From positions 6,448,001 through 6,512,000 of the forward strand of contig NC_014666.1 in the NCBI RefSeq assembly GCF_000166135.1: 64,000 nucleotides of DNA, given 5' to 3'. The notes under the pieces were generated by a model. The model ran no database searches, was not told the DNA's origin, and worked only from the letters and a program-made list of their open reading frames with translations. The stretch's first letter is position 1. Each line of letters starts with the position of its first letter. This DNA is from Pseudofrankia inefficax (GTDB lineage: Bacteria > Actinomycetota > Actinomycetes > Frankiales > Frankiaceae). Positions 1 through 64,000 of the stretch are shown piece by piece. Made by a program: the position numbers and the translations under genes.

Positions 1-9
1 GAGCGCTTC

Positions 10-216
10 GTGACTATCGGCTACCTGATGAGGCGGCTAAAGGTGTCGCGTACGCGCGCCTACCAGCTCACTCGCCGTCCGTCGTACCCCGTCCCGGCCG
101 GCTTCGCCGACCACATGCGGATCTGGCGCAAGTCCGACGTCGACGCCTGGCTGACCGCCCACCGCCCCGATGCCCTGCCCGACGAGGAAGCCGCGCCGGA
201 CGACGAACCCGAGTGA
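10..216 (+). CDS. Small AlpA/excisionase-like helix-turn-helix protein
   Basis: This 68-residue protein is almost entirely a winged-helix DNA-binding unit. Residues 1-20 (GTG start, MTIGYLMRRLKVSRTRAYQL) form the helix-turn-helix. The segment ending in RIWRKSDVDAWL near residues 37-48 matches the MerR/AlpA pattern in which the second half places a helix after a beta wing. The tail is short and acidic. Such proteins act as phage or plasmid excisionases or as small transcription regulators. Being at the window edge, its upstream partner cannot be seen, so its role is open. It converges on the TetR gene 15 bases away. Confidence 0.6.
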   Translation: MTIGYLMRRLKVSRTRAYQLTRRPSYPVPAGFADHMRIWRKSDVDAWLTAHRPDALPDEEAAPDDEPE

Positions 217-231
217 CCGCTGGCGGGTTAG

Positions 232-903
232 CTACCCGCCGGCCGCGACGGCGGCGCAGAAGTCGATGAGGTGGCGGCACTCCTGCTCGTCAGGGATGGT
301 GCCCGCACCGACGTGCCGAGCCAGGGTGCCGATCACCGCGCGTTGCACGACCCGGGCGTCCAGCTCGGGATGCGGGCGGCCCGCCGCGGCGAACGGGGCG
401 ATCAACAGCTCGCCGAGCTGGTCGTCGAGCACCGCCCGACCGGCCGGGTTGCCGCCGACCGACAGGCGGCTGAGCGCCGCGTCCGGACGGGCCGGGTCCG
501 GGCGGGCCAGCGGCGCGAGCAGCCCCTCGACCCAGGCGGCGACCTGGTCGGCCGGCTCGCTCTGCTTCGACATCTGGTGGCGCAGGTAGGAGCGGGTGCG
601 CACGACCCCGCGTTCCATCACGGCGTGCAGCAGCTCGTTCTTGCCGGCGAAGTACCGGTAGAAGGTCTGGTTGGACGTGCCGGCCTCGGCGACGATGTCG
701 GCCACCCGTGGCTCGGCGGGCGCGATCCGCTCGACCACCCGCATGGCGGCGTCGAGAATCTGCTCGATCTCCTCGAGCGCGTCCTGCTGGGCGCGGCCGA
801 GCGCCCGGTCCACCGCGGCCCGTACGGAGTCAGGCATCCGCTCCCAGTCCACCCCGCGAGTGTCCCGCGCGGTCCGCGCGCGCTCCGCGCCGGTGGTCGT
901 CAC
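232..903 (-). CDS. TetR/AcrR family transcriptional regulator
   Basis: A 223-residue TetR-type repressor. An N-terminal extension of about 40 residues precedes the DNA-binding domain. The helix-turn-helix lies near residues 66-92, with the family signature SNQTFYRYFAGKNELL. The C-terminal ligand domain is alpha-helical and unassignable. Translation starts at a GTG at 903, immediately after an AT-rich promoter containing two GGAAA-N5-TTC boxes, so autoregulation is likely. The alcohol dehydrogenase gene lies upstream on the same strand and ends 142 bases away. Ligand and targets are unknown. Confidence 0.85.
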   Translation of the reverse strand: MTTTGAERARTARDTRGVDWERMPDSVRAAVDRALGRAQQDALEEIEQILDAAMRVVERIAPAEPRVADIVAEAGTSNQTFYRYFAGKNELLHAVMERGVVRTRSYLRHQMSKQSEPADQVAAWVEGLLAPLARPDPARPDAALSRLSVGGNPAGRAVLDDQLGELLIAPFAAAGRPHPELDARVVQRAVIGTLARHVGAGTIPDEQECRHLIDFCAAVAAGG

Positions 904-906
904 ACC

Positions 907-942
907 GGAAATATAGTTCCCTCAAGACGGAAACGCTATTCT
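907..942. promoter_or_regulatory. Probable TetR operator/promoter
   Basis: Two boxes of the form GGAAA-N5-TTC lie here, with starts 22 bases apart (907 and 929), about two helical turns. The first, GGAAATATAGTTCC, is itself close to palindromic. On the minus strand TATATT can serve as a -10 element for the TetR gene starting at 903, giving almost no leader. The position suggests autorepression. This is inferred from position and symmetry only. Confidence 0.4.
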
Positions 943-1045
943 GCGCCCGACTCAACGCCGCTGCGGCAAGGCGCGCCCCACCAGCTCCGCGCGGCCCGCC
1001 AGGCGACGCGAGGCCGCCAGGTCCCGACGCCTCCCGACCCGAAGC

Positions 1046-2161
1046 CTAGAAGACGAGCGCCCCGCGCAGGATGCGGCCGGCGGCGAGGTCCGCGTAGCCC
1101 TCGTTGACCTGGTCGAGACGATAGGTCTTCGTGACCAGTTCGTCGATCTTGAGGATGCCGGCGCGGTAGAGGTCGAGCAGCTTCGGGATCTGCGCCCGCG
1201 GGCTGCTGGAGCCGTACAGGCAGCCGCGGATGTCCTTGTTCATCATCGCCATCGCGAACAGGTTGAGGTCGGTCTGGCCCTGCGCCATCGGGGCCACCGA
1301 CGTCACGACGCAGGTGCCGCCCTTGGCCGTCAGCGTCAGCGCGGGCTCCAGCAGACCGCCGAGCATGACGCCGAACGTGCAGATCACCGCGTCGCACATC
1401 TGCCCCCGGGTGAGCGCCCCGACGCCGGCGATCGCCTCCTCGATCGAGGCGTAGACGTGTGTCGCGCCGAACCGCTCGGCCTGCTCACGCTTGAACGCGA
1501 CCGGGTCGACGGCGATGATCTGACGAGCCCCGGCGATCTTCGCGCCCTGCACGGCGTTGATGCCGACGCCGCCGACCCCCAGCACCGCGACGGTGTCGCC
1601 GGGACGGACCTCGGCCCGGTTGACGGCCGAGCCGAACCCGGTCGCCACGCCACAGGACACCAGCGCCGCGGCGGTCCACGGGATGTCCTGGTCGATCTTC
1701 ACCACGCTCGACTCGGCGAGCAGCTGGTGCTCGGCGAACGCCCCCAGCTGGGTGAACCGGGCGACCGGCTCCGTGCCGATCCGGTGCGCCACCCGGCCGT
1801 CGGTGATCATCCCAAGGTCGAACAGCTTCATGCCGTCGTCGCAGAGGTACCCGCGGCCGGACCTGCAGGACCGGCACCTCCCACAGGACGGGATGAACGA
1901 CATCGCCACATGGTCGCCGGGCGCGACCGAGGAGACGCCCGGGCCGACCGCGACCACCTCGCCGGCCCCCTCGTGGCCGCAGATCACCGGGTAGTGCGGC
2001 ATCAGCATGTCGCCGGTGCGCGCGTGCTCGTCGGAGTGGCACAGGCCGGTGGCGCGCAGCTCGATGAGGACCTCGCCCGCGCGGGGCTCGTCGATCTCGA
2101 TGGTCTCGATCTTGTAGTCCTGACCGATGCCGAACAGCAGTGCCGCCCGCGTGCTGACCAT
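1046..2161 (-). CDS. NDMA-dependent zinc alcohol dehydrogenase
   Basis: A 371-residue medium-chain alcohol dehydrogenase. The GroES-like domain carries C41, the G-H63-E64 motif and C170 as the likely catalytic zinc site. C93, C96, C99 and C107 form the structural zinc lobe. A Rossmann GVGGVG motif lies at 195-200. Overall sequence (IETIEIDEPRAGEVLIE, CGHEGAGEVV) fits the actinobacterial nicotinoprotein family that uses NDMA as artificial acceptor and oxidises primary alcohols. The ATG at 2161 gives the normal family length; the reading frame stays open much further upstream, but that part overlaps the response regulator gene. Physiological substrate is unknown. Confidence 0.85.
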   Translation of the reverse strand: MVSTRAALLFGIGQDYKIETIEIDEPRAGEVLIELRATGLCHSDEHARTGDMLMPHYPVICGHEGAGEVVAVGPGVSSVAPGDHVAMSFIPSCGRCRSCRSGRGYLCDDGMKLFDLGMITDGRVAHRIGTEPVARFTQLGAFAEHQLLAESSVVKIDQDIPWTAAALVSCGVATGFGSAVNRAEVRPGDTVAVLGVGGVGINAVQGAKIAGARQIIAVDPVAFKREQAERFGATHVYASIEEAIAGVGALTRGQMCDAVICTFGVMLGGLLEPALTLTAKGGTCVVTSVAPMAQGQTDLNLFAMAMMNKDIRGCLYGSSSPRAQIPKLLDLYRAGILKIDELVTKTYRLDQVNEGYADLAAGRILRGALVF

Positions 2162-2277
2162 GCCGGCCGTCCTTCCGTACGCCGCGCGACGGCTGGCCGC
2201 CGAGGCGCCCTCTGAGGGTGAGTCAGATCGACGGATTCTGTCACCCAGCGGCGTCGTGGCGCATCCCAGCAGCCGGT

Positions 2278-2946
2278 TCAGGCGCGGCGGGTGGCGGTGA
2301 GCAGGCCCCGGCCGAAGGCCTCGGCGACGGCCGCCGCGCGGTCGTTCACGCCGAGCTTGGCGTAGATGTTGAGCAGGTGCGTCTTGACCGTGGCCTCGGT
2401 GACGAACAGCTGGGCGGCGACCACCCGGTTGGTGGCGCCGGCGGCGACGAGCTGGAGGACCTCCAGCTCGCGCTGGCTGAGCGGGCCGGTCTCCGGCGTC
2501 CGGACCCTGTTCATCAGCGTCGCCGCGACCGACGGGGCCAGCACCGCCTCGCCGCGCGCCGCCGCGCGGACCGCCCGCAGCAGGTCGTCGCGCGCCGCGT
2601 CCTTCAGCAGGTACCCGGTCGCCCCGGCCTCGATAGCCGGCAGCACGTGGCTGTCCGTGTCGTAGGTCGTCAGCACCAGCACCCGGGCGCCCGCGCCGCC
2701 CCGGGCCAGCTCCCTGATCGCCGTGACGCCGTCCATGCCGGGCATCCGCAGGTCCATGAGGATGACATCCGGCCGCAGCCGCGCGGCGAGCTGGACCGCC
2801 TGCGCGCCTTCGGCGGCCTCGCCCACCACCTCGACGTCGGGCTCGCGGGCGAACATGCCGATCAGCCCGTCGCGGACCACCGGATGGTCGTCGACGACGA
2901 GCAGCCGGATCCTCGGAGCGTCCGCGTCGCCGGCGGTGCCCGTCAC
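2278..2946 (-). CDS. NarL/LuxR-type response regulator
   Basis: A 222-residue two-component response regulator. The receiver domain covers residues 11-130, with the acidic pair D19-D20, the phospho-acceptor D65 (VILMDLRMPG) and the conserved lysine in GYLLKDA. The C-terminal LuxR-type helix-turn-helix begins near residue 155 (LSQRELEVLQLVAAG) and ends in VKTHLLNIYAKLGV. Its GTG start overlaps the last bases of the upstream histidine kinase gene by four bases, so the two are translationally coupled. Target genes are not identifiable. Confidence 0.92.
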   Translation of the reverse strand: MTGTAGDADAPRIRLLVVDDHPVVRDGLIGMFAREPDVEVVGEAAEGAQAVQLAARLRPDVILMDLRMPGMDGVTAIRELARGGAGARVLVLTTYDTDSHVLPAIEAGATGYLLKDAARDDLLRAVRAAARGEAVLAPSVAATLMNRVRTPETGPLSQRELEVLQLVAAGATNRVVAAQLFVTEATVKTHLLNIYAKLGVNDRAAAVAEAFGRGLLTATRRA

Positions 2947-4241
2947 GCGCCGGCCCCCAGCGGCACCCGGGCGGAGATGCCGGTGCCGTGGCGCGGCCGC
3001 GACTCGATCTGCAGCGTGCCGTCAAGCGCCTCGATCCGCTGGCGCATGGCGACCAGGCCGAACCCGCCGCCCGCGTGCGGCCCGCCGGTCGCGCCCGGGT
3101 CGAAGCCCCGGCCGTCGTCCCGGACGTCGAGCGCGACCTCGTCGTCCAGGTAGGACAGGGTGACGCCGACGCGGCTGGCCTCGGCGTGCTTGGCGACGTT
3201 GGCCAGCGCCTCCTGGGCGGCGCGCAGCAGCGCGGCCTCCGCCTCGGGGCGCAGCGGGCCGGGTGCGCCGGTCGTCGTCACCTGCACCGCGAGGCCGTGG
3301 CGCGCCGACCAGCGGCCGGCGATGTCCGCGATCGCGGCGCCGAGGGCGGCGCATTCCAGCTCCTGCGGCCGCAGCGCGTGCACCGAGCGGCGCGCCTCGG
3401 CCAGGCTCTCCCGGGAGAGCTGGGCCGCCAGGGTGACGTGACGGCGCCAGCCGGCCCTGTCCGCGGGGTCCTCGGCCGCCAGGTCGTCGCCGGCCGCCTC
3501 GGCCGCCCGCAGCTGGGCGACGATGCCGGTCAGGCCCTGGGCGAGCGTGTCGTGGATCTCGCGGGCCAGCCGCTCGCGCTCGTCCCGGATGCCGGCGGCG
3601 CGGGCCTGGCCGACCAGCCGCTCCTGCAGCGCCGCGTTCTCGGCGAGCGCCGCCGCGAGCCGCTCGTTGGCCGCGCGGGCCTCGTCGAGCGCGCGCAGCC
3701 GCTCCTCCTGCCGCAGCCGGTCACGTTCCAGCGCCCAGGCCAGCGCACACATCGGCACCACGTTCACGACGACGACGGCGGCCCAGGTCAGCACGCCCGC
3801 GACGGTCGTGCGCGGGATGCCGGACGCCTGCGCGGTCCCGGCCACCACCGCGAACGCGCAGATGCCGCCCAGCCGCCACGGCCAGCGCAGCAGCCGGAAG
3901 GCGTAGACGTACCCGGCCGGGGTGAACACCCCGAACCACGGGTCCCGGACCACCAGGACCAGCGTGATCGCGGCGAGACCGACGAGGAAGACCGTCATCA
4001 GCACCGGCCGCTCCCGCCAGCCGGGCCGCACCGTGACCAGCGCGAGCATCCACAGCGCGGTCGCCGCACACAGCGCCAGGTCCACCGTGAGGGGGCCGGG
4101 CTCGGCGCGGCGCTGCGCCACCGTGTAGGCGGTCAGCGCCGCGAGCAGCGCGTACGGCCCGACGGCCACCAGCCGCAGCCAGGCCGTCACGTCCCGCACG
4201 ACCGTCGCCGCCGGGTCGCGGATCGTCAGCTCCGCTGTCAT
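2943..4241 (-). CDS. Membrane sensor histidine kinase (HPK7/NarX-type)
   Basis: A 432-residue sensor kinase. The first 170 residues hold about five or six hydrophobic membrane segments without a sizeable extracellular domain, suggesting it senses the membrane or a small ligand. A coiled-coil linker spans about 172-215. The phosphoacceptor H230 lies in ERLAREIHDTLAQGL (HisKA_3 type), and the ATP-binding domain ends the protein with DDGRGF and GFGLVAMRQRI. I chose the ATG at 4241 because upstream in-frame codons overlap the next gene. It is the middle gene of a three-gene operon with the membrane protein at 4291-4752 and the response regulator. Confidence 0.88.
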   Translation of the reverse strand: MTAELTIRDPAATVVRDVTAWLRLVAVGPYALLAALTAYTVAQRRAEPGPLTVDLALCAATALWMLALVTVRPGWRERPVLMTVFLVGLAAITLVLVVRDPWFGVFTPAGYVYAFRLLRWPWRLGGICAFAVVAGTAQASGIPRTTVAGVLTWAAVVVVNVVPMCALAWALERDRLRQEERLRALDEARAANERLAAALAENAALQERLVGQARAAGIRDERERLAREIHDTLAQGLTGIVAQLRAAEAAGDDLAAEDPADRAGWRRHVTLAAQLSRESLAEARRSVHALRPQELECAALGAAIADIAGRWSARHGLAVQVTTTGAPGPLRPEAEAALLRAAQEALANVAKHAEASRVGVTLSYLDDEVALDVRDDGRGFDPGATGGPHAGGGFGLVAMRQRIEALDGTLQIESRPRHGTGISARVPLGAGA

Positions 4242-4290
4242 GACCGGATGCTCCCGTCTGACCGCACGACTGGATTCTCCCGCGCCAAGG

Positions 4291-4752
4291 CTATTCGGCG
4301 GTGGCCGCGAAGACACCGCGCAGGTGGCGGCCGCGGACCAGCCGGACGACCCCGAGCAGGAGCAACCCGCAGACGCCCTGCTCGACCTTGAGCCACAGCG
4401 GGAAGTCACCGGGGATGGCGACGATGACCACGATCGCGACCACCATGACGGTCGAGACGATCCGCAGCCGCCGGAACGCCCCGCGCGAGCCTCGGGCGGT
4501 GGCCGCCGCGAAGGCGAAGGTCAGCACGGCGCTCACGGTCACGATCGTCGTGCGGGTCCAGACCGCGCTCGTGACCAGCGACGGGTGGCCGCGCAGCAGC
4601 ACGACGGCGGCCATGGTCAGGACGCTCAATGTCAGGTAGCCGCCGGTGAGCAGCCGGACGGCTCGCAGCGCCGCACGGGTGCGCTGGTCGTCGAAACGGT
4701 CGAAACGGTCGCCGGCAACGGTCTGGCGCGGGGCTGCGGCAAGCTGGGCCAT
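4291..4752 (-). CDS. Four-helix integral membrane protein, unknown function
   Basis: A 153-residue protein, unrecognised as a named family. After a polar N-terminus (about 30 residues) it has four hydrophobic stretches, near residues 33-54, 64-85, 97-113 and 120-138, separated by arginine-rich loops. The ATG at 4752 is preceded by GGAGG at a good distance; the longer upstream frame lacks such a site. It is first in the operon with the histidine kinase and response regulator (49-base gap), so it may be a sensory partner or a target of that system. That role is inference from position only. Confidence 0.6.
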   Translation of the reverse strand: MAQLAAAPRQTVAGDRFDRFDDQRTRAALRAVRLLTGGYLTLSVLTMAAVVLLRGHPSLVTSAVWTRTTIVTVSAVLTFAFAAATARGSRGAFRRLRIVSTVMVVAIVVIVAIPGDFPLWLKVEQGVCGLLLLGVVRLVRGRHLRGVFAATAE

Positions 4753-4869
4753 GGGAGATGCCTCCGGTCTCGGGCGAAATCGTCCGGACCAGGGTCGCCC
4801 GAACCGGCCCGCCCCCACATCGGCCGGTCTTCCGGTTCGCCGGTGGAACCGCGGCTCCACCAGACGGCT

Positions 4870-4899
4870 GAGCCGCTCCACCGACCGGTGGAGCGGCTC
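4870..4899 (-). terminator. Perfect 14-bp hairpin behind acyl-CoA synthetase
   Basis: GAGCCGCTCCACCG pairs perfectly with CGGTGGAGCGGCTC around a 2-base centre. It lies 70 bases past the stop of the acyl-CoA synthetase gene and upstream of the membrane-protein promoter, so it probably ends the synthetase transcript. There is no T-run. A second partial repeat (GGTGGA...TCCACC) lies just before it. Confidence 0.5.
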
Positions 4900-4968
4900 A
4901 GGAGCTCGGGCCAGGACCGCCGCCGTGGGCCGGGCGCCGACATCAGGCGGCGGTGTCAGGCGGCGGCC

Positions 4969-6507
4969 TCAGGACCCGACGGACTCCGCCTGGTCCGCGA
5001 CGAGCGCGGCGACCTGGTTGCGCAGCAGCTTTCCGGTCGGGGTGTAGGGAAGCTCGCCGAGGAAGACGACCTCGTCCGGGGTCCGCGAGCCGCGCAGCTT
5101 GCCGCGGACGTAGTCGCGCAGCTCGTCGACCGTGGCGGTCTCGCCGTCGTGGAGCACGACCGCGGCCACGATCCGCTGGCCCCACGTGTCGTCCGGCGCG
5201 CCGTAGACGGCGACGTCGCGCAGCTTCTCGTGCCGGCCCAGGACGTCCTCGATCTCGGCCGGGGCGATGTTCTCGCCGCCGCGGATGATCGTGTCGTCGC
5301 TGCGACCGGTGATGAAGACGTAGCCGTCGGCGTCGACGAAGGCGCCGTCCTTGGTCGGGAACCAGCCCTCGGCGTCGAGTACCGAGCCGAGGCCCTCGTA
5401 CTCACCGGAGACCTGCTCGCCGCGCACCCACAGCAGACCGGGCTCGCCGACGCCGACCGGGGTGCCGGCGTCGTCGCGGATCTCGAACTCGACGCCGGGC
5501 ACCGGGCGCCCCGCCGAGCCGAGCCGGGCGCGGACCGCCGGGTCGTCGCTCGCGAACGCCTCGCGGTGGTCGTCCGGGCCGAGCACCGCGATCGTCGACG
5601 AGGTCTCGGTGAGGCCGTAGGCGTTGACGAAGCCGGTCTCCGGGAACGCGCCGAGCGCGGCCTCGAGCACCTTGCCGGGCATCCGGGCGCCGCCGTAGGC
5701 GATGGAACGCAGGTGCGGGGCGTCGGCCGGCTTGCCGCCGAGCGTCTCGACGACGCGCACCAGCATCGTCGGCACCAGCATCACGTTGGTGATCTGCTCG
5801 GAACGCACCAGGTCCAGCCAGGCCTGGGCCTCGAAGTTCGGCAGGTAGCAGATCCGCCGGCCGGAGTAGAGGTTCGTCAGCACGGTGCCGATGCCCGCCA
5901 CGTGGTAGGGCGGGACGCTGACCAGGATGGCGTCGTCCTCCTCGGCCGAGGCGAAGTCGACCGTGCCGAGCACGTAGGAGACCAGGTTCGAGTGCCGCAG
6001 GATGACGCGCTTGGGCGCGGACGTGGTGCCGCTGGTGAACAGCAGCACGGCGGTGGCGTCCGGGTCGACGTCCGGCGGGTCGAGGTCGGTGAACGGGTCG
6101 GCGCCCTCGACCGGGGTGGCGGAGGCGGCGAACCAGTCCTCGGTGCTGACGAGGCCGGCCACGCCCTCGACTCCGCTGACCGTGTCCAGGTAGGCGGTGT
6201 CGGCGACGACGAGGGCTCGGCCGAGCTGGGCGATCTGGCCGCGCAGCTGGTCGGCGGACAGCCGGTAGTTCAGCGGGGCGATCGGCACCCCGGCCGACGC
6301 GGCGGCGAACAGCAGGACCGGGAACGCCGGCCCGTTCACCCCGACGAACACCACCCGCTCGGCACCGGACTCCCTGATCGCGGCGGCGCCGGAGGCGACT
6401 CGGGAGCCGACCTCCTCATACGACAGCCCGCCGCCGGAGCGCGAGCCCAGGGCGACTCGGTCGCCGTAGGCGCCGCGGGCCATGTCCAGCAGCATCGCGA
6501 TCGTCAT
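4969..6507 (-). CDS. Acyl-CoA synthetase (AMP-forming)
   Basis: A 512-residue adenylate-forming enzyme that would activate a carboxylic acid to its CoA thioester through an acyl-AMP. The ATP-binding loop LFTSGTTSAPKRV is near residue 156, the A5 motif YGLTETSS in the middle, the hinge region GRSDDTIIRGGENIAPAEIE towards the C-terminus, and the catalytic lysine in YTPTGKLLRNQ near the end. Length and motifs are complete. It stands alone on this strand and is divergent from the crotonase at 7175 across a 667-base gap. Substrate cannot be predicted; a medium- or long-chain or aromatic acid is possible. Confidence 0.85.
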   Translation of the reverse strand: MTIAMLLDMARGAYGDRVALGSRSGGGLSYEEVGSRVASGAAAIRESGAERVVFVGVNGPAFPVLLFAAASAGVPIAPLNYRLSADQLRGQIAQLGRALVVADTAYLDTVSGVEGVAGLVSTEDWFAASATPVEGADPFTDLDPPDVDPDATAVLLFTSGTTSAPKRVILRHSNLVSYVLGTVDFASAEEDDAILVSVPPYHVAGIGTVLTNLYSGRRICYLPNFEAQAWLDLVRSEQITNVMLVPTMLVRVVETLGGKPADAPHLRSIAYGGARMPGKVLEAALGAFPETGFVNAYGLTETSSTIAVLGPDDHREAFASDDPAVRARLGSAGRPVPGVEFEIRDDAGTPVGVGEPGLLWVRGEQVSGEYEGLGSVLDAEGWFPTKDGAFVDADGYVFITGRSDDTIIRGGENIAPAEIEDVLGRHEKLRDVAVYGAPDDTWGQRIVAAVVLHDGETATVDELRDYVRGKLRGSRTPDEVVFLGELPYTPTGKLLRNQVAALVADQAESVGS

Positions 6508-7174
6508 CCGTACTCCCGCTCCTTAAGGGTCACCGGAACATCCGAACCGAGCGTCCCTGGCGGGCGCCGTCGGGCGCGATCTCAGGGACCCTTGCCCAGC
6601 TCAGGGCAGTCGGTGGTTAGACGCTTGCACCCACTGGTCTACCCGCGCAACCGTTCGAAGCGATCGTCACAGGCCTGCCCGGGGGGCCGGGCGCGGAAGC
6701 CACAGATCCACGCAGGATCGAGATCACCACGACCGCTCCGAAACGACTACTCGCCGCCTCGAACCCCGATTCGGCTTGCCAGATTGCCGTTCTACGGTGG
6801 TACCCGGGGCGGGCGTCGATCGGGCTGGGCCGACAGCCGTGATCTGCGCGAACGGCGGAGCCCAGCCGGAGCGGCCCGGCCGGGGAGTGAGTGGGGTAGC
6901 CCGCGATTGGTCGATAGAATTGCATTTCAGATTGCGCGCGTCTCAACGCCGACGGGTATCCACGCAATCGGGTCGTCGCCTGCCGAATTAGCGCGAGTGC
7001 ACTATCACCGCGTGGCATCACTTTTCCGCCGGGCGAGAATGTGATTCTATGGCGACTACGGTCGCGGACGGCCTCCCCAGGGCGGCCGGCACCTGGCGCG
7101 ACCACCTCACCCGACATTCCGCGCCCCGCCGGCCTCACGAGGCTCCCGGCGGGCGTCCCGCGAAGGAGCTGCCC
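6508..7174. other. Divergent intergenic region, promoters of synthetase and crotonase
   Basis: No convincing gene lies here. The right half (about 6900-7050) is clearly less GC-rich than its surroundings and probably holds the promoters. A short palindrome AGAAT-GTG-ATTCT lies at 7036-7048, followed by TTCTAT, which could be an operator/-10 overlap for the crotonase. I saw no copy of motif A or motif B in it. Confidence 0.4.
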
Positions 7175-7924
7175 ATGTCCGTCGACGTCGAACGGCGCGG
7201 CCCGATCACCGTCGTCACGATCAACCGGCCGCAGGCCGGCAACTCGCTCGACGGCGCGACCATGACCGGGATCGGCTACGCCTTCGAGGAGGCGGCGAAG
7301 GACCCCGAGGTCCGGGTGGTGGTCCTCACCGCCGCCGGCGAGAAGATCTTCTGTGCCGGCATGGACCTCAAGGCGTTCATGACCCCGGGTGCCATGGAGG
7401 TGCAGGGCCCCGGTCTGGGTGTCTTCATGCGCCAGGCCTTCCCCAAGCCGGTCGTCGCGGCGGTGAACGGGACCGCGGTCGGTGGCGGCTTCGAGCTGGC
7501 GATGTTCTGCGACATCATCGTCGCGGCCGAGACGGCGAAGTTCGGCCTGCCCGAGGTGTCCCGCGGCCTCATCGCCGCCGGTGGCGGCACCCGGCTGCCG
7601 ACCCGGGTTCCGCTCGCCTTCGCGCTGGAGCTGGGCCTGACCGGCAAGCCGGTCCAGGCCTCCCGGCTCTATGAGGTCGGCCTGGTCAGCCGGGTCGTCC
7701 CGGCCGCCGAGGTGCTGGCGGCCGCCCTGGAGATCGCCGAGGCCATCGCCGACAACGGCCCGCTCGCCGTCCAGGTCACGAAGGCGCTGATGGTCGGCGA
7801 GGTCCCGGCCGCCGACTGGGACGCCATCGGCAAGGCCGTCGCCCCCGTCTTCGCCAGCGACGACGCCAAGGAGGGCGCGACCGCGTTCGCCCAGAAGCGC
7901 AAGCCGAACTGGGTCGGCCACTGA
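7175..7924 (+). CDS. Enoyl-CoA hydratase (canonical crotonase)
   Basis: A 249-residue crotonase. It has the oxyanion-hole segments CAGMDL (60-65) and VGGGFELAM, and both catalytic glutamates expected for a hydratase: E107 and E127 (LPEVSRGL). It should hydrate trans-2-enoyl-CoA to 3-hydroxyacyl-CoA. The ATG at 7175 follows GAAGGAGC at a proper distance; an upstream in-frame ATG at 7049 would add an unrelated arginine-rich leader. It is the only crotonase in the window with both catalytic glutamates. A palindromic 77-bp repeat lies 25 bases after its stop. Confidence 0.88.
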   Translation: MSVDVERRGPITVVTINRPQAGNSLDGATMTGIGYAFEEAAKDPEVRVVVLTAAGEKIFCAGMDLKAFMTPGAMEVQGPGLGVFMRQAFPKPVVAAVNGTAVGGGFELAMFCDIIVAAETAKFGLPEVSRGLIAAGGGTRLPTRVPLAFALELGLTGKPVQASRLYEVGLVSRVVPAAEVLAAALEIAEAIADNGPLAVQVTKALMVGEVPAADWDAIGKAVAPVFASDDAKEGATAFAQKRKPNWVGH

Positions 7925-7949
7925 TCTTCCCCGCTCGGCGCTCGGCGGG

Positions 7950-8026
7950 ATGATCGCCGTTTTGGCCCTCGCGTGGTCGTAAAAGTCCTCCGGCCGCGAC
8001 CATTCGAGGGCTGAAACGGCGATCAT
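7950..8026. repeat. 77-bp palindromic repeat, copy 1
   Basis: The left arm (7950-7979) and right arm (7997-8026) are inverted repeats that match at 26 of 30 positions, around a 17-base loop. The outermost part reads ATGATCGCCGTTTTGGCCCT. A second copy with the same outer arms and nearly the same length lies at 57821-57896. Both copies start 25-30 bases behind a stop codon and before a gene on the same strand. This looks like a REP/MITE-type element; it could also end transcription. Confidence 0.75.
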
Positions 8027-8119
8027 GACCGGCCGGTGGGGCAAGGCCGGGCCCCGACATGACGGGGAGTGGTCGGGCGTCCGGCGGACGCTGGGCGCCG
8101 ACGTCGCGATACTGGCCCG

Positions 8120-9049
8120 ATGGATCCGATCGCGCCGTCGGGGCGTCAGCTGGAGCTCGTGCACGGGGACGCCGCGGTCACGATCGTCGAGGTCGGGGGC
8201 GGCCCGCGTGACTATCGGGTCGGCGGTGTCGCCGTGCTCGACGGTTATCCCGTCGACGCCATGGCCAGCCACGGCCGCGGCCAGCTGCTCGTGCCGTGGC
8301 CGAACCGGATCGCCGGAGGCCGTTACCGCTGGGACGACGCGACCCTGCAGCTGGCGATCAGCGAGGCGAAGACGGGCAACGCGATCCACGGCCTGGGCCG
8401 CTGGTCGGCCTGGGAGCTGGAGCGGGTCGGCCCGGCCACGGCGACCGCGTCGTTCATCGTCCGCGCGCAGAGTGGTTATCCGTTCACCGTCGCGTTCCGG
8501 GCTGCCTACGTGCTCGGGGACGACGGCCTGACCGTGGCGATGACGGCGACCAACCTGAGCGCCCGCCCCGCCCCGGTCGGCATGGGCGCCCATCCCTACC
8601 TCTACGTCCCGGGGCCGAACGGCACGCCGGCCCGCGCCGACGACGCGCTGCTCACCGTGCCGGCCGAGCGCCGGCTGCTGGTGGACGAGGCCCTGATCCC
8701 GAACGGCGACGAAAAGGTCGCCGACGGGCCGTACGACTTCCGCGCCCCCCGCCAGGTCGGCGATCTCGTCATCGACCACTGCTTCTCGGAGCTGCGCCGC
8801 GACCCGGACGGCAGGGCCAGGGTCATCCTGGCGGGCGACGGCGGCGCGGTGACCGTCTGGATGGACGAGGCCTGGGAGTACATCCAGGTGTTCACCGGCG
8901 ACACGCTCAGCGCCGACCAACGGCGGCGCAGCATCGCCGTCGAGCCGCAGACCTGTCCCGCCGACGCCTTCAACAGCGGCCACGGCCTGCGCACCCTCGA
9001 ACCAGGCGAGACCTTCACCGGCACCTGGGGCATCACCCCGACCCTGTAG
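8120..9049 (+). CDS. Aldose 1-epimerase family protein
   Basis: A 309-residue galactose-mutarotase-like protein, complete for the family. It carries the sugar-binding segments PWPNRIAGGRYRW, the histidine in NAIHGLGRWSAWEL, GMGAHPYL with the catalytic-type histidine, and a C-terminal VEPQTCPADAFN whose glutamate is the usual base. It would interconvert alpha and beta anomers of a hexose or act on a related sugar. The ATG at 8120 avoids an arginine-rich unlikely leader. It has no obvious partner; its neighbours belong to acyl-CoA metabolism. Confidence 0.85.
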   Translation: MDPIAPSGRQLELVHGDAAVTIVEVGGGPRDYRVGGVAVLDGYPVDAMASHGRGQLLVPWPNRIAGGRYRWDDATLQLAISEAKTGNAIHGLGRWSAWELERVGPATATASFIVRAQSGYPFTVAFRAAYVLGDDGLTVAMTATNLSARPAPVGMGAHPYLYVPGPNGTPARADDALLTVPAERRLLVDEALIPNGDEKVADGPYDFRAPRQVGDLVIDHCFSELRRDPDGRARVILAGDGGAVTVWMDEAWEYIQVFTGDTLSADQRRRSIAVEPQTCPADAFNSGHGLRTLEPGETFTGTWGITPTL

Positions 9050-9075
9050 GCCGACGTCGCCGGGTCGGCTGCTCG

Positions 9076-9885
9076 CTAGAAGTCGCTGCCGCCGTCGACG
9101 TTGATGTCTGCGCCGGTCATGTAGGTGTTGAGGCGGGAGCCGGCGAAGGCGATGACCGGGCCGATCTCCGCCGGGTCGCCGGCCCGCGGCAGGAAGGCCG
9201 GATGGCCGAAGTCCTCCTTGATGACGCGCATCGCGTCGGTGAGGCTGTCGGGGTCGATACCGCGCTCGGCCGGTAGCGCCCGCAGGTAGCCCTTCATCCC
9301 CTCGGACAGGAACGACCCGGGCGAGACGGTGTTGACCAGGATTCCCTCGGGCGCGAGGGTCTGCGCCAGGTTCTTGCTGAGGCTGGTCAGCGCCGCCTTC
9401 GACGCCGTGTACGCGATCAGGCCCGGTGACTGACGGCGGGTCGAGTGCGCCGAGACGTTCACGACGCGGGCCCACTCGGCGGCGCGCAGCAGCGGCAGGG
9501 CGGCGCGCACGGTGCGCACGGCCGAGAGCGTGCCGATCTCCAGCGTGGCGATCCACTCTGCGTCGTCGGAGCCCTCGAAGCCCTTGAGGCCGGACTCGAC
9601 CGGCCCGGCCGCGTTGACCAGCACGTTGAGCGAGCCCCACCGGGCGCCGACCTCGTCCAGGGCGGCCGTCACCGAGGCGCTGTCGGTGAGGTCGGTGCCG
9701 ATGCCGAACGCCTCGGCCGCGCCGAGCGCGAGCGCGCGCTCGGCCGTCTCGTCGAGCGCCGCCTTGCCGCGGGCGAGGATCGCCACCCGAGCGCCCTCAC
9801 GGGCGAAGCGCTCGACCGCCGCCCGGCCCATCCCCTTCGAGCCACCGCTGACGACGACGGCCGCGCCGCCCAGACCCAGGTCCAT
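9076..9885 (-). CDS. Short-chain dehydrogenase/reductase
   Basis: A 269-residue classical SDR. The cofactor loop GGSKGMG is at 14-20, NAAG at 91-94, and the catalytic S145, Y159 and K163 (YTASK) are all present. The C-terminus ends in GADINVDGGSDF, typical of FabG-like 3-hydroxyacyl dehydrogenases. It lies 39 bases behind the thiolase gene on the same strand, so the two probably work in series: oxidation of a 3-hydroxyacyl-CoA and then thiolytic cleavage. Convergent with the epimerase gene. Confidence 0.87.
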   Translation of the reverse strand: MDLGLGGAAVVVSGGSKGMGRAAVERFAREGARVAILARGKAALDETAERALALGAAEAFGIGTDLTDSASVTAALDEVGARWGSLNVLVNAAGPVESGLKGFEGSDDAEWIATLEIGTLSAVRTVRAALPLLRAAEWARVVNVSAHSTRRQSPGLIAYTASKAALTSLSKNLAQTLAPEGILVNTVSPGSFLSEGMKGYLRALPAERGIDPDSLTDAMRVIKEDFGHPAFLPRAGDPAEIGPVIAFAGSRLNTYMTGADINVDGGSDF

Positions 9886-9924
9886 GCCGTTCCTCCCGCG
9901 TGCTGGTCGGTCGATGCGTGCCGG

Positions 9925-11136
9925 TCAGTCGATCTTCTCGAAGATGGCGGCGATGCCCTGGCCGCCGCCGATGCACAGGGTCTCCAGGGCGTAGCGGGCG
10001 TCCCTGCGGTGCATCTCGTGCAGCAGGGTGGCCAGGATCCGGCCCCCGGTGGCGGCGACGGGGTGGCCGAGGGAGATCCCCGAGCCGTTGACGTTGAACC
10101 GGTCCCAGTCGGACTCGGTGAAGCCCCACTCGCGGGTGCAGGCCAGCACCTGGGCGGCGAACGCCTCGTTGAGCTCGATCAGGTCGATGTCCGCGAGCTT
10201 CAGGCCGGCCCGCTCCAGCGCCTTGGCCGTCGCCGGGACCGGGCCGATGCCCATCGTCCGCGGCGGCACTCCGGCCACGGCCCAGGAGACGAGCCGGGCC
10301 AGCGGGCGCAGCCCGAGCCGCTCGGCCTCGGCCGGATGGGTGACGACGCAGGCCGAGGCGCCGTCGTTCTGGCCGCTGGCGTTCCCGGCGGTGACGGTGG
10401 CCTCGGGGTCCGCCTTGCCCATGATCGGCTTGAGCCGGGCCAGGGTCTCCAGCGAGCTGTCCGGGCGGGGGTGCTCGTCGGCGGTGACGACGACGTCCTG
10501 CTTCCTGCCCGGGACGGTCACCGGGATGATCTCGTCGTCGAACAGGCCGGCCCGCTGCGCGGCGACGGCCCGCTGGTGCGAGCGCAGCGCCAGCTCGTCC
10601 TGCTCGGCGCGGGAGATGCTGTACTCGCGGCGCAGGTTCTCCGCCGTCTCGATCATGCCCCCGGGGACCGGGAAGTTCTTGCCGCCGGCGGTGACGCGGC
10701 CCCGGGCGAGGGCGTCGTGGAAGGTCAGCCCCGCGCCGCGGATGCCCCAGCGGCCCTCGTGGGAGAAGAACGGCGCGTTGCTCATGCTCTCGGCGCCGCC
10801 GGCGATGACCAGATCGGCCACCCCGGTCTGCACCTGCATGGCGCCCAGCGTCATGGCCTGCACGCCGGACCCGCAGCGCCGGTCGAGCTGCAGGCCCGGG
10901 ACCTCGACGCCCAGGCCCGCGTCGAGCCCGACCACCCGGCCGAGCGCGGGGGCCTCCATCGACGGGTAGCAGCAGCCGAACAGGACGTCGTCGACGTCCG
11001 CCGGATCCAGGTTCGTCCGCTCGACGAGCCCGCGCAGCACGGCCGCGCCCAGCTCGTGGGCGGCGAGCGGCCGCAGGGCGCCGCCGTACCCACCGACGGG
11101 CGTCCGCACCGGGCTACAGATCACGGCGTCACGCAT
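9925..11136 (-). CDS. Acetyl-CoA acyltransferase (thiolase)
   Basis: A 403-residue degradative thiolase with all catalytic elements: the nucleophile C88 (DRRCGSGVQAM), NEAFAAQ, H358 (GHPVAATG) and the second cysteine C388 in LCIGGGQG. It cleaves 3-ketoacyl-CoA with free CoA. The ATG at 11136 has GGAGGGA just upstream; a longer frame to 11196 lacks support. It heads a two-gene operon with the SDR and is divergent from the acyl-CoA synthetase at 11503 across a gap that contains two motif A sites, so both directions may share regulation. Confidence 0.9.
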   Translation of the reverse strand: MRDAVICSPVRTPVGGYGGALRPLAAHELGAAVLRGLVERTNLDPADVDDVLFGCCYPSMEAPALGRVVGLDAGLGVEVPGLQLDRRCGSGVQAMTLGAMQVQTGVADLVIAGGAESMSNAPFFSHEGRWGIRGAGLTFHDALARGRVTAGGKNFPVPGGMIETAENLRREYSISRAEQDELALRSHQRAVAAQRAGLFDDEIIPVTVPGRKQDVVVTADEHPRPDSSLETLARLKPIMGKADPEATVTAGNASGQNDGASACVVTHPAEAERLGLRPLARLVSWAVAGVPPRTMGIGPVPATAKALERAGLKLADIDLIELNEAFAAQVLACTREWGFTESDWDRFNVNGSGISLGHPVAATGGRILATLLHEMHRRDARYALETLCIGGGQGIAAIFEKID

Positions 11137-11401
11137 GAAGTCCCTCCACCGCCAGACGACTCGGGCCACCCGGGCGGTCACCCCGGCCACGGGCATTCGG
11201 CCCCCGCCCGCACGTTAGCCGGGTGGGGCCGCGGCTGGCTTCCGATCGATCGGCCAGCTGCCCGCTGCCGCGCCGACGGTGAGGAACAGCCCTGGCCGCC
11301 TCGACCGGTGCGACCCGCACCGCGCACGGGACGAGCGACCCTGCGAGGGCCTGCCGCCGACCGGCGCTCGGCGGCAGGCCCGACGCGCATCCTACGCAGG
11401 A

Positions 11402-11418
11402 TTACATACAATATGCAA
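11402..11418. promoter_or_regulatory. Motif A site 1 (TTACATACAATATGCAA)
   Basis: A 17-bp near-palindrome (TT-n-CATA-n3-TATG-n-AA) in the 366-base gap between the divergent thiolase and acyl-CoA synthetase genes. It shares the ATA-n3-TAT core and the TATGC half with five other promoter sites in this window. The very AT-rich patch stands out in GC-rich DNA. Inferred to be a repressor operator. Confidence 0.65.
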
Positions 11419-11453
11419 CCGAGGTCCGAGCGCACTCGGAGTGCGACCGAAAG

Positions 11454-11470
11454 TCGGATAACTTATACAA
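11454..11470. promoter_or_regulatory. Motif A site 2 overlapping acyl-CoA synthetase promoter
   Basis: TCGGATAACTTATACAA fits motif A and lies 52 bases downstream of site 1. It overlaps a plausible -10 element (TACAAT, 11466-11471) for the synthetase gene at 11503, so binding here would block the polymerase. The gap between the two sites holds short dyads such as TCCGAG-CGCA-CTCGGA. Confidence 0.6.
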
Positions 11471-11502
11471 TCTCTGGCGACCACGAGAAGCGGGAGAGCC
11501 AC

Positions 11503-13134
11503 GTGACCGACGGCGTGTGGGGCAGCGCCCCCCGGCACACGACCACAGCGCTGTTGCTGGCGCGCGTCGAGAAGGACCCGGACTCGGAGTACCTCGACGT
11601 CGGCGGCACCACGTTCAGCGCCGCCGACGTCGCCCGGGCCGCGGCCGCGCTCGGCGCGGCGCTGGTCGAGCTGGGGGTGCGGCCCGGCGACCGGGTCGCG
11701 AGCCTGATCGAGAACTCGCCCGAGGCGCTGCTCGTCTGGTGGGGCACCCAGTGGGCCGGCGGCATCGCGGTGCCGATCAACACGGCGTACAAGGGCGAGT
11801 ACCTGCGCCATCAGCTGCGCGACTCCGGCGCCACGGTGCTCGTCATCGCGGGCGACCTCGCGGACCGGGCCGTGGCCGTCACGGGCGACCTCGACGCGCT
11901 GGCGCATGTCGTCGTCACCGGGCCGGACCTGCCCGAGTTCCCAGGCAGCACCGGGCACCGCTGGGACGACCTGCTGACGACCGCCCCGCTGGCCGCCCCG
12001 GTCGACCGACGGCCAGCGGACCTGGCGACCTTCATCTACACCGGCGGGACGACCGGCCCGTCGAAGGGCTGCATGCTCAGCCACAACTACCACGAGGCGC
12101 TGGCCACCCAGATCGGCGTCACCTGGGGCCGGACCGCGGACGACGTGCTGTGGACGCCGCTGCCGCTGTTCCACTTCAACGCGCTGACCACCGCGGTGAT
12201 CGGCGCACTGGTCTTCGGCGGGCGCTCGGCGATCTACCGGCGGTTCTCGGTGTCGAACTTCTGGCCCGAGATGAACCGCGCCCAGGCGACCCTCACGTCG
12301 ACCCTGGGCACGATGGCCTACCTGCTCGCCCATGACGTCGACCGGCCGGAGATGCCGAAGTCGGGCGCCCCCGAGGCGAACACCTCGCTGCGGATGATGG
12401 GCGCCGCGCCGCTGCCACCCGAGGTGGACGACATCATCCGCGGCAGGTTCGGCATCGACACGTTCTCCGGCGCCTACGGCGTCACCGAGGCAAGCCTCAT
12501 CTCCTCGCTGCCGACCGGCGTCCGCAACAAGCCGAGCGCCGCCGGAATGATCAACAAGGACTACTTCGACGTCCGGATCTTCGACGACGACGACAACGAG
12601 CTGCCGCGCGGCACCGACGGCGAGATCGTCGTCCGGCCGCGGCTCGCCCACGTGATGTTCGAGGGCTACTGGGGCCGGCCGGAGGCGACCGTCGAGACCA
12701 GCCGGAACTGGTGGTACCACACCGGCGACATCGGCCGGGTCGACGAGGAGGACTTCCTGTTCTTCGTGGACCGCAAGGCCGACTACCTGCGCCGTCGCGG
12801 CGAGAACATCTCCAGCTTCGAGGTCGAGCGCGTCATCATGGGCCACGGCGACATCGCCGACGTGGCCGTGCACGCCGTCTTCAGCAAGCTCACCGAGGAC
12901 GACGTCAAGGTGACCGCGACCCTGGTCGAGGGGGCCGCACTCACCCCTGAGGCGCTTTTCCGCTGGTGCGTGGACGCCCTGCCGTACTTCGCGATCCCGC
13001 GCTATATCGAGTTCCGGTCCGAGCTGCCGCGCAGCCCGGTCGGCCGCGTCCTGAAGCGCGAGCTGCGCGCCGAGGGCGTCACCGCCGGCACCTGGGACGC
13101 CGAGGCCGCCGGTGTCACCTACGAGAAGCGCTGA
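11503..13134 (+). CDS. Acyl-CoA synthetase (AMP-forming)
   Basis: A 543-residue adenylate-forming ligase. The nucleotide loop FIYTGGTTGPSKGCML lies near residue 177, the A5 motif YGVTEAS near 325, the adenylate aspartate in YHTGDIG, the hinge DRKADYLRRRGENIS, and the catalytic lysine region SPVGRVLKRELR at the end. The family is closest to crotonobetaine/carnitine-CoA ligase-like or long-chain enzymes. GTG at 11503 is preceded by GGGAGAG. It probably performs the first activation step of the motif A region. The strong hairpin at 13154-13190 ends its transcript. Confidence 0.85.
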   Translation: MTDGVWGSAPRHTTTALLLARVEKDPDSEYLDVGGTTFSAADVARAAAALGAALVELGVRPGDRVASLIENSPEALLVWWGTQWAGGIAVPINTAYKGEYLRHQLRDSGATVLVIAGDLADRAVAVTGDLDALAHVVVTGPDLPEFPGSTGHRWDDLLTTAPLAAPVDRRPADLATFIYTGGTTGPSKGCMLSHNYHEALATQIGVTWGRTADDVLWTPLPLFHFNALTTAVIGALVFGGRSAIYRRFSVSNFWPEMNRAQATLTSTLGTMAYLLAHDVDRPEMPKSGAPEANTSLRMMGAAPLPPEVDDIIRGRFGIDTFSGAYGVTEASLISSLPTGVRNKPSAAGMINKDYFDVRIFDDDDNELPRGTDGEIVVRPRLAHVMFEGYWGRPEATVETSRNWWYHTGDIGRVDEEDFLFFVDRKADYLRRRGENISSFEVERVIMGHGDIADVAVHAVFSKLTEDDVKVTATLVEGAALTPEALFRWCVDALPYFAIPRYIEFRSELPRSPVGRVLKRELRAEGVTAGTWDAEAAGVTYEKR

Positions 13135-13153
13135 CCCGCCGGCTCAACGACGA

Positions 13154-13190
13154 TCGCCTCGCTCGTTCCCGGCGGGAACGAGCGAGGCGA
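13154..13190. terminator. Bidirectional terminator hairpin, 17-bp perfect stem
   Basis: TCGCCTCGCTCGTTCCC pairs without mismatch with the following arm around a 3-base loop (GGC). It lies between the convergent acyl-CoA synthetase and GntR genes and is placed to end both transcripts. There is no clear T-run, as is usual in GC-rich actinobacteria. Confidence 0.8.
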
Positions 13191-13206
13191 GGACCCGGCA
13201 GAGCGG

Positions 13207-13932
13207 CTAATTCTCCGGCGCCCAGAGGATGTTCCGGGACTGCAGCAGGTCGACGACGAGGTCGCCGTGGCCGCGCAGCATCCGCACGAACTCCTGGGAG
13301 GCCTTTACGCCATTGCCGGCCTTGATGGCCCGGTTGACGGCGGCAATACCCCGCTTCTGCGGCTGGATCGTGCCGGGAACGAGCGCGAAGAAGTTCCCCG
13401 GAATGACCCCGGTCATCAGCCGGCCGAACGACGACAGCCGCGGCGAGTGCGCCATCGCGAAAATCTGCCGGAGATACGCCTCGTTCGCGTGCAGGATGTC
13501 TTCCGGGTCCTCGGCGTCACGCAGCGCGCGCTCGGCCGCGGCCAGCGCCTCGATCCCGTCCTCGTCACCACGCTCGGTCGCCCGCTCGGCGGCCAGCCCG
13601 TACAGCTGGCCGAGCAGCGCGTAGTGATCGCGCACCGAGTTCAGGTCCAGGCCGTGCACGAACGCGCCGCGGTGCGGCTCGATCGAGATCCAGCCCTCGC
13701 TCTCCAGCGCGATCATCGCCTCGCGCACCGGGATGCGGCTGACGCCCAGCTCCTCCGCGATCTCGTCCTGGCGGACGTGGTCACCCTGGCGGAGGGTTCC
13801 GGCGAAGATCAGGCCCCGGATATGGTCGGCGACCTGGCTGCCGCTGCTCCTGCGGTCGACAACGGACCGTTTGCCCGGGGCATGGTGCGAAAGCGGGCTT
13901 ACGGCGGTCGCCGTCCGACGGTTGGGAGGGAT
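13207..13932 (-). CDS. GntR/FCD family regulator, apparent non-standard start
   Basis: A FadR/FCD-type GntR regulator of about 241 residues. The winged helix-turn-helix reads GTLRQGDHVRQDEIAEELGV followed by SRIPVREAM. The C-terminal FCD ligand domain ends in LLQSRNILWAPEN. No ATG, GTG or TTG exists in frame between the upstream stop (13945-13947) and this DNA-binding domain; the first GTG (13728) would remove it. An ATC at 13932 follows a good ribosome site, GAAGGAG, at 7 bases, so I place the start there. An undetected indel is the alternative. A motif A site lies in its promoter, making it the best candidate for the motif A regulator. Confidence 0.75.
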   Translation of the reverse strand: MPPNRRTATAVSPLSHHAPGKRSVVDRRSSGSQVADHIRGLIFAGTLRQGDHVRQDEIAEELGVSRIPVREAMIALESEGWISIEPHRGAFVHGLDLNSVRDHYALLGQLYGLAAERATERGDEDGIEALAAAERALRDAEDPEDILHANEAYLRQIFAMAHSPRLSSFGRLMTGVIPGNFFALVPGTIQPQKRGIAAVNRAIKAGNGVKASQEFVRMLRGHGDLVVDLLQSRNILWAPEN

Positions 13933-14034
13933 GACCGTGCTCCTTCAGCTGAGGGCGAGGGTGTCCGTTGCGCGCGCCCGTTCACCTGATCGAGCCAGCC
14001 GATCGAGTCATGTCGCGAGCAGCGGACCGCGAAG

Positions 14035-14051
14035 TTGCAGGAAGTATACGA
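14035..14051. promoter_or_regulatory. Motif A site 3 in the GntR promoter
   Basis: Read on the minus strand this is TCGTATACTTCCTGCAA, agreeing with motif A except for two bases in the right half. It contains the -10 element TATACT (14043-14048 on the minus strand) for the GntR gene, about 100 bases before its start. GTATAC cores are common in operators of FCD-type GntR proteins, so autoregulation is plausible. The remaining 13933-14237 gap shows nothing else. Confidence 0.5.
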
Positions 14052-14237
14052 CCGCACTGCTCCGACAACGCGGACCTCGGTGTTCGGTGCGCGCATTAGA
14101 TCCATCACGTCCGGCTAGTCCTGTGACCCTTCGCACTGATCCCACGGGACGTGCCGCAAAGGCCCGTTGCCGGCTCCCCGCGCGTTCGTCCCGAGTGTCG
14201 ACCCGCGCGTTCGAAATGCACCGGGAAACGGGACGGA

Positions 14238-17057
14238 TCAGTCCTCCCCGTCCCGGCCCGGCGCACCCGAGGTCGCGACGGCATCGCGACGCCCGATCGG
14301 GGCCGTCGCCGACGAGACGGCGGCGCCGGGCGCGTCGGGCGCGATACCCAGGTAGGCGGTCGCCAGCCGGTCGGCGTCGACCTCGGCCGACGGCCCGGTC
14401 CAGGTGATGTGGCCGACGGTGAGGAAGGCGACCCGGTCGGCGATCGCGAGCGCGTCGCGGGTCTTCTCCTCGGCGATGAGCAGTGCGGTGCCCCGGCTCT
14501 GCAGCGCGCCCAGTGCCGCGAAGATCTGCTCGATGATGAGCGGCGCCAGGCCGAGCGACGGCTCGTCGGCCACCAGCAGCTTCGGCGGGCGGACCAGCGC
14601 CGGCGCCAGGGTGAGCATCTGCTGCTCGCCGCCGGACATGGTGCCGGCGGCCTGGCCGCGGCGGGTCTTGAGCACCGGGAAGGCGTCGAAGGCGGCCTCC
14701 CGCTCTGCCGCGTCCCGCAGCCAGATCGTGAGGTTCTCCTCGACGGTCAGGTCGGGGAAGATACCCCGCCCCTCGGGCGCCAGATAGACGCTGTCCCGCT
14801 CGCGCCGGCGCGCCGGCACCTGCGTGACGTCGCGGCCGGCGAGCCAGACCGAGCCGGCACGCGCCTCGACCAGGCCGCCGACGACCGAGCACAGCGTCGT
14901 CTTGCCCGCGCCGTTGCTGCCCAGCAGCGCGACCGCCTGGCCGGCACCGATGGTCAGGTCGAGCCCGTGCAGCACCTCGATCTCGCCGTAGCCGGCCTTC
15001 AGGCCGGAGACCCGCAGCACCGGCTCGGCGGCGTCGGCGGCGCCCGCGTCGAACGAGGCGGCCGGGGCGGTCGTCGCGACCGGGACGTGCCTCGCCGCGG
15101 CCGCCTTCGCGGCCCGGCGGACGGCCCACTCGCGCCGGGCCCGGGAACCGGCGGCGAGGCCGCCGTCCGGGTCACGGGCCAGTGAGATCGCGCCGAGGCC
15201 GAACACCATCTGCATGAAGTAGGTGGACGCCGGGACATGCTCCAGCACCTGCGGGGCGAGCGCCGAGACGAGTCCGGCCAGCACCGCGCCGGCAGGTCGG
15301 CGGATCGACAGGGTCACCGTCGTCGCCAGCCAGACCAGCCCGAGCAGCACGGTGAAGTCGGTCCGGGTCACCCTGCCGTGGGCCGCGGCCAGCATCACGC
15401 CGCCGAATCCCGCGATGCCCGCCGAGATGACGAACAGCAGCAGCTTCATCCGGTCGACGGCGATGCCGCTGGTACGGGCACCCACCTCGGAGGAACGGAC
15501 GGCCAGCATCGCCCGGCCCGTGCTGGAGGAGCGCAGCGCGTGCACGACCCAGACCCCGAGGCCGACCAGAAGCACCAGCAGCAGCACGAGCCAGCGTGGG
15601 TTGGACGTGTCGAGGCCGCCGATCCTCGGCGGGGTCACCGGCCAGCCGCTGGAGCCGTTGGAGATGCTGTGGATCTGGAACAGCAGGTTCTCGCCGATGA
15701 ACGCGAGCGCGAGCGTCGAGAGCGCCAGCGGCAGGCCGCCGAGCCGGCGGGTCGGCAGCGCGACGACGAGGCCGACGAACGCCGAGACCAGGGTGCCCGC
15801 GATCAGCGCGGGCACGAACGGCACCCCGTGCCCCAGCAGGATGCCGGCGGTGAAGGCCCCGGACAGCACGAAGGCCGCCTGCGCGAGGCTCACCATGCCA
15901 CCGATGCCGGTGACGACGGTGAAGGACAGCAGCACGATCGCCGTCGCCAGGCCCTGGGCGAGCAGGCCGGCCCAGAAGTCGGTCGCCCCCCAGGCGGTGT
16001 AGGCGAGCAGGCCGACCACGGCGATCGACCACAGCGTCCGGCGCCGCCACCGCGCGGCGTCGACACCGAGCTCGTCGGCGGACGGCTTCTCCTCCAGCGT
16101 CGTGCCGGCGCTGCGGCCCCGCTCGGCACCGAAGTAGATCAGCAGGCCGAACAGGATGATGAACGGCACGGCCGTGGGGAACCCGGTGATGTCCAGGGTG
16201 ACGTAGCCGTTGACGAGGTTCTGCACGACACCGAGGAGCAGGCCGCCGAGCATCGCGATCGGGATCGAGGCCATCCGGCCGAGCACGACCGCGGGGATCG
16301 AGATGAACAGCAGCGTCGTGTAGCTGAACGAGCTGAGGCCGAACATCGGCGCGAGCAGCACGCCGACCAGGCCGGCCAGCCCGCAGGACGTGATCCAGGA
16401 GACCGCGGACGCGCGGTCCGGGTCGACGCCGCGCAGCGCCGCGAGGTTCGGCCGGCTGACCGCGGCCCGCATCTCCAGGCCGATCCGGGTGTGCCGGACC
16501 AGGTACCACAGCAGGACGGCCGCGAAGACCGCCGCGCCGAGCATCGACAGCTGGTCGCTGTCGATGATCAGGCCGTTGCCGATCGAGTGGATCTTCTTCG
16601 GGCTCGGGCCGAGGCCCGGAATCCGGAAGACGTCCTCGATCTCGGGAACGCACCGGGCCTTCGGGTTCTGCTGCGAACAGCTGGAAAGATTCAGCCAGTC
16701 CTTGAGCAGGGCGACGATCCAGAGCCCGAGCGACGGGAGCGCGATGAGCAGGCCGAGCGACGCGACCATCTTCGCCGCGATCGACGACTCCCGCAGCGGG
16801 TTGAACAGCACTAAGTGCAGCACCCAGCCGAGCAGCGGCGCGAAGATGCCGATACAGATGATCGCGCTCACCACGACCGGCAGCTTCTGGCCGGTGTTCA
16901 GCTGGAAGAACAGGTAGGCGGTCGAGAAGGCGACACCGCCCTGGCCGAAGTTGAAGACCCCGGACGTCTGATAGCTCAGGGTGAGGCCGGACGCGAGGAT
17001 CGCATAAAGGGCGCCGGTGACCAGCCCCGCGACCACCAGGTTGACGAACTCGGTCAC
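14238..17057 (-). CDS. LivH-LivM-LivF fusion: ABC importer permeases plus ATPase
   Basis: A 939-residue protein joining three normally separate subunits of a branched-chain-amino-acid-type importer. Residues 1-300 are a LivH-type permease (GLTLSYQTSGVFNFGQGG), about 345-620 a LivM-type permease (GGMVSLAQAAFVLSG), then an alanine-rich linker, and from about 678 an ATPase with Walker A GSNGAGKTT (713-721), signature SGGEQQ and Walker B LLVADEP. The ATPase resembles LivF. Its switch position reads AEEK where LivF proteins usually have EQN. The GTG at 17057 follows GAGGAG. With the LivG gene 10 bases upstream it makes a full transporter core. The substrate is likely an organic acid or other catabolic compound, not necessarily an amino acid. 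Confidence 0.88.
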   Translation of the reverse strand: MTEFVNLVVAGLVTGALYAILASGLTLSYQTSGVFNFGQGGVAFSTAYLFFQLNTGQKLPVVVSAIICIGIFAPLLGWVLHLVLFNPLRESSIAAKMVASLGLLIALPSLGLWIVALLKDWLNLSSCSQQNPKARCVPEIEDVFRIPGLGPSPKKIHSIGNGLIIDSDQLSMLGAAVFAAVLLWYLVRHTRIGLEMRAAVSRPNLAALRGVDPDRASAVSWITSCGLAGLVGVLLAPMFGLSSFSYTTLLFISIPAVVLGRMASIPIAMLGGLLLGVVQNLVNGYVTLDITGFPTAVPFIILFGLLIYFGAERGRSAGTTLEEKPSADELGVDAARWRRRTLWSIAVVGLLAYTAWGATDFWAGLLAQGLATAIVLLSFTVVTGIGGMVSLAQAAFVLSGAFTAGILLGHGVPFVPALIAGTLVSAFVGLVVALPTRRLGGLPLALSTLALAFIGENLLFQIHSISNGSSGWPVTPPRIGGLDTSNPRWLVLLLVLLVGLGVWVVHALRSSSTGRAMLAVRSSEVGARTSGIAVDRMKLLLFVISAGIAGFGGVMLAAAHGRVTRTDFTVLLGLVWLATTVTLSIRRPAGAVLAGLVSALAPQVLEHVPASTYFMQMVFGLGAISLARDPDGGLAAGSRARREWAVRRAAKAAAARHVPVATTAPAASFDAGAADAAEPVLRVSGLKAGYGEIEVLHGLDLTIGAGQAVALLGSNGAGKTTLCSVVGGLVEARAGSVWLAGRDVTQVPARRRERDSVYLAPEGRGIFPDLTVEENLTIWLRDAAEREAAFDAFPVLKTRRGQAAGTMSGGEQQMLTLAPALVRPPKLLVADEPSLGLAPLIIEQIFAALGALQSRGTALLIAEEKTRDALAIADRVAFLTVGHITWTGPSAEVDADRLATAYLGIAPDAPGAAVSSATAPIGRRDAVATSGAPGRDGED

Positions 17058-17067
17058 GAAATTCTCC

Positions 17068-17883
17068 TCAGCCGAGATAGGCGTCGCGGACGGCCTCGTC
17101 GGCCTGGATCTCGGCCGGCGTGCCCTCCGCGAGCACGGAACCGAGGTTGAGTACGGCGATCCGGTCACACATCCGCATGACGAACCCCGCGTCGTGCTCG
17201 ACCAGGAGCACCGCGGCGCCTCTGCCGCGCAGCGACTGGATCAGCTCCCCGAACCGGTCGGACTCGCCGTGGTCGAGCCCGGAGGTCGGCTCGTCCAGCA
17301 GCAGTAGCCGGGGCTCGTCGACGATCGCCCGGGCGAGCTCGACCAGCCGCTGGAGGCCGAGCGGCAGCGAGCCGGCGGCCACCCGGCGGCTGTCGGCCAG
17401 GCCGCACCACTCGAGCACCTCGTCGACCCGCTCGCGGCGGGCCTTCTCCAGCGAGCGACGCTTCGGCCAGGCGACCAGGTCGGCGAGCACACCACCCCCG
17501 CCGCCGTGCCACTCCAGCGCGGCCAGCACGTTGTCCTCCACCGACAGCCAGCTGAAGACCTGGGCGCGCTGGAAGGTGCGGCGCATGCCGAGGCGAGCGC
17601 GGCCGGTCGAGCCCTGCCGGGTGACGTCCTGGCCGGCGAACTCGACCCGGCCGGTCGTCGCCGGGGTGATGCCGGAGATGACGTCGAACAGCGTCGTCTT
17701 CCCGGCGCCGTTCGGACCGATCAGACCGCGCACGGTCCCGGCGGTGACGTCCAGTGAGACGTCGGTGAGCGCCTGGACGCCACCGAAGCGCTTGCTGATG
17801 CCGGTCAGCCGCAGCAGGGGCCGGTCACCGGTCGCCGCCGGCGTGGTCGCGGCCGGTGCTGGCTTCGAGACGCCAGACGGCAT
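17068..17883 (-). CDS. LivG-type ABC transporter ATP-binding protein
   Basis: A 271-residue ATPase. After about 20 variable residues come ISKRFGGVQALTDVSLDV, Walker A GPNGAGKTT, the LivG-type Q-loop region GMRRTFQRAQVF, a degenerate signature LPLGLQR, Walker B LLLLDEPTSGLD and the switch histidine in LLVEHDAGFV. It powers the LivHM domains of the fusion protein encoded 10 bases downstream, where the LivF-like domain would supply the second ATPase half. The ATG at 17883 has GGAGG in front. Its promoter carries motif A site 4. Confidence 0.9.
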   Translation of the reverse strand: MPSGVSKPAPAATTPAATGDRPLLRLTGISKRFGGVQALTDVSLDVTAGTVRGLIGPNGAGKTTLFDVISGITPATTGRVEFAGQDVTRQGSTGRARLGMRRTFQRAQVFSWLSVEDNVLAALEWHGGGGGVLADLVAWPKRRSLEKARRERVDEVLEWCGLADSRRVAAGSLPLGLQRLVELARAIVDEPRLLLLDEPTSGLDHGESDRFGELIQSLRGRGAAVLLVEHDAGFVMRMCDRIAVLNLGSVLAEGTPAEIQADEAVRDAYLG

Positions 17884-17946
17884 GAGGCCTCCAGAGGGTG
17901 GATCACCGGGCCGCACGGGATCTGTCGCGCCAGACCAGGTGTGATA

Positions 17947-17963
17947 GTGGATACTATATGCAA
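17947..17963. promoter_or_regulatory. Motif A site 4 in the transporter promoter
   Basis: GTGGATACTATATGCAA keeps the TATGCAA half of motif A exactly. On the minus strand it contains the -10 hexamer TATAGT (17953-17958), with a -35-like TTGTTA 18 bases upstream (17977-17982). The promoter would read into livG at 17883 with a leader of about 60 bases. Operator and -10 overlap directly. Confidence 0.65.
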
Positions 17964-17997
17964 TCTCACCGCACGGTAACAAGTACTAGTCGCTGGA

Positions 17998-19143
17998 CTA
18001 GTCGACGCCGAGCAGCACCGTCGAGGTCGAGGAGAACCAGCCGCCGGTGCCGTTCACGCACGCCACCCGCGCATGCGGCACCTGCCGGCCGGTGGCCTCG
18101 CCGCGCAGCTGCTTCACGGCCTCCACCAGGAGGAAGATGCCGCGCATGCCCGGATGGCACGACGAAAGCCCGCCGCCGTCGGTGTTCGTCGGCATTCGGC
18201 CACCGACGCGCATGGTCCCGCCCTCGAGGTAGGCCCCGCCCTCACCTCGGCCGCAGAAGCCGAGCGCCTCGAAGGTGAGCAGGACGGTCGAGGTGAACGA
18301 GTCGTAGAACTGGCAGACGTCCACGTCCGCCGGGGTGAGGCCGGCCCGCTCGAACGCGAGCTTCCCGGACACGGCCGCCGGCGAGACCGTGAAGTCGGTC
18401 CACTCCGACATAGTCGTGACGTTGCTGGCGGTGCCGGTGCCGAGCACCCGCACGACCGGGCGCCCCAGGTCGGCGGCCCGGTCGGCGGCCGTCAGCACGA
18501 CGGCCCCGCCGCCGTCGCTGCGAATGCAGCAGTGCAGCTTGGTGAACGGTGTCGCCACCATCGGCGCCGACAGCACGTCGTCCACGGTTATCGGATCCCG
18601 GTACATCGCGTCGGGGTTCAGCCCGGCGTTGTACCTGGTGTCCACGGAGATGTTCGCGAACTGTTCGATCGTCGTGCCGAACTCGTGCATGTGCCGTCGC
18701 GCCGTCATCGCGTACTTGGCGATCAGGGTGTGGCCCCACGGCGCCTCGAACTGGCTCGGGCCGCGGGTCGACAGCGACAGGTTCGCCGTGCGCAGCCGCT
18801 TCTTGAGGTCGGCGCGGGCCGTCGAGCCGTAGACCAGCAGGACGGTCTTCGCGGTGCCGGCCCTGATCGCGTCGACGGCGTGCTCGACCATGACCTCCCA
18901 GGTCGACCCGCCGACGGCGGTCGAGTCGACCCAGGTCGGCCGCAGCCCGAGGTACTCGGCGAGCTCGACCGGCTGCAGTACGCCCAGCCCGGTCGAGCCG
19001 AAGCCGTCGACGTCGGCGTGGCTGAGGCCCGCGTCGGCCAGCGCGCGCGCCGCCGCCTGGTAGTGCAGCGCGAACGGCGTGGCCGTGTCGACCCGCCCGC
19101 AGTCCGACAGCGCCGCCCCGACGACAGCCACCTCGCCCGGCAT
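17998..19143 (-). CDS. Ltp2-like thiolase-fold protein (probable retro-aldolase)
   Basis: A 381-residue SCP-x-type thiolase-fold protein that lacks the usual nucleophilic cysteine: the matching segment reads STAVGGSTWEVM (74-85). A tyrosine-rich C-terminal half includes CQFYDSFT (Y280) and GGLSSCHPGMRG (H330). This is the pattern of Ltp2-type enzymes, which use the thiolase fold for retro-aldol cleavage of a 3-hydroxyacyl-CoA in complex with a DUF35 protein. The divergent genes encode MaoC, DUF35 and MaoC-N proteins, just the partners that family needs. The reaction is inferred; a synthase or binding role is possible. Confidence 0.75.
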   Translation of the reverse strand: MPGEVAVVGAALSDCGRVDTATPFALHYQAAARALADAGLSHADVDGFGSTGLGVLQPVELAEYLGLRPTWVDSTAVGGSTWEVMVEHAVDAIRAGTAKTVLLVYGSTARADLKKRLRTANLSLSTRGPSQFEAPWGHTLIAKYAMTARRHMHEFGTTIEQFANISVDTRYNAGLNPDAMYRDPITVDDVLSAPMVATPFTKLHCCIRSDGGGAVVLTAADRAADLGRPVVRVLGTGTASNVTTMSEWTDFTVSPAAVSGKLAFERAGLTPADVDVCQFYDSFTSTVLLTFEALGFCGRGEGGAYLEGGTMRVGGRMPTNTDGGGLSSCHPGMRGIFLLVEAVKQLRGEATGRQVPHARVACVNGTGGWFSSTSTVLLGVD

Positions 19144-19261
19144 ACGCCCTCCCGTGGCTCATCCAGCTCCGGCTGCCGGTGTCGGCAGCCCAGGTTCGCG
19201 GTCCCGGCCGGTCGCGGTGGGCCGGCCGTTCGACGGCTGCCACCTGCCCCGGGACTGCAGT

Positions 19262-19278
19262 TTGTATATACTATGCGA
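19262..19278. promoter_or_regulatory. Motif A site 5 on a leaderless promoter
   Basis: TTGTATATACTATGCGA lies directly before the ATG at 19281. The hexamer TATACT (19267-19272) ends 8 bases before that ATG, so transcription would start at or next to the start codon and no ribosome site exists. The operator therefore covers the whole core promoter of the MaoC-DUF35-MaoC operon. It could also affect the divergent Ltp2-like gene. Confidence 0.65.
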
Positions 19279-19280
19279 TT

Positions 19281-19808
19281 ATGGGATCGGTCACCGCCTC
19301 GGACAACGACGCTTCGGAAAAGGGCGTCTACTTCGAGGACCTTGAGGTCGGCGGCAAGGCACCGGTACGCACGCTGCGGCTCACCCGCACGGACCTGGTC
19401 CGGTACGCGGGCGCGTCCCGCGACTTCAACCCGATGCACCACGACGACGAGCGGGCTCGCGCGGCCGGGATGAAGAGCGTCTTCGGCCACGGCATGTTCA
19501 GCGCGGGCCTGCTCGCGACGGCGCTGACCGACCTCGTCGGCATCGGCAACCTGCGCGGCTACAAGGTCCGTTTCACCACCCAGGCGTGGCCGGACGACGT
19601 CCTGTCGACCGACATCACGGTCACCGGCCGGGACGAGACGACCGGCCTGGTCGAGCTGGACTGCCAGGTCCTCAATGGGGACGGGGCCACCGTCGTCGCC
19701 GGGTCCGCCGTGGCGTCCCCCGCCCGCAGGCCAGCCAGCACGCCAGCGGCGGACACGCCGTCGGCGAGGCCCGCACTCGGCCCTGAGAAAGACAGGAGTC
19801 AGGCATGA
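19281..19808 (+). CDS. MaoC-type (R)-specific enoyl-CoA hydratase, catalytic
   Basis: A 175-residue hotdog hydratase with the hydratase-2 signature D48-F-N-P-M-H53, so both catalytic residues are present. It should add water to a 2-enoyl-CoA. The ATG at 19281 appears leaderless. An alanine/proline-rich tail of about 25 residues follows the domain. Its stop overlaps the DUF35 start by four bases. In steroid-degrading actinobacteria a catalytic MaoC (ChsH1) pairs with a non-catalytic MaoC-DUF35 protein (ChsH2); the next two genes look like the two halves of such a partner. Confidence 0.85.
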   Translation: MGSVTASDNDASEKGVYFEDLEVGGKAPVRTLRLTRTDLVRYAGASRDFNPMHHDDERARAAGMKSVFGHGMFSAGLLATALTDLVGIGNLRGYKVRFTTQAWPDDVLSTDITVTGRDETTGLVELDCQVLNGDGATVVAGSAVASPARRPASTPAADTPSARPALGPEKDRSQA

Positions 19809-20218
19809 GCGGTCCGCGGTTCGACCTGCCGACGATCGAGGAGGAGACCGCTCCCTGGTGGGAGGCCGCCCGCAAGGGCGAGCTGCTGATCCGCCGCTGC
19901 GGTGACTGCGGGAAGGCGCACCTCTACCCGCGGCCGTTCTGCCCCGCCTGCTGGAGCGAGAACGTCACCTGGGAGCGGGCCGCCGGCACTGGCACCCTCT
20001 ACACCTGGTCCGAGGTCCGCTCGAACGACCTGCCTCCGTTCAAGAGCCGGGTCCCGTACCTCGCGGCGATCGTGGACCTCGACGAGGGCCCCCGCCTGGA
20101 GACCACGATCGTCGACGCGGCCGAGGCAGACCTCACCATCGGCATGCGGGTGACGGTCGACTTCCAGCACGACGACGAGGCAGACCTGACCATCCCCGTC
20201 TTCCGCATCCCTGGCTGA
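19805..20218 (+). CDS. DUF35 zinc-ribbon/OB-fold protein
   Basis: A 137-residue DUF35 protein. A zinc ribbon with C32, C35, C46 and C49 (RRCGDCGKAHLYPRPFCPAC) is followed by an OB fold (LYTWSEVRSN...VPYLAAIVDLDEGPRLETTI). Such proteins bind acyl-CoA and form complexes with thiolase-fold enzymes such as Ltp2. It overlaps the upstream MaoC by ATGA and is followed by a MaoC-N gene 8 bases on. The likely partner is the divergently encoded Ltp2-like protein. Confidence 0.88.
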   Translation: MSGPRFDLPTIEEETAPWWEAARKGELLIRRCGDCGKAHLYPRPFCPACWSENVTWERAAGTGTLYTWSEVRSNDLPPFKSRVPYLAAIVDLDEGPRLETTIVDAAEADLTIGMRVTVDFQHDDEADLTIPVFRIPG

Positions 20219-20226
20219 GGAATCCC

Positions 20227-20715
20227 GTGACCGTCACCGACCTGATCGGCACCGAGCTGCCCGCGGCGACCGTCGTCGTGGAGCGCGGCGCCGTCGCCGC
20301 CTTCGCCGCGGCCGTCACCGACACCTCGCCGGTCTACCGCCGCGCGGACGCCGCCGCCGCGGCGGGCTTCGACGCCATCCCCGCGCCGCCGACGTTCACC
20401 TTCGCCGCCCGGCTGATCGGCGCGTTCGAGGACCTCCAGCCCGAGCAGCCCGCTGGAGCCCTCGATGTCGCCGAGGTCATCGCCGAGCTGCGCAAGGACG
20501 GCGGGCTGATCCTGCACGCCGAGCAGGAGTTCACCTACCACCGCCCGGTGCTGGCCGGCTCGACCGTCCACGTCAACGGGCGGGTCGAGGACGTCCGGGT
20601 CACCACCAACAGCCGGGGCAAGCAGCTGACCTTCGTCAGCATCCGGACCGACACCCGTGACGAGGCTGGCGAGCTCCTCGTCACCGAGGTCATGACCCTC
20701 CTGCACCGCGCCTAG
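20227..20715 (+). CDS. MaoC N-terminal-type hotdog protein, probably non-catalytic
   Basis: A 162-residue hotdog protein of the FAS1-like dehydratase N-domain type. At the place where active MaoC proteins carry D-x-N-P-x-H it reads TDTSPVYRRADAA, so it probably supplies the acyl-CoA pocket while the upstream MaoC supplies the chemistry. The segment EQEFTYHRPVLAGSTVHV is typical of the fold. GTG start at 20227, last gene of the leaderless operon. It resembles the N-terminal half of ChsH2, here separate from DUF35. Confidence 0.78.
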   Translation: MTVTDLIGTELPAATVVVERGAVAAFAAAVTDTSPVYRRADAAAAAGFDAIPAPPTFTFAARLIGAFEDLQPEQPAGALDVAEVIAELRKDGGLILHAEQEFTYHRPVLAGSTVHVNGRVEDVRVTTNSRGKQLTFVSIRTDTRDEAGELLVTEVMTLLHRA

Positions 20716-20744
20716 CCGGCAGGACCCTCAGCCGAGCACGACCT

Positions 20745-21308
20745 TCAGCCGAGCACGGCGAGGACCATCTCGGACAGCGCGGCGACGTCGGCGTCGACCA
20801 TCGGCTCGCCGGTCATGCCCATCCGGTGGAGCAGGGTTCCGACCACCACGTCGACGAAGAACAGGACCCGGTGCTCCGGTTCGCCGAGTGCGTCCTGGAG
20901 CGCGAGCCGATAGGGGTCCTGCAGCCGCGCGGACAGGATCTCGCGCAGAGCCGGATCGCTGACCGCGTCGCTGAACACACCGGCGAACGCGTCGCCGACC
21001 CCGGGTTCGCCGATCTTCGCCGCGACCCAGTGGATGGCCGAGGACATGATCTCGGCCTTGCCGCCGCCCTCCAGTGGCGCCGGGCCGAACGCGTCCAGCA
21101 GGCAGTCCACGATCAGCTCGCCCTTGGACGGCCAGCGCCGGTAGATCGTCGTCTTGGCGACGCCTGCCGCCGCGGCGATGCGCTCGACAGTGGCCTGCGC
21201 GTAGCCGAGTTCGTGGACCGTGCTCAGCGTGGCGGCGAACACCGCGGCGTGGACGCCGGCGCGCGGGCGGCCGGGTGATCTGGCGGAAGTCGCCGATGCC
21301 ATTGCCAC
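20745..21308 (-). CDS. TetR family regulator
   Basis: A 187-residue TetR protein. The DNA-binding domain ends with AAAAGVAKTTIYRRWPSKGELI (about residues 45-66). The C-terminal part matches the TetR_C_11/16-like helical domain. GTG at 21308 or ATG at 21302 can serve as start. It is divergent from a methyltransferase gene with a perfect 17-bp inverted repeat in between, which is probably its operator. The simplest reading is a local repressor of itself and the methyltransferase; it converges on the MaoC operon. Confidence 0.87.
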   Translation of the reverse strand: MAMASATSARSPGRPRAGVHAAVFAATLSTVHELGYAQATVERIAAAAGVAKTTIYRRWPSKGELIVDCLLDAFGPAPLEGGGKAEIMSSAIHWVAAKIGEPGVGDAFAGVFSDAVSDPALREILSARLQDPYRLALQDALGEPEHRVLFFVDVVVGTLLHRMGMTGEPMVDADVAALSEMVLAVLG

Positions 21309-21322
21309 ACGCTACCTGTTTT

Positions 21323-21369
21323 CGCTACCGTAGGTTTCGATACCTCGGGTAGCGAAACCTACGGTAGCG
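21323..21369. promoter_or_regulatory. Perfect 17-bp inverted repeat, TetR operator candidate
   Basis: CGCTACCGTAGGTTTCG (21323-21339) and its exact complement CGAAACCTACGGTAGCG (21353-21369) flank a 13-base spacer. A further GATACC/GGGTAG pair lies in the centre. The element fills the 73-base gap between the divergent TetR and methyltransferase genes, and so would control both. Its sequence is unrelated to motifs A and B. Confidence 0.75.
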
Positions 21370-21381
21370 GCTGGAGTGGTC

Positions 21382-22224
21382 ATGACCGATGGCAAGACCG
21401 ACGGCAGGATCGACGGCGCGGCCCTGGATGGGGTGGCTGCCACGTGCCTGTGGACGCTGCGCAACCGCGCCGAGGAGTCGATGCATCCGGGCTCGGCGTT
21501 CGACGACCCGCTGGCGGAGCGCCTGTACCGCGGGATCGACTACGACTTCGAGCGGTTCGGCAAGCCCAGCCAGAGCCATCCGCTGCGCGCCCTCGCCCTG
21601 GACAGCGCCATCCGCGGCTACCTGGAGCGGCATCCCGCCGCCACGGTGGTCGCCCTCGGGGAGGGTCTGCAGACCACCTACTGGCGCCTGGGACGACCCG
21701 GTCTCGACTGGCTGTCCGTCGACCTGCCGCCTGTCATCGACCTGCGCCGACGCCTGCTCCCCCAGGAGCCAGGCCTGACCGCGATGCCGACCTCGGCGCT
21801 GGACCGCGCCTGGATGGACGTCCCCGACCCGGGCCGTGGCGTGTTCATCTCCGCCGAGGGCCTGTTCATGTACCTCGAACGCGACTCGGTGATGTCCCTG
21901 ATCGCCGAGTGCGCCGCGCGTTTCCCCGGCGGGCGGCTGTTCTTCGACTCGATACCCGCCGCGTTCAGTAGTCGGACGATGAAGGGCTACCGCATGTCAG
22001 ACCGCTACACCGCGCCGCCCATGCCGTTCAGCCTGTCGGTCTCCGAGGCCGCCCGCCTGCCCACCCAGATCCCTGGCGTGGCCACGGCCGAGGACCTCCA
22101 GCCGCCGCCCGGCCGCAAGGCCTGGCGGTCACGGACGCTCCGGAAGGTCGCGAACCTGCCAGGACCACGCGATCTTCGCCCTTCGATCACTCTGTTGAGC
22201 TTCGCCACCGCCCCCGGGCAGTAG
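21382..22224 (+). CDS. SAM-dependent methyltransferase (Ppm1/LCM family)
   Basis: A 280-residue class I methyltransferase of the leucine-carboxyl-methyltransferase-like family common in actinobacteria. N-terminal ATCLWTLRNRAEE precedes the SAM-binding strand VVALGEGLQTTYWRLG (89-104), then WLSVDLPPVIDLR and ISAEGLFMYL, all family hallmarks. Substrate is unknown; relatives O-methylate polyketides and other small molecules. I chose ATG 21382, with CTGGAG five bases ahead; GTG 21376 is an alternative. It is divergent from a TetR gene that likely controls it. Confidence 0.82.
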   Translation: MTDGKTDGRIDGAALDGVAATCLWTLRNRAEESMHPGSAFDDPLAERLYRGIDYDFERFGKPSQSHPLRALALDSAIRGYLERHPAATVVALGEGLQTTYWRLGRPGLDWLSVDLPPVIDLRRRLLPQEPGLTAMPTSALDRAWMDVPDPGRGVFISAEGLFMYLERDSVMSLIAECAARFPGGRLFFDSIPAAFSSRTMKGYRMSDRYTAPPMPFSLSVSEAARLPTQIPGVATAEDLQPPPGRKAWRSRTLRKVANLPGPRDLRPSITLLSFATAPGQ

Positions 22225-22332
22225 GCCCCGAGCGCTGTCCGGCCGCGGCCGCGCGTCGTGGTGGTAGTCGCATTTGGGCGTCGAGGAGCCGCGCGGAATG
22301 CGGGCGGGCGCTCGTCACGGAATGATGCGAAC

Positions 22333-23586
22333 GTGACGACTTCCGCCTCGACGACCGAGTCCGCCCCTTCCGCCGAGCCCGTCGAGCCCAAGGCCGGCCC
22401 TGGCGCGCTGCCGCTGGCCGGGCTGCTCGTCGTCGGCTTCGAGCAGGCCGTCGCGGCTCCGCTGGCGACCCGGCACCTGGCCGACTTCGGTGCCCGCGTC
22501 ATCAAGGTGGAGAACCCCAACGGCGGCGACATGGCGCGCTCCTACGACGGAGCCTGGCATGACGAGATCGGCGCGCACTTCGCCTGGCTGAACCGGGGCA
22601 AGGAGTCGTTCGCCGTCAACCTGCGCGACGAGCGCGGCGCCGCGGCGCTGGAGGAGCTGCTCGCGAAGGCGGACGTCGTCGTCCAGAACCTGGCGCCCGG
22701 TGCCGCCGCCCGCCGGGGCCTGGCCGCCGAGCAGCTCGTCGAGCGCTTCCCGCGGATCATCGCCGTCGACATCTCGGGCTACGGCGACGGCGGGCCGCTC
22801 TCGCACAAGCGGGCGTACGACCTGCTGGTCCAGTCCGAGTCCGGCTCGTGCGCGATCACCGGCCACGAGGGCCACCCCGCGAAGGCCGGCATCCCGCTCG
22901 CCGACATCGGCGGCGGCATGTACACGCTCACGTCGGTGCTCGCCGCACTGCACGCCCGCACCGCGACCGGCCGGGGCGCCGCGATCCAGGTGAGCCTGTT
23001 CGACGCGGCCGTCGAATGGATGGGCTACGCGCTGAACTTCACCATGGGCTCGGGCCTGGTCCAGGAGCCGAACGGCGTCAGCTCCCCCGCGGTCTCGCCC
23101 TACGGCAACTACCGCACCAAGGACGGCCAGGTGCTGGTGCTCGGCACGACGAACAACGGCGAATGGCAACGGCTGGCCCGCGAGATCCTCGGCAGCGCGG
23201 ACCTCGCCGAGGACAAGCGGTTCACCGAGAACGACGACCGGGTCCGCCGCCGCGCCGAGCTCGACGTGCACCTCGCCGCCTGGGCGCGCAGCGTGACGCT
23301 CGCGGACGCCCGGGACCAGCTCGACAAGGCCGGCATCGGCAACGCCCGCCTGAACACCGTGCCGGACGTCGTCGACCACCCGCACCTGGCCGCCCGGGAC
23401 CGCTGGCGCGAGGTCGCGACCCCCGCGGGCCCGATCCGGGCTGTCCTCCCGCCGCCGGTCAACAAGGACTGGACCTTCCCGATGGGCGACATCCCCGCCC
23501 TCGGCGCCCACACCACGTCGATCCTCACCGAGCTCGGCCGCACCCCCGACGACCTGGCCGCCCTCCACGCCGACGGCGTCATCTGA
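22333..23586 (+). CDS. Family III CoA-transferase (CaiB/BaiF type)
   Basis: A 417-residue class III CoA-transferase. After a 25-residue alanine/proline-rich leader come VVGFEQAVAAPLATRHLADFGARV and IKVENPNGGD for CoA binding. The catalytic aspartate is D163 in RAYDLLVQSESG. It moves CoA from one acyl-CoA to another carboxylic acid, an energy-saving activation. The GTG at 22333 fits the family better than the earlier frame opening. It stands alone between the methyltransferase and the substrate-binding protein; a second member of this family lies at 56571. Confidence 0.85.
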   Translation: MTTSASTTESAPSAEPVEPKAGPGALPLAGLLVVGFEQAVAAPLATRHLADFGARVIKVENPNGGDMARSYDGAWHDEIGAHFAWLNRGKESFAVNLRDERGAAALEELLAKADVVVQNLAPGAAARRGLAAEQLVERFPRIIAVDISGYGDGGPLSHKRAYDLLVQSESGSCAITGHEGHPAKAGIPLADIGGGMYTLTSVLAALHARTATGRGAAIQVSLFDAAVEWMGYALNFTMGSGLVQEPNGVSSPAVSPYGNYRTKDGQVLVLGTTNNGEWQRLAREILGSADLAEDKRFTENDDRVRRRAELDVHLAAWARSVTLADARDQLDKAGIGNARLNTVPDVVDHPHLAARDRWREVATPAGPIRAVLPPPVNKDWTFPMGDIPALGAHTTSILTELGRTPDDLAALHADGVI

Positions 23587-24026
23587 CCGCCCGGCGCCTG
23601 CTCCAGGTGCCGTAACGGGCGCTCACGCCGCGTCTGACGAGGTTGGCCTTGTCCCGCCACGAGCAAGATCGCAGTTTTCGGCCTCGTCCTGCCGGTTCGG
23701 ATACCAGTCCGGCGATCTTCGACCGGTTCGGGGCCGGTCATCGTTCTTGATCGCAAACCTGGTATGGATAAATACGACAAAAACGACACAGGACGACGAT
23801 TTCGATACCCGGTTGGGGATCATGGACCGAGACGGCCGCCATCGGGGCCAGTGACCGCCGGTTGGGTATGGAAACCGGTGCCCGACCGGGGCCGCGACCG
23901 GGTGGACTTGCTCTGTGTGACCGGCGGCGATCAAGCCATCGGGCCGGCCTTGCCGGACCCGCGTTGACTTACGTGGCACGTGAGTTACGTGCCACGTAAG
24001 TCACGCAGCTCTCGGTCCTGCTGGGC
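23587..24026. other. Intergenic region with imperfect palindromes, no gene
   Basis: No convincing coding frame. An imperfect inverted repeat joins about 23800-23822 (TTTCGATACCCGGTTGG) with 23861-23880 (CCGGTTGGGTATGGAAACC), forming an element of about 80 bases. A short stretch near 23650 (GATCGCAGTTTTCGGCCTC) is similar to the outer arm of the 77-bp repeat but I could not find its partner arm. An AT-rich patch lies at 23757-23790. The right end is a strong terminator. Confidence 0.4.
23965..24003 (-). terminator. 16-bp perfect hairpin behind substrate-binding protein gene
   Basis: TGACTTACGTGGCACG pairs perfectly with CGTGCCACGTAAGTCA around a 7-base loop (TGAGTTA). It starts 23 bases past the stop of the substrate-binding protein gene and probably ends that transcript. 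The loop region repeats part of the stem sequence (GAGTTACGTG). Confidence 0.75.
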
Positions 24027-25349
24027 TCAGCCGCCGACGGCGCGGTAGGTGGTGGGCTCGCCCTTGCGGTCGAGGTCGGTGACGAGGCCGCCCTTCACGC
24101 AGACCGCGGGGGTCGCCGGATTGGCCTTGCCGCCGCACTGGAACTTCATCGGGTCGGCGCCCGGCAGCGGCTGCTCGGGCATCGACTTGATGGCCGTGGT
24201 GATCGAGGCCGGCGTGACGTCACCCGTGAGGCCCGTGGTCGCGGACTGCAGGGCGGCGACAACGGTGAACATGCTCAGCGAGCCCTGCCGGTTGATCTCG
24301 ATTTTCGAGTCCTTGCCGTATGTGTTCACGACCGCGGCGAACAGCCGGGTGGACGGGTTGTCGGTCCCGATCGGCGCGGTCGCGGTCACGGTGACGCCCT
24401 TGAGCACGGAGCCGGGCACCGCCTTGCGGGTGGCGTCGGTGATGCACTGCGCGATGGCCGTGACCGGCCCGGTGAACCCGACCGTGTGCAGGCCGTTGAG
24501 GGCCGCGATGCAGAACGAGTCGCTACCGATCACCTGCACGACCCGCGGGCCGGCGGCGGCGATCCGCTGCATCTGCGGCGTCATGTCGGCGGTGCCCGGC
24601 GGGACGGCCACGACGTCGAGCTTGATACCCGCCGCCTTGAACGCGGCCGGCGCGATGGTCTGGTAGATGCTCATGACGGCCGGCACGTCGATGGCGACGG
24701 CCGAGACCGTGTCGACCTTGTGTTCCTTGGCCAGCTGGATCGGCAGGGTGACCAGGCCGAACAGCGCGTCCGCGAGGACGAACGACGAGTCCTTGTCGGT
24801 CATGATCGACGCCGAGTTGGCGCCGCCGAACAGCACCGGGATATGCGCCTGGTGCAGTGGCGGCCACATGCCCTCGCTGACGGCCGTGGAGCCGACGACG
24901 ACCGCGGCCACGTTGTCCTCGACCATGCGGTTCGCGCAGTCGGTGCCCTTGGCCGGGTCGGCGAGGGTGTCGCACTTGACCAGCTCGATCGGGTGGCCGG
25001 CGAGGCCGCCCTTGCGGTCGTTGAGGTACTTGACGGTCACGTCGGCCACGGCGCTCTCGAAGGACAGGTCCGTGACGGCACCCTTCCCGTCCGAGATCAT
25101 GCCGATCTTGACGGGCGTGCCCTTGGCCTGGTTGACCGGGCCGAGCAGCTGGTCGGCGGCGGCGCCGGCACTGGTCGCCGCGGGCGACGTCCCGGAGCTC
25201 GCGGTGCTTCCGCCGCAGGCGGCCAGCGCCAGGGTGACGGTCAGGGTGGCTAAGGCGGTCAAGCCGAGGGCGCGCTTCGGTAACCGGCCCGGGCGCGCCG
25301 CGGCGTCCGGCACGGCCCGCGGGCCTGCTGAGATCCCCAGGTGAGGCAT
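24027..25349 (-). CDS. ABC transporter substrate-binding lipoprotein (LivJ/LivK-like)
   Basis: A 440-residue periplasmic-binding-protein type I lipoprotein. A long basic N-terminus and hydrophobic stretch lead to the lipobox LALAAC with lipid-bearing C45. The mature domain (VKIGMISDGKGAVTD, KYLNDRKGGLAGHPIEL) is typical of binding proteins that feed Liv-type importers. It probably serves the LivG/LivHMF transporter about 7 kb away, which has no binding-protein gene of its own. It is transcribed alone, divergent from a TetR gene at 25619, which may control it. Confidence 0.87.
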   Translation of the reverse strand: MPHLGISAGPRAVPDAAARPGRLPKRALGLTALATLTVTLALAACGGSTASSGTSPAATSAGAAADQLLGPVNQAKGTPVKIGMISDGKGAVTDLSFESAVADVTVKYLNDRKGGLAGHPIELVKCDTLADPAKGTDCANRMVEDNVAAVVVGSTAVSEGMWPPLHQAHIPVLFGGANSASIMTDKDSSFVLADALFGLVTLPIQLAKEHKVDTVSAVAIDVPAVMSIYQTIAPAAFKAAGIKLDVVAVPPGTADMTPQMQRIAAAGPRVVQVIGSDSFCIAALNGLHTVGFTGPVTAIAQCITDATRKAVPGSVLKGVTVTATAPIGTDNPSTRLFAAVVNTYGKDSKIEINRQGSLSMFTVVAALQSATTGLTGDVTPASITTAIKSMPEQPLPGADPMKFQCGGKANPATPAVCVKGGLVTDLDRKGEPTTYRAVGG

Positions 25350-25618
25350 GCGAGGTGTCCATCTCTCGTGGCGTAACAGGGTGTGGCGAGTGAGAGTGAA
25401 TGCTCGCGTACCAACACATCGACGTCAACGGGTCAACAAGACCTCTATGTGAATTGCGTCAAGTTTCCACCGAGGCCGTCCTCGGAGACCCTAGCCGGCG
25501 CCAGGACGCCGGAACCGCGAAACTGGTCCTTCTCACCATCACGTCGGCCCCGACCTGGCTCTCCAGCTCACGGCCAAGCGAGTGGAGGCTCATGATGGTT
25601 CTGGAAGGGAGCACGGCC

Positions 25619-26362
25619 ATGGCGACGGGACCCGAGACCCGGTTACGGGCGGACGCACGGCGCAACCGCGACCGGATCATCGCCACCGCGAAGCTGGCCT
25701 TCGCCGACGACGGCCCGGACGTGCCCATGGAGGAGATCGCCCGGCTGGCCGGCGTCGGGGTCGGCACGCTCTACCGGCGGTTCCCCGACCGTGACGCCCT
25801 CGTCGTCGCCGTCGTCCGCGACAGCCTCGCGACCGCGCTGGCCCGCGCCCGCACCGCGGTCGCCGAGGCCGAGGAGCCGGCCCGCGACGCGACGGGCCCC
25901 GACCTCACCGCCCGGCCCGGGACTGCCCCGAGCGGCGGCACCGGCCGTGGGCCGGCAGGCGCGCCGGGTTCAGGGCGAGCCTGGAAGACTCTCGTGCACA
26001 GCCTGAGCAGCCCGCGCGAGCTGCGGCTGACGATGCGGCTGGCCACCCTGTTCTCCCCGGGGACGGCCGCGGCGGTCCAGGCCGACCCGTCGATCCAGCA
26101 GATCCGCCGGGAGTACGCCGAGACGCTCGACAGCCTGGTCCACGCGGCGCAGGCCGAGGGGTCGCTGCGTCCGGACGTCGGCGCGGGCGACGTCGCGCAC
26201 CTGCTCTCGCTGGTCGCCTACAGCCTGAACCGCGCTCCGCACGAGAACGCCGAGATCGCCTTCGAGCGCGCCCGCGCGATCGTCCTCGACGGCCTGCGCG
26301 CCCAGCCCGCCGCCCCGCTGCCCGGCCGCCCGCTCACCACCCGGGACCTCGGGCCGGAGTAG
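25619..26362 (+). CDS. TetR family regulator
   Basis: A 247-residue TetR protein. The DNA-binding domain (IIATAKLAFADDGPDVPMEE...GVGVGTLYRRFPDRDALV) is near residues 18-60. A proline/glycine-rich stretch of about 30 residues (roughly 90-120) interrupts the ligand domain, unusual for the family. Start could be ATG 25592/25595 (behind GGAGG) or 25619 (behind GGGAG); I chose the last because it gives the usual short N-terminus. It is divergent from the substrate-binding lipoprotein, its most likely target. Confidence 0.83.
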   Translation: MATGPETRLRADARRNRDRIIATAKLAFADDGPDVPMEEIARLAGVGVGTLYRRFPDRDALVVAVVRDSLATALARARTAVAEAEEPARDATGPDLTARPGTAPSGGTGRGPAGAPGSGRAWKTLVHSLSSPRELRLTMRLATLFSPGTAAAVQADPSIQQIRREYAETLDSLVHAAQAEGSLRPDVGAGDVAHLLSLVAYSLNRAPHENAEIAFERARAIVLDGLRAQPAAPLPGRPLTTRDLGPE

Positions 26363-26408
26363 CCGGACGAGCGTTGGTTTCGGGGCTCTCGCGCGACCCT
26401 ACCCTCGG

Positions 26409-26873
26409 GTGGTGCGGATCCCGGATGCCACTGACCCGACGCCGGTCGCCATCAGCCACGCGACGCTTGCCGACGTCGACGAGCTGCTCGCGCTGTGGCA
26501 GGTCGCGGCGGAGAACGACGCGCGGCCGACCGACACCCGCGAAGCGGTCCGCGCGCTGCTCACCCGCGACCGCGAGGCCTGCCTGGTCGCGCGGGAGAAC
26601 GGCCGGATCCTCGGCACTCTGGTCGCAGGTTGGGACGGCTGGCGAGCGCATCTGTATCGCCTGGCAGTGCACCCGGACGCTCGTCGGCGCGGCATCGCGC
26701 AGGCCCTGCTGGAAGCGGCCGCGTCGAGGCTGACCGCGCTCGGCGCCACCCGCCTGGACGCGATGGTGCTCGAGGGCAACGAGCTCGGCCACGCCTTCTG
26801 GCGAAACTCGGGATACGCACCGCAGCCAGAATGGCGCCGCTGGGTCAAACCAGCCACCAGCCGGCCGGCTTGA
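26409..26873 (+). CDS. GNAT family N-acetyltransferase
   Basis: A 154-residue Gcn5-type acetyltransferase. The acetyl-CoA-binding motif A is LAVHPDARRRGIAQALLEAA near residues 85-104 (R/Q-x-x-G-x-A form). Motif B follows with LDAMVLEGNELGHAFWRNSGY. Start is one of two adjacent GTG codons at 26409/26412. The acceptor substrate cannot be told. It follows the TetR gene by about 45 bases; no functional link to the catabolic genes is evident. Confidence 0.82.
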   Translation: MVRIPDATDPTPVAISHATLADVDELLALWQVAAENDARPTDTREAVRALLTRDREACLVARENGRILGTLVAGWDGWRAHLYRLAVHPDARRRGIAQALLEAAASRLTALGATRLDAMVLEGNELGHAFWRNSGYAPQPEWRRWVKPATSRPA

Positions 26874-27040
26874 CCCAGCGGCGGACACGTTTGATGTTTG
26901 GTCAGCCCAAGGTTTAGTACGGTCCTTGCTGAAAGCTGGATGGGAACATATCGGTCGCTACCGTCACCGATGCCGAGGTCAGCTGCCCCGGGACGTCGGC
27001 CACGCGGGCACCTCATCCTCGCGATTCGGGGACTGGAAAC

Positions 27041-27613
27041 GTGAACAGGATTCGTCACACCACGGCTGGCATGTTCCTGCTGCGCTGGCCGGCTTCGGAA
27101 GCTCGTTGGGTGCTGGAACTGGTACGCCGTCCCGGCGAGGCCCGGTGGACCCTTCCCGGTGGCCACGTCAAACCGGACGAGAATCCGGCGCAGGCCGTAC
27201 TTCGGACAGTACGGGAGGAAACCGGCTATTCGGCGGTCCTGGTAGCTCCACCCCATCAGGTCCCGGTGCCGGCCGGTTTCGGGATCGGTAGGCAGAAAGC
27301 AATCCAGGTGCCCTGGTGGATCGTCCAGGAACCCGTGGCGGGCGACCGGCAGCCGGGACCTCACATTCACGTGGACTATCTGTACGTCGGCCTCATCGAC
27401 GTCGGATGCCCGGTCACTCGAACGGGGCCACGACCCGTGTTCCGCTGGGTCGGGGTCGACGACCTGCCGGGCCTGGACCTGCTCGACGGCACCCGGCTGC
27501 TGGCCACGGACATCCTGGACCGGGCCGCGGCCGGCCACCTGGTCCCCCGGCCGGCACGATCAGGACGCCGCGACGAACCAGACCCTGGCCGCCGCCCGGC
27601 GTCCAGACCGTGA
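27041..27613 (+). CDS. NUDIX hydrolase
   Basis: A 190-residue Nudix protein. The Nudix box occupies residues 41-63 (GHVKPDE, then RTVREETGY), with all metal-binding glutamates present. It would hydrolyse a nucleoside diphosphate linked to another moiety. A tail of about 25 arginine/proline-rich residues follows the fold. It converges on the ADP-forming synthetase gene with a 27-base gap. Substrate unknown. Confidence 0.82.
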   Translation: MNRIRHTTAGMFLLRWPASEARWVLELVRRPGEARWTLPGGHVKPDENPAQAVLRTVREETGYSAVLVAPPHQVPVPAGFGIGRQKAIQVPWWIVQEPVAGDRQPGPHIHVDYLYVGLIDVGCPVTRTGPRPVFRWVGVDDLPGLDLLDGTRLLATDILDRAAAGHLVPRPARSGRRDEPDPGRRPASRP

Positions 27614-27640
27614 CGAACCAGGGTCAGGTCGCCCTCGGGA

Positions 27641-29797
27641 TCAGGTCGCCGTCGGGACCACGAGGGCGTCCACGGCCACCACGCCCTTGCCGGCGGGGCG
27701 GACCAGGATGGGGTTGATGTCGAGCTCGGCGATCGAGTCGCCGAGGTCCTGCGCGAGCGACTGGAGCCGCAGGATGACGTCGACCAGGGCGTCGATGTCG
27801 CCGGCCGGGCGCCCCCGGGTGCCATGGAGCAGCATGGCTCCCTTGGTCGACTCGATGACCTTCCGCGCCCGGTCGGCGTCGAAGGGCGGGACCGCGAAGG
27901 CCACGTCCTTGAAGACCTCGGTGAACACGCCGCCCAGGCCGAACGTGATGGTCGGGCCGAACGGGTGCTGGTGGGACAGGCCGAGGATCACCTCGGCTAC
28001 TGCGTCGGTGACCTGCTGCGCGACCAGCACCCCGTCGAGCGTCGCCGAGGGCGCGGCGGACGCGGCGGTGGCGAGCAGGCGCTCGTAGGTCGCGCGGACG
28101 CCCGCCTCGTCGGCCACCCCGACCACGACGAGGCCGAGGTCCGACTTGTGCGCGATGTCGGCGGAGACAATCTTCATCACGACCGGGAGGCCGAGCTCGC
28201 GCGCCGCGGCGACGGCGTCGTCGGCAGACCCGACGACCCGCTCCCCCGCTACCGGGATGCCGTAGCCGGCGAGCACCTTCTTGGAGTCGGCCTCGTTCAG
28301 GCCCACCCCGGCGGCGCCGGCGAGCAGGTCACGCGCGGCGGCGGCGCCGGCGGCCCGCTCGGTGGCGGACGGAACGCCGGTCTCGATCCCGAACGGGCTG
28401 CGGTACTCGCGGACGAACCGGGAGAAGCGGCCGAGCTCGGAAAGGCCGCGCACGGCCGCGTTGAACGAGTGGAAGACCGGCACGCCGGCCGCGCAGAGCG
28501 CCCGGTAGGAGTCGTCGCGGATCGGCGAGATCCAGGCGGCGACGACCGGCTTGCCCTCGCCCGCGAGAAACCGCTGGTGCAGCGCGATGAGATCCCGGGA
28601 AAGGGCGTCGCTCATGCCGGGGAAGACACCGGTGATCGGCGCGAACAGCACGTCGGTGTTCGGGTCGTCGAGCATGAGCTGGAGGACCTCGCGGTTCTCC
28701 GGGCGGGCGGTGATGACGCCACCGGAGTCGACGGGATTGTCCCGGCGCAGATACCAGGGGATGTACTTTTCCAGCGCGTCGACGGTCGATGTCTCGAACT
28801 TGGGAATCCGCACCCCGGCGGCGCCGAAGAGGTCGGCGACATGAGAGGCGGTGCCGCCGGACATCGCGTAGATCGCGATCCCGCCGGGGCCGTCGAGCAG
28901 GCCCGTCTGGCAGAACAGGTTCGAGATCTCGATGACCTCGTCGAGGTCGTCGACCCGGATGATGCCGTACTGGTCGAAGACCGCGTCGTGCACGGCGTCC
29001 GGGCCGGTGAGGTGGCCGGTGTGCGCGGCGGCCATCACCCGGCCCTCCTCGGAACGGCCGATCTTGATGGCGACGATCGGGATGCCGGCGCGCACGCAGG
29101 CGTCGGCGGCGAGCATCAGGGACTCGCCGTTCTGAAAACCCTCGACATAGGTGGCGATCGCGCCGACGTCGGGCCGGTGCTCGGCGAGGTAGCCGGCGAA
29201 GTCGGCCCATTCCAGGTCGGCCTCGTTGCCGATCGTCGCCCAGATCTCGATGCCGGTGCCCAGCGCCTGGGACTGGGTGATCGGCCGGCCCTGGTAGCCG
29301 GACTGGGTGATGATGGCGAGCTTCTTGCGGCTGGGCAGGTCGGTCGGCCAGGGCTCGAAGATGTTCAGGTTGGTGTTCGGCCCGAGGATTCTCGACTTAC
29401 CTGAGGCCAGCTCCTTCAGCCGAGCCTCGGCGGCGTCACCCTCCGCGGTGCCGAGCTCGCCGAAGCCGGCCGAGAAGACGACGACGAACGCCGCGCCCCG
29501 CGCGACGGCCTCCTCGACGACCGGCAGCGGGTCACGGACCAGCACGATGACGATGTCCGGGTCGGCCGGCAGCGCCGTGACGCTCGGATACGCCGCCACC
29601 CCGAGGATGTCCGGCTTCTTCGGGTGCACCGGGATGACCTCGGCGCCGAGCGCGCCGAGGCGCTGGTGGACCTGGGTCCACTGGGCCCGCTGCGGGCTGC
29701 CCGCGGTGTCGGACGCCCCGACGACCGCGACGACCTTCGGGGAGAACAGCCGCGACCAGTCGACCTGTCGCAGCTCAGGGTGCCCCGGCTCGGACAT
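27641..29797 (-). CDS. ADP-forming acyl-CoA synthetase (fused alpha-beta)
   Basis: A 718-residue NDP-forming acyl-CoA synthetase. The N-terminal CoA-binding Rossmann domain starts at VVAVVGASD (22-30). The succinyl-CoA-synthetase-like middle part contains the phosphohistidine H259 in AAHTGHLTGPDAVHD. The C-terminal ATP-grasp part begins near residue 510 (KKVLAGYGIPVAGERVV) and contains VVMKIVSADIAHKSDLG. It makes an acyl-CoA from acid, CoA and ATP with ADP release, or runs in reverse to gain ATP. It is last of four genes on this strand behind two acyl-CoA dehydrogenases and a crotonase. Confidence 0.88.
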   Translation of the reverse strand: MSEPGHPELRQVDWSRLFSPKVVAVVGASDTAGSPQRAQWTQVHQRLGALGAEVIPVHPKKPDILGVAAYPSVTALPADPDIVIVLVRDPLPVVEEAVARGAAFVVVFSAGFGELGTAEGDAAEARLKELASGKSRILGPNTNLNIFEPWPTDLPSRKKLAIITQSGYQGRPITQSQALGTGIEIWATIGNEADLEWADFAGYLAEHRPDVGAIATYVEGFQNGESLMLAADACVRAGIPIVAIKIGRSEEGRVMAAAHTGHLTGPDAVHDAVFDQYGIIRVDDLDEVIEISNLFCQTGLLDGPGGIAIYAMSGGTASHVADLFGAAGVRIPKFETSTVDALEKYIPWYLRRDNPVDSGGVITARPENREVLQLMLDDPNTDVLFAPITGVFPGMSDALSRDLIALHQRFLAGEGKPVVAAWISPIRDDSYRALCAAGVPVFHSFNAAVRGLSELGRFSRFVREYRSPFGIETGVPSATERAAGAAAARDLLAGAAGVGLNEADSKKVLAGYGIPVAGERVVGSADDAVAAARELGLPVVMKIVSADIAHKSDLGLVVVGVADEAGVRATYERLLATAASAAPSATLDGVLVAQQVTDAVAEVILGLSHQHPFGPTITFGLGGVFTEVFKDVAFAVPPFDADRARKVIESTKGAMLLHGTRGRPAGDIDALVDVILRLQSLAQDLGDSIAELDINPILVRPAGKGVVAVDALVVPTAT

Positions 29798-29825
29798 GAG
29801 GATCCTCCTTGTGCTCGGTCGAGGG

Positions 29826-30680
29826 TCAGAAGCCGCGGAAGCGCGTGGGCCTGCGCTCGACGAAGCTCGCGACGCCCTCGCCGGCGTCGACCGTGTTGGA
29901 CAGCACGTCGACGATCCAGGCCTCCTCCTGCGCGAGGGTGTGCCGGTCGACGTCGAGGGAGCGGTTGAGCAGCCATTTGTTGGCGGAATGCGCCCTGGTC
30001 GGTCCGTCCGCGAGCCGTCTGGCGATGTCGGCGACGGTCGGCGCGAACTCCTCGGCCGGCACGGACCGGGTGATCAGCCCGATCTGCTCGGCCCGGTCCG
30101 CCGTGACGTCCTCGGCGAGCAGCACCAGCTCACGCGCCCGGGTGAGGCCGACGAGCCGGGGCAACAGCCAGGTGCCCAGCCCGTCCACGGCCAGGCCGCG
30201 GCGGGCGAAGACCTCGATGAACTTCGCCTTCTCGGTGGCGATCACGAGGTCGCAGGCGAAGGCGATGTGCGCGCCGATGCCGGCGGCGGTGCCGTTGACG
30301 GCCGCGATCACCGGCTTCTCGCAGTCGAGAATCGCGTGGATCAGCCGGATCGCGCCACGCAGCATGCTGCGCCGGACGTCGCCGACGAGCTTCTCCGGGA
30401 CGTCGTCCGGCCGGGCCGGCGGTGGCGCGGAGTTGCGCAGGTCGGCGCCGGTGCAGAAGAACCGTCCGGTCGCGGTCAGCACGACGCAGCGCACGGTCGG
30501 GTCCTCGTTGAACCGGTCCAGCCAGCTGATGATCGCCTCGCGTTGGTCGCCGGTCAGCGCGTTCCCTGCGTCGGGTCGGTTCAGCGTGATCGTGGCGATC
30601 CCGTCGGAGATGTCGAGGGTGACCTCCGGGGGCGGAACGTCAGCCCCTTCGACACCCTCGATGACGGCCGAGCTGGTCAT
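29826..30680 (-). CDS. Crotonase, isomerase-like (PaaG-type motif)
   Basis: A 284-residue crotonase-fold enzyme. The oxyanion-hole segments CTGADL and GTAAGIGAHIAFACD are present, but the first hydratase glutamate is replaced by histidine (GIGAH) and the second by phenylalanine (FIEVFARRG). Instead there is an aspartate in AVDGLGTWLLPRLVG, the place used by PaaG and enoyl-CoA isomerases. It is therefore more likely an isomerase or a related crotonase than a plain hydratase. It lies between the ADP-forming synthetase and the acyl-CoA dehydrogenase pair, 28 and 52 bases away. Confidence 0.83.
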   Translation of the reverse strand: MTSSAVIEGVEGADVPPPEVTLDISDGIATITLNRPDAGNALTGDQREAIISWLDRFNEDPTVRCVVLTATGRFFCTGADLRNSAPPPARPDDVPEKLVGDVRRSMLRGAIRLIHAILDCEKPVIAAVNGTAAGIGAHIAFACDLVIATEKAKFIEVFARRGLAVDGLGTWLLPRLVGLTRARELVLLAEDVTADRAEQIGLITRSVPAEEFAPTVADIARRLADGPTRAHSANKWLLNRSLDVDRHTLAQEEAWIVDVLSNTVDAGEGVASFVERRPTRFRGF

Positions 30681-30732
30681 GCGGCGTTCCTTTCTCTATG
30701 GCGCGAACGGGCGGCACGGCGGCGAGGGAAGG

Positions 30733-31791
30733 TCATCGCCGCGCTCCGACCGGTCGGTTGAGGGAGTTCGCGACCGTGTCGGCCGCCTCCTCGGGAGTGG
30801 TGAACGCGTTCTGCAGGAGCCACGCCCGCTTCAGGAAGAGGTGAATGGTGGTCTCCCAGGTGAAGCCCATGCCGCCGTGGACCTGGATCGCCGTCTTCGC
30901 GTTCTGGGACGCGGCCCGCGCGGCCAGCACCCGGGCGCCGGCGACAGCGCGGACCGGATTCGCGGTCGGGTCGGCGAGGTCGTCCGCCAGATCGCCGGTG
31001 GCGTCGTCCAGGGCTGCGTCGTCGAGAGCTACAGCCGCCGCGTCGACGGCGACCCGGGCGACCTCGGCGCGGGTGAACGCCTCGGCGAGCAGGTGCTTGA
31101 CCGCCTGGAAGCCGCCGATCACCCGGCCGAACTGCTCTCGCTGCCTGGCGTAGGCGGTCGCGAGGTCGACGGTCCGCTCGGCGTTGCCGGCGAGCAGCGC
31201 CGAGCTGAGCACCGAGCCGCGCAGCTGCCAGGCCCGCGCGAGCTCCGGGCCGCCGACCCGCTCCCCGGCTGGGACGACGTCGGCCAGCCAGACCGGGGTC
31301 GCCGGGTCGAGTGGTTTCGGCACCGCCTGGCCGTCGATCGCGGCGGCCTCGACCCGCGACACGCCCTCGTCGTCCAGGACGTAGACCGCCTCGGCGAGGT
31401 CGAGATGCGGGATCACCCAGGGGCCGCCGGAGCGGGCCGGGCCGGAGCCCGCTGGTGGCCTGGTCACGACGGTCACGAGGGCCTCGCCGGTGGCGACCCG
31501 GTCGTCAAGGTCGGCGACCAGCGCCGCCGCGACCAGCGGCCCGGGTACCAGCTCGGCGCCGAGCACCTGGAAGACCAGGCCGGCCTCGGCGACACCCAGC
31601 TCCAGTCCGCCGCGTTCCGCCGGCTGGGTCATCGTGAACGCGCCCAGCTCCGCGAGCGTGCGCCAGGCGTCCCGCCCGAAGCTCGCGGCGTCCGTCCAGT
31701 CTCGGGTCCGCTCCAGCGGGAGGTACTCGACGCACAGGTCGCGGACGGTCGCCCGCAGGGCGAGGGCGTCCTCGTCAAGATCGAAGTGCAT
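30733..31791 (-). CDS. Acyl-CoA dehydrogenase, smaller subunit type
   Basis: A 352-residue acyl-CoA dehydrogenase. It has the C-terminal FAD and dimer segments RQREQFGRVIGGFQAVKHLLAE and IQVHGGMGFTWE, while the N-terminal half is less conserved and lacks the SEPGAGSD loop. Such shorter members form heterotetramers with a longer partner, as in the ChsE/FadE pairs of mycobacteria. The gene starts 3 bases after the longer dehydrogenase gene, so a shared enzyme is likely. It introduces an alpha-beta double bond into an acyl-CoA. Confidence 0.85.
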   Translation of the reverse strand: MHFDLDEDALALRATVRDLCVEYLPLERTRDWTDAASFGRDAWRTLAELGAFTMTQPAERGGLELGVAEAGLVFQVLGAELVPGPLVAAALVADLDDRVATGEALVTVVTRPPAGSGPARSGGPWVIPHLDLAEAVYVLDDEGVSRVEAAAIDGQAVPKPLDPATPVWLADVVPAGERVGGPELARAWQLRGSVLSSALLAGNAERTVDLATAYARQREQFGRVIGGFQAVKHLLAEAFTRAEVARVAVDAAAVALDDAALDDATGDLADDLADPTANPVRAVAGARVLAARAASQNAKTAIQVHGGMGFTWETTIHLFLKRAWLLQNAFTTPEEAADTVANSLNRPVGARR

Positions 31792-31794
31792 CGC

Positions 31795-33003
31795 TCAGCG
31801 CTCCCGGGGCAGGCCGAGGACCCGCTCGGCGAGGATGTTCTTCTGGATCTGCGAGGTGCCGGCGCCGATGCTGATCGCGAAGGCGTGCAGGTGCTCCAGC
31901 AGGTGCCGCCCGGCCGGCAGCGTCGCGCCGCCGGGCAGCTCCAGGTCGTCCAGGCTGACCGCGTAACGCTCCAGCACCTTCATGGCGACCTCGCCGAAGT
32001 GGTGCAGCGCCTCCGAGTAGGTCAGCTTGAACGCCGAGCCGCCCGCCGGCGGGACTCCACCGCCGCCGGCCGCCCGGGTCACGTTGCGCCGGGTCAACGC
32101 CCACATCGCGTCCAGCTCGGCCGCGACCTGGCCGATCTCCCGGCGGATCGCGTCGTCGTCCCAGGCGGTGCCCCCCTGACCGTGCCCAAGCGTCTTCGCC
32201 AGCGCGGCCAGCTCCTCGACCATGGTCATCGCGGTGAGCAGCTCGCGGACCAGGGCCGTGCCGCGCTCGAAGCTGAAGGTCACCATCGCGACCCGCCAGC
32301 CGTCGTTCTCCCGGCCGACCAGGTTCTCGACCGGAATGCGCACGTCATCCAGGAACATCTCGGCGAACTCGCTCTCGCCCTGGATCGTGCGCAGCGGCCG
32401 GACGTCGATGCCGGGGGTGTCCATCGGCATGATCAGCCAGCTGATGCCGCGGTGCTTGCCGGCGTCCGGGTCGGTCCGGACCAGCAGCTCGCAGTAGTCG
32501 GCGGCGAAGCCGTACGACGTCCAGATCTTGCTGCCGTTGACGACGTAGTGGTCGCCGTCGCGGACCGCGCGGGTCCGCAGGGCGGCCAGGTCGCTGCCGG
32601 CGCCCGGCTCGGAGAAGCCCTGGCACCAGATCGACTCGCCGCGCAGGATCTTCGGCAGGTGGAACGCCCGCTGCGCGTCGGTCGCCTCGGCGATCAGCGT
32701 CGGGCCGGCGTGCAGCTGGCCGACGAAGTGCACGCCCAGGTCGGGAGCGCCGGCCGCGGCCGACTCGGCCAGGAAGATCAGCTGCTCGGACGCGGTGGCG
32801 CCACGGCCGCCGTAGGCCGCGGGCCAGTCGATGCCCGCGTACCCGGCGTCGAAGAGCATCCGCTGCCAGCGCTGGTCGTAGGCCTTCTTGGCCGGCCAGT
32901 CACCGTAGGGGGGCGGCGGCCCGAGGGCCGGTGAGTTCTCGGCCAGCCAGGCGCGCACCTCCTTGCGGAACCTCGCATCGGACTCGGAGTCCCGCAGCCG
33001 CAT
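31795..33003 (-). CDS. Acyl-CoA dehydrogenase, larger subunit type
   Basis: A 402-residue acyl-CoA dehydrogenase. The FAD-binding loop CQGFSEPGAGSDLAAL and the WTSYGF segment mark the beta-barrel, and the C-terminus ends in GTSQIQKNILAERVLGLPRE, typical of FadE26/FadE17-like enzymes. The ATG at 33003 follows GAGGTGG. It is first of four genes (two dehydrogenases, crotonase, ADP-forming synthetase) and is divergent from the amidohydrolase operon across a gap with motif A site 6. Confidence 0.88.
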   Translation of the reverse strand: MRLRDSESDARFRKEVRAWLAENSPALGPPPPYGDWPAKKAYDQRWQRMLFDAGYAGIDWPAAYGGRGATASEQLIFLAESAAAGAPDLGVHFVGQLHAGPTLIAEATDAQRAFHLPKILRGESIWCQGFSEPGAGSDLAALRTRAVRDGDHYVVNGSKIWTSYGFAADYCELLVRTDPDAGKHRGISWLIMPMDTPGIDVRPLRTIQGESEFAEMFLDDVRIPVENLVGRENDGWRVAMVTFSFERGTALVRELLTAMTMVEELAALAKTLGHGQGGTAWDDDAIRREIGQVAAELDAMWALTRRNVTRAAGGGGVPPAGGSAFKLTYSEALHHFGEVAMKVLERYAVSLDDLELPGGATLPAGRHLLEHLHAFAISIGAGTSQIQKNILAERVLGLPRER

Positions 33004-33086
33004 CGTCCACCTCGTCTCGTCCCCGCCACCGGCGACACGCACCCGGTGTCCCGCCACCGGGCGGCGGCTCGACCGGTTGGCCACGC

Positions 33087-33103
33087 AGATCGTATACATT
33101 ATG
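33087..33103. promoter_or_regulatory. Motif A site 6 between divergent catabolic operons
   Basis: TCGTATACATTATGCTG keeps the ATA and TATGC core of motif A. It lies 84 bases upstream of the acyl-CoA dehydrogenase start (33003) and 157 bases upstream of the amidohydrolase start (33260). Both operons could be controlled from here. Confidence 0.6.
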
Positions 33104-33259
33104 CTGGAGTCGAGCCAGGGTTCCACGGGCCGCGGCACGGCCTGAACAGGAACCCGTTCTATTCACGTGGACAGACCGCGGCCAGGGCGAACCAGCCAGG
33201 GCCGGGCAGGCGACGACAGCCACCAAGGACGACCGAGCCGGATCGGCGGTGCGATTGCC

Positions 33260-34519
33260 ATGACAGACCTCGCGACAGACCAGGCGAGGCCGGGCCTCGA
33301 GGCCGACCTCGACGCCTCGGTCGTGGCCAGAATCCCGGACATCGTCGACATGGACGCCCATGTCGTGGAGCCGCCGGACGTGTGGAGCTCACGGCTGCCC
33401 GCGAAGTACCGCGAGGCCGGGCCGCGCATCCTGCACGCCCCGGCCGGCGAGGTGAAGCTCGTCGGGTCCAGCTACATCGAGGCGCCGGGCACCGAAGGCC
33501 CCGAGGTGGCCTGGTGGAGCTACGAGGGCAAGCTGACCAGCCTCAAGCGGTACATCGCGGCCGCCGGGGTCCCGGCCGACGAGGTCACCATGGACGGCAT
33601 CACGTACGCCGACATGCGGCCCGGCTGCTGGAAGGTCCCGGACCGGCTCGCCGACATGGACCTCAACGGGGTCCACGCGCAGCTGGCGTTCCCGAACTAC
33701 CCGCGCTTCTGCGGCCAGATGTTCCTGTGGGGCCAGGACAAGGAGCTCTCGAAGCTCTGCGTCGAGGCCTACAACGACTGGATGGTCGACGAGTGGTGCG
33801 GCACGTCCGGCGGACGGCTGCTGCCGCTGTGCCTGGTGCCGCTGTGGGACGTCGAGCTCGCCGCCGCCGAGGTGCGCCGCAACGCGGCCCGGGGCGTGCG
33901 CGCGGTCGCGTTCAGCGAGCTGCCGGCCTACCTGAACCTGCCGAGCCTGCACTCCCGCTACTGGGACCCGTTCTTCGCCGCCTGCGAGGAGACCGGGACC
34001 GTCGTCGCGATGCACATCGGCTCCGGGACGAAGACCCCGCAGACCTCCCCCGACGCGCCGGAGGCCGTGCAGGCGACGATCCTGTTCGGCAACAGCGCGG
34101 CGAGCCTGGTCGACTTCCTGTTCGCCGGGGTGCCGCACCGGTTCCCGAACCTGAAGCTGCTGTACGCCGAGGCGCAGATCGGCTGGATCCCCTACGTGCT
34201 CGACCGCGCGGACGACGTCTGGCTGACCCACCGGGGCTGGGCGCACGGCCAGCAGAACTGCCCGGAGCCGCCGTCGACGTACTACCGCCGGCAGGTCTAC
34301 AGCTGCTTCTTCAAGGACCCGGTCGGCGTCGACCTGCTGGACCGGGTGGGTGTCGACAACGTGGTGTTCGAGACCGACTACCCGCATCAGGACGGCACCT
34401 GGCCGGACTCGAAGAAGGCGGCGGCGCGCCAGTTCGGCCACCTGCCGCAGGCCGACATCAACAAGATCGCCCGTGACAACGCAGCGTCGCTGCTGGGCCT
34501 GACGCTCCCGACGCCGTGA
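33260..34519 (+). CDS. TIM-barrel amidohydrolase (amidohydrolase 2 family)
   Basis: A 419-residue metal-dependent hydrolase/decarboxylase of the ACMSD-like superfamily. N-terminal DMDAHVVEPPDVW holds the metal motif (D-x-H-x-x-E form), the middle VVAMHIGSG another histidine, and ETDYPHQDGTWPDS near the C-terminus the final aspartate. Members cleave C-C or C-N bonds, for example decarboxylation or ring-opening hydrolysis. The substrate is unknown. It leads a run of seven genes to 41541, with four-base overlap to the next. A paralogue lies in the second region at 49691. Confidence 0.82.
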   Translation: MTDLATDQARPGLEADLDASVVARIPDIVDMDAHVVEPPDVWSSRLPAKYREAGPRILHAPAGEVKLVGSSYIEAPGTEGPEVAWWSYEGKLTSLKRYIAAAGVPADEVTMDGITYADMRPGCWKVPDRLADMDLNGVHAQLAFPNYPRFCGQMFLWGQDKELSKLCVEAYNDWMVDEWCGTSGGRLLPLCLVPLWDVELAAAEVRRNAARGVRAVAFSELPAYLNLPSLHSRYWDPFFAACEETGTVVAMHIGSGTKTPQTSPDAPEAVQATILFGNSAASLVDFLFAGVPHRFPNLKLLYAEAQIGWIPYVLDRADDVWLTHRGWAHGQQNCPEPPSTYYRRQVYSCFFKDPVGVDLLDRVGVDNVVFETDYPHQDGTWPDSKKAAARQFGHLPQADINKIARDNAASLLGLTLPTP

Positions 34520-35826
34520 CGCGCCCCATCGACCAGACCGTCGACCAGACCACCGCGCCGCCGGCGGACCGGGAGCGCAGGCCGGGCGGCACGATCACCG
34601 ACGAGGGGATCGCCCGGCTGCGGGCCCGGATCGGGATTCCGGAGCCGCACACCGCGCCGCCGCAGTACCGCCGCCCGAACGTCGACGCGTTCCGCAACGT
34701 GGCCCGGTGCTACGGCGACGACAACCCGCTGTGGTGCGACGAGGACTACGCGACCGCCTCCGTCTGGGGCGGGCCGATCGCGCCCCCGCCGCTCGTCGGC
34801 GGCGACACCCTCGTCGGCGAGGACGAGGTCACCAGCATCCCGGACGACCTGCGTGCCGTGATGAAGGGCGACCCGCTGCGGGGGGTGCACGCCTTCTACT
34901 CGGCGGCGTCCCGGGAGTGGTGGGCGCCGCTGCGCCCGGGGCTGCGGGTGTTCCGCCGCAACGCCCTGGTCGGCGTGCACGACAAGGCCAGCGAGTTCGC
35001 CGGCCGGGCCGTCCACGAGTGGGGCGGCCAGGTCTTCATGGACGAGAACGGCACGCCGCTGTCCGGCCAGTACCGCGACATGGTGCGCACCGAGCGGCGC
35101 AAGGCCAGGGAACGCGGGAAGTACGCGAAGATCGAGCCCGCCCGCTACACCGACGAGGAGATCGCCGAGATCGAGGCGGCCTACGACGCCGAGGTCGCGG
35201 CCCGCCGGGGCGCTGAGCCGCGGTACTGGGAGGACGTCCGGGTCGGCGACGAGGTCGGGCCGATGGTGAAGGGCCCGCTGCGGGTCACCGACATGGTCTG
35301 CTGGCACGTCGGCATGGGCATGGGCCTCTACGGCGTCGCGCCGCTGCGCCTCGCGCTCACCAACCGGCGCCGCATCCCGTCCTTCTACTACCGCGACGAC
35401 CTGAACATCCCCGACGTCCAGCAGCGGGTGCACTGGGACCCCGAGCTCGCCCGCCGCGCCGGCAACCCGACGACGTACGACTACGGCCGGATGCGCGAGA
35501 CCTGGCTCATCCACCTGTGCACCGACTGGATGGGCGACGACGCCTGGCTGTGGAAGCTGTCCTGCCAGTTCCGCAAGTTCAACTACGTCGGCGACACGCA
35601 GTGGCTGCGCGCGACGGTGGTGAAGCACTACCTGGCGGACGGTGGGCGCCCGGCCGTCGACCTGGAGCTGTCCGCGACCAACCAGCGCGGCGAGCTCACG
35701 ACACCGGGCACCGCGACGATCCTGCTGCCGAGCCGGGAGCACGGCGCCGTCCGGCTACCCGACCCGCCCGGGGGCACGGGCAGTCTGCAGAACACCCTCG
35801 ACGCGATCGTCGAACAGTTCCGGTGA
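34516..35826 (+). CDS. Double-hotdog MaoC-like hydratase
   Basis: A 436-residue protein with two hotdog domains. The first (residues 40-200) is a FAS1-like dehydratase N-domain with ARCYGDDNPLWCDEDYA. The second (about 235-420) follows YWEDVRVGDEVGPMVKGPLRVTD, usual for MaoC-like C-domains, though with MVCWHVGMG instead of the D-x-N-P-H motif. Only the first domain keeps a partial catalytic sequence (DDNPLW). It probably hydrates a bulky enoyl-CoA. Start GTG at 34516 and stop at 35826 overlap their neighbours by four bases each, so translation is coupled. Confidence 0.78.
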   Translation: MTRPIDQTVDQTTAPPADRERRPGGTITDEGIARLRARIGIPEPHTAPPQYRRPNVDAFRNVARCYGDDNPLWCDEDYATASVWGGPIAPPPLVGGDTLVGEDEVTSIPDDLRAVMKGDPLRGVHAFYSAASREWWAPLRPGLRVFRRNALVGVHDKASEFAGRAVHEWGGQVFMDENGTPLSGQYRDMVRTERRKARERGKYAKIEPARYTDEEIAEIEAAYDAEVAARRGAEPRYWEDVRVGDEVGPMVKGPLRVTDMVCWHVGMGMGLYGVAPLRLALTNRRRIPSFYYRDDLNIPDVQQRVHWDPELARRAGNPTTYDYGRMRETWLIHLCTDWMGDDAWLWKLSCQFRKFNYVGDTQWLRATVVKHYLADGGRPAVDLELSATNQRGELTTPGTATILLPSREHGAVRLPDPPGGTGSLQNTLDAIVEQFR

Positions 35827-36668
35827 GCGCGGACACGGATCCCGGGCAGCCGGAGCAGGCCTGGGCGGCGCGGAGCGTTCCGGGGCTGGACGTCGCGCTG
35901 GACGGCTCCGCCCTGCGGCTCACGCTGGACCGGCCGACGAAGCGGAACGCGATCAACGACGTCATGATGGCCGGCCTGATCGCGGCCGTGGAGCAGGCCG
36001 GGACGGACGAGGCCGTCCGGGTGATCGTGCTGCGCGGCGGCGGGGCGAACTTCTGCGGCGGCGCGGACATCGTGGCCCGCAACGCCGCCGGCGGGGCCAG
36101 GCCGCGGGCCGGCTCGATCCAGCGCCGGCTGCCCTACCAGGCACACCGGCTGATCCCGCTGATCCGCGAGACGCAGACCCCGGTGGTATGTGCCGTCCAG
36201 GGCTGGACGACCGGTATCGGCCTGGCGCTGGCGGTCGCCGCCGACGTGACGATCGCGGCGAGCGACACCCGGTTCTGGGCGCCGTTCAGCGAGCGCGGCT
36301 TCACCCCGGACAGCGGGCTGACCTGGCTGCTGCCACGGCGGATCGGTGAGGTGCGGGCCCGGCGGATGCTGCTGCTCGGCGAGCGGGTCGACGCGGCGAC
36401 CGCCGTCGACTGGGGCCTCGTCCACGGCACGGCGAGCGCCGACGAGTTCGAGGCGACGCTCGACGACGTCGTCGGGCGGCTCGCCACCGGGCCGACCGTC
36501 GGCCTGGGCCTGACGAAATGGCTGCTGCACGCCGGGGCCTCGAACACCCTCGACGAGCACCTGCGCAACGAGGCGTTCGGCATGGAGCTCTCCAGCCGCA
36601 GCGAGGACTTCCGGGAGGGGCTGGCCGCCTTCGCGACCAAGCGCTCCCCAGACTTCCGGGGACGGTGA
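35823..36668 (+). CDS. Crotonase, isomerase-like (PaaG-type motif)
   Basis: A 281-residue crotonase. The oxyanion segment CGGADI and GWTTGIGLALAVAAD are present, but no glutamate occupies the first hydratase position. The segment GFTPDSGLTWLLPRRIG carries the aspartate found in PaaG-like isomerases, as in the protein at 29826. GTG start at 35823 overlaps the preceding stop. It may shift a double bond or act on an unusual acyl-CoA in the pathway of this operon. Confidence 0.82.
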   Translation: MSADTDPGQPEQAWAARSVPGLDVALDGSALRLTLDRPTKRNAINDVMMAGLIAAVEQAGTDEAVRVIVLRGGGANFCGGADIVARNAAGGARPRAGSIQRRLPYQAHRLIPLIRETQTPVVCAVQGWTTGIGLALAVAADVTIAASDTRFWAPFSERGFTPDSGLTWLLPRRIGEVRARRMLLLGERVDAATAVDWGLVHGTASADEFEATLDDVVGRLATGPTVGLGLTKWLLHAGASNTLDEHLRNEAFGMELSSRSEDFREGLAAFATKRSPDFRGR

Positions 36669-36673
36669 AGGTC

Positions 36674-38116
36674 ATGGCCATGGCACCTGGTACTGAACCC
36701 GCACCAGGCACGGAGCCGGCGGCTGGCACCGACACAGCGGACAGCGGGCCGGTCCCGAAGGGCGCGGCCGACGCCCGCGGGCCGGTCGGGCCGGACGGGC
36801 GGCTGCTGCTCGCCGCGGACGCGTCCCCCGACCAGGCCCGCGCCCTCGTGACCGAGTGGGTCGAGGCGAACGTGCCGGCGGCCTGGCGGGCGGCCGCGGC
36901 CGGCGGCCGGGCGGCGATCCGCAAGGCGCGCAGCCGGGCGGACTACGAGCGCTGGTACCCGGTGTTCGGCGTCTCCGGCCTGGTCGCGGCCCGCTGGGCC
37001 CCCGAGTTCGGCGGGCTCGGCCTCTCGGCCGACGCCGCGAAGGCCGCCGACGAGGTGCTGCGGCCCTACAACCTGGGCCGGCTGAACCCGCTGGGCCTCG
37101 CCAACGCGGCCGCGGCGTTGTTCGCGCACGGGACCGAGGAGCAGAAGCGCCGCTTCCTGCCGCCGATCGTGCGCAACGAGGAGGTCTGGTGCCAGCTGTT
37201 CTCCGAGCCGGGCGCCGGTTCCGACCTCGCCTCGCTGTCGACCAGGGCGGTGCGCGAGGGTGACAACTGGATCCTCACCGGCCAGAAGGTCTGGACGACC
37301 TGGGGCTTCCTGGCCGACTACGGCGTCGTGCTGGCCCGCACCGACCCGGACGTGCCCAAGCGCAACGGCCTGACCTACTTCCTGCTCGACATGCGCCAGC
37401 CGGGCGTCGAGGTGCGCTCGCTGCGGCACATCACCGGCGAGGTCGACTTCTGCGAGGTGTTCCTCGACGAGGCCGTCGTGCCGGACGGCCAGCGCCTCGG
37501 CGCGGTCGGCGACGGCTGGCGCGTCGGTAACTCGACCCTGTCCGGCGAGCGGCAGATGGTCTCCGGTTCCGGCTCCGGCGGGGTCGACCGGATCGGCGGC
37601 TCGGGCGCTCTGCACCTGGTGAAGCTCGCCAAGGACGTCACCGCGGCCGGCCGGCCGGGTGGCTGGGCCGAGCCGACGGTCCGCCAGGAGATCGCCAAGC
37701 TCTACAGCGAGGAGCGGATCCGGGGCTGGACCAACGAGCGGATCCGCGCGCGCCTGGCCGCCGGGCTCGCGCCGGGCCCGGAGAGCTCGATCGGCAAGGT
37801 CCACCAGGGCGACCTCAACCAGCGGACCCAGGCGCTGGCCGCGGACCTGCTCGGCGCCCACGGCGCGGCCTGGGAGTCGGAGCTGCTGCCCGGCACCGAG
37901 CACCTGGGCGCGGACGGAGCGCCCCTCGACCCGGCCGAGGTCTACGCCGACTCGCTGCCCCACGAGGTCAGGGGGATGCTGCGCAGCCGGGCGAACACCA
38001 TCGAGGGCGGGACGTCCGAGGTGAACAAGAACATCCTCGCCGAGCGGGTGCTGGGCCTGCCGCGCGAGCCCGACCCGCACCGCGGCAAGCCCTGGAAGGA
38101 CGTCCCCCGCAGCTGA
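36674..38116 (+). CDS. Acyl-CoA dehydrogenase
   Basis: A 480-residue acyl-CoA dehydrogenase, longer than usual because of a 40-residue alanine/proline/threonine-rich leader. FAD loop CQLFSEPGAGSDLASL and WTTWGFLADYG are intact; the C-terminus has EGGTSEVNKNILAERVLGLPRE. An insertion (about residues 290-350) with GSGSGGVDRIGG separates the core helices. Start could be ATG 36674 or 36680. It lies 5 bases behind the crotonase gene in the long operon and should desaturate an acyl-CoA. Confidence 0.86.
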   Translation: MAMAPGTEPAPGTEPAAGTDTADSGPVPKGAADARGPVGPDGRLLLAADASPDQARALVTEWVEANVPAAWRAAAAGGRAAIRKARSRADYERWYPVFGVSGLVAARWAPEFGGLGLSADAAKAADEVLRPYNLGRLNPLGLANAAAALFAHGTEEQKRRFLPPIVRNEEVWCQLFSEPGAGSDLASLSTRAVREGDNWILTGQKVWTTWGFLADYGVVLARTDPDVPKRNGLTYFLLDMRQPGVEVRSLRHITGEVDFCEVFLDEAVVPDGQRLGAVGDGWRVGNSTLSGERQMVSGSGSGGVDRIGGSGALHLVKLAKDVTAAGRPGGWAEPTVRQEIAKLYSEERIRGWTNERIRARLAAGLAPGPESSIGKVHQGDLNQRTQALAADLLGAHGAAWESELLPGTEHLGADGAPLDPAEVYADSLPHEVRGMLRSRANTIEGGTSEVNKNILAERVLGLPREPDPHRGKPWKDVPRS

Positions 38117-38130
38117 CCGGAGTCGAGCAC

Positions 38131-39003
38131 ATGTCTGAGAAGTACCAGACCCTGCGCGTGTCCACGGACGGGCCGGTCGGCTGGCTGGAACTGCACCGGC
38201 CGAAGGCCGGCAACGCCATGGACGGCGCGATGTTCGAGGAGCTGCCGCGCGCGTGGGCCCAGCTCGACACCGACCCGTCCGTGCGCGTCATCGTCAACGT
38301 CGCCGCCGGACCGGACTTCTGCACCGGTCTCGACGTCGTCCAGCTCAACCGGGACCCGGCGGCGCTGCGCGCGCAGTCCCGGCGGACCAAGCGGTCCGAG
38401 CTCCAGATCACCGCCTGGCACTGCGGAGTCGTCAAGCCGGTGATCGCGGCGATCCAGGGCCGGGTCGTCGGTGGCGGGCTGCACTTCGTCGCCGACGCGG
38501 ACATCGTCCTCGCGGCGGCGGACACCCGGTTCATCGACACGCACGTCTCGGTCGGGCAGGTGACGGCATTCGAGGGGATAGCGCTGACCCGCAAGCTCGC
38601 GGCCGAAACGATCATGCGGCTGGCCCTCGCCGGCCGCCACGAGGCGCTGGGCGCCGACCGTGCCTACCAGCTGGGCATGGTGAGCGAGGTGGTCGACCCG
38701 CCGGGCGAGCTGCGGGCCCGGGCCGGCGACCTGGCGGAGAAGATCGCCCGGAACTCGCCGTCCGCGATGGCCGCGACCAAGCGCGCGCTCTACCGGGCGC
38801 TGGAGGACGGCCTGACCACGGCCTGCACGTCGGCCGCGGCGGATCTCGTGGACCTCTGGGGCCACCCCGACCAGCTCGAGGGCCCGGCGGCGTTCGTCGA
38901 GCGCCGGCCGGCCCGCTGGGCGCCACTCGACCGCGAGCCGGAGCACGCCAAGGTGCTCGCCTCCCGGCACCCGGACCAGGCGGCCACCCGGCCCGGCGCC
39001 TGA
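38131..39003 (+). CDS. Crotonase paralogue 1 with altered active site
   Basis: A 290-residue crotonase-like protein. The oxyanion segment CTGLDVVQLN is present, but in VVGGGLHFVADADIV the catalytic glutamate is histidine, and the second position reads FIDTHVSVGQV, with aspartate and histidine where hydratases have P-E. The chemistry is therefore not standard hydration. ATG 38131 has GGAG in front. The next gene is a close paralogue with the same substitutions, which suggests a pair made by duplication. Confidence 0.84.
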   Translation: MSEKYQTLRVSTDGPVGWLELHRPKAGNAMDGAMFEELPRAWAQLDTDPSVRVIVNVAAGPDFCTGLDVVQLNRDPAALRAQSRRTKRSELQITAWHCGVVKPVIAAIQGRVVGGGLHFVADADIVLAAADTRFIDTHVSVGQVTAFEGIALTRKLAAETIMRLALAGRHEALGADRAYQLGMVSEVVDPPGELRARAGDLAEKIARNSPSAMAATKRALYRALEDGLTTACTSAAADLVDLWGHPDQLEGPAAFVERRPARWAPLDREPEHAKVLASRHPDQAATRPGA

Positions 39004-39040
39004 CGCCGGCCCATCTTCGGAGTACAGGAGCGTGACGGAC

Positions 39041-40012
39041 ATGAGCGTGACGGATTCGCGCCCCGCGGCGCCGCGGCCCGGGGCCCCGGGGACCCCGGCG
39101 AGCGCGGCCGACTTCGACCACGTCTACCCGGGCTACGAGACGCTGCTCGTCGCCCGGCGCGGCCACCTCGGCTGGCTGATCTTCAACCGGCCCAAGCAGC
39201 TGAACGCGATGAACAACCGGATGCGCGACGAGCTGGCCAAGGCCTGGCTGGAGCTCGACGATGACCCGGAGGTCCGGGTCATCGTGCACACCGGGGAGGG
39301 CCGGGCCTTCCAGACCGGCGTCGACGTCGCCGAGATCGCCACCGACGGCCTGGGCATGGAGCGCTACCGGGCCGAGGCCGAGGTCTTCGACCTGCACTTC
39401 ACCGCCTGGCACCAGCGGGTGGAGAAGCCGGTGATCGCCGCCGTCAACGGGCTGTGCGGCGGCGGCGGGTTCCACTTCGTCGCGGACGCGGACATCGTCA
39501 TCGCCGCGTCCGACGCGAAGTTCTTCGACCCGCACGTGTCGGTCGGCCAGGTGGTGTCGTTCGAGCTGATGGCGCTGCTGCGCAAGATGCCGTTCGAGCC
39601 GGTGATGCGGATGGCACTGGTCGGGGCGCACGAGCGGATGCCGGCGTCGCGGGCCTACGAGCTGGGCATGGTCAGCGAGGTCGTCGAGGATCCGGCCCGG
39701 CTGCGCGAGCGGGCGACCGAGATCGCCGAGCTGGTCGCCCGCAACTCACCGGTCGCGATGCGCGCGACCAAGCGCGCGCTGTGGGGCGCCCTGGAGGACG
39801 GGCTCACCGCCGCGTGCAAGGCCGGCGCCGCGCACCTCGTCTCGGTGTGGGGCCACTCCGACCAGCTCGAAGGCCCGGCGGCCTTCGTCGAGAAGCGGCC
39901 GGCGCGGTGGGCCGAGCTCGAATCCGACCCCAAGCCGGCGACCGCCATCGCCGCGGCGAGGCGGGCCGACGAGACGGTCGTCGCGCCCGAGTCCGGGACG
40001 GGCCAGGCATGA
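39041..40012 (+). CDS. Crotonase paralogue 2 with altered active site
   Basis: A 323-residue crotonase, clearly related to the preceding one: GGGGFHFVADADIV, FFDPHVSVGQV and the C-terminal WGHSDQLEGPAAFVEKRPARWAEL all have close counterparts. The first oxyanion segment is QTGVDV. As in its neighbour, histidine replaces the first hydratase glutamate. I prefer the ATG at 39041 because AGGAG is too close to the GTG at 39032. Its stop overlaps the start of the acyl-CoA synthetase (ATGA). The two crotonases may form a mixed oligomer. Confidence 0.84.
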   Translation: MSVTDSRPAAPRPGAPGTPASAADFDHVYPGYETLLVARRGHLGWLIFNRPKQLNAMNNRMRDELAKAWLELDDDPEVRVIVHTGEGRAFQTGVDVAEIATDGLGMERYRAEAEVFDLHFTAWHQRVEKPVIAAVNGLCGGGGFHFVADADIVIAASDAKFFDPHVSVGQVVSFELMALLRKMPFEPVMRMALVGAHERMPASRAYELGMVSEVVEDPARLRERATEIAELVARNSPVAMRATKRALWGALEDGLTAACKAGAAHLVSVWGHSDQLEGPAAFVEKRPARWAELESDPKPATAIAAARRADETVVAPESGTGQA

Positions 40013-41541
40013 GGCTCGTCGACCTGTTGGAACCGCGTGACGGCGACGAGACGACACCCGCCGTCTTCGTCGAGGATCGGGCGGTCACTCGGGCGGCGCT
40101 GCGCCGCGGCGCCGAGGCGCTCGCGGCCGAGCTGCGCGCGGCCGGGGTCCGTCCCGGCCATCCGGTCGCGGTCATGCTGCCGGGTGGGCCCGAGGTCGTC
40201 GCGGCGATGTTCGGCGTGTGGACGGCCGAGGCGGTCTACGTGCCGCTCAACCCGCGTACCTCGGACGCCGAGATCGCCTACCTCGTGGAGGCGGTCCGCC
40301 CGGCGGCCGTCGTGACGCTGCCCGAATGGGCCGACCGGCACACCGGCGGCGCACTCCCGGTGGTCGTGGCGACGAACGCCCCGGACTCGGCCGAGCTGAG
40401 CTGGGCCCCGACCGAGCCGGGACGCGTCACACCGCCGGACGTGCCGGCGCACGACCTCGACACCGCGCTCGTGCAGTTCACCTCCGGCACGACCGGCCGG
40501 CCGAAGCCGGTGCTGCTGCGGCACTCGGGCTACCTGGCGCTGCTGGAGCCGGTGCTGGCCAAGCTCGTCGGCGACAAGGCGAAGGACGCCCTGGCGGCGC
40601 GCCGGGCGCCGATGCCGAACCTCATCCCCACGTCGATGGCGCTGTCCGCCGGGATCTACAACGTGCTGTTCGCGTTCCGGGTCGGCGCCCCGGCCGTGAT
40701 CATGCCGGCCTTCACCACGGCCGCGTTCGCCGCCGCCGTGGGGCGCCACCAGATCCGGTCGACGGTGCTGCCGCCACCGGCGATGAACATGCTGACCGAC
40801 GACCCGTCGATCACGTCGCTCGCCCCGCTGCGGATCGTCCGGGGTATCACGGCACCGCTGTCGCCGCTGCGGGCCCGGATGTTCAAGGACAAGTTCGGCG
40901 TCACGGTGCTCAACTGCTACGGCCAGACCGAGATCGGCGGGGAGATCGTCGGCTGGAACGCGGCCGACGCCCGGGAGTTCGGCGACACCAAGCTCGGCTC
41001 GATCGGCCGGCCGCATGCGGGCGTGACACCGCGCATCGTCGGGCCGGACGGTTCGGACGTCGAGGCCGGCGGCCAGGGCGAGCTGTACGTGCGCACGCCA
41101 GCGGTCTCGGCGGGTTACGCCGACGGCAGCGCGCTCGGCGACCGGCTCACCCCGGACGGCTGGTTCCGCACCGGCGACATCGCCCGGATCGACGCCGAGG
41201 GCTTCCTCTGGATCGAGGGCCGAGTCTCCGACATGATCAACCGGGGTGGGCTGAAGGTCTTCCCCGGCGAGGTCGAGGAGGTCATCCGGCTCTCGCCCGA
41301 GATCGCGGACGCTGCCGTCGTCGCCGTGCCGGACGACCGGCTCGGCGAGGTCCCGTGGGCGTTCGTCGTCCTGCACCCGGGAGCGGCGTTCGACCCGGCG
41401 GCGCTGACCACGGCGGCCCGGGAGCGACTCCTGCCCTACAAGATCCCGGCCCGCTTCATCCAGCTCGACGAGCTGCCCCGCACCGAGGTCGGAAAGGTCC
41501 GCGCGACCGACCTCATCCAGATCGCCAAGGAACACGTCTAA
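40009..41541 (+). CDS. Acyl-CoA synthetase (AMP-forming)
   Basis: A 510-residue adenylate-forming ligase. Nucleotide loop VQFTSGTTGRPKPVLLRH near residue 157, A5 motif NCYGQTEIGG near 304, RTGDIARIDAEGFLWIEGRVSD for the adenylate-binding aspartate and hinge, and the C-terminal catalytic lysine in LPRTEVGKVRATDL. It probably activates the acid handled by this operon, of which it is the last gene. Translation is coupled to the crotonase by a four-base overlap. Confidence 0.86.
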   Translation: MRLVDLLEPRDGDETTPAVFVEDRAVTRAALRRGAEALAAELRAAGVRPGHPVAVMLPGGPEVVAAMFGVWTAEAVYVPLNPRTSDAEIAYLVEAVRPAAVVTLPEWADRHTGGALPVVVATNAPDSAELSWAPTEPGRVTPPDVPAHDLDTALVQFTSGTTGRPKPVLLRHSGYLALLEPVLAKLVGDKAKDALAARRAPMPNLIPTSMALSAGIYNVLFAFRVGAPAVIMPAFTTAAFAAAVGRHQIRSTVLPPPAMNMLTDDPSITSLAPLRIVRGITAPLSPLRARMFKDKFGVTVLNCYGQTEIGGEIVGWNAADAREFGDTKLGSIGRPHAGVTPRIVGPDGSDVEAGGQGELYVRTPAVSAGYADGSALGDRLTPDGWFRTGDIARIDAEGFLWIEGRVSDMINRGGLKVFPGEVEEVIRLSPEIADAAVVAVPDDRLGEVPWAFVVLHPGAAFDPAALTTAARERLLPYKIPARFIQLDELPRTEVGKVRATDLIQIAKEHV

Positions 41542-41571
41542 GACACCGGCTTCCGCTACTCTGCCGGACCT

Positions 41572-43305
41572 GTGACCAGTGACGGCGCTGGGGCGCCAGC
41601 AGGCCAGAACCACCCGACGACCGACCGCGGTGCGGTCTCGGATACCAGCCGGAAGACCGGCCCGCATCGGCGCTCGCTCCTGTTGGGTGGGCTGGGGCTG
41701 GGTGCCACGGCGCTGGCCGTGGCCGCGTGCGGCGGCTCCGACAGCGCCACCCCGCCGGCGGCGCCACAGCTGCGCGCGGCGACGCCCGTTCCGGGCGTGG
41801 CTGAAGGAGTCTTCGGCCTCGGCGTGGCGAGCGGTGATCCGCTGCCCGACGGGGTGATCCTCTGGACCCGCCTCGCGCCTAAGCCGACCGCCGGCGGCGG
41901 GATGCCGGCTCGGGACATCCCGGTCGACTGGCAGGTCGCCACCGACGCTGGCTTCCGCTCGGTGGTGCGCGCCGGCACGGCGACGGCGCAGCCGGCGTTC
42001 GCGCATTCGGTCCACGTCGACGTCCGCGGCCTGCAGCCGGGGCGCGACTACTACTACCGGTTCCGGGCCGGCACGGTGCTCAGCCCGGTCGGCCGCACCC
42101 GGACCGCGGCGGCGCCGGGAGCCGGCCCGGAGGCGGCCGGTGGGTCGCTGGCGTTCGCGCTCGTGTCCTGCCAGGACTTCCAGAACGGCTACTGGCCCGC
42201 GTTCGACGCGATCGCCGCGGACCGGCCGGACCTCGTCGTGCACGTGGGCGACTACATCTACGAGTACGACCCGGACAGCAAGTTCCCGGACCGCCGGCAC
42301 ACCACCCCGCAGACGCCAGGTCTCGACCAGCTCCAGACCCTGGCCGACTACCGGAACCGCTACGGCCAGTACAAGGCCGACCCGGCGCTGCAGGCCGCCC
42401 ACCGGGCCGCGCCCTGGGTCGTCACCTGGGACGACCACGAGGTTGAGAACAACTACGCGAACCTCGTCGACGAGCCCGGCGACACCGGGGCCAAGCACCA
42501 GGACCCCGCGACGTTCGCCCGCCAGCGCGCGGCCGCCTACCAGGCCTACTACGAGCACATGCCGATCCGCGCGACGCTGCACCCGGGCTCCCCCGACCTG
42601 CAGATCTACCGCCGCCTGACCTTTGGAAGCCTGGCGACGCTGAACGTCATGGACACCCGGCAGTACCGCACGCCAGCGCCCGGCAACTTCGCCTCCGCGA
42701 TCGGACCGGCGGCCCTCGGCGCCGACGACACCACCGGCACGATGGCGGGCGCCGCGCAGGAGAAGTGGCTACAGGACGGACTGGCCGGCTCCCGCACCCG
42801 CTGGAACCTCATCGCGCAGCAGACGATGATGGCCCAGCTCGACGGCCAACTGCCGCCAGGAAGCGGCCAGATGCTGACGAACCTCGACCAGAACGACGGC
42901 TACCGCCCCTACCGCGCCCGGGTCCTGGCCGGCGTGCGCGACAGCAAGGCGCTCAACCCGATCGTCCTGTCCGGGGACCTGCACTGCGCCTGGGTGAACG
43001 ACCTGCGGGTCGACTTCGACCGGCCCGACACGCCGGTCGTCGCGACCGAGTTCGTCTGCACGTCGATCAGCTCGGCGTTCTTCCTGGTCAGCGACGAGTT
43101 CGTCCGCGACAACAACACCCGGCTGAACCCGCACGTCCGCTACTTCCGCGGTGACCGGCGCGGCTACACCCGCTTCCAGGTGACGCCGACGGAGTGCCAC
43201 GCCGACCTGCGGATCGTCGCCGACATCTCGCAACGCCACTCCCCCGTCAGCACCGACACCTCCTGGGTCATCGAGGACGGCCACCCCGGCGCCAGACCCG
43301 CCTGA
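41572..43305 (+). CDS. phoD: PhoD-type alkaline phosphatase/phosphodiesterase, Tat-exported
   Basis: A 577-residue secreted PhoD. A twin-arginine signal (HRRSLLLGGLGLG, arginines 33-34) is followed by AVAAC with C53, so it may be anchored as a lipoprotein. Core motifs are FGLGVASGDPLPDGVILWTRL, HVGDYIYEY, WDDHEVENNY and VLSGDLHCAWV, covering the metal ligands of the PhoD phosphatase domain. It releases phosphate from phosphoesters outside the membrane. It sits 30 bases behind the synthetase gene and has no evident tie to the catabolic genes. Confidence 0.9.
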   Translation: MTSDGAGAPAGQNHPTTDRGAVSDTSRKTGPHRRSLLLGGLGLGATALAVAACGGSDSATPPAAPQLRAATPVPGVAEGVFGLGVASGDPLPDGVILWTRLAPKPTAGGGMPARDIPVDWQVATDAGFRSVVRAGTATAQPAFAHSVHVDVRGLQPGRDYYYRFRAGTVLSPVGRTRTAAAPGAGPEAAGGSLAFALVSCQDFQNGYWPAFDAIAADRPDLVVHVGDYIYEYDPDSKFPDRRHTTPQTPGLDQLQTLADYRNRYGQYKADPALQAAHRAAPWVVTWDDHEVENNYANLVDEPGDTGAKHQDPATFARQRAAAYQAYYEHMPIRATLHPGSPDLQIYRRLTFGSLATLNVMDTRQYRTPAPGNFASAIGPAALGADDTTGTMAGAAQEKWLQDGLAGSRTRWNLIAQQTMMAQLDGQLPPGSGQMLTNLDQNDGYRPYRARVLAGVRDSKALNPIVLSGDLHCAWVNDLRVDFDRPDTPVVATEFVCTSISSAFFLVSDEFVRDNNTRLNPHVRYFRGDRRGYTRFQVTPTECHADLRIVADISQRHSPVSTDTSWVIEDGHPGARPA

Positions 43306-43409
43306 CCCGCGGCGTCACCCGCGCAAGTCACCCCGCGAACCCACGGTCGTCGCCCGGCCCACGCCGGCGCGGCTCAACCGGTGTACACGGCCGTCCCCGT
43401 CGCCATATA

Positions 43410-43424
43410 TTCAACTCAGTTCAA
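43410..43424. promoter_or_regulatory. Motif B site 1 (TTCAACTCAGTTCAA)
   Basis: A 15-bp palindrome TTnnACTnAGTnnAA in the promoter of the DapB-like gene at 43445. A TATATT hexamer (43406-43411) directly overlaps its left end and could be the -10 element, so binding would block initiation. It lies within an AT-rich island in GC-rich DNA. Confidence 0.68.
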
Positions 43425-43444
43425 AATTGGGCGAGGAGGCAACC

Positions 43445-44509
43445 GTGGCTTATCGGGTCATCCAGTGGGCAACCGGGACGGTCGCGAAGGAGGCGGTGCT
43501 CGGCGTTCTGGGTCGCCCCGACCTGGAGCTGGTCGGCGCCTGGACCCACTCGGCGGACAAGGACGGCCGCGACCTCGGCGACCTCTACGGCTTAGGAGAG
43601 CTGGGCGTGCGCGTCTCCGCCGACAAGGAGGCCGTCCTCGCGACACAGGCCGACGCCGTCCTGTTCATGGTCGGCCGCAACTGGGTCGACACCCCGGAGG
43701 AGTCGTTCGACGACCTGCTCCAGATCCTGCGGTCCGGCAAGAACGTCGTGAACCTCTGGTGGCCGACCCTGGTGTACCCGCGCGGGCTCGCCGGCGACTA
43801 CTACGAGCGGCTGGAGCGGGCCGCCCAGGAGGGCGGCTCGACGTTCTGCACGATCGGCATGGACCCCGGCTACGGCACCGGGGCGCTGGGCCTGTCCGCG
43901 CTCGGGCTGTCCCGCGAGGTCCGCCAGGTCAGGCTGCACCAGGTCATGAACAACGCCTTCTGGGAAGGCCCGGGCATCACCAAGTTCTTCGGGTTCGGCC
44001 AGCTCGACACCGCGGGCACGCCGATCCTGCAGCCGGGGGTGACCACGAGCTACCACGAGACGACGATCCATCTGCTCGCCGACGCCCTCGGCGTGACGGT
44101 CGACGAGATCGTCGAGGAGAACAGCGTCATCTACTCCGACGTCGCCTTCGACGTGGCGTCCGGGCACATCCCGCAGGGGACCATCTGCGGGCTGCGCTAC
44201 GACGTCAAGGGCATGGTCGGCGGCGAGCCTCTGATCGTCGTCGGGCACCTGGAGCGGCTGCGCGAGCACGACTTCGCCGACTTCGACTTCCAGGGCGACG
44301 GCTACCGCGCCGAGGTGACGGGTGAGCCCTGCATCCGCCTCGATATGAAGATCTCGGCGCTGCCCGACTTCGTCGGCGACCCGATCGCGGTCGCGTCGGC
44401 GATGAGCGCGGTCAACGCCGTTCCCCGGGTCTGCGCCGCGCCCGCCGGCGTCACCTCGCTGCTCGACCTGCCGCCGTTCCCCTCGAAGAACACGACGATC
44501 AAGAGCTAG
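43445..44509 (+). CDS. DapB-like NAD(P)-dependent oxidoreductase
   Basis: A 354-residue protein whose N-terminus (RVIQWATGTVAKEAV) is a Rossmann fold of the dihydrodipicolinate-reductase N-domain type. The C-terminal part resembles actinobacterial proteins annotated as dihydrodipicolinate reductase or 2,4-diaminopentanoate dehydrogenase-like, not true lysine-pathway DapB, which is about 250 residues. These genes often occur in lipid and acyl-CoA catabolic clusters with unknown substrate. GTG 43445 has GGAGG five bases ahead. Motif B site 1 overlaps its promoter. Confidence 0.75.
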   Translation: MAYRVIQWATGTVAKEAVLGVLGRPDLELVGAWTHSADKDGRDLGDLYGLGELGVRVSADKEAVLATQADAVLFMVGRNWVDTPEESFDDLLQILRSGKNVVNLWWPTLVYPRGLAGDYYERLERAAQEGGSTFCTIGMDPGYGTGALGLSALGLSREVRQVRLHQVMNNAFWEGPGITKFFGFGQLDTAGTPILQPGVTTSYHETTIHLLADALGVTVDEIVEENSVIYSDVAFDVASGHIPQGTICGLRYDVKGMVGGEPLIVVGHLERLREHDFADFDFQGDGYRAEVTGEPCIRLDMKISALPDFVGDPIAVASAMSAVNAVPRVCAAPAGVTSLLDLPPFPSKNTTIKS

Positions 44510-44529
44510 CCGCTCGACGCCGCTTCGTT

Positions 44530-44563
44530 CGCCGGCCCCGGCGGGTCAGGGCTGGGGCCGGCG
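44530..44563. terminator. Bidirectional terminator hairpin
   Basis: CGCCGGCCCC pairs with GGGGCCGGCG around a 14-base loop, between the convergent DapB-like and substrate-binding-protein genes. No T-run is seen. It probably ends both transcripts. Confidence 0.6.
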
Positions 44564-44568
44564 CACCG

Positions 44569-45843
44569 TTAGCCGGCGCCGAGGCGGGTGCCGCACCACT
44601 CGTTCGGGTCGGGGGCGCCGACGCTGGGCACCACCTCGAAGGCACTCCCGGCGTCGTTGACCCGCACGAAGCTGTAGCACAGGTTCGGCTCGCCGAACCG
44701 GCTCAGGTCGGTGACCGGGATCAGGCCGCCGGCGTCATAGTTCTTCAGCGCGCGCAGGTTGGTGATGAAGGCCGCGCGGGTCGGGCAGGCCCCGGCGAGC
44801 GCCAGGCCGCGCAGGAACTCGTCCGTCGTGATGTAGGCGCCGAGGGCGACCTCGTTCGTCGGCTGGTCGAGCTCGGGCGCGTACTCGCTCATCGCCGCCT
44901 TGTAGTCCCGCAACGCCGTCGAGTCGACGCTGAACGGGATGTGCGGCGTCAGGATCGACATACCGGCCATGCTCGCGCCCTGGCTGGACAGCAGCTGCGC
45001 GTCATAGCCGGAGGTCGCGAGAGCGACCTTGAACGTCAGCCCGGACTGCCGCGCCGCGGTGTAGATCGGCAGGAAGTCGTCGGCCGAGAGAATGCTGATC
45101 AGCGAATCCGCCCTCGACGCCCTGATCTGCGTGACGACCTTGCCGGGATTGGTCACGGTGGGGTTGTAGACGATCGGGTCCGCCACGGCGATGCCCTGGG
45201 ACTGCAGGCTCTCCGTGAACAACTGCACCAGCGCGGTGGCCGACTGGGACAGCGTGTCGTTGTAGACGATGGCCGCGCGGGTGGCGTTGAACCGGTGGGC
45301 GTAGAGCCCGAAGGTCGTCACCGACGAGCTCGCGGACCGCGTCGCCCCGAACGTGAAGCCGAACGTGAACATGTTCCGGTGCTCGGTCCACACGCTCTCG
45401 CCAGGCAGGCCGGTCACCGGGATGCCCTGCTTGTCCAGTTGCTGGGCCGTGCCGCCCACGGAGATGCTCTGGGCGATCAGACCGAAGTCCTTGTCCTGCG
45501 CGAGCAGGTCGCTCGCCGCCACGGCGAAGCCCGAGGTGCTCCCCTCGTCGTCGTGCCAGTCGAGCACGATCTTGCGCCCGTTGATGCCGCCGGCCGCGTT
45601 CGCGACCGCGACCCTGGCCTCGGTCCCGCTGCGGGCCGCGCGGAATCCCGGGGCGATCGCACCGCTGTCCGGGTAGATCAGGCCGACGTGAACCTCGGTC
45701 GGGCTCACCCCGGGGCTGTCGCAGGAAGCAACGGCGCCCTGGCCGGATTTGGTGCATCCGGCCAGGGCGAGGGAGGCTGCGACGGTGCAGACGGCTGCCG
45801 CGGCGAAGTGCCGTCGGCGTAATTCGACAATCACGTTGTGCAT
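44569..45843 (-). CDS. ABC transporter substrate-binding lipoprotein
   Basis: A 424-residue type I periplasmic binding protein. The signal ends in the lipobox LALAGC with C30. The mature part begins VHVGLIYPDSGAIAPGF and contains VANAAGGINGRKIVLDWHDDEGS, typical of Liv-type binding proteins. A second binding protein of this region lies at 54662; both may feed the same LivHMG/LivF transporter. Upstream lie a 12-bp hairpin and four 17-bp tandem repeats, and before these the thiolase gene on the same strand, so its expression may depend on read-through. Confidence 0.86.
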   Translation of the reverse strand: MHNVIVELRRRHFAAAAVCTVAASLALAGCTKSGQGAVASCDSPGVSPTEVHVGLIYPDSGAIAPGFRAARSGTEARVAVANAAGGINGRKIVLDWHDDEGSTSGFAVAASDLLAQDKDFGLIAQSISVGGTAQQLDKQGIPVTGLPGESVWTEHRNMFTFGFTFGATRSASSSVTTFGLYAHRFNATRAAIVYNDTLSQSATALVQLFTESLQSQGIAVADPIVYNPTVTNPGKVVTQIRASRADSLISILSADDFLPIYTAARQSGLTFKVALATSGYDAQLLSSQGASMAGMSILTPHIPFSVDSTALRDYKAAMSEYAPELDQPTNEVALGAYITTDEFLRGLALAGACPTRAAFITNLRALKNYDAGGLIPVTDLSRFGEPNLCYSFVRVNDAGSAFEVVPSVGAPDPNEWCGTRLGAG

Positions 45844-45863
45844 CTCTCTACTGGCAGGGGGAA

Positions 45864-45898
45864 AGGGCGCCCGGCTCTGATCGGGTGCCGGGCGCCCT
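45864..45898 (-). terminator. 12-bp hairpin between thiolase and binding-protein genes
   Basis: AGGGCGCCCGGC and GCCGGGCGCCCT form a perfect stem around an 11-base loop. Read on the minus strand it comes after the thiolase gene and 21 bases before the start of the binding-protein gene, followed by TTTCCCCC. It can be a terminator of the thiolase transcript or an attenuator for the binding-protein gene. Confidence 0.65.
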
Positions 45899-45904
45899 CT
45901 GACA

Positions 45905-45972
45905 CAGAAGATTCGGTGGCTCAGAAGATTCGGTGGCTCCGAAAACTCGGTGGCTCAGAAGATTCGGTGGCT
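45905..45972. repeat. Four tandem 17-bp repeats
   Basis: Four contiguous copies of CAGAAGATTCGGTGGCT start at 45905, 45922, 45939 and 45956. Copies 1, 2 and 4 are identical and copy 3 differs at four positions. The array lies between the thiolase stop and the hairpin upstream of the binding-protein gene. Iteron-like spacing (17 bp, not a multiple of a helical turn) is unlike usual operators. Function unknown. Confidence 0.9.
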
Positions 45973-45995
45973 CACGCGAATGCGGTCGGTCTACC

Positions 45996-47207
45996 TCAGA
46001 CGGCCGCCTTCTCCAGGACGTGCACGCCGCAGGCGCTGCCCAGCCCGATGACATGGGCGAGACCGACGCGTGCGCCCTCGATCTGGCGGTCCCCGGCCTC
46101 ACCGCGCAGGTGATGGCAGATCTCCCAGACGTTGGCGATACCCGTCGCCGCGATCGGGTGTCCCTTCGACTCCAGGCCGCCGGACACGTTGACGGGCGTC
46201 TTCCCGTCGCGCCAGGTCGCGCCCGAGTTGAAGAAGTCGACGGCGCCGCCCTCGGCGCACAGCATCAGGTTGTCGTAGTGCACCAGCTCCGCCGTGGCGA
46301 AGCAGTCGTGCAGCTCGACGAGGTCCAGGTCCTCCGGGCCGATGCCGGCCTGCTCGTAGGCCCGGGCGGCGGCCCGCCGGGTCAGCGTGTTGACGTCGGG
46401 GAGCACCTGGCAGGCCTCCTGCCAGGGGTCGCTGGTGAGCACGGAGGCGCTGACCTTGACCGCGCGGCGGCGCTGCTCCAGCGACAGCGTCCTCAGCTTC
46501 GCGTCGCTCACCAGCACAGCGGCGGCCGCCCCGTCGCAGTTCGCCGAGCACATCGGCCGGGTGTTCGGGTAGGCGATCATGACGTCATTCATGATCTCTT
46601 CGACGGTGAACCGCTTCGAGTAGGCCGCGAGCGGGTTCAACGTCGAGTGCGCGTGGTTCTTCTCCGAGATTCGGGCGAACAGCTCGAAATCAACGCCGCC
46701 GTATTTGTAGCCGTACTCCAGACCGATCTGGGCGAACACTCCCGGCATGGACTCGGTGCCCGTCCTGCCGTCAAGCCCGGCGACCGCGCCGAAACGACCC
46801 TCCGGCACCCAGCGGTCGTTCTCCTTGCGGCGGCCGGCCGGGCCCAGCAGCCCTGCGCCGGAGAGCTTCTCGACGCCGACCGCCAGGCCGTAGTCCGCCT
46901 CGCCCGACCGGATCGCCATGATCGCGACTCGCAGGGCGGTCGCGCCGGTGGCGCAGGCGTTGGCGACGTTGTACACCGGGATTCCGGTCTGGCCGATCTG
47001 CTTCTGCAGCTGCTGGCCGAAGGCCGACGTCCCGGCCATCAGGCTGCCCGCGGCGAGCACGTCCATGTCGCGCATGCCGACGCCCGCGTCCGCGAGCGCG
47101 CCGAGCGCGGCCTCGGAGGCCAGGTCGACGGTGTCCTTGTCCTTGTGCTTGCCGAACTTCGTCATCGAGATCCCGAGGATCCAGACGTCCTGGCTCACCG
47201 CGGACAT
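45996..47207 (-). CDS. SCP-x/Ltp-type thiolase with catalytic cysteine
   Basis: A 403-residue thiolase of the lipid-transfer-protein family. Nucleophile C85 lies in NVANACATGATALR. ELHDCFATAEL, SKGHPIAATG and the late LGSACGVHVLEK complete the active site. It should cleave a branched or bulky 3-ketoacyl-CoA. The DUF35 gene 21 bases upstream encodes its probable partner. In contrast to the Ltp2-like protein at 17998 it retains the cysteine, so here true thiolysis is expected. ATG at 47207. Confidence 0.88.
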   Translation of the reverse strand: MSAVSQDVWILGISMTKFGKHKDKDTVDLASEAALGALADAGVGMRDMDVLAAGSLMAGTSAFGQQLQKQIGQTGIPVYNVANACATGATALRVAIMAIRSGEADYGLAVGVEKLSGAGLLGPAGRRKENDRWVPEGRFGAVAGLDGRTGTESMPGVFAQIGLEYGYKYGGVDFELFARISEKNHAHSTLNPLAAYSKRFTVEEIMNDVMIAYPNTRPMCSANCDGAAAAVLVSDAKLRTLSLEQRRRAVKVSASVLTSDPWQEACQVLPDVNTLTRRAAARAYEQAGIGPEDLDLVELHDCFATAELVHYDNLMLCAEGGAVDFFNSGATWRDGKTPVNVSGGLESKGHPIAATGIANVWEICHHLRGEAGDRQIEGARVGLAHVIGLGSACGVHVLEKAAV

Positions 47208-47228
47208 CCTTTCGTCTTGTCCGGCACG

Positions 47229-47621
47229 TCAGGCCGGCTCGAATCCATAACCGACGGCCTCGACGCCCGCCTCGTCCGCGCCCAGGGAAACGGTGGCGAG
47301 CCGGACCCGCATACCCGGCCTCACCTGCCTGGGATCCGGCTCCACATTCACCAGGATTCCGCGCGCGGTGATTCCGTCGCAGTCGACGACGGCCGCGACG
47401 AATGGCACCGGGACGCCCGGGCCGGCGGTCGACACGATCGTGAAGGTGCGCAGCGTTCCCTCGCGCGGGACATTCACCTCGCGAAAGGCGGTGGCGCCGC
47501 ACGAGGCGCACGCGTTGCGGCGGTCGAAAAACCTCGCCGCGCACTGCTCGCACTCGTGGGCGACCAGCCGCGGATCGTCCGAGAGAACCAGGTAGTCGAC
47601 CAGCGGAATCCGATCTGCCAC
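47229..47621 (-). CDS. DUF35 zinc-ribbon/OB-fold protein
   Basis: A 130-residue DUF35 protein. Zinc-ribbon cysteines C24, C27, C38 and C41 (AHECEQCAARFFDRRNACASC) precede an OB fold (LRTFTIVSTAGPGVPVPFVAAVV). GTG 47621 is chosen because TTGGAG lies six bases before it; the earlier TTG (47633) is part of that site. It is the first gene of the operon with the thiolase and probably delivers or holds the acyl-CoA for it. Divergent from a TetR gene. Confidence 0.85.
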   Translation of the reverse strand: MADRIPLVDYLVLSDDPRLVAHECEQCAARFFDRRNACASCGATAFREVNVPREGTLRTFTIVSTAGPGVPVPFVAAVVDCDGITARGILVNVEPDPRQVRPGMRVRLATVSLGADEAGVEAVGYGFEPA

Positions 47622-47884
47622 GAACAGCTCCAAGCGCCGGGTGCGCGTCTGGACGACGTCGCACGAATGAATCTCGGTCAGGCTCCCCCGGGCCGCGGCG
47701 GCTCACTCGCGGCCGGGGATCCAACGGATCGGCAACCGCGGCTCGACACGGGCCCGTGGGCGCGGCCGGCCGCATGGCCTACGCCACACCCGCGTGCCCT
47801 TTCCCGGCCGCCGGGGCGCCCGGGAACCCTCTTTCCGGTCGAGCCACATGCGCCCAGGGTGACGACGCCGCTATACTTTGGGCG

Positions 47885-48532
47885 ATGAGTACCCCACCAG
47901 CCCCGCGCCGAGCCCGTCTTATGCAGGAGCGCTCCAGGGAGACGCGGCGCCGTCTGGTGCGCGCAGCGCTTCAACTGTGGTCCGAGCGTGGATTCGAGAC
48001 CGGGATCGAAGAAACGACGGCCGAAGAGATCGCCCAGGCGGCTGGCGTCACGAAGGGCACGTTCTACTTTCATTTCGCCCACAAAGAGGAGATCCTCCTC
48101 GAAATGGGCTATGAGACTGCTTCCGTGCTCAGCGAGGAAGCCGCCCGCTGTATCAAGGCGGAACGCCCTCTCGAGGATTCGCTGCGCCTGCTGATGAACG
48201 CGCTCGCGCGGGCCATCAAGGCCGCTGACCCGGCCGCCGTCACCCGTGCCCTCGCCGAGTTCCGGCGGCCCCGCAGGTCCGACAGCGAGACGCCGTCCTT
48301 CACCCCGGCTTTCGCCGAGGCATTCGAGGTGCTGTTCGAGCGGGCGCAGAAAGAAGGCGAGGTCACCGACCAGGTCGAGCCTGCCGAGATGGCGCAGATC
48401 GTCGAGGCGCTGGTCGTGGACTCCCTGCTCGAATGGGCGGGCGGCCGCCTTCCCAAGCTCAACGTCTCGCTGCACCGCCGGACGGCCATCGTGCTGGCCG
48501 GGCTGCGCCCGGACAACACTCTCACGTTCTGA
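47885..48532 (+). CDS. TetR family regulator, leaderless; candidate motif B regulator
   Basis: A 215-residue TetR protein. DNA-binding part: RRLVRAALQLWSERGFE, then IAQAAGVTKGTFYFHFAHKEEIL near residues 48-70. A TATACT hexamer (47872-47877) ends seven bases before the ATG, so the mRNA is probably leaderless. It lies centrally in the motif B region, divergent from the DUF35/thiolase operon, and is the only TetR gene there. Its own promoter shows at most a half-site of motif B, so the link is inferential. Confidence 0.85.
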   Translation: MSTPPAPRRARLMQERSRETRRRLVRAALQLWSERGFETGIEETTAEEIAQAAGVTKGTFYFHFAHKEEILLEMGYETASVLSEEAARCIKAERPLEDSLRLLMNALARAIKAADPAAVTRALAEFRRPRRSDSETPSFTPAFAEAFEVLFERAQKEGEVTDQVEPAEMAQIVEALVVDSLLEWAGGRLPKLNVSLHRRTAIVLAGLRPDNTLTF

Positions 48533-48566
48533 CATCCGCCCGGCGGTTCCTCTCGTCTCCCTCACG

Positions 48567-48890
48567 TCAGATCTGTATCTGCACCACGTCGTCCTGAATG
48601 CGGACCGGGAACACCATCAGGTCCTGGTTGAACCCGTCGGAGTTCGACGGCCGGACGCAGGCACCCGAACGCACGTCATAACGACTGGCGTGCGTCGGGC
48701 AGACGATGAAGCAGCCCTGGTCCAACGAGCGTCCGCCGAGTTTGCTGCCCTGGTGTGGGCAGAGGTTCTGGAAGGCGAAGTACTCGCCGTCCACGTTGGC
48801 GACGGCCACTGGAAAACCATCCACCATGACGGTCGTCGTCTCGCCCGGCTCGATGAAGTCAATCGGCAGGGCGTCATAGAACTCGGCCAC
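48567..48890 (-). CDS. Rieske [2Fe-2S] ferredoxin
   Basis: A 107-residue Rieske protein. Cluster ligands are C44 and H46 (CPHQG) and C64 and H67 (CPTHASRYD), complete for a Rieske site. Small size fits a ferredoxin that passes electrons to a ring-hydroxylating oxygenase. No oxygenase or ferredoxin reductase gene is visible in this window. It is last in the operon amidohydrolase-SDR-ferredoxin, 21 bases behind the SDR. Confidence 0.9.
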   Translation of the reverse strand: MAEFYDALPIDFIEPGETTTVMVDGFPVAVANVDGEYFAFQNLCPHQGSKLGGRSLDQGCFIVCPTHASRYDVRSGACVRPSNSDGFNQDLMVFPVRIQDDVVQIQI

Positions 48891-48911
48891 TGAAATCTCC
48901 GGCGCCCGCGC

Positions 48912-49694
48912 CTAGTAGCTGCGGGCGCGAACGACGTCGAGCTTCTGGCCGCGCGGCCGGGTGACGATGAACACGTGGACGTCGGCCACGCTTTCGACCG
49001 TCATTCCGCCGTGCTTGCCAATCACTCGGTTGACAGTTCCCTCGGCCTGCAGCCGCGGCCAGACCAGGTGGGTGTGCTCGCCGCTGTCCACCCAGTCGGT
49101 CGACCCACCGCCCTCGCCGAGGGCGACGCCCTGGATGAGCGTGGTGACCCGGATCTCCTCCTTCTCGAACTCCAGGGACAAGGCCTGGCCCAGCGCCTCG
49201 AGGCCCGCCTTTGTCGCCTTGTAGATGGCCTCGTACGGGAAGACCTCGAGGGTGACCTCGGACGAGGTGTTGACGATGTCGCCACCACCCGCGGCCCGCA
49301 GCAGCGGGATCGCCGCGCGGCAGGTGTAGACGGGGCCGAGCAGGTTGCACCGTACGACCGTGAGGATCTCGTCGTCGGTGAGCACCTCGAACGGTGCCGG
49401 CCGGTGCAGGCCGGCATTGTTGATGAGGACGTCCAGCTTCCCGAACCGGTTCTTGATGGCGTCGAAGCTGGCCTGGACGCTGTCGGGATCACCGACGTCG
49501 GTCGTCAGGCCCAACGCGCGCGGCCCGAGCTGTTCCTCGAGGGCCTTCAGCCGGTCGGCGCCACGAGCCAGCAGCACCACGTCGGCGCCCTCGGCCGCGA
49601 ACCGCCGCGCGATGGCGAGCCCGGAGCCGCTGGTCGCCCCGGTGACCGCGACGACCTTGCCGGCGAGCTGTCCCGCGCCGTTGCTCTCGCTCAT
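48912..49694 (-). CDS. Short-chain dehydrogenase/reductase
   Basis: A 260-residue classical SDR. TGATSGSG near 18-25, NNAGL, the serine pair in VNTSSEV and YKATK as catalytic tyrosine-lysine are all present. It would oxidise a hydroxyl or reduce a ketone with NAD(P). Its start overlaps the stop of the amidohydrolase (ATGA), so the two are coupled and may act on consecutive intermediates. Confidence 0.86.
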   Translation of the reverse strand: MSESNGAGQLAGKVVAVTGATSGSGLAIARRFAAEGADVVLLARGADRLKALEEQLGPRALGLTTDVGDPDSVQASFDAIKNRFGKLDVLINNAGLHRPAPFEVLTDDEILTVVRCNLLGPVYTCRAAIPLLRAAGGGDIVNTSSEVTLEVFPYEAIYKATKAGLEALGQALSLEFEKEEIRVTTLIQGVALGEGGGSTDWVDSGEHTHLVWPRLQAEGTVNRVIGKHGGMTVESVADVHVFIVTRPRGQKLDVVRARSY

Positions 49695-50974
49695 GCGCTC
49701 AGCACCCCGATCCCCGCGGCCTCGTTGCGGCGCCGCCACTCGTTCTTGGACATCCGGGTGACGTCGACGTGCGCCGCGCTGGCCCGCGCCCGCAGCGCGC
49801 CGACCGTGGCGTCCTCGCGCGCGATCGTGGTGAAGGGGTCGAAACCGAAGAACCGGCAGGCGTTCTGCCAGGTGATCTTGTGGGTCTCCTCCTCGGTCAC
49901 CCCCGCGTCAGTCAGCTCGCCCCACAGCAGCTCGGGGGACTCCGGCCAGGTGGTGTCCGTGTGCGGGTAGTCGGACTCCCACGCGATGATGTCGATCCCG
50001 ATCTCGTGCCGGTTCTTCAGGCCGATCGGGTCGGTGATGAAACAGCCGAGGACGTGCTCGCGGAACAGATCCGACGGCAGCTTGCCGCCGAAGTCGTTGT
50101 GCAGCCACACCTGGTTCTTGACGTGCCGGTCGGCCCGCTCCAGGTAGAACGGGATCCAGCCGATCCCGGCCTCCGAGAAGGCGATCTTCAGCGTCGGGTA
50201 CTTGAGCAGCACCCCGCCGAAGATCAGGTCCTGGGCGACCAGCGTCATGATCTGGGTCGACAGGATGATCGAGTGGTCCGGCGGCGCCTCGGTCGGCAGC
50301 TTGAGCAGGCCCATGCCACCGCCGATGTGCAGGCAGAGCACGGTCCCGGTCTCGACGACCGCCTCCAGCAGCGGGTCCCAGTGGCCGGACAGCAGGCTGG
50401 GGTAGCCCTGCGCGTGCGGCGCCTCCAGGAAGCTGACCGCCGGGCAGCCCTTCGCGGACAGCCGGCGCACCTCGGCCGCGGCGATCGCCGGGTCCCACAT
50501 CGGCAGCATCCCGATCGGGATGAACCGCCCGGGCGCGCCGGCGCACCACTCGTCGATGTGCCAGTCGTTGTATGCCTGCAGCATGATCAGCGAGAGCTGC
50601 TTGTCCGGGGCCTCGGCGAAGGTCCTGGCGTTGTAGCCGGCCATGCTGGGGAAACACATCGAGGCGAGCACACCGTTGGCGTTCATGTCGTCGACCCGGG
50701 CCTTCAGGTCGAAGCAGCCCGGTCGCAGCTCGGTGTAGGTGCCGGGGTCGCGGCCCCACTCCTCCGCGGGCCAGCCGACCGTGGCGGCCATGCCGAACGG
50801 TGTCGAGGTCGCCGCGCCCTGGAAGACCCACTGGTCGATCCCGCCGGGGGTACGGATGACCTTCGGCGCCAGGTCCCGGTACTTGGCGGGCACGTGCCGC
50901 TCGTACATGTCGGGCGGCTCGATCGAATGATCATCGATACTCACGAGGATCATGTCTTCTTTTTGCATCCGCAC
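49691..50974 (-). CDS. TIM-barrel amidohydrolase (amidohydrolase 2 family)
   Basis: A 427-residue paralogue of the protein at 33260. It shares ADMRPGC/ELRPGCF, AYNDWHIDEWC, LCLHIGGGMG and the final ESDYPHTDTTWPES. The metal-site N-terminus reads DDHSIEPPDMY, with D-x-S where the paralogue has D-x-H, so metal binding may differ. Chemistry could be decarboxylation or hydrolysis. GTG 50974 has AAGG in front. First gene of the SDR/ferredoxin operon, with motif B site 2 about 40 bases upstream. Confidence 0.82.
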   Translation of the reverse strand: MRMQKEDMILVSIDDHSIEPPDMYERHVPAKYRDLAPKVIRTPGGIDQWVFQGAATSTPFGMAATVGWPAEEWGRDPGTYTELRPGCFDLKARVDDMNANGVLASMCFPSMAGYNARTFAEAPDKQLSLIMLQAYNDWHIDEWCAGAPGRFIPIGMLPMWDPAIAAAEVRRLSAKGCPAVSFLEAPHAQGYPSLLSGHWDPLLEAVVETGTVLCLHIGGGMGLLKLPTEAPPDHSIILSTQIMTLVAQDLIFGGVLLKYPTLKIAFSEAGIGWIPFYLERADRHVKNQVWLHNDFGGKLPSDLFREHVLGCFITDPIGLKNRHEIGIDIIAWESDYPHTDTTWPESPELLWGELTDAGVTEEETHKITWQNACRFFGFDPFTTIAREDATVGALRARASAAHVDVTRMSKNEWRRRNEAAGIGVLSA

Positions 50975-51011
50975 GTGACCTTTCGTGCTCCACGATCGGC
51001 ACTGTCAGTAT

Positions 51012-51026
51012 TTTGACTCAGTTTAA
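51012..51026. promoter_or_regulatory. Motif B site 2 (TTTGACTCAGTTTAA)
   Basis: Fits TTnnACTnAGTnnAA exactly. It lies 38 bases upstream of the amidohydrolase start on the minus strand, in a 95-base gap behind livF. Binding here would control the amidohydrolase-SDR-ferredoxin operon. Confidence 0.68.
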
Positions 51027-51069
51027 CTATGAGTCGGCTTCTCCGCCAGCGGCGGCCCGTCGGCAGTGC

Positions 51070-51777
51070 TCAGGCGCCCACGTCCTGGCCCAGGTAGGCG
51101 CGCTCGATGCGGCGCAGGTTCTGCCGCGCCTCGTCGGCCGAACCGGACCAGACCAGGCTGCCGCGCTGCAGGATGTAGGCCCGGTCGGCGACCGCGAGGG
51201 CCTGGCGGGCGTGCTGTTCGACCAGCAGCACTCCCGTTCCCCGGTCGGCCGCCCCGCGCAGCGCCTGCATGAGCCTCGTGACGATCTTGGGCGCGAGCCC
51301 CAGCGAGAGCTCGTCGGCCAGCAGGACGGCGGGGTCGGCCGCGAGCGCCCTGGCGGTCAGCAGCATCCGCTGCTCACCCCCGGACAGCAGGCCGGCCCGG
51401 CGGCGCAGCAGCGGCCGAAGCTCGGGGAAGAGCTCCAGCGCGTGCTCGATCGGCCCGCGCCCGATCCGCAGGTTGTCGTGCACCGACAGCCGGGAGATCA
51501 CCGAACGCTCCTCGGGGATCACCCCCAGGCCGGCCCGGACCCGGTGGTGCAACGCGGCCTTCATCGGGCTGTCGCGCCAGAGCACCTCGCCGCCGAGGCC
51601 GGGCAGCGCCCCGGCCATCGTCAGCAGGGTCGTCGTCTTGCCGGCCCCGTTCGGGCCGAGCACGACGACGATCTCGCCGGGACGCACGTCCAGGCTCACG
51701 TCCCGCACGCACGGGACCTTCCGGTAGCCGGCGAACAGGCCCCTGGCCTCCAGCACGGGTGCCGTCTCAGCGGGCAT
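51070..51777 (-). CDS. LivF-type ABC transporter ATP-binding protein
   Basis: A 235-residue ATPase. LFAGYRKVPCVRDVSLDV, Walker A GPNGAGKTT, the LivF-type GVIPEERSVISRLSV, signature LSGGEQR, Walker B VLLADELSLGLAP and switch VEQHARQAL are intact, although aspartate-glutamate-leucine replaces the usual DEP. It provides the second ATPase of the transporter whose LivG half is fused to the permeases in the upstream gene. Start ATG 51777 overlaps that gene by 11 bases. Confidence 0.9.
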   Translation of the reverse strand: MPAETAPVLEARGLFAGYRKVPCVRDVSLDVRPGEIVVVLGPNGAGKTTTLLTMAGALPGLGGEVLWRDSPMKAALHHRVRAGLGVIPEERSVISRLSVHDNLRIGRGPIEHALELFPELRPLLRRRAGLLSGGEQRMLLTARALAADPAVLLADELSLGLAPKIVTRLMQALRGAADRGTGVLLVEQHARQALAVADRAYILQRGSLVWSGSADEARQNLRRIERAYLGQDVGA

Positions 51778-54577
51778 CGCCGACCACCTCCTGCTCCCGG
51801 ACCTGCTGTTCCTGGCCGGCCGGCCGCTCGTCGTCCGGCTCGTCGTGGCGCTCCTCGCCGAGGTAGGCCGCGACGACGCGCGGGTCGTCCCGGATCTCGG
51901 CCGGCGTCCCGGTGGCGATGACCTTGCCGAAGTCCATGACCACGATCCGGTCACAGACCCGGTTGAGCATCGCCACGTCGTGCTCGACCAGCAGGATGCC
52001 GATGCCCCACTCGTCGACCAGCCGGCGCACCAGCGCGGACAGCTCCTGTGTCTCGGTCTCGTGCAGGCCGGCGGCCGGCTCGTCGAGCAGCAGGATCGAC
52101 GGCTCGGCCGCGATCGCCCTGGCGATGGCGACCTGGCGGCGCCGGCCGTACGGCAGCTCCGACGGCACCCGGTGCAGGTCGCCGGCCAGCTCGAACATCG
52201 CGATGGCCGACCGCGCGGCCGGGGTCAGCTCGGTGCGGCGCGGCACGACCAGGTCGGACAGGTAGGACGCCGAGTCGCGCGGGTCCGAGGCGGTCCGCAG
52301 GTTCTCCAGGACGCTCAGCTGGTCGAACAGCTCCAGCGACTGGAACGTCCGGCCGATGCCCAGCCGGGCCCGCCTGCGGGCGTTCAGCCCGTCGATCCGG
52401 ACGCCGTCGAGCAGGATCGTCCCGCCACCGATGCGGTTGAAGCCGGTGACGGCGTCGATGAAGGTGGTCTTGCCGGCGCCGTTCGGCCCCATCACCCCGA
52501 CGACCTCGCCGGGGCGGACGTCGATCGACACCCCGCCGAGAGCCTGGACACCGCCGAAGCGGACCGAGACGTCCTGGACCTCCAGCACCCGCGGCGTCAC
52601 CCGGCGCGGGACGGCCGGCGACGCGGCCGCCGAGGCGACCAGCTGCGCCACCTCGGCCGGAAGCGCCTCGGCCGGCGTGCCGTCGCCGGGCGGCGTGCCG
52701 TCCGAGGCCGCCGCGCGGCGCGTGGGCAGCCGGACCCGCGACCACCGCAGCGTGACGATCCTGGCGGCCAGCCCGTTCGGATAGCCCACCAGCGTCGGTA
52801 CCAGCAGCACGGCGAGCGCCAGGGTCACGTACTGGTTGATCGAGCCGCTGGTGATCAGCGAGCCGAAGATCTTGGTGGTCAGGCCACCCGTCACGTTGGC
52901 GCCGGCCAGGACGGTGCCGACCAGGAAGCCCACGCCGCTGATGACGGTGTTGATGATCACCGAGATCGAGTTGAAGACGTTGTACTGGCTGAAGTCCACG
53001 TAGCTCGCCTGGAAGGCCAGCAGCACGCCGCCGAGCCCGGCGATCGCCGCCGACAGCGCGAACGAGTAGAGCTTGGCGCCGTAGACGCTGATCCCGAGCG
53101 AGGCGGCGGCCCGCTCGTTGCCGCGGACGGCGACGAGGCGCCGGCCGGACCGTCCTCGCCGGATGTTGCCGGCGACCAGCGCGGCCAGCAGCAGCGCGAC
53201 GAGACAGACGATCGCGTACCGCTTGGGGTGGTTGACCGCGTCGATGTCCCAGCCGAACAGGGTGGGCGGGTTGACGACCGTGCCCTCCAGGCCGCCGGTC
53301 AGCGGCACGCTCTGGAACAGGATGCTCTGGAACGAGTACGCCAGGCCGAAGGTCGCGATCGCGAGGTGGATGCCCCGGGTCCGCAGCGCCGGCAGCCCGA
53401 CCAGCACGCCGACCGGCACGGCAGCGGCCACGCCGATGACGAGCGCCAGCAGAAACGGCAGGCCATGGGTGGCGGCGAGCCGCGAGGCGACGTAGCCACC
53501 CCAGCCGGCGAACGCGTACTGCGCGAGAGACAGCTGGCCGGCGTAGCCGGTCACCACGACGAGGGAGACGCAGATGATCGCCCCGATCGTCGTGGCGGTC
53601 AGCGCGTCGTTCCAGTCGTTGGGCGTGGTGAGGATCAGCACCACCCCGGCCGCGACGGCGACCGCCAGCCGGGTCGGGCGCAGGACGCCCGTGCCGATCT
53701 CGGGCAGCAGCTCGTTGACATGGCTGCGCAGCGGCAGGCTCTGGCCCCGGGCGACGAGCACCAGGATGACCAGCAGGAACGGGACCGCGTCGCCCCAGCC
53801 CGCGGCGCGCACGTAGTTGGTGATCTCCGACTGCGCGATGCCGATGACCAGGGAGGCGATGAGCGCGCCCACGAAGGAGTCGAACCGGGCCACCATCGCG
53901 GTGGCCAGGGCCGGGATGATCAGCAGGACGAGCGTGTTGATGTCCAGCCCGGCGATCGGCGCGATCAGGATGCCGGCGAGCCCGGCGAGCATCGCGCCCA
54001 GGGCCCAGTTCACCGCGGCGATGACGTCGGGCGAGTGGCCGGCGAGCTGGGCGGCGCGCTCGTTCTCGGCGACCGCCGAGGTGATCGCGCCGAACCTGCT
54101 GTACCGGTAGACCGCCCACAGCGTCGCCGACACCACGATCGCGAGGCCGAGCAGGACGAAGCGGTCCAGCCCGACCGCCGCCCCGCCACCGATGTCGATG
54201 CTCTTCGACGGCAGGAAGGACGGCACGATCCGGATCGAGGACCCGAACACGATGCGGCCGAGCTGCTGCAGCATCACCATGACGCCGAGGGTCGCGATCA
54301 CCCTCGTCAGCGGCGGCGCGTTCCGCAGCGGGCGCATCACCAGGAAGTGCATGAGCAGCCCGGCCACACCCGAGATGAGCAGGGCCACCACGACGGACGG
54401 AACGGTCGGCAGACCGGCCCGGACATGCAGGTCGTAGTAGGCCAGGGCGCCCACGGCGGCGAACGCGCCCTGGGCGAAGTTCAGGACACCCGAACCCCGA
54501 TAGACGAGGACGAGGCCTTGGCCGGCAAGGGCGTAGATGCCCCCGAGTCCCAGGCCTAGGAAAAGGAAGCGGATCAC
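51767..54577 (-). CDS. LivH-LivM-LivG fusion: ABC importer permeases plus ATPase
   Basis: A 936-residue three-part protein. Residues 1-290 are LivH-like (LVYRGSGVLNFAQGAFAAV), about 300-610 LivM-like (GYAGQLSLAQYAFAGWGGYVA), then a proline/alanine linker and from about 663 an ATPase with Walker A GPNGAGKTT (697-705), the LivG segment GIGRTFQSLELFD, signature LPYGRRRQ, Walker B ILLLDEP and switch LLVEHD. A charged tail ends the protein. The other fusion, at 14238, carries LivF instead. GTG start at 54577. Operon: binding protein, this fusion, LivF. Confidence 0.9.
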   Translation of the reverse strand: MIRFLFLGLGLGGIYALAGQGLVLVYRGSGVLNFAQGAFAAVGALAYYDLHVRAGLPTVPSVVVALLISGVAGLLMHFLVMRPLRNAPPLTRVIATLGVMVMLQQLGRIVFGSSIRIVPSFLPSKSIDIGGGAAVGLDRFVLLGLAIVVSATLWAVYRYSRFGAITSAVAENERAAQLAGHSPDVIAAVNWALGAMLAGLAGILIAPIAGLDINTLVLLIIPALATAMVARFDSFVGALIASLVIGIAQSEITNYVRAAGWGDAVPFLLVILVLVARGQSLPLRSHVNELLPEIGTGVLRPTRLAVAVAAGVVLILTTPNDWNDALTATTIGAIICVSLVVVTGYAGQLSLAQYAFAGWGGYVASRLAATHGLPFLLALVIGVAAAVPVGVLVGLPALRTRGIHLAIATFGLAYSFQSILFQSVPLTGGLEGTVVNPPTLFGWDIDAVNHPKRYAIVCLVALLLAALVAGNIRRGRSGRRLVAVRGNERAAASLGISVYGAKLYSFALSAAIAGLGGVLLAFQASYVDFSQYNVFNSISVIINTVISGVGFLVGTVLAGANVTGGLTTKIFGSLITSGSINQYVTLALAVLLVPTLVGYPNGLAARIVTLRWSRVRLPTRRAAASDGTPPGDGTPAEALPAEVAQLVASAAASPAVPRRVTPRVLEVQDVSVRFGGVQALGGVSIDVRPGEVVGVMGPNGAGKTTFIDAVTGFNRIGGGTILLDGVRIDGLNARRRARLGIGRTFQSLELFDQLSVLENLRTASDPRDSASYLSDLVVPRRTELTPAARSAIAMFELAGDLHRVPSELPYGRRRQVAIARAIAAEPSILLLDEPAAGLHETETQELSALVRRLVDEWGIGILLVEHDVAMLNRVCDRIVVMDFGKVIATGTPAEIRDDPRVVAAYLGEERHDEPDDERPAGQEQQVREQEVVGDAR

Positions 54578-54589
54578 AGGACCACCCCC

Positions 54590-54619
54590 TGCCCGCGGGT
54601 CGTTACCGACCCGCGGGCA
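54590..54619 (-). terminator. 13-bp intercistronic hairpin in transporter operon
   Basis: TGCCCGCGGGTCG pairs with CGACCCGCGGGCA around a TTAC loop. It lies between the binding-protein stop and the start of the LivHMG fusion on the same transcript. Such hairpins commonly protect the binding-protein mRNA or cut transcription partly, giving more binding protein than permease. Confidence 0.65.
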
Positions 54620-54661
54620 TCGCGGCTGTCAGCCATCGAGTTCGTCACGGATTGGCGTTCG

Positions 54662-55873
54662 TTACGGCTTGGGCGTGAAGATCGGCACGTAGCCGTCCGA
54701 CGTCTGGACGAGCTTCCCGTCCTTCACGACGCCCTCGACGATCTGGTGGTTGAACAGGCGACCGAGGCCGGGGAAGTCGAAGTCCTTGGTCGTCGTGTAG
54801 CCGTCGGGGAGCAGGCCGAAGACGTTGAAGTTGGTCAGGTTGCTCAGCGCCGCGAGCATCGAGGCCCGGGTGACGGGACCGGTCACGGTCCGGGCGACCT
54901 GCGCGAACGCCCAGGTGCTGAGCCAGGCGTTCAGGCTGATCGCGTCGACGGCAGCCTTCGGCTGGTACTTGGCCATCTCGGCGCGGAACCGGACGATGCC
55001 CGCGTCCGAGCTGGTCACCAGCGGCAGTCCGGCGGAGACCAGCACGCCGTCGGCCTTGCCGCCGAGCGCCGAGAGGGTGCTGGCCGTGAGCGACGCAGCG
55101 CTGGTGGAGATCTTCTGGCTGAAGTTGCCGCTCTTGGCGACGTTGAGCCAGGCGGCGAACTGGGTCGGCATCACGGCCAGCGCCACACCGTCGCCCTTGG
55201 CCCCGCTGGTCACCTGCGGGGTCAGGTCGGTGGCGGACACCTCGATCGGGATGCCACCCATCAGCTTCAGGCCCCGGCCCTGCTGCAGCACGATCTGGTT
55301 GAACGGCACCGCGGCAGCGGCAGCGGCGACGTTGGTGTAGGCGACCTGGATCTGCTTCGCGCCGCTGTCGGCGAGCACGGTCGACAGGCCGGCCCCGTCC
55401 GACCCGGCGAGCGGGAAGGAGTTCTTCGCCGTGAGGATCGACTGGGCCGTCGGCGAGGCGCCGATGTTCGCGATCTTCGCCGCGTTCAGGATCGTGTTGA
55501 CCTGCTCGGGGAACGCCTCGTAGTCGCCGACCTCGGCGAGGACGTTCGGGTCCGAGACGATGCCGCGGGCGCAGGTCACCGCGGCGGTCGGGCTGTCGGT
55601 GCCCTTCGCGTCGCAGACCTTGACCTGGAGCGGGTGACCGTTGATGCCGCCCGACGCGTTCACCGCCGCGGCGGCGGCCTGGGCCGCCTGGTACGCCTCG
55701 GTACCCGGCGTGACGCTCGTCAGGGTCGTGATCACCTCAACGGTGTACGGCGTGCCCTTCAGGCCGTTCGTCGAGTTGTCCGTGCTCTTCCCGTCGCTAC
55801 CGCCACAGGCAGCGACCAGTGCCGCTAACAAGCCAGCGGCGGCGGTAAGCGAGATCAACTTGTGGTTCTTCAC
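54662..55873 (-). CDS. ABC transporter substrate-binding lipoprotein
   Basis: A 403-residue type I binding protein with a short signal and lipobox LVAAC (C23). The mature part YTVEVITTLTSVTPGTEAYQ and VNASGGINGHPLQVKVCDAKG is typical of Liv-type proteins. It is first in the operon with the LivHMG fusion and LivF, so it is the direct binding partner of that importer. GTG at 55873. Upstream lie two motif B sites, at 56174 and 56472. Confidence 0.88.
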   Translation of the reverse strand: MKNHKLISLTAAAGLLAALVAACGGSDGKSTDNSTNGLKGTPYTVEVITTLTSVTPGTEAYQAAQAAAAAVNASGGINGHPLQVKVCDAKGTDSPTAAVTCARGIVSDPNVLAEVGDYEAFPEQVNTILNAAKIANIGASPTAQSILTAKNSFPLAGSDGAGLSTVLADSGAKQIQVAYTNVAAAAAAVPFNQIVLQQGRGLKLMGGIPIEVSATDLTPQVTSGAKGDGVALAVMPTQFAAWLNVAKSGNFSQKISTSAASLTASTLSALGGKADGVLVSAGLPLVTSSDAGIVRFRAEMAKYQPKAAVDAISLNAWLSTWAFAQVARTVTGPVTRASMLAALSNLTNFNVFGLLPDGYTTTKDFDFPGLGRLFNHQIVEGVVKDGKLVQTSDGYVPIFTPKP

Positions 55874-56173
55874 GCCGGGACTTCCCTTCGAATACGGACT
55901 TTCTCCGCGATGGCGTTCGGAGACTTGTTGCGGTGAATTGCTGCAGGACTTGTTGCGGTGGCCGTTCGAACTCGGCGCCGCGACCCGCGCGACACCGTCG
56001 GCTCCTCACGAGTCGGGCGCGGCCAAGGCCCGGACTTGCATTGATCGTTTACTTGGCTGCCGGACAGCGGAAACTGGCCGTGCCCGCGTTCGCCTCGGCC
56101 CCACGCCACCCCTCCCGGGCGCGGACCTCCCAGGCCTGGACCTCCCGGGCTTCGCCGGCGCGGGCCGTCAGGT

Positions 56174-56188
56174 TTGTACTGAGTACAA
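56174..56188. promoter_or_regulatory. Motif B site 3 (TTGTACTGAGTACAA), perfect palindrome
   Basis: A perfect 15-bp palindrome around a central G, the most symmetrical of the five sites. It lies 301 bases upstream of the binding-protein start (minus strand) and 383 bases upstream of the CoA-transferase start. Confidence 0.68.
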
Positions 56189-56471
56189 GATCTGAGGGGT
56201 ACTGTTTAGCAGGTGGCGGCAGGTCGCACAAGGCTTCGCCGCGAACCCACGGCCCCACAGCGGCCCGCGACGGCACGGCGGCTCCGCCGGCCCGCTCGCC
56301 CAACCTGGGCCCAATATGGGTGGCGACCCCAACGTTCACGCATCCCACGGCCACCACACCGACATGGCCGGCACCCGCCGCGCGGGACCGGCCGCGCTCC
56401 GCCGCGGACCGCGCGCCCGGCCCACCGCCACGCATGGAAGCCGGCCGGCCACGAACCCGCCGCTTGTAAAC

Positions 56472-56486
56472 TTATACTCAGCCTAA
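56472..56486. promoter_or_regulatory. Motif B site 4 (TTATACTCAGCCTAA)
   Basis: Matches motif B except in the right half (AGC for AGT). It contains TATACT (56473-56478), a good -10 element for the CoA-transferase gene at 56571, so operator and promoter overlap. Confidence 0.6.
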
Positions 56487-56570
56487 CTATGGTGTTCCGT
56501 GACGAGCCGTTCGCCGACCCACCCGAGGTCCGACCGGCTTCCAGCCGTACGTAGGAAGGACCGCGGATCC

Positions 56571-57791
56571 GTGCACCAGCCCATGGCAGGCGTCAAGATG
56601 GTCGAGGTCGCCCAGTTCACCTTCACCCCGGCCGCGGGTGGGGTCCTCGCCGAGTGGGGCGCGGATGTGATCAAGGTCGAGCACGCCGAGCGTGGCGACG
56701 CCCAGCGGGGAATGGTGAACCACCCCAAGGACGGCACGTTCCACCCGATCATGGATCACCCCAACCGGGGCAAGCGCAGCATCGGCCTCGACCTCGAGAA
56801 CCCCGCGGGGTACGAGGTGCTGCTGGAGTTGCTCAAGGACGCGGACATCTTCCTCACCAACTTCCTGCCGGACGCCCGCAGGCGGCTGAGGCTGGAGGTC
56901 GAGGACATCCGCAAGGCCAACCCGGACATCATCTACGTGCGGGGCAGCGCCCACGGCCAGCGTGGGCCGTGGGCGGAGAAGGGCGGGTACGACGGCTCGT
57001 CGTTCTGGTGCCGCATGGGCAGCGCGTGGGGGGTGACGCCACCGGACAGCCCTCGGGTCATCTCCATGCCGGGCGGCGCCTACGGCGACTCCATGGGTGG
57101 GATGACGATCGCCGGCGGGATCGCCGCCGCGCTCTACGGCCGGGCGACGACCGGCGAGACGTCGGTCATCGACGTCTCGCTCATGAGCGTCGGAGCCTGG
57201 GCCTTCGCCCTCGACCTGAGCAACGCGGCGCTGAACGGGCCCGAGAAGGAACCGATCTCCATCAACCAGATGATGGCGAACGCGCCGCTGAACCCGACGG
57301 TCGGCCACTTCCGTACCTCGGACGGGCGCTGGATCAACTTCACCATGATTCAGCCCTTCCGGTACTTCGCCGACGTCTGTCGTCACCTGGGCCTCGACGA
57401 GCTCATCGACGACGAGCGCTTCAGCACGGCCGCGAAGCTCATGGCCAACGCGACCGAGGCCGCCCGGTACATCACCGACGCGATCGCCCAGCAGCCGTTC
57501 GCCTACTGGACCAAGCACCTGCAGACGCTGGAGGGCCCCTGGGCCCCCGTGCAGGGCCCGTTGGACATCCTCGACGACCCGCAGATGGAGGCCAACGGCT
57601 ACATCCGGCCCGTCCTGGACAGCGAGGGCAAGGAACGCCGGCTGGTCGCCAACCCGGTGCAGTTCGACGCGCAGCCGCCCACGATCGACCGTGGTCCCCT
57701 GTTCGCCGAGCACACCGACGACCTGCTGCGCGAGCTCGGCCACTCGGAGGACGAGATCCTCGACCTGAAGATTGCCGGCGCCGCCACCTGA
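56571..57791 (+). CDS. Family III CoA-transferase
   Basis: A 406-residue CaiB/BaiF-type CoA-transferase. KMVEVAQFTFTPAAGGVLAEWGADV and IKVEHAERGD form the CoA site, and D141 in GGYDGSSFW is the probable catalytic aspartate. It would activate the pathway acid at the expense of another acyl-CoA. GTG 56571 follows AGGAAGGA; ATG 56583 is an alternative. It leads the gene pair CoA-transferase/SDR, with motif B site 4 on its promoter. Confidence 0.86.
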   Translation: MHQPMAGVKMVEVAQFTFTPAAGGVLAEWGADVIKVEHAERGDAQRGMVNHPKDGTFHPIMDHPNRGKRSIGLDLENPAGYEVLLELLKDADIFLTNFLPDARRRLRLEVEDIRKANPDIIYVRGSAHGQRGPWAEKGGYDGSSFWCRMGSAWGVTPPDSPRVISMPGGAYGDSMGGMTIAGGIAAALYGRATTGETSVIDVSLMSVGAWAFALDLSNAALNGPEKEPISINQMMANAPLNPTVGHFRTSDGRWINFTMIQPFRYFADVCRHLGLDELIDDERFSTAAKLMANATEAARYITDAIAQQPFAYWTKHLQTLEGPWAPVQGPLDILDDPQMEANGYIRPVLDSEGKERRLVANPVQFDAQPPTIDRGPLFAEHTDDLLRELGHSEDEILDLKIAGAAT

Positions 57792-57820
57792 CGGTTCCAC
57801 CCGGGCCGTGGCCCGCCCCC

Positions 57821-57896
57821 ATGATCGCCGTTTTGGCCCTCCGGTGGTTGCGAAATGACCGCGAATACGACCCCCAGAGGGCTGAACCGGCGATCA
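57821..57896. repeat. 76-bp palindromic repeat, copy 2
   Basis: Left arm ATGATCGCCGTTTTGGCCCT begins at 57821 and its complement GGGCTGAACCGGCGATCAT ends at 57896. The outer 20 bases of the left arm are identical to copy 1 (7950), while the interior differs. It lies between the CoA-transferase stop (57791) and the SDR start (57932), so these genes may not share one full-length transcript. Confidence 0.75.
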
Positions 57897-57931
57897 TTCC
57901 GCCCGGAGAAAGCCGCGAGAGAGGCAGCAAC

Positions 57932-58750
57932 GTGAGCTTCACGATCGACCTCGGTGAACGCACAGCTCTGGTGACGGGTGGCGGCCAGGGCGTAGGCCGC
58001 GCGGTCTGCCTGTCCCTCGCCGCCGCGGGGGCCAGGGTGCTCGTCAACGACTTCGTGCCCGAGCGGGCCGACGAGGTCGTCAAGGAGATCGAGGCCGCTG
58101 GCGGGACCGCGGCGGCCCGGCCGTTCGACGTCTCCGACTACGCGGCCGTGACCGGCGCGATCGGCGCCGACCAGGTGGACATCCTGGTCAACAACGCCGG
58201 GAACGCGGGGCCCGGCGGCTGGGACGTGAAGGCCCCAGCCGCCGGTTCCAAGGGGGTCTCGGTGAGCGTCGGCGCGTTCGCGACCACCGAGCCGGCCGAC
58301 TGGGACCGCTACTTCGCCGTCAACCTGTACGGCGTCATGAACTGCACCCGGGTCGCGCTTCCCGGCATGATCGCCGCGGGCGAGGGCCGGGTCATCACGA
58401 TCGTGTCCGACGCGGGCCGGGTCGGGGAGCCGAACATGGCCCCCTACTCCGCGGCCAAGGCCGGAGCGGCGGGCTTCATGCGGGCACTGGCCCGAGAGGT
58501 CGGCGGCGGCGGCATCACCGTCAACAACGTGTCGCTCTCGACCGTGGACACCATGGGGCTGGAGGAGCGAGCCCGCGAGGACGACCAGCTGGCCGACCGC
58601 CTGCGCCGCCAGCTCAAGCGGTACATGGTCCCGCGGCTGGGTCGCCCCGACGACGTCGCCGGGCTCGTCACGTTCCTGGCGAGCCCGCTCGCCGCGTGGA
58701 TCACCGGCCAGACCTACCCGGTCAACGGCGGCTACTCCGTCTCCGTGTAA
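57932..58750 (+). CDS. Short-chain dehydrogenase/reductase
   Basis: A 272-residue SDR. TGGGQGVG near 17-24, NNAGNAG, serine in TIVSDAGRVG and YSAAK are present. An insertion around residues 95-115 (PAAGSKGVSVSVGAFA) lengthens the substrate loop compared with plain FabG proteins. It likely oxidises a hydroxyacyl-CoA or hydroxylated ring. GTG 57932, after GAGAGAGG. It follows the CoA-transferase with the palindromic repeat in between. Confidence 0.86.
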   Translation: MSFTIDLGERTALVTGGGQGVGRAVCLSLAAAGARVLVNDFVPERADEVVKEIEAAGGTAAARPFDVSDYAAVTGAIGADQVDILVNNAGNAGPGGWDVKAPAAGSKGVSVSVGAFATTEPADWDRYFAVNLYGVMNCTRVALPGMIAAGEGRVITIVSDAGRVGEPNMAPYSAAKAGAAGFMRALAREVGGGGITVNNVSLSTVDTMGLEERAREDDQLADRLRRQLKRYMVPRLGRPDDVAGLVTFLASPLAAWITGQTYPVNGGYSVSV

Positions 58751-58854
58751 CGGCCGGGCCCCGGCCACAGGCCCCTGACCTCCATGCTGCCCCGCCTGGC
58801 CAGGCAACACGTGAGGCCGCTTAACGGCGAACGTAGCCTCCGTAGACCCGTAAG

Positions 58855-59178
58855 ATGAGGGCCATGGTCGGCGACAGAGCCTCGCACGCCACGCCGTTGT
58901 CGGTGGCGCGGTCGCTGCGTCTGCTCGGTGAGCATGTGTCGACCTGGCGGAAGCTGAACCGGCTGACCGCGGCCCAGGTCGCCGAGCGAGCCGGGATCTC
59001 ACGGGACACTCTGCGCGCCATCGAGCAGGGCAAGGGCACCGCGAGCACCGAGAACCTGTTCCGGGTGCTACGCACCGTCGGGATCATGGACGCCGTCGTG
59101 CGGGCCACCGACCCGTACGAGACCGACATCGGCCGCCTGCGCATGGACGAGATCCTGCCCAAGCGAGTACGGCGCTGA
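58855..59178 (+). CDS. hipB: HipB-like antitoxin (XRE helix-turn-helix)
   Basis: A 107-residue XRE-type DNA-binding protein. The helix-turn-helix LTAAQVAERAGISRDTLRAI is near residues 37-56. It is the antitoxin and autorepressor partner of the HipA kinase encoded immediately downstream; the stop and the next start share one base. An imperfect inverted repeat CTTAACGG...CCGTAAG just upstream could be the operator. ATG 58864 is an alternative start. Confidence 0.82.
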   Translation: MRAMVGDRASHATPLSVARSLRLLGEHVSTWRKLNRLTAAQVAERAGISRDTLRAIEQGKGTASTENLFRVLRTVGIMDAVVRATDPYETDIGRLRMDEILPKRVRR

Positions 59179-60434
59179 TGGCCGGGCGGGATCCTGTCGA
59201 GGTCACCGTCGAGATCGACGGACAGGAGACGGTCGCCGGAACGTTGTGGCTTCACGACCGTGGCGGACAGAGCGCCACGTTCCGATATGCCGACGCCTAC
59301 CTGACCAACCCGGCCGGATATGACCTCGACCCGGCGTTGGCCAGGGCTGCCGGTGTCTTCCACACGCCGCCCGGGTCGGCAATCTTCAACGCGTTCGCAG
59401 ACAGCGCCCCCGACCGATGGGGTGAGAACCTCATGAGGCGTGAGGAGCGCGAGCGCGCGCGTGCCGCCGAGACCACTCCTCGCACCCTCGGCAAGGCCGA
59501 CTTCCTTCTCGGGGTCCGGGACGACACCCGCCAGGGAGGTGTCAGGTTTCGCCGGCCGGCAACCGCCACCTACTATTCGACGCATCGGCACTCGGTCCCA
59601 CGGCTGATCGACCTGGCCCGGCTCCTGCGAGCAGCCGACCGTGTCCGGGCGGAGGGCGACTTCGACCGCGACCTCGCGGACCTCATCGACGCAGGTAGCT
59701 CGCTCGGCGGTGCGCGCCCCAAGGCAGCGGTGCGGGACGCGTCCGGTCGGCTCTCGATCGCCAAGTTCCCGCGTCTGGACAGTGACGAATGGGATGTAGC
59801 CGGTTGGGAGGAAGTACAACTGAGACTCGCTCGGAGAGCGGGGCTCACGGTGGCCGAGTCGGAACTGCTGACCGTTGCCGGCCGGCACGTACTACTCCTG
59901 AGCCGTTTCGACCGCATCGGCGCGCGGCGTCTGGGGTTCACGAGCGCCCTGACAATGCTCGAGGCCGCCGACGGGGACCTCCGCAGCTACCTCGAGATCG
60001 CCGAGGTGATCGAACGCTACTCGCCACGAGCTGACGCTGACCTGCGTGAACTCTACCGACGGATCCTGTTCTCCATCCTGACTGGGAACACCGATGACCA
60101 TCTACGCAATCATGCGTTCCTGCGTGAGCGGGACGGTTGGGCGCTCTCTCCTGCCTATGACCTCAACCCGAATCCCGACTCCCCAACCCGACTGAGCACC
60201 GCCGTCGATCTCGACAACACCGACGCAAGCATCGACGTCGCGCTGTCGGTAGGCACCTACTTCCGTCTGTCGCCGCCGAGTGCCCGCGACCTCGTCAGGG
60301 AAGTGGAGACTGCCACGGCGGGCTGGCGGCAGGCCGCCGCCGCGCTCGACATCCCGAAAAGCCAGGCCGACCGGATGGCGGTGGCCTACGAGAGCGACCA
60401 GCGGCGGATCGCGCGCGCGCTCAGCGTGCCTTGA
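59178..60434 (+). CDS. hipA: HipA-family serine/threonine kinase toxin
   Basis: A 418-residue HipA-like kinase. The glycine-rich GGARPKA (177-183), the catalytic NTDDHLRN (304-311) and the metal-binding AYDLNP (326-331) are all present, so the enzyme should be active. HipA kinases phosphorylate tRNA synthetases or other targets and cause growth arrest when not neutralised by HipB. Codon use looks a little less GC-rich than in the neighbours, hinting at a separate origin. The pair lies between two SDR genes of the catabolic region. Confidence 0.88.
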   Translation: MAGRDPVEVTVEIDGQETVAGTLWLHDRGGQSATFRYADAYLTNPAGYDLDPALARAAGVFHTPPGSAIFNAFADSAPDRWGENLMRREERERARAAETTPRTLGKADFLLGVRDDTRQGGVRFRRPATATYYSTHRHSVPRLIDLARLLRAADRVRAEGDFDRDLADLIDAGSSLGGARPKAAVRDASGRLSIAKFPRLDSDEWDVAGWEEVQLRLARRAGLTVAESELLTVAGRHVLLLSRFDRIGARRLGFTSALTMLEAADGDLRSYLEIAEVIERYSPRADADLRELYRRILFSILTGNTDDHLRNHAFLRERDGWALSPAYDLNPNPDSPTRLSTAVDLDNTDASIDVALSVGTYFRLSPPSARDLVREVETATAGWRQAAAALDIPKSQADRMAVAYESDQRRIARALSVP

Positions 60435-60544
60435 CGATCCGTGCAGGCGCGCGCACTCGCGGCGGAGCCTTCCCGACGATCCGGTAGGTGATGTTCCGGT
60501 CGGGTGCTTCGCGTGGTCGTTCGCCCGCTGGGCTGGTGTGGCGG

Positions 60545-60574
60545 AGGTCCTCCCGGGTGGGTCCGGGAGGACCT
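60545..60574. terminator. 12-bp terminator hairpin
   Basis: AGGTCCTCCCGG pairs with CCGGGAGGACCT around a 6-base loop (GTGGGT). It lies between the convergent hipA and SDR genes and can end both transcripts. Confidence 0.7.
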
Positions 60575-60585
60575 GCGCCAGGAGC

Positions 60586-61416
60586 TCAGACCTTGGTCTC
60601 GCTCATCAGGAAGTCGATGGTCGGCTTGCCCGCCTCCCAGGAGCCGGCGATGGAGGCTTTGACGTGGCCGTAGTCGACGAGGACGCTCTCGCCGCTGAGC
60701 CCGATCGCGGCGTCGCTGTTCAGGAAGGCCATCACGTTGCCCATCTGCTCCGGCTGCAGCGGCGGGGCACCGACGGCCTCGCGGTACTGCTGGTCGAAGC
60801 CGCCCCAGGAGTTCGCCTTGGCCAGCGGTGTCTCGGTCGGCCCGGGGCAGATCGCGTTGATCCGGATGCCCTTGCTGGCGTACGTGTAGGCCGCCCGGGC
60901 CACCCAGGTGTTCACGGCCTGCTTGCTGAACATGTAGGTGTCCGTGTCGGCGTGGGAGGCCACCCAGGCCTCGGCCTCCTCGTAGGACTCGGTCGCCAGG
61001 AAGTCGACCAGCGCCGGCAGGTGGTTCGTCCAGCCGAGGCCGGCGACTGACGAGATCAGGCAGATCGCCGACCCGGCGCCCAGCCGGCCGTCGGCGATCA
61101 GCCGGTCGACGATGTGGCGGTGCGAGATGAAGTTGACCCGCATCGTTCCCGGGCCGCCGCCGATCCCGGCCGCGGCGAACACCGCGTGCACCGGGCCGGG
61201 TACCTGGTCGAGCGCCGCGTCGATGCTCGCGCGGTCGAGCAGGTCGACCTCGATCGACTTCGCGACCGCGTAGTCGACCGGCACCCGGTCCAGCACCGTG
61301 ACCTCGGCTCCGAGGGCCGCGACCGCGTGCGCCGCGGCGGCGCCCATGCCGGTCGCACCGCCGACTACCAGGGCATGTTTCCCGTCGTAACGGAAGGCCT
61401 GCGCATCGCCCATCAC
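60586..61416 (-). CDS. Short-chain dehydrogenase/reductase (3-alpha-HSD-like)
   Basis: A 276-residue SDR. Cofactor loop VGGATGMG near 18-25, no ordinary NNAG but FAAAGIGGG, a serine in LISSVAG, then an insertion (about 45 residues) before YMFSKQAV, the catalytic Y-x3-K. This long-insert layout is that of 3-alpha-hydroxysteroid dehydrogenase/carbonyl reductase-type SDRs. Substrate remains unknown. GTG 61416 is preceded by GGAGG; ATG 61413 is adjacent. It is divergent from the acyl-CoA dehydrogenase pair, with motif B site 5 in between. Confidence 0.85.
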   Translation of the reverse strand: MMGDAQAFRYDGKHALVVGGATGMGAAAAHAVAALGAEVTVLDRVPVDYAVAKSIEVDLLDRASIDAALDQVPGPVHAVFAAAGIGGGPGTMRVNFISHRHIVDRLIADGRLGAGSAICLISSVAGLGWTNHLPALVDFLATESYEEAEAWVASHADTDTYMFSKQAVNTWVARAAYTYASKGIRINAICPGPTETPLAKANSWGGFDQQYREAVGAPPLQPEQMGNVMAFLNSDAAIGLSGESVLVDYGHVKASIAGSWEAGKPTIDFLMSETKV

Positions 61417-61478
61417 TCTCTAACCTCCGGGATCGCCAGTCAGCTCCGGTCCGTGCTAGAACCGTGCAACACGGTAAA

Positions 61479-61493
61479 TTATACTGAGTTGAA
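61479..61493. promoter_or_regulatory. Motif B site 5 (TTATACTGAGTTGAA)
   Basis: Fits TTnnACTnAGTnnAA. It lies in the 163-base gap between divergent SDR and acyl-CoA dehydrogenase genes. On the plus strand it contains TATACT (61480-61485), a likely -10 for the dehydrogenase operon starting at 61580. Confidence 0.68.
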
Positions 61494-61579
61494 ACTTCGA
61501 GCGCCAGGACGGCTCGGGCACGCGCGGCCAGGCCCCCAGGCAGGCACGGCGCGGCACGAGACCTCCGAAGGGAACAGGC

Positions 61580-62704
61580 ATGGACCCTGATCTCAGCTCC
61601 GACCAGCGGCTCCTGCGCGAGACCACTGAGCGGTTCATCGAGGCGAACCTGCCGTTGGACAAGCTCCGGGAGCTGATCGACACGGGCCGCGAAGTCGACC
61701 CGTCCTACCGGCTCGACGGCGCGGAGCTCGGCTGGTTCGCCTTCCTCGCCCCGGAGTCCCTCGGCGGCGGCAGCGTGTCGGGCGACGGCGTGCTCGACCT
61801 CGTCATCCTGGCCGAGCTGCGCGGCCGCCACCTGCAGCCGGGCACGTTCATCGACACCAATCTCGCGGTGGCGACGCTGTCGCGCGAGGGCTCCCACGAG
61901 CACCACGACACGGTCGTGCCCGCGCTGATCGCCGGCGAGCAGGGCGTGGCCTGGGCCGCGGCGGACCTGACCGGCGACTGGTCCGGCCCCGCCGGGGTCG
62001 ACTGCGCGCCGGTCCCTGGTGGCTACCGGCTCACCGGCCACAAGGGCCTGGTCGTCGAGGCGCAGTCGGCCGAATGGCTGCTCGTGACGGCCGGGACGCC
62101 CGACGGGCCGACGCAGTTCCTGCTACGGGCCGACACCCCCGGGGTGACCGTGGAGGTGCTGGCCGGCCTGGACCTCAGCCGCCGGCTGTGCCAGGTCCAC
62201 TTCGACGACGTCGAGGTCACCGACTCCGCGCTGGTGGGCACACCCGGTGGCGCGGCGGCGGCCGTCGAGAGCCAGCTGCGGCTGGCCAGCGTGCTCAGCG
62301 CCGCCGAGACCGTGGGCGCCATGCAGTACCTGTTCGACCTGACCGTGCAGTACTGCAAGGACCGGACCGCGTTCGGCCGGCCGATCGGCTCGTTCCAGGC
62401 GGTCAAGCACCAGCTGGCCGACACCAGCCTGGCGCTGGAGATGAGCCACGCCGTGGCCACCGCGGCGGCGCGCGACTCCCAGCGGGAGACCGACGGCGCG
62501 GCGCACGCGGCGAGCATGGCGAAGGCGTTCGTCGGCGACGCGGCGGTCGAGCTCGCGCACAAGTGCTGGCAGCACTTCGGCGGCATCTCCTACACCTGGG
62601 AGCACGACTTCCACCTCTATCTCCGTCGGCTGACCACCGACCCGGCGCTGTACGGATCGCCGACGTGGCACCGGGAACGGCTCTGCCAGCTCGCCGGCCT
62701 CTGA
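61580..62704 (+). CDS. Acyl-CoA dehydrogenase, smaller subunit type
   Basis: A 374-residue acyl-CoA dehydrogenase with a divergent N-terminal half (no SEPGAGSD loop) and an intact C-terminal half (KDRTAFGRPIGSFQAVKHQLAD, HFGGISYTWEHD). This is the same type as the protein at 30733 and again precedes or follows a longer partner, here 42 bases downstream. The pair probably forms a heteromeric dehydrogenase for a bulky or branched acyl-CoA. Confidence 0.86.
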   Translation: MDPDLSSDQRLLRETTERFIEANLPLDKLRELIDTGREVDPSYRLDGAELGWFAFLAPESLGGGSVSGDGVLDLVILAELRGRHLQPGTFIDTNLAVATLSREGSHEHHDTVVPALIAGEQGVAWAAADLTGDWSGPAGVDCAPVPGGYRLTGHKGLVVEAQSAEWLLVTAGTPDGPTQFLLRADTPGVTVEVLAGLDLSRRLCQVHFDDVEVTDSALVGTPGGAAAAVESQLRLASVLSAAETVGAMQYLFDLTVQYCKDRTAFGRPIGSFQAVKHQLADTSLALEMSHAVATAAARDSQRETDGAAHAASMAKAFVGDAAVELAHKCWQHFGGISYTWEHDFHLYLRRLTTDPALYGSPTWHRERLCQLAGL

Positions 62705-62746
62705 TTCACAACAGGCTCTGAGGCCGAAGGGAAACGAGGAACCACG

Positions 62747-64000
62747 ATGACCGACACACCGGAGATCGCGCGCTACCGCGCGGCGGCGAGGCAGTGGCTC
62801 GCCGCGAACCTCGAGGCACGCGACCCGAGCCAGCCCCACAACGTGCGCGGCGCCGGCGAGCTCAGCCCCGAGGAGTACCGGGCCGAGCGGGCCCTGCAGA
62901 AGAAGCTCTACGAGGCCGGGTACGCGGGCATCAACTGGCCGAGCGAGTACGGCGGCCAGGGGCTGACCGACCAGCACGCCCGCGTCTTCGCCGAGGAGGC
63001 GGTCCAGTACCGCACGCCCGAGCTCGGCCACGCGGGCGGGACGACCTACGGGCCGTGCGGGCAGACCATCGTCCGGCACGGCTCACCCGAGTTCCTGACC
63101 AGGCACGTCCCCCGGATGCTGGCCGGCGACGAGCTGTTCGTCCAGCTGTTCTCCGAGCCGAGCGCCGGCTCCGACATGGCCGGCATCACCACCCGGGCGG
63201 TGCGCGAGGGCGACCGGTGGCTGATCACCGGGTCGAAGATCTGGACGAGCGGCGCCCACTACGCCGACTACGGGATGTGCCTGGCCCGCACCGACTGGGA
63301 CGCGCCCAAGCACCGCGGCCTCACCTGGTTCGCCGTCCCGCTGCGGGCCAAGGGCGTGGCCATCCACCCGATCCGCGAGATCACCGGCGACGCCGAGTTC
63401 TGCCAGGAGTTCCTCGACGAGGTCGAGGTCGGCGACGAGGACATCATCGGCGAGATCAACCAGGGCTGGACCGTCGCGCAGACGCTGCTGCTGGTCGAGC
63501 GGGGCGCCGGTCGCGACGACCCGCTGAACATGCCGGCGGCCCAGCCCGCCGTCATCGACCCGCAGTTGCTCAGCCTGACCCGGGCCGCCGGGCGGGCGCA
63601 GGACCCGGTCGCCCGCCAGACCGTCGCGCGGATCCACACGGCCGACTGGGCCAAGGCCATGCTCGGGCAGCGGATCACCGGACTGCTCCGATCGGGCGAG
63701 AAGCCCGCGGCCGGCGTCGCCTCGTACTGGAAGCTCGCGGCCGGCATCTACAACCCGGAACGGGCCCGCCTCGTCCTGGAGATCGGCCAGGGCCTCGGCC
63801 TCGTCTGGAAGGACGGCGACGAGGAGGGAAACCGCGCGGCCCTGGACTACCTGAACAGCCGGGTCTGGTCGATCGCCGGCGGCTCCAACGAGATGCAGCG
63901 CAACGCGATCAGCGAGCAGGTCCTCGGCATGCCCCGGGAGCCGAGCTTCGACAAGGGAAAGCCGTTCCGGGAGGTCGTGAACAACGCCCGCGAGTGGCTG
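62747..64000 (+). CDS. Acyl-CoA dehydrogenase, larger subunit type (cut by window end)
   Basis: The frame runs from ATG 62747 to the window edge with 418 codons and no stop, so the C-terminus is missing here, probably only a few residues. It has the FAD loop QLFSEPSAGSDMAGI, WTSGAHYADYG, and the C-terminal SIAGGSNEMQRNAISEQVLGMPRE, typical of full-size actinobacterial acyl-CoA dehydrogenases. It follows the smaller subunit gene in the same operon under motif B site 5. Confidence 0.87.
   Translation, partial: MTDTPEIARYRAAARQWLAANLEARDPSQPHNVRGAGELSPEEYRAERALQKKLYEAGYAGINWPSEYGGQGLTDQHARVFAEEAVQYRTPELGHAGGTTYGPCGQTIVRHGSPEFLTRHVPRMLAGDELFVQLFSEPSAGSDMAGITTRAVREGDRWLITGSKIWTSGAHYADYGMCLARTDWDAPKHRGLTWFAVPLRAKGVAIHPIREITGDAEFCQEFLDEVEVGDEDIIGEINQGWTVAQTLLLVERGAGRDDPLNMPAAQPAVIDPQLLSLTRAAGRAQDPVARQTVARIHTADWAKAMLGQRITGLLRSGEKPAAGVASYWKLAAGIYNPERARLVLEIGQGLGLVWKDGDEEGNRAALDYLNSRVWSIAGGSNEMQRNAISEQVLGMPREPSFDKGKPFREVVNNAREWL

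Follow-up and report, generated by a model that had tools for sequence, protein, structure and literature searches.

A palindromic motif matching the FadR(Tt) operator in a gene cluster of Pseudofrankia inefficax and its probable TetR-family regulator

The palindromes repeated in the promoter regions of a gene cluster of Pseudofrankia inefficax are very probably the operators of a FadR(Tt)-like repressor of the TetR family, which is encoded within the same cluster (47885-48532); the sites would cover or touch the -10 elements of most operons, and the repressor would probably be released by an acyl-CoA. The sites themselves and their conservation, the confinement to the cluster, the co-inheritance with the TetR gene and the match to the operator of FadR(Tt) were obtained directly by computation. 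The interpretation of the palindromes as operators is strongly supported and their pairing with this TetR protein well supported; binding by the protein, repression, a CoA-thioester ligand and the pathway with its substrate are what we infer from them. The features are compiled in the table.

Table. Candidate operators and genes of the cluster. Positions refer to the window, the 64,000-nucleotide stretch of contig NC_014666.1 that was analyzed; extended coordinates continue beyond its right edge.
Feature	Position	Strand	Remarks
Operator 1, TTCAACTCAGTTCAA	43410..43424	.	5' of DapB-like oxidoreductase gene; touches -10-like TATATT
DapB-like / 2,4-diaminopentanoate dehydrogenase-like oxidoreductase	43427..44509	+	putative target; start may be GTG 43445
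LIV-type solute-binding protein 1 (SBP1)	44569..45843	-	unit without visible operator in the source genome
Thiolase	45996..47207	-	SCP2-thiolase is nearest solved relative; unit has no preceding operator in the source genome
OB1, small gene between thiolase and TetR	47229..47633	-	orthologs in clusters; label OB1 is a guess
TetR-family regulator, 215 aa, FadR(Tt)-like	47885..48532	+	proposed operator-binding protein (sequence and fold comparison)
Rieske ferredoxin	48567..48890	-	putative target
Short-chain dehydrogenase SDR1	48912..49739	-	putative target
Amidohydrolase_2 protein	49691..50974	-	putative target; related to DitZ (8uyr) and PtmU3; start uncertain
Operator 2	51012..51026	.	5' of amidohydrolase-SDR-Rieske ferredoxin genes (minus strand); contains -10-like TAAACT
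LIV-type ABC permease/ATPase	51767..54577	-	putative target
LIV-type solute-binding protein 2 (SBP2)	54662..55873	-	putative target
Operator 3, TTGTACTGAGTACAA	56174..56188	.	perfect palindrome; ~300 bp 5' of LIV-type binding-protein/transporter genes (minus strand)
Operator 4, TTATACTCAGCCTAA	56472..56486	.	9/10 match; 5' of CaiB1 and SDR3
CaiB1, CaiB-type (family III) CoA-transferase	56499..57791	+	putative target; true start probably downstream
SDR3	57932..58750	+	putative target; from longer overlapping ORF; SDR call by eye from translation
SDR2	60586..61416	-	putative target
Operator 5	61479..61493	.	between divergent SDR2 and ACAD1-ACAD2; overlaps -10-like TATACT (+) and TATAAT (-)
Acyl-CoA dehydrogenase ACAD1	61580..62704	+	putative target
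Acyl-CoA dehydrogenase ACAD2	62747..64000	+	putative target; continues past window edge to 64009
Two further exact sites	64183, 70872 (extended)		beyond window right edge
Wider FadR(Tt)-core match, TTTGACCGGGTTGAA	70846 (extended)		26 bp from exact site 70872

All five palindromes listed in a previous sequence-only reading were found at their positions in the window, and the site at 56174 is, as claimed there, a perfect palindrome around its centre. Four of the five are exact copies of TTNNACTNAGTNNAA and operator 4 deviates at one position; a scan of the window allowing up to two mismatches yielded no site beyond these five. Taken by itself the window statistic is modest, with five such matches compared to a shuffle mean of 1.58 and 3 of 100 shuffles reaching five. 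We read the palindrome as spanning about 23 bp through weaker symmetric A/T preferences, RTANTTRRACTSAGTYYAANTAY.

The whole 8.8-Mb genome contains six exact copies, all inside 27.5 kb (reversed control: one), and six random sites would cluster within this distance with a chance of about 2e-12. Four of the six are located in the window and two just beyond its right edge. The assumed confinement of the motif to this region was thus borne out, as no equal density was detected elsewhere in the genome, whereas the set of five was incomplete because the window edge had cut off two exact sites. A wider regulon in the source genome is unsupported: nine sites with one mismatch lie outside the cluster against seven in the genome-wide control, and a scan with the FadR(Tt) core gave three outside sites against two.

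A scan with consensus hexamers over a wide range upheld the proposal that the operator-like element overlaps -10-like hexamers. At six of nine promoters the top-scoring -10 shares bases with the site, and of 500 flank shuffles, whose mean was 50.9, one attained the summed score of 69 obtained in a scan around the site. The promoters of the first amidohydrolase and of the AMP-ligase score better away from the site; at operator 2 another hexamer pair ranks above TAAACT, and at CaiB1 the best -10-like hexamer (TATGGT) lies just downstream of the site. On this consensus scan, the operators appear to overlap -10 elements.

Clusters of sites with orthologous genes are present in five of eight genomes of the same genus (source included) and in all six genomes of the sister genus, one of them a remnant. 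The operons are reshuffled in the sister genus and the sites are mostly retained; there, the OB1-thiolase unit also has an operator (G024, G028, G029). The counterpart of operator 1 in front of the orthologous gene is exact in G006, G001 and G002 and has one deviation in G003. Operator 3 keeps 10/10 specified bases in all five Parafrankia sequences compared; in G002 it has one deviation. The 9/10 match of operator 4 is kept in four relatives (G006, G001, G003, G002), while the Parafrankia sequences have it exact in three of five cases and as a 9/10 match in two. A footprint comparison of G000 with the sister genus at four promoters showed 59/60, 50/50, 43/50 and 45/50 identical specified bases, values that result in part from the selection of sites with at least 9/10 letters. 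The flanks were identical to 31-43%, in one case to 61%; within the genus they are also well conserved in places (79% and 67%). All these genomes belong to two genera and are not independent.

Eleven of 35 genomes compared within the order have an ortholog of the TetR gene (at least 66% identity); together they contain 50 exact sites (reversed control 10), one genome carrying a single site only, whereas the 24 without an ortholog contain 5 (reversed control 11). In 433 kb of DNA around the clusters we found 71 near sites, 45 of which are exact, compared to no exact and at most two near sites for each of 19 permuted palindromes. Based on the genome-wide count, the reversed control and the permuted palindromes, a chance origin of the motif was rejected. 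Two tests proposed along with the sequence-only reading were thereby carried out: the motif is not equally dense in members of the family lacking the TetR gene, and it recurs 5' of orthologous genes in relatives.

That reading had not recognized the motif as that of a described regulator; it does match one. FadR from Thermus thermophilus (TTHA0101) is a TetR-family protein with solved structures (3ang and 3anp, with dodecyl-CoA and lauroyl-CoA), and its experimentally selected operator is TTRNACYNRGTNYAA with a KD of 0.17 nM (PMC5597230). The motif described here shares with it the centre, the length and the tolerated Y/R positions. Compared with this consensus, 32 of the 71 near sites match all 12 letters, 38 match 11 and one matches 10; as these sites were preselected with TTNNACTNAGTNNAA at 9/10 or better, the independent part of the agreement lies in the Y/R variants and in R3/Y13. 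Among 32 distinct 15-mers, 10 of 14 deviations are T7>C or A9>G, i.e. changes at the Y/R positions of FadR(Tt), and 52 of 64 places agree with R3/Y13. Further parallels are the location of sites inside core promoter elements or overlapping with them (here only consensus hexamers) and candidate targets including genes related to acyl-CoA ligases and acyl-CoA dehydrogenases. The differences are the other phylum, about 25% identity of the regulators and exact sites that mark one specialized cluster instead of general fatty-acid degradation. Among the matches listed for the literature on FadR(Tt), the accessible text contained no report of its operator in Actinomycetota, and among those listed for the motif letters or for Frankia, TetR and regulon nothing relevant was found.

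Among solved proteins, FadR(Tt) is also the nearest relative of the TetR protein (profile E 9.7e-13, phmmer 4.7e-13), and it occupies ranks 1-6 in a Foldseek search with the predicted structure, a model of moderate quality (pLDDT 78.6, pTM 0.64). The N-terminal domain matches TetR_N with E 1.8e-13 (run on the longer frame from 47756) and the C-terminus the SbtR-like Pfam family TetR_C_43 (28.5 bits, cut-off 27). The sequence match to FadR(Tt) spans about residues 16-111, and at roughly 25% identity orthology is not implied. Since the exact sites mark one specialized cluster and not general fatty-acid degradation, we describe the protein as resembling FadR(Tt) in its operator and its fold and do not file it as FadR. 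In the source genome, neither the promoter of the TetR gene nor the thiolase/SBP1 unit was found to carry a site, so that no autoregulation of the TetR gene is visible.

The sites could serve another regulator encoded elsewhere, the adjoining TetR gene being incidental. The lack of a site at the TetR promoter of the source genome and the low identity to FadR(Tt) fit this explanation, and since every cluster-bearing genome found among the 35 of the order also has the TetR gene, co-inheritance leaves room for an unseen regulator that travels together with the cluster. Nevertheless, we consider it unlikely: TetR ortholog and motif clusters have an identical distribution, 11 of the 35 genomes (one with a single site), the TetR gene moves along with the sites in rearranged clusters, and the solved protein nearest to its product recognizes exactly this sequence (PMC5597230). 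When the TetR, Xre and MerR genes were traced, only TetR accompanied the sites in both gene arrangements. The sequence-only reading had named the TetR gene as candidate regulator, and co-inheritance and nearest solved relative make it the best candidate; what had been overlooked is the Xre gene (58855) with its HipA-like partner (59178). Although this pair is encoded inside the cluster, control of the sites by it is extremely improbable and was rejected, because most fetched clusters of relatives lack it: only the clusters of G000 and G006 contain it, and the fetched stretches of G001, G002, G003 and G024-G029, which retain the sites, gave no match.

The overlap with -10-like hexamers would also be expected for a conserved promoter element, e.g. 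of an alternative sigma factor. This is very improbable, as the offsets from the -10-like hexamer and the -35-like partners vary, exact copies are absent from the rest of the genome and both palindromic halves are kept at every site, though the sites were picked for that. It is also rather improbable that the TetR protein activates the operons, be it all of them or only some while repressing the others. The downstream position of the hexamer at CaiB1 and the distance of about 300 bp between the SBP2 site and its gene would agree with activation, but most of the best -10-like hexamers overlap the site, and the published account of FadR(Tt) has it acting as a repressor whose sites lie in core promoter elements (PMC5597230).

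According to the repressor model, a TetR dimer would bind each palindrome on or beside the -10 element and block RNA polymerase at the DapB-like, amidohydrolase, LIV-transporter, CaiB and SDR/acyl-CoA dehydrogenase operons. Further targets past the right edge of the window would be a second amidohydrolase operon and the divergent CoA-ligase and enoyl-CoA hydratase-ALDH-P450 operons. After uptake and activation of the substrate, a CoA-thioester intermediate would most likely bind the C-terminal domain and release the protein. Such a release is known from the 3-methylbenzoyl-CoA sensor MbdR of Azoarcus, a TetR repressor of a catabolic cluster that responds to the first CoA-thioester of its pathway; its operator ATACN10GTAT and its pathway are different (PMC4424350). 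KstR (Rv3574) of mycobacteria likewise is a TetR-family repressor of a lipid-catabolic regulon with a palindrome partly overlapping the -10, but its operator TnnAACnnGTTnnA differs from the motif (PMC1995591). An assignment of the TetR protein as KstR was rejected, since the KstR model scored 31 bits against a cut-off of 280 and the KstR operator did not match. SbtR of T. thermophilus has a similar half-site (GACT/AGTC), whereas its consensus TGACTGGCCAGTCA is even-centred and its gap longer (PMC4948773).

The amidohydrolase is related to DitZ (E 9.5e-131), which suggests a diterpenoid substrate; this reading is weakened because paralogs with 47-69% identity are abundant in the family. The abietane diterpenoid (dit) clusters share the DitZ relative and a P450 gene (DitQ), and their DitA is a ring-hydroxylating dioxygenase (PMC13063091). 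No member of that dioxygenase family was detected among the 30 translations scanned, and identification as a dit cluster was rejected for lack of DitA. Tentatively, and with slightly less than even confidence, we propose that Thermus and the Frankia family have kept one TetR operator code in regulators of about 25% identity, and that in the latter the regulon moved away from general fatty-acid degradation and now serves a single specialized P450/CaiB/amidohydrolase/LIV-transporter pathway. The substrate would probably be a polycyclic or branched acid from plants, and the signal an acyl-CoA specific to the pathway.

The sites define a testable regulon for an uncharacterized catabolic pathway in Frankia-family bacteria and mark its member operons, and the regulator-operator pair lends itself to tests with 30-bp probes. 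It seems that the recognition sequence of FadR(Tt) is in use well beyond Thermus, so the motif may help to find other such regulons. A Centralia MAG (L079) encodes a TetR relative with 48% identity and the same recognition-helix letters, with one weak 8/10 site nearby. Two isolated exact sites, G004:1812046 and G006:C234:38114, are an identical 15-mer inside orthologous ORFs, which we take to be ribF, and are probably due to chance. Other isolated sites occur at G003:C2:902598 and G004:2987272, in G013, G014 and G015, and three times in G024.

The sequence-only reading had taken five 15-bp palindromes for an operator and had proposed a genome-wide scan. A scan of the complete genome, a single contig of 8,815,781 bases, gave 6 exact copies of the motif, all in the cluster region at genome positions 6491410-6518886, and 1 occurrence of the reversed control pattern. 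All five positions were confirmed in the window sequence, four as exact copies and the one at 56472 as a one-mismatch form, but the set was incomplete, with two more exact sites just past the window edge. Allowing one mismatch raised the genome count to 16, of which 7 fall in the cluster; the other 9 compare with a control of 7, so there is no clear excess outside the cluster.

Coordinates of the sites and associated features (extended coordinates continue the window numbering past its right edge; L numbers are DNA stretches fetched from relatives or beyond the window)
Feature	Coordinates	Remark
Exact site	window 43410	
Exact site	window 51012	
Exact site	window 56174	
One-mismatch site	window 56472	9 of 10 specified bases
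Exact site	window 61479	
Exact site beyond window	extended 64183	whole-genome scan
Exact site beyond window	extended 70872	whole-genome scan
TetR gene	window 47885-48532 (+)	
Xre (HTH_3) and HipA_C gene pair	window 58855-60434	between CaiB1/SDR3 and SDR2 genes
CaiB1-SDR2 gap	window 57792-60580; L013, L016	variable among relatives
CaiB-type protein with two CoA_transf_3 stretches	L007:3384-5876 (-)	apparently double CoA-transferase
Further exact sites in G024	L066:7995, L067:3336, L067:12806	outside the main cluster
48% TetR relative	L079:10001-10633	actinobacterial MAG

Across the 433 kb of fetched sequence, 45 sites matched the motif exactly, and 71 did so once near matches were counted too; 19 permuted palindromes gave 0 exact and at most 2 near matches. 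When 64 distinct sequences were combined into a matrix, with both strands summed so that it is symmetric, the TT, AC and AGT letters came out near-invariant, and preferences farther out were symmetric but weaker. Phylogenetic footprinting, likewise proposed by the sequence-only reading, showed the specified bases to be largely kept at orthologous promoters. Anchored at the site and compared between G000, the window's own genome, and the sister genus, they were identical in 59/60 cases at the second amidohydrolase promoter, 50/50 at SBP2 (a LIV-type solute-binding protein), 43/50 at CaiB1 and 45/50 at the enoyl-CoA hydratase; flank identity was 31-43% except for one hydratase flank of 61%, which carries a -35-like TTGAAA/TTGACA. 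For three further promoters, compared within the genus only, the values were 29/30, 30/30 and 30/30 with flanks of 26-79%. Since sites were picked at 9/10 letters, the identity of specified bases partly reflects this selection, but the presence of such a site at these promoters is not explained by it.

In a consensus scan of the promoters, the site at 61479 has TATACT on one strand and TATAAT on the other; the hydratase has TAGTGT paired with TTGAAA at 17 bp spacing, the DapB-like gene TATATT, and the two amidohydrolases TAAACT and TAGACT. When the scan was widened, the highest-scoring -10-like hexamer overlapped the site at six of the nine promoters and followed it directly at CaiB1; for the AMP-ligase and the first amidohydrolase it lay elsewhere. 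Around the sites the scores summed to 69, a value attained by 1 of 500 single-base flank shuffles (mean 50.9, sd 5.5), the -10 and -35 calls all being matches to a consensus as opposed to mapped starts. We have hardly any doubt that the sites are operators.

Within the genus, 6 of 8 genomes (own included) had a motif match. Sites were grouped with orthologous genes in G000 (the window's own genome), G001, G002 (split across three contigs), G003 and G006; G004 had two isolated sites, and the genome scan gave no match in G005 and G007. In the sister genus (G024-G029) the operon order is changed, yet most operons are still preceded by sites. The TetR gene follows the acyl-CoA dehydrogenase pair ahead of the second amidohydrolase in G025-G028, and the G027 contig (L063) holds only a cluster remnant, with TetR, one site and partial matches of the second amidohydrolase and acyl-CoA dehydrogenase.

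The 35 genomes sampled from the order all belong to one family. A TetR ortholog of at least 66% identity was present in 11 (two interrupted by a contig end), and the remaining matches reached at most 44%. Exact sites in G000, G001, G002, G003, G006 and G024-G029 numbered 6, 6, 5, 6, 7, 5, 5, 3, 1, 3 and 3, a total of 50 that includes some which may not be cluster operators (G006:C234, G003:C2, three in G024) and contig-end repeats in G025, against 10 for the reversed control; the other 24 genomes had 5 (control 11). At least three sites occurred in 10/11 genomes with TetR versus 0/24 without (Fisher test, 6e-8), and any site in 11/11 versus 4/24 (3e-6), the genomes not being independent in either test. 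Of 393 sampled genomes of the class, 14, all from the Frankia family, had a TetR match at E 1e-42 (at most 7 candidates scored per genome).

Three regulator genes, TetR, Xre and MerR, were followed through the relatives, and TetR alone accompanies the sites in both genera, which supports the candidate of the sequence-only reading. The Xre-HipA pair, a rival candidate, was rejected because, among the fetched cluster stretches, just those of G000 and G006 contain it. Its PADLOC matches were weak only.

The recognition-region letters of TetR, GVTKGTFYFHFAHKE, are identical across nine aligned orthologs, and sequence and fold searches gave Thermus thermophilus FadR, crystallised with dodecyl-CoA and lauroyl-CoA, as its best solved relative. 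The FadR study reports the in vitro consensus TTRNACYNRGTNYAA and a KD of 0.17 nM for TTGGACTTAGTCCAA (PMC5597230). The motif, which had not been recognised as that of a described regulator, matches this consensus: 70/71 sites agree at at least 11 of 12 letters, and 10 of 14 deviations among 32 distinct 15-mers are Y and R variants tolerated by FadR. In the same study, mutants m2 and m6 bound most weakly (PMC5597230); as we read them, these are T2 and C6 if the numbers denote positions, both invariant to two decimals in our matrix. As the FadR paper played no part in locating the sites, this is a separate line of evidence. The wider core TTNNACYNRGTNNAA occurs 10 times in the genome (control 2), including 7 times in the cluster, and adds a match at extended 70846, 26 bp from the 70872 site; of this added match the sister genus retains only the middle, beside a -35-like TTGACA. 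The sites are very probably bound by TetR. Because of the precedent of FadR, KstR and MbdR, we propose that TetR is probably a repressor released by a CoA thioester. Such a regulon is ordinary in kind, yet new and well supported.

According to Pfam and NCBIfam, the genes around the sites encode LIV-type transport, CaiB-type CoA-transferases (one double) and an AMP-ligase, together with two amidohydrolases, acyl-CoA dehydrogenases, enoyl-CoA hydratase, SDRs, ALDH, P450, Rieske ferredoxin and thiolase. To us this suggests that some organic acid is imported, activated with CoA and degraded by a beta-oxidation-like route. One relative of the first amidohydrolase is DitZ, but the family is rich in paralogs. 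The G000 genome has no site at the thiolase/SBP1 unit or at TetR itself. In G001 and G003 the CaiB1-SDR2 gap is occupied by genes resembling AMP-ligase and SDR genes. Two of the three additional G024 sites are identical 15-mers, one of them upstream of a P450-like gene (29%), and the third site precedes a second CaiB1-like gene (71%); these are possible further regulon members, with a G024 control count of likewise 3. The 48% TetR relative has identical recognition-helix letters and lies near thiolase (80%) and hydratase (72%) relatives, with only one weak 8/10 site nearby.
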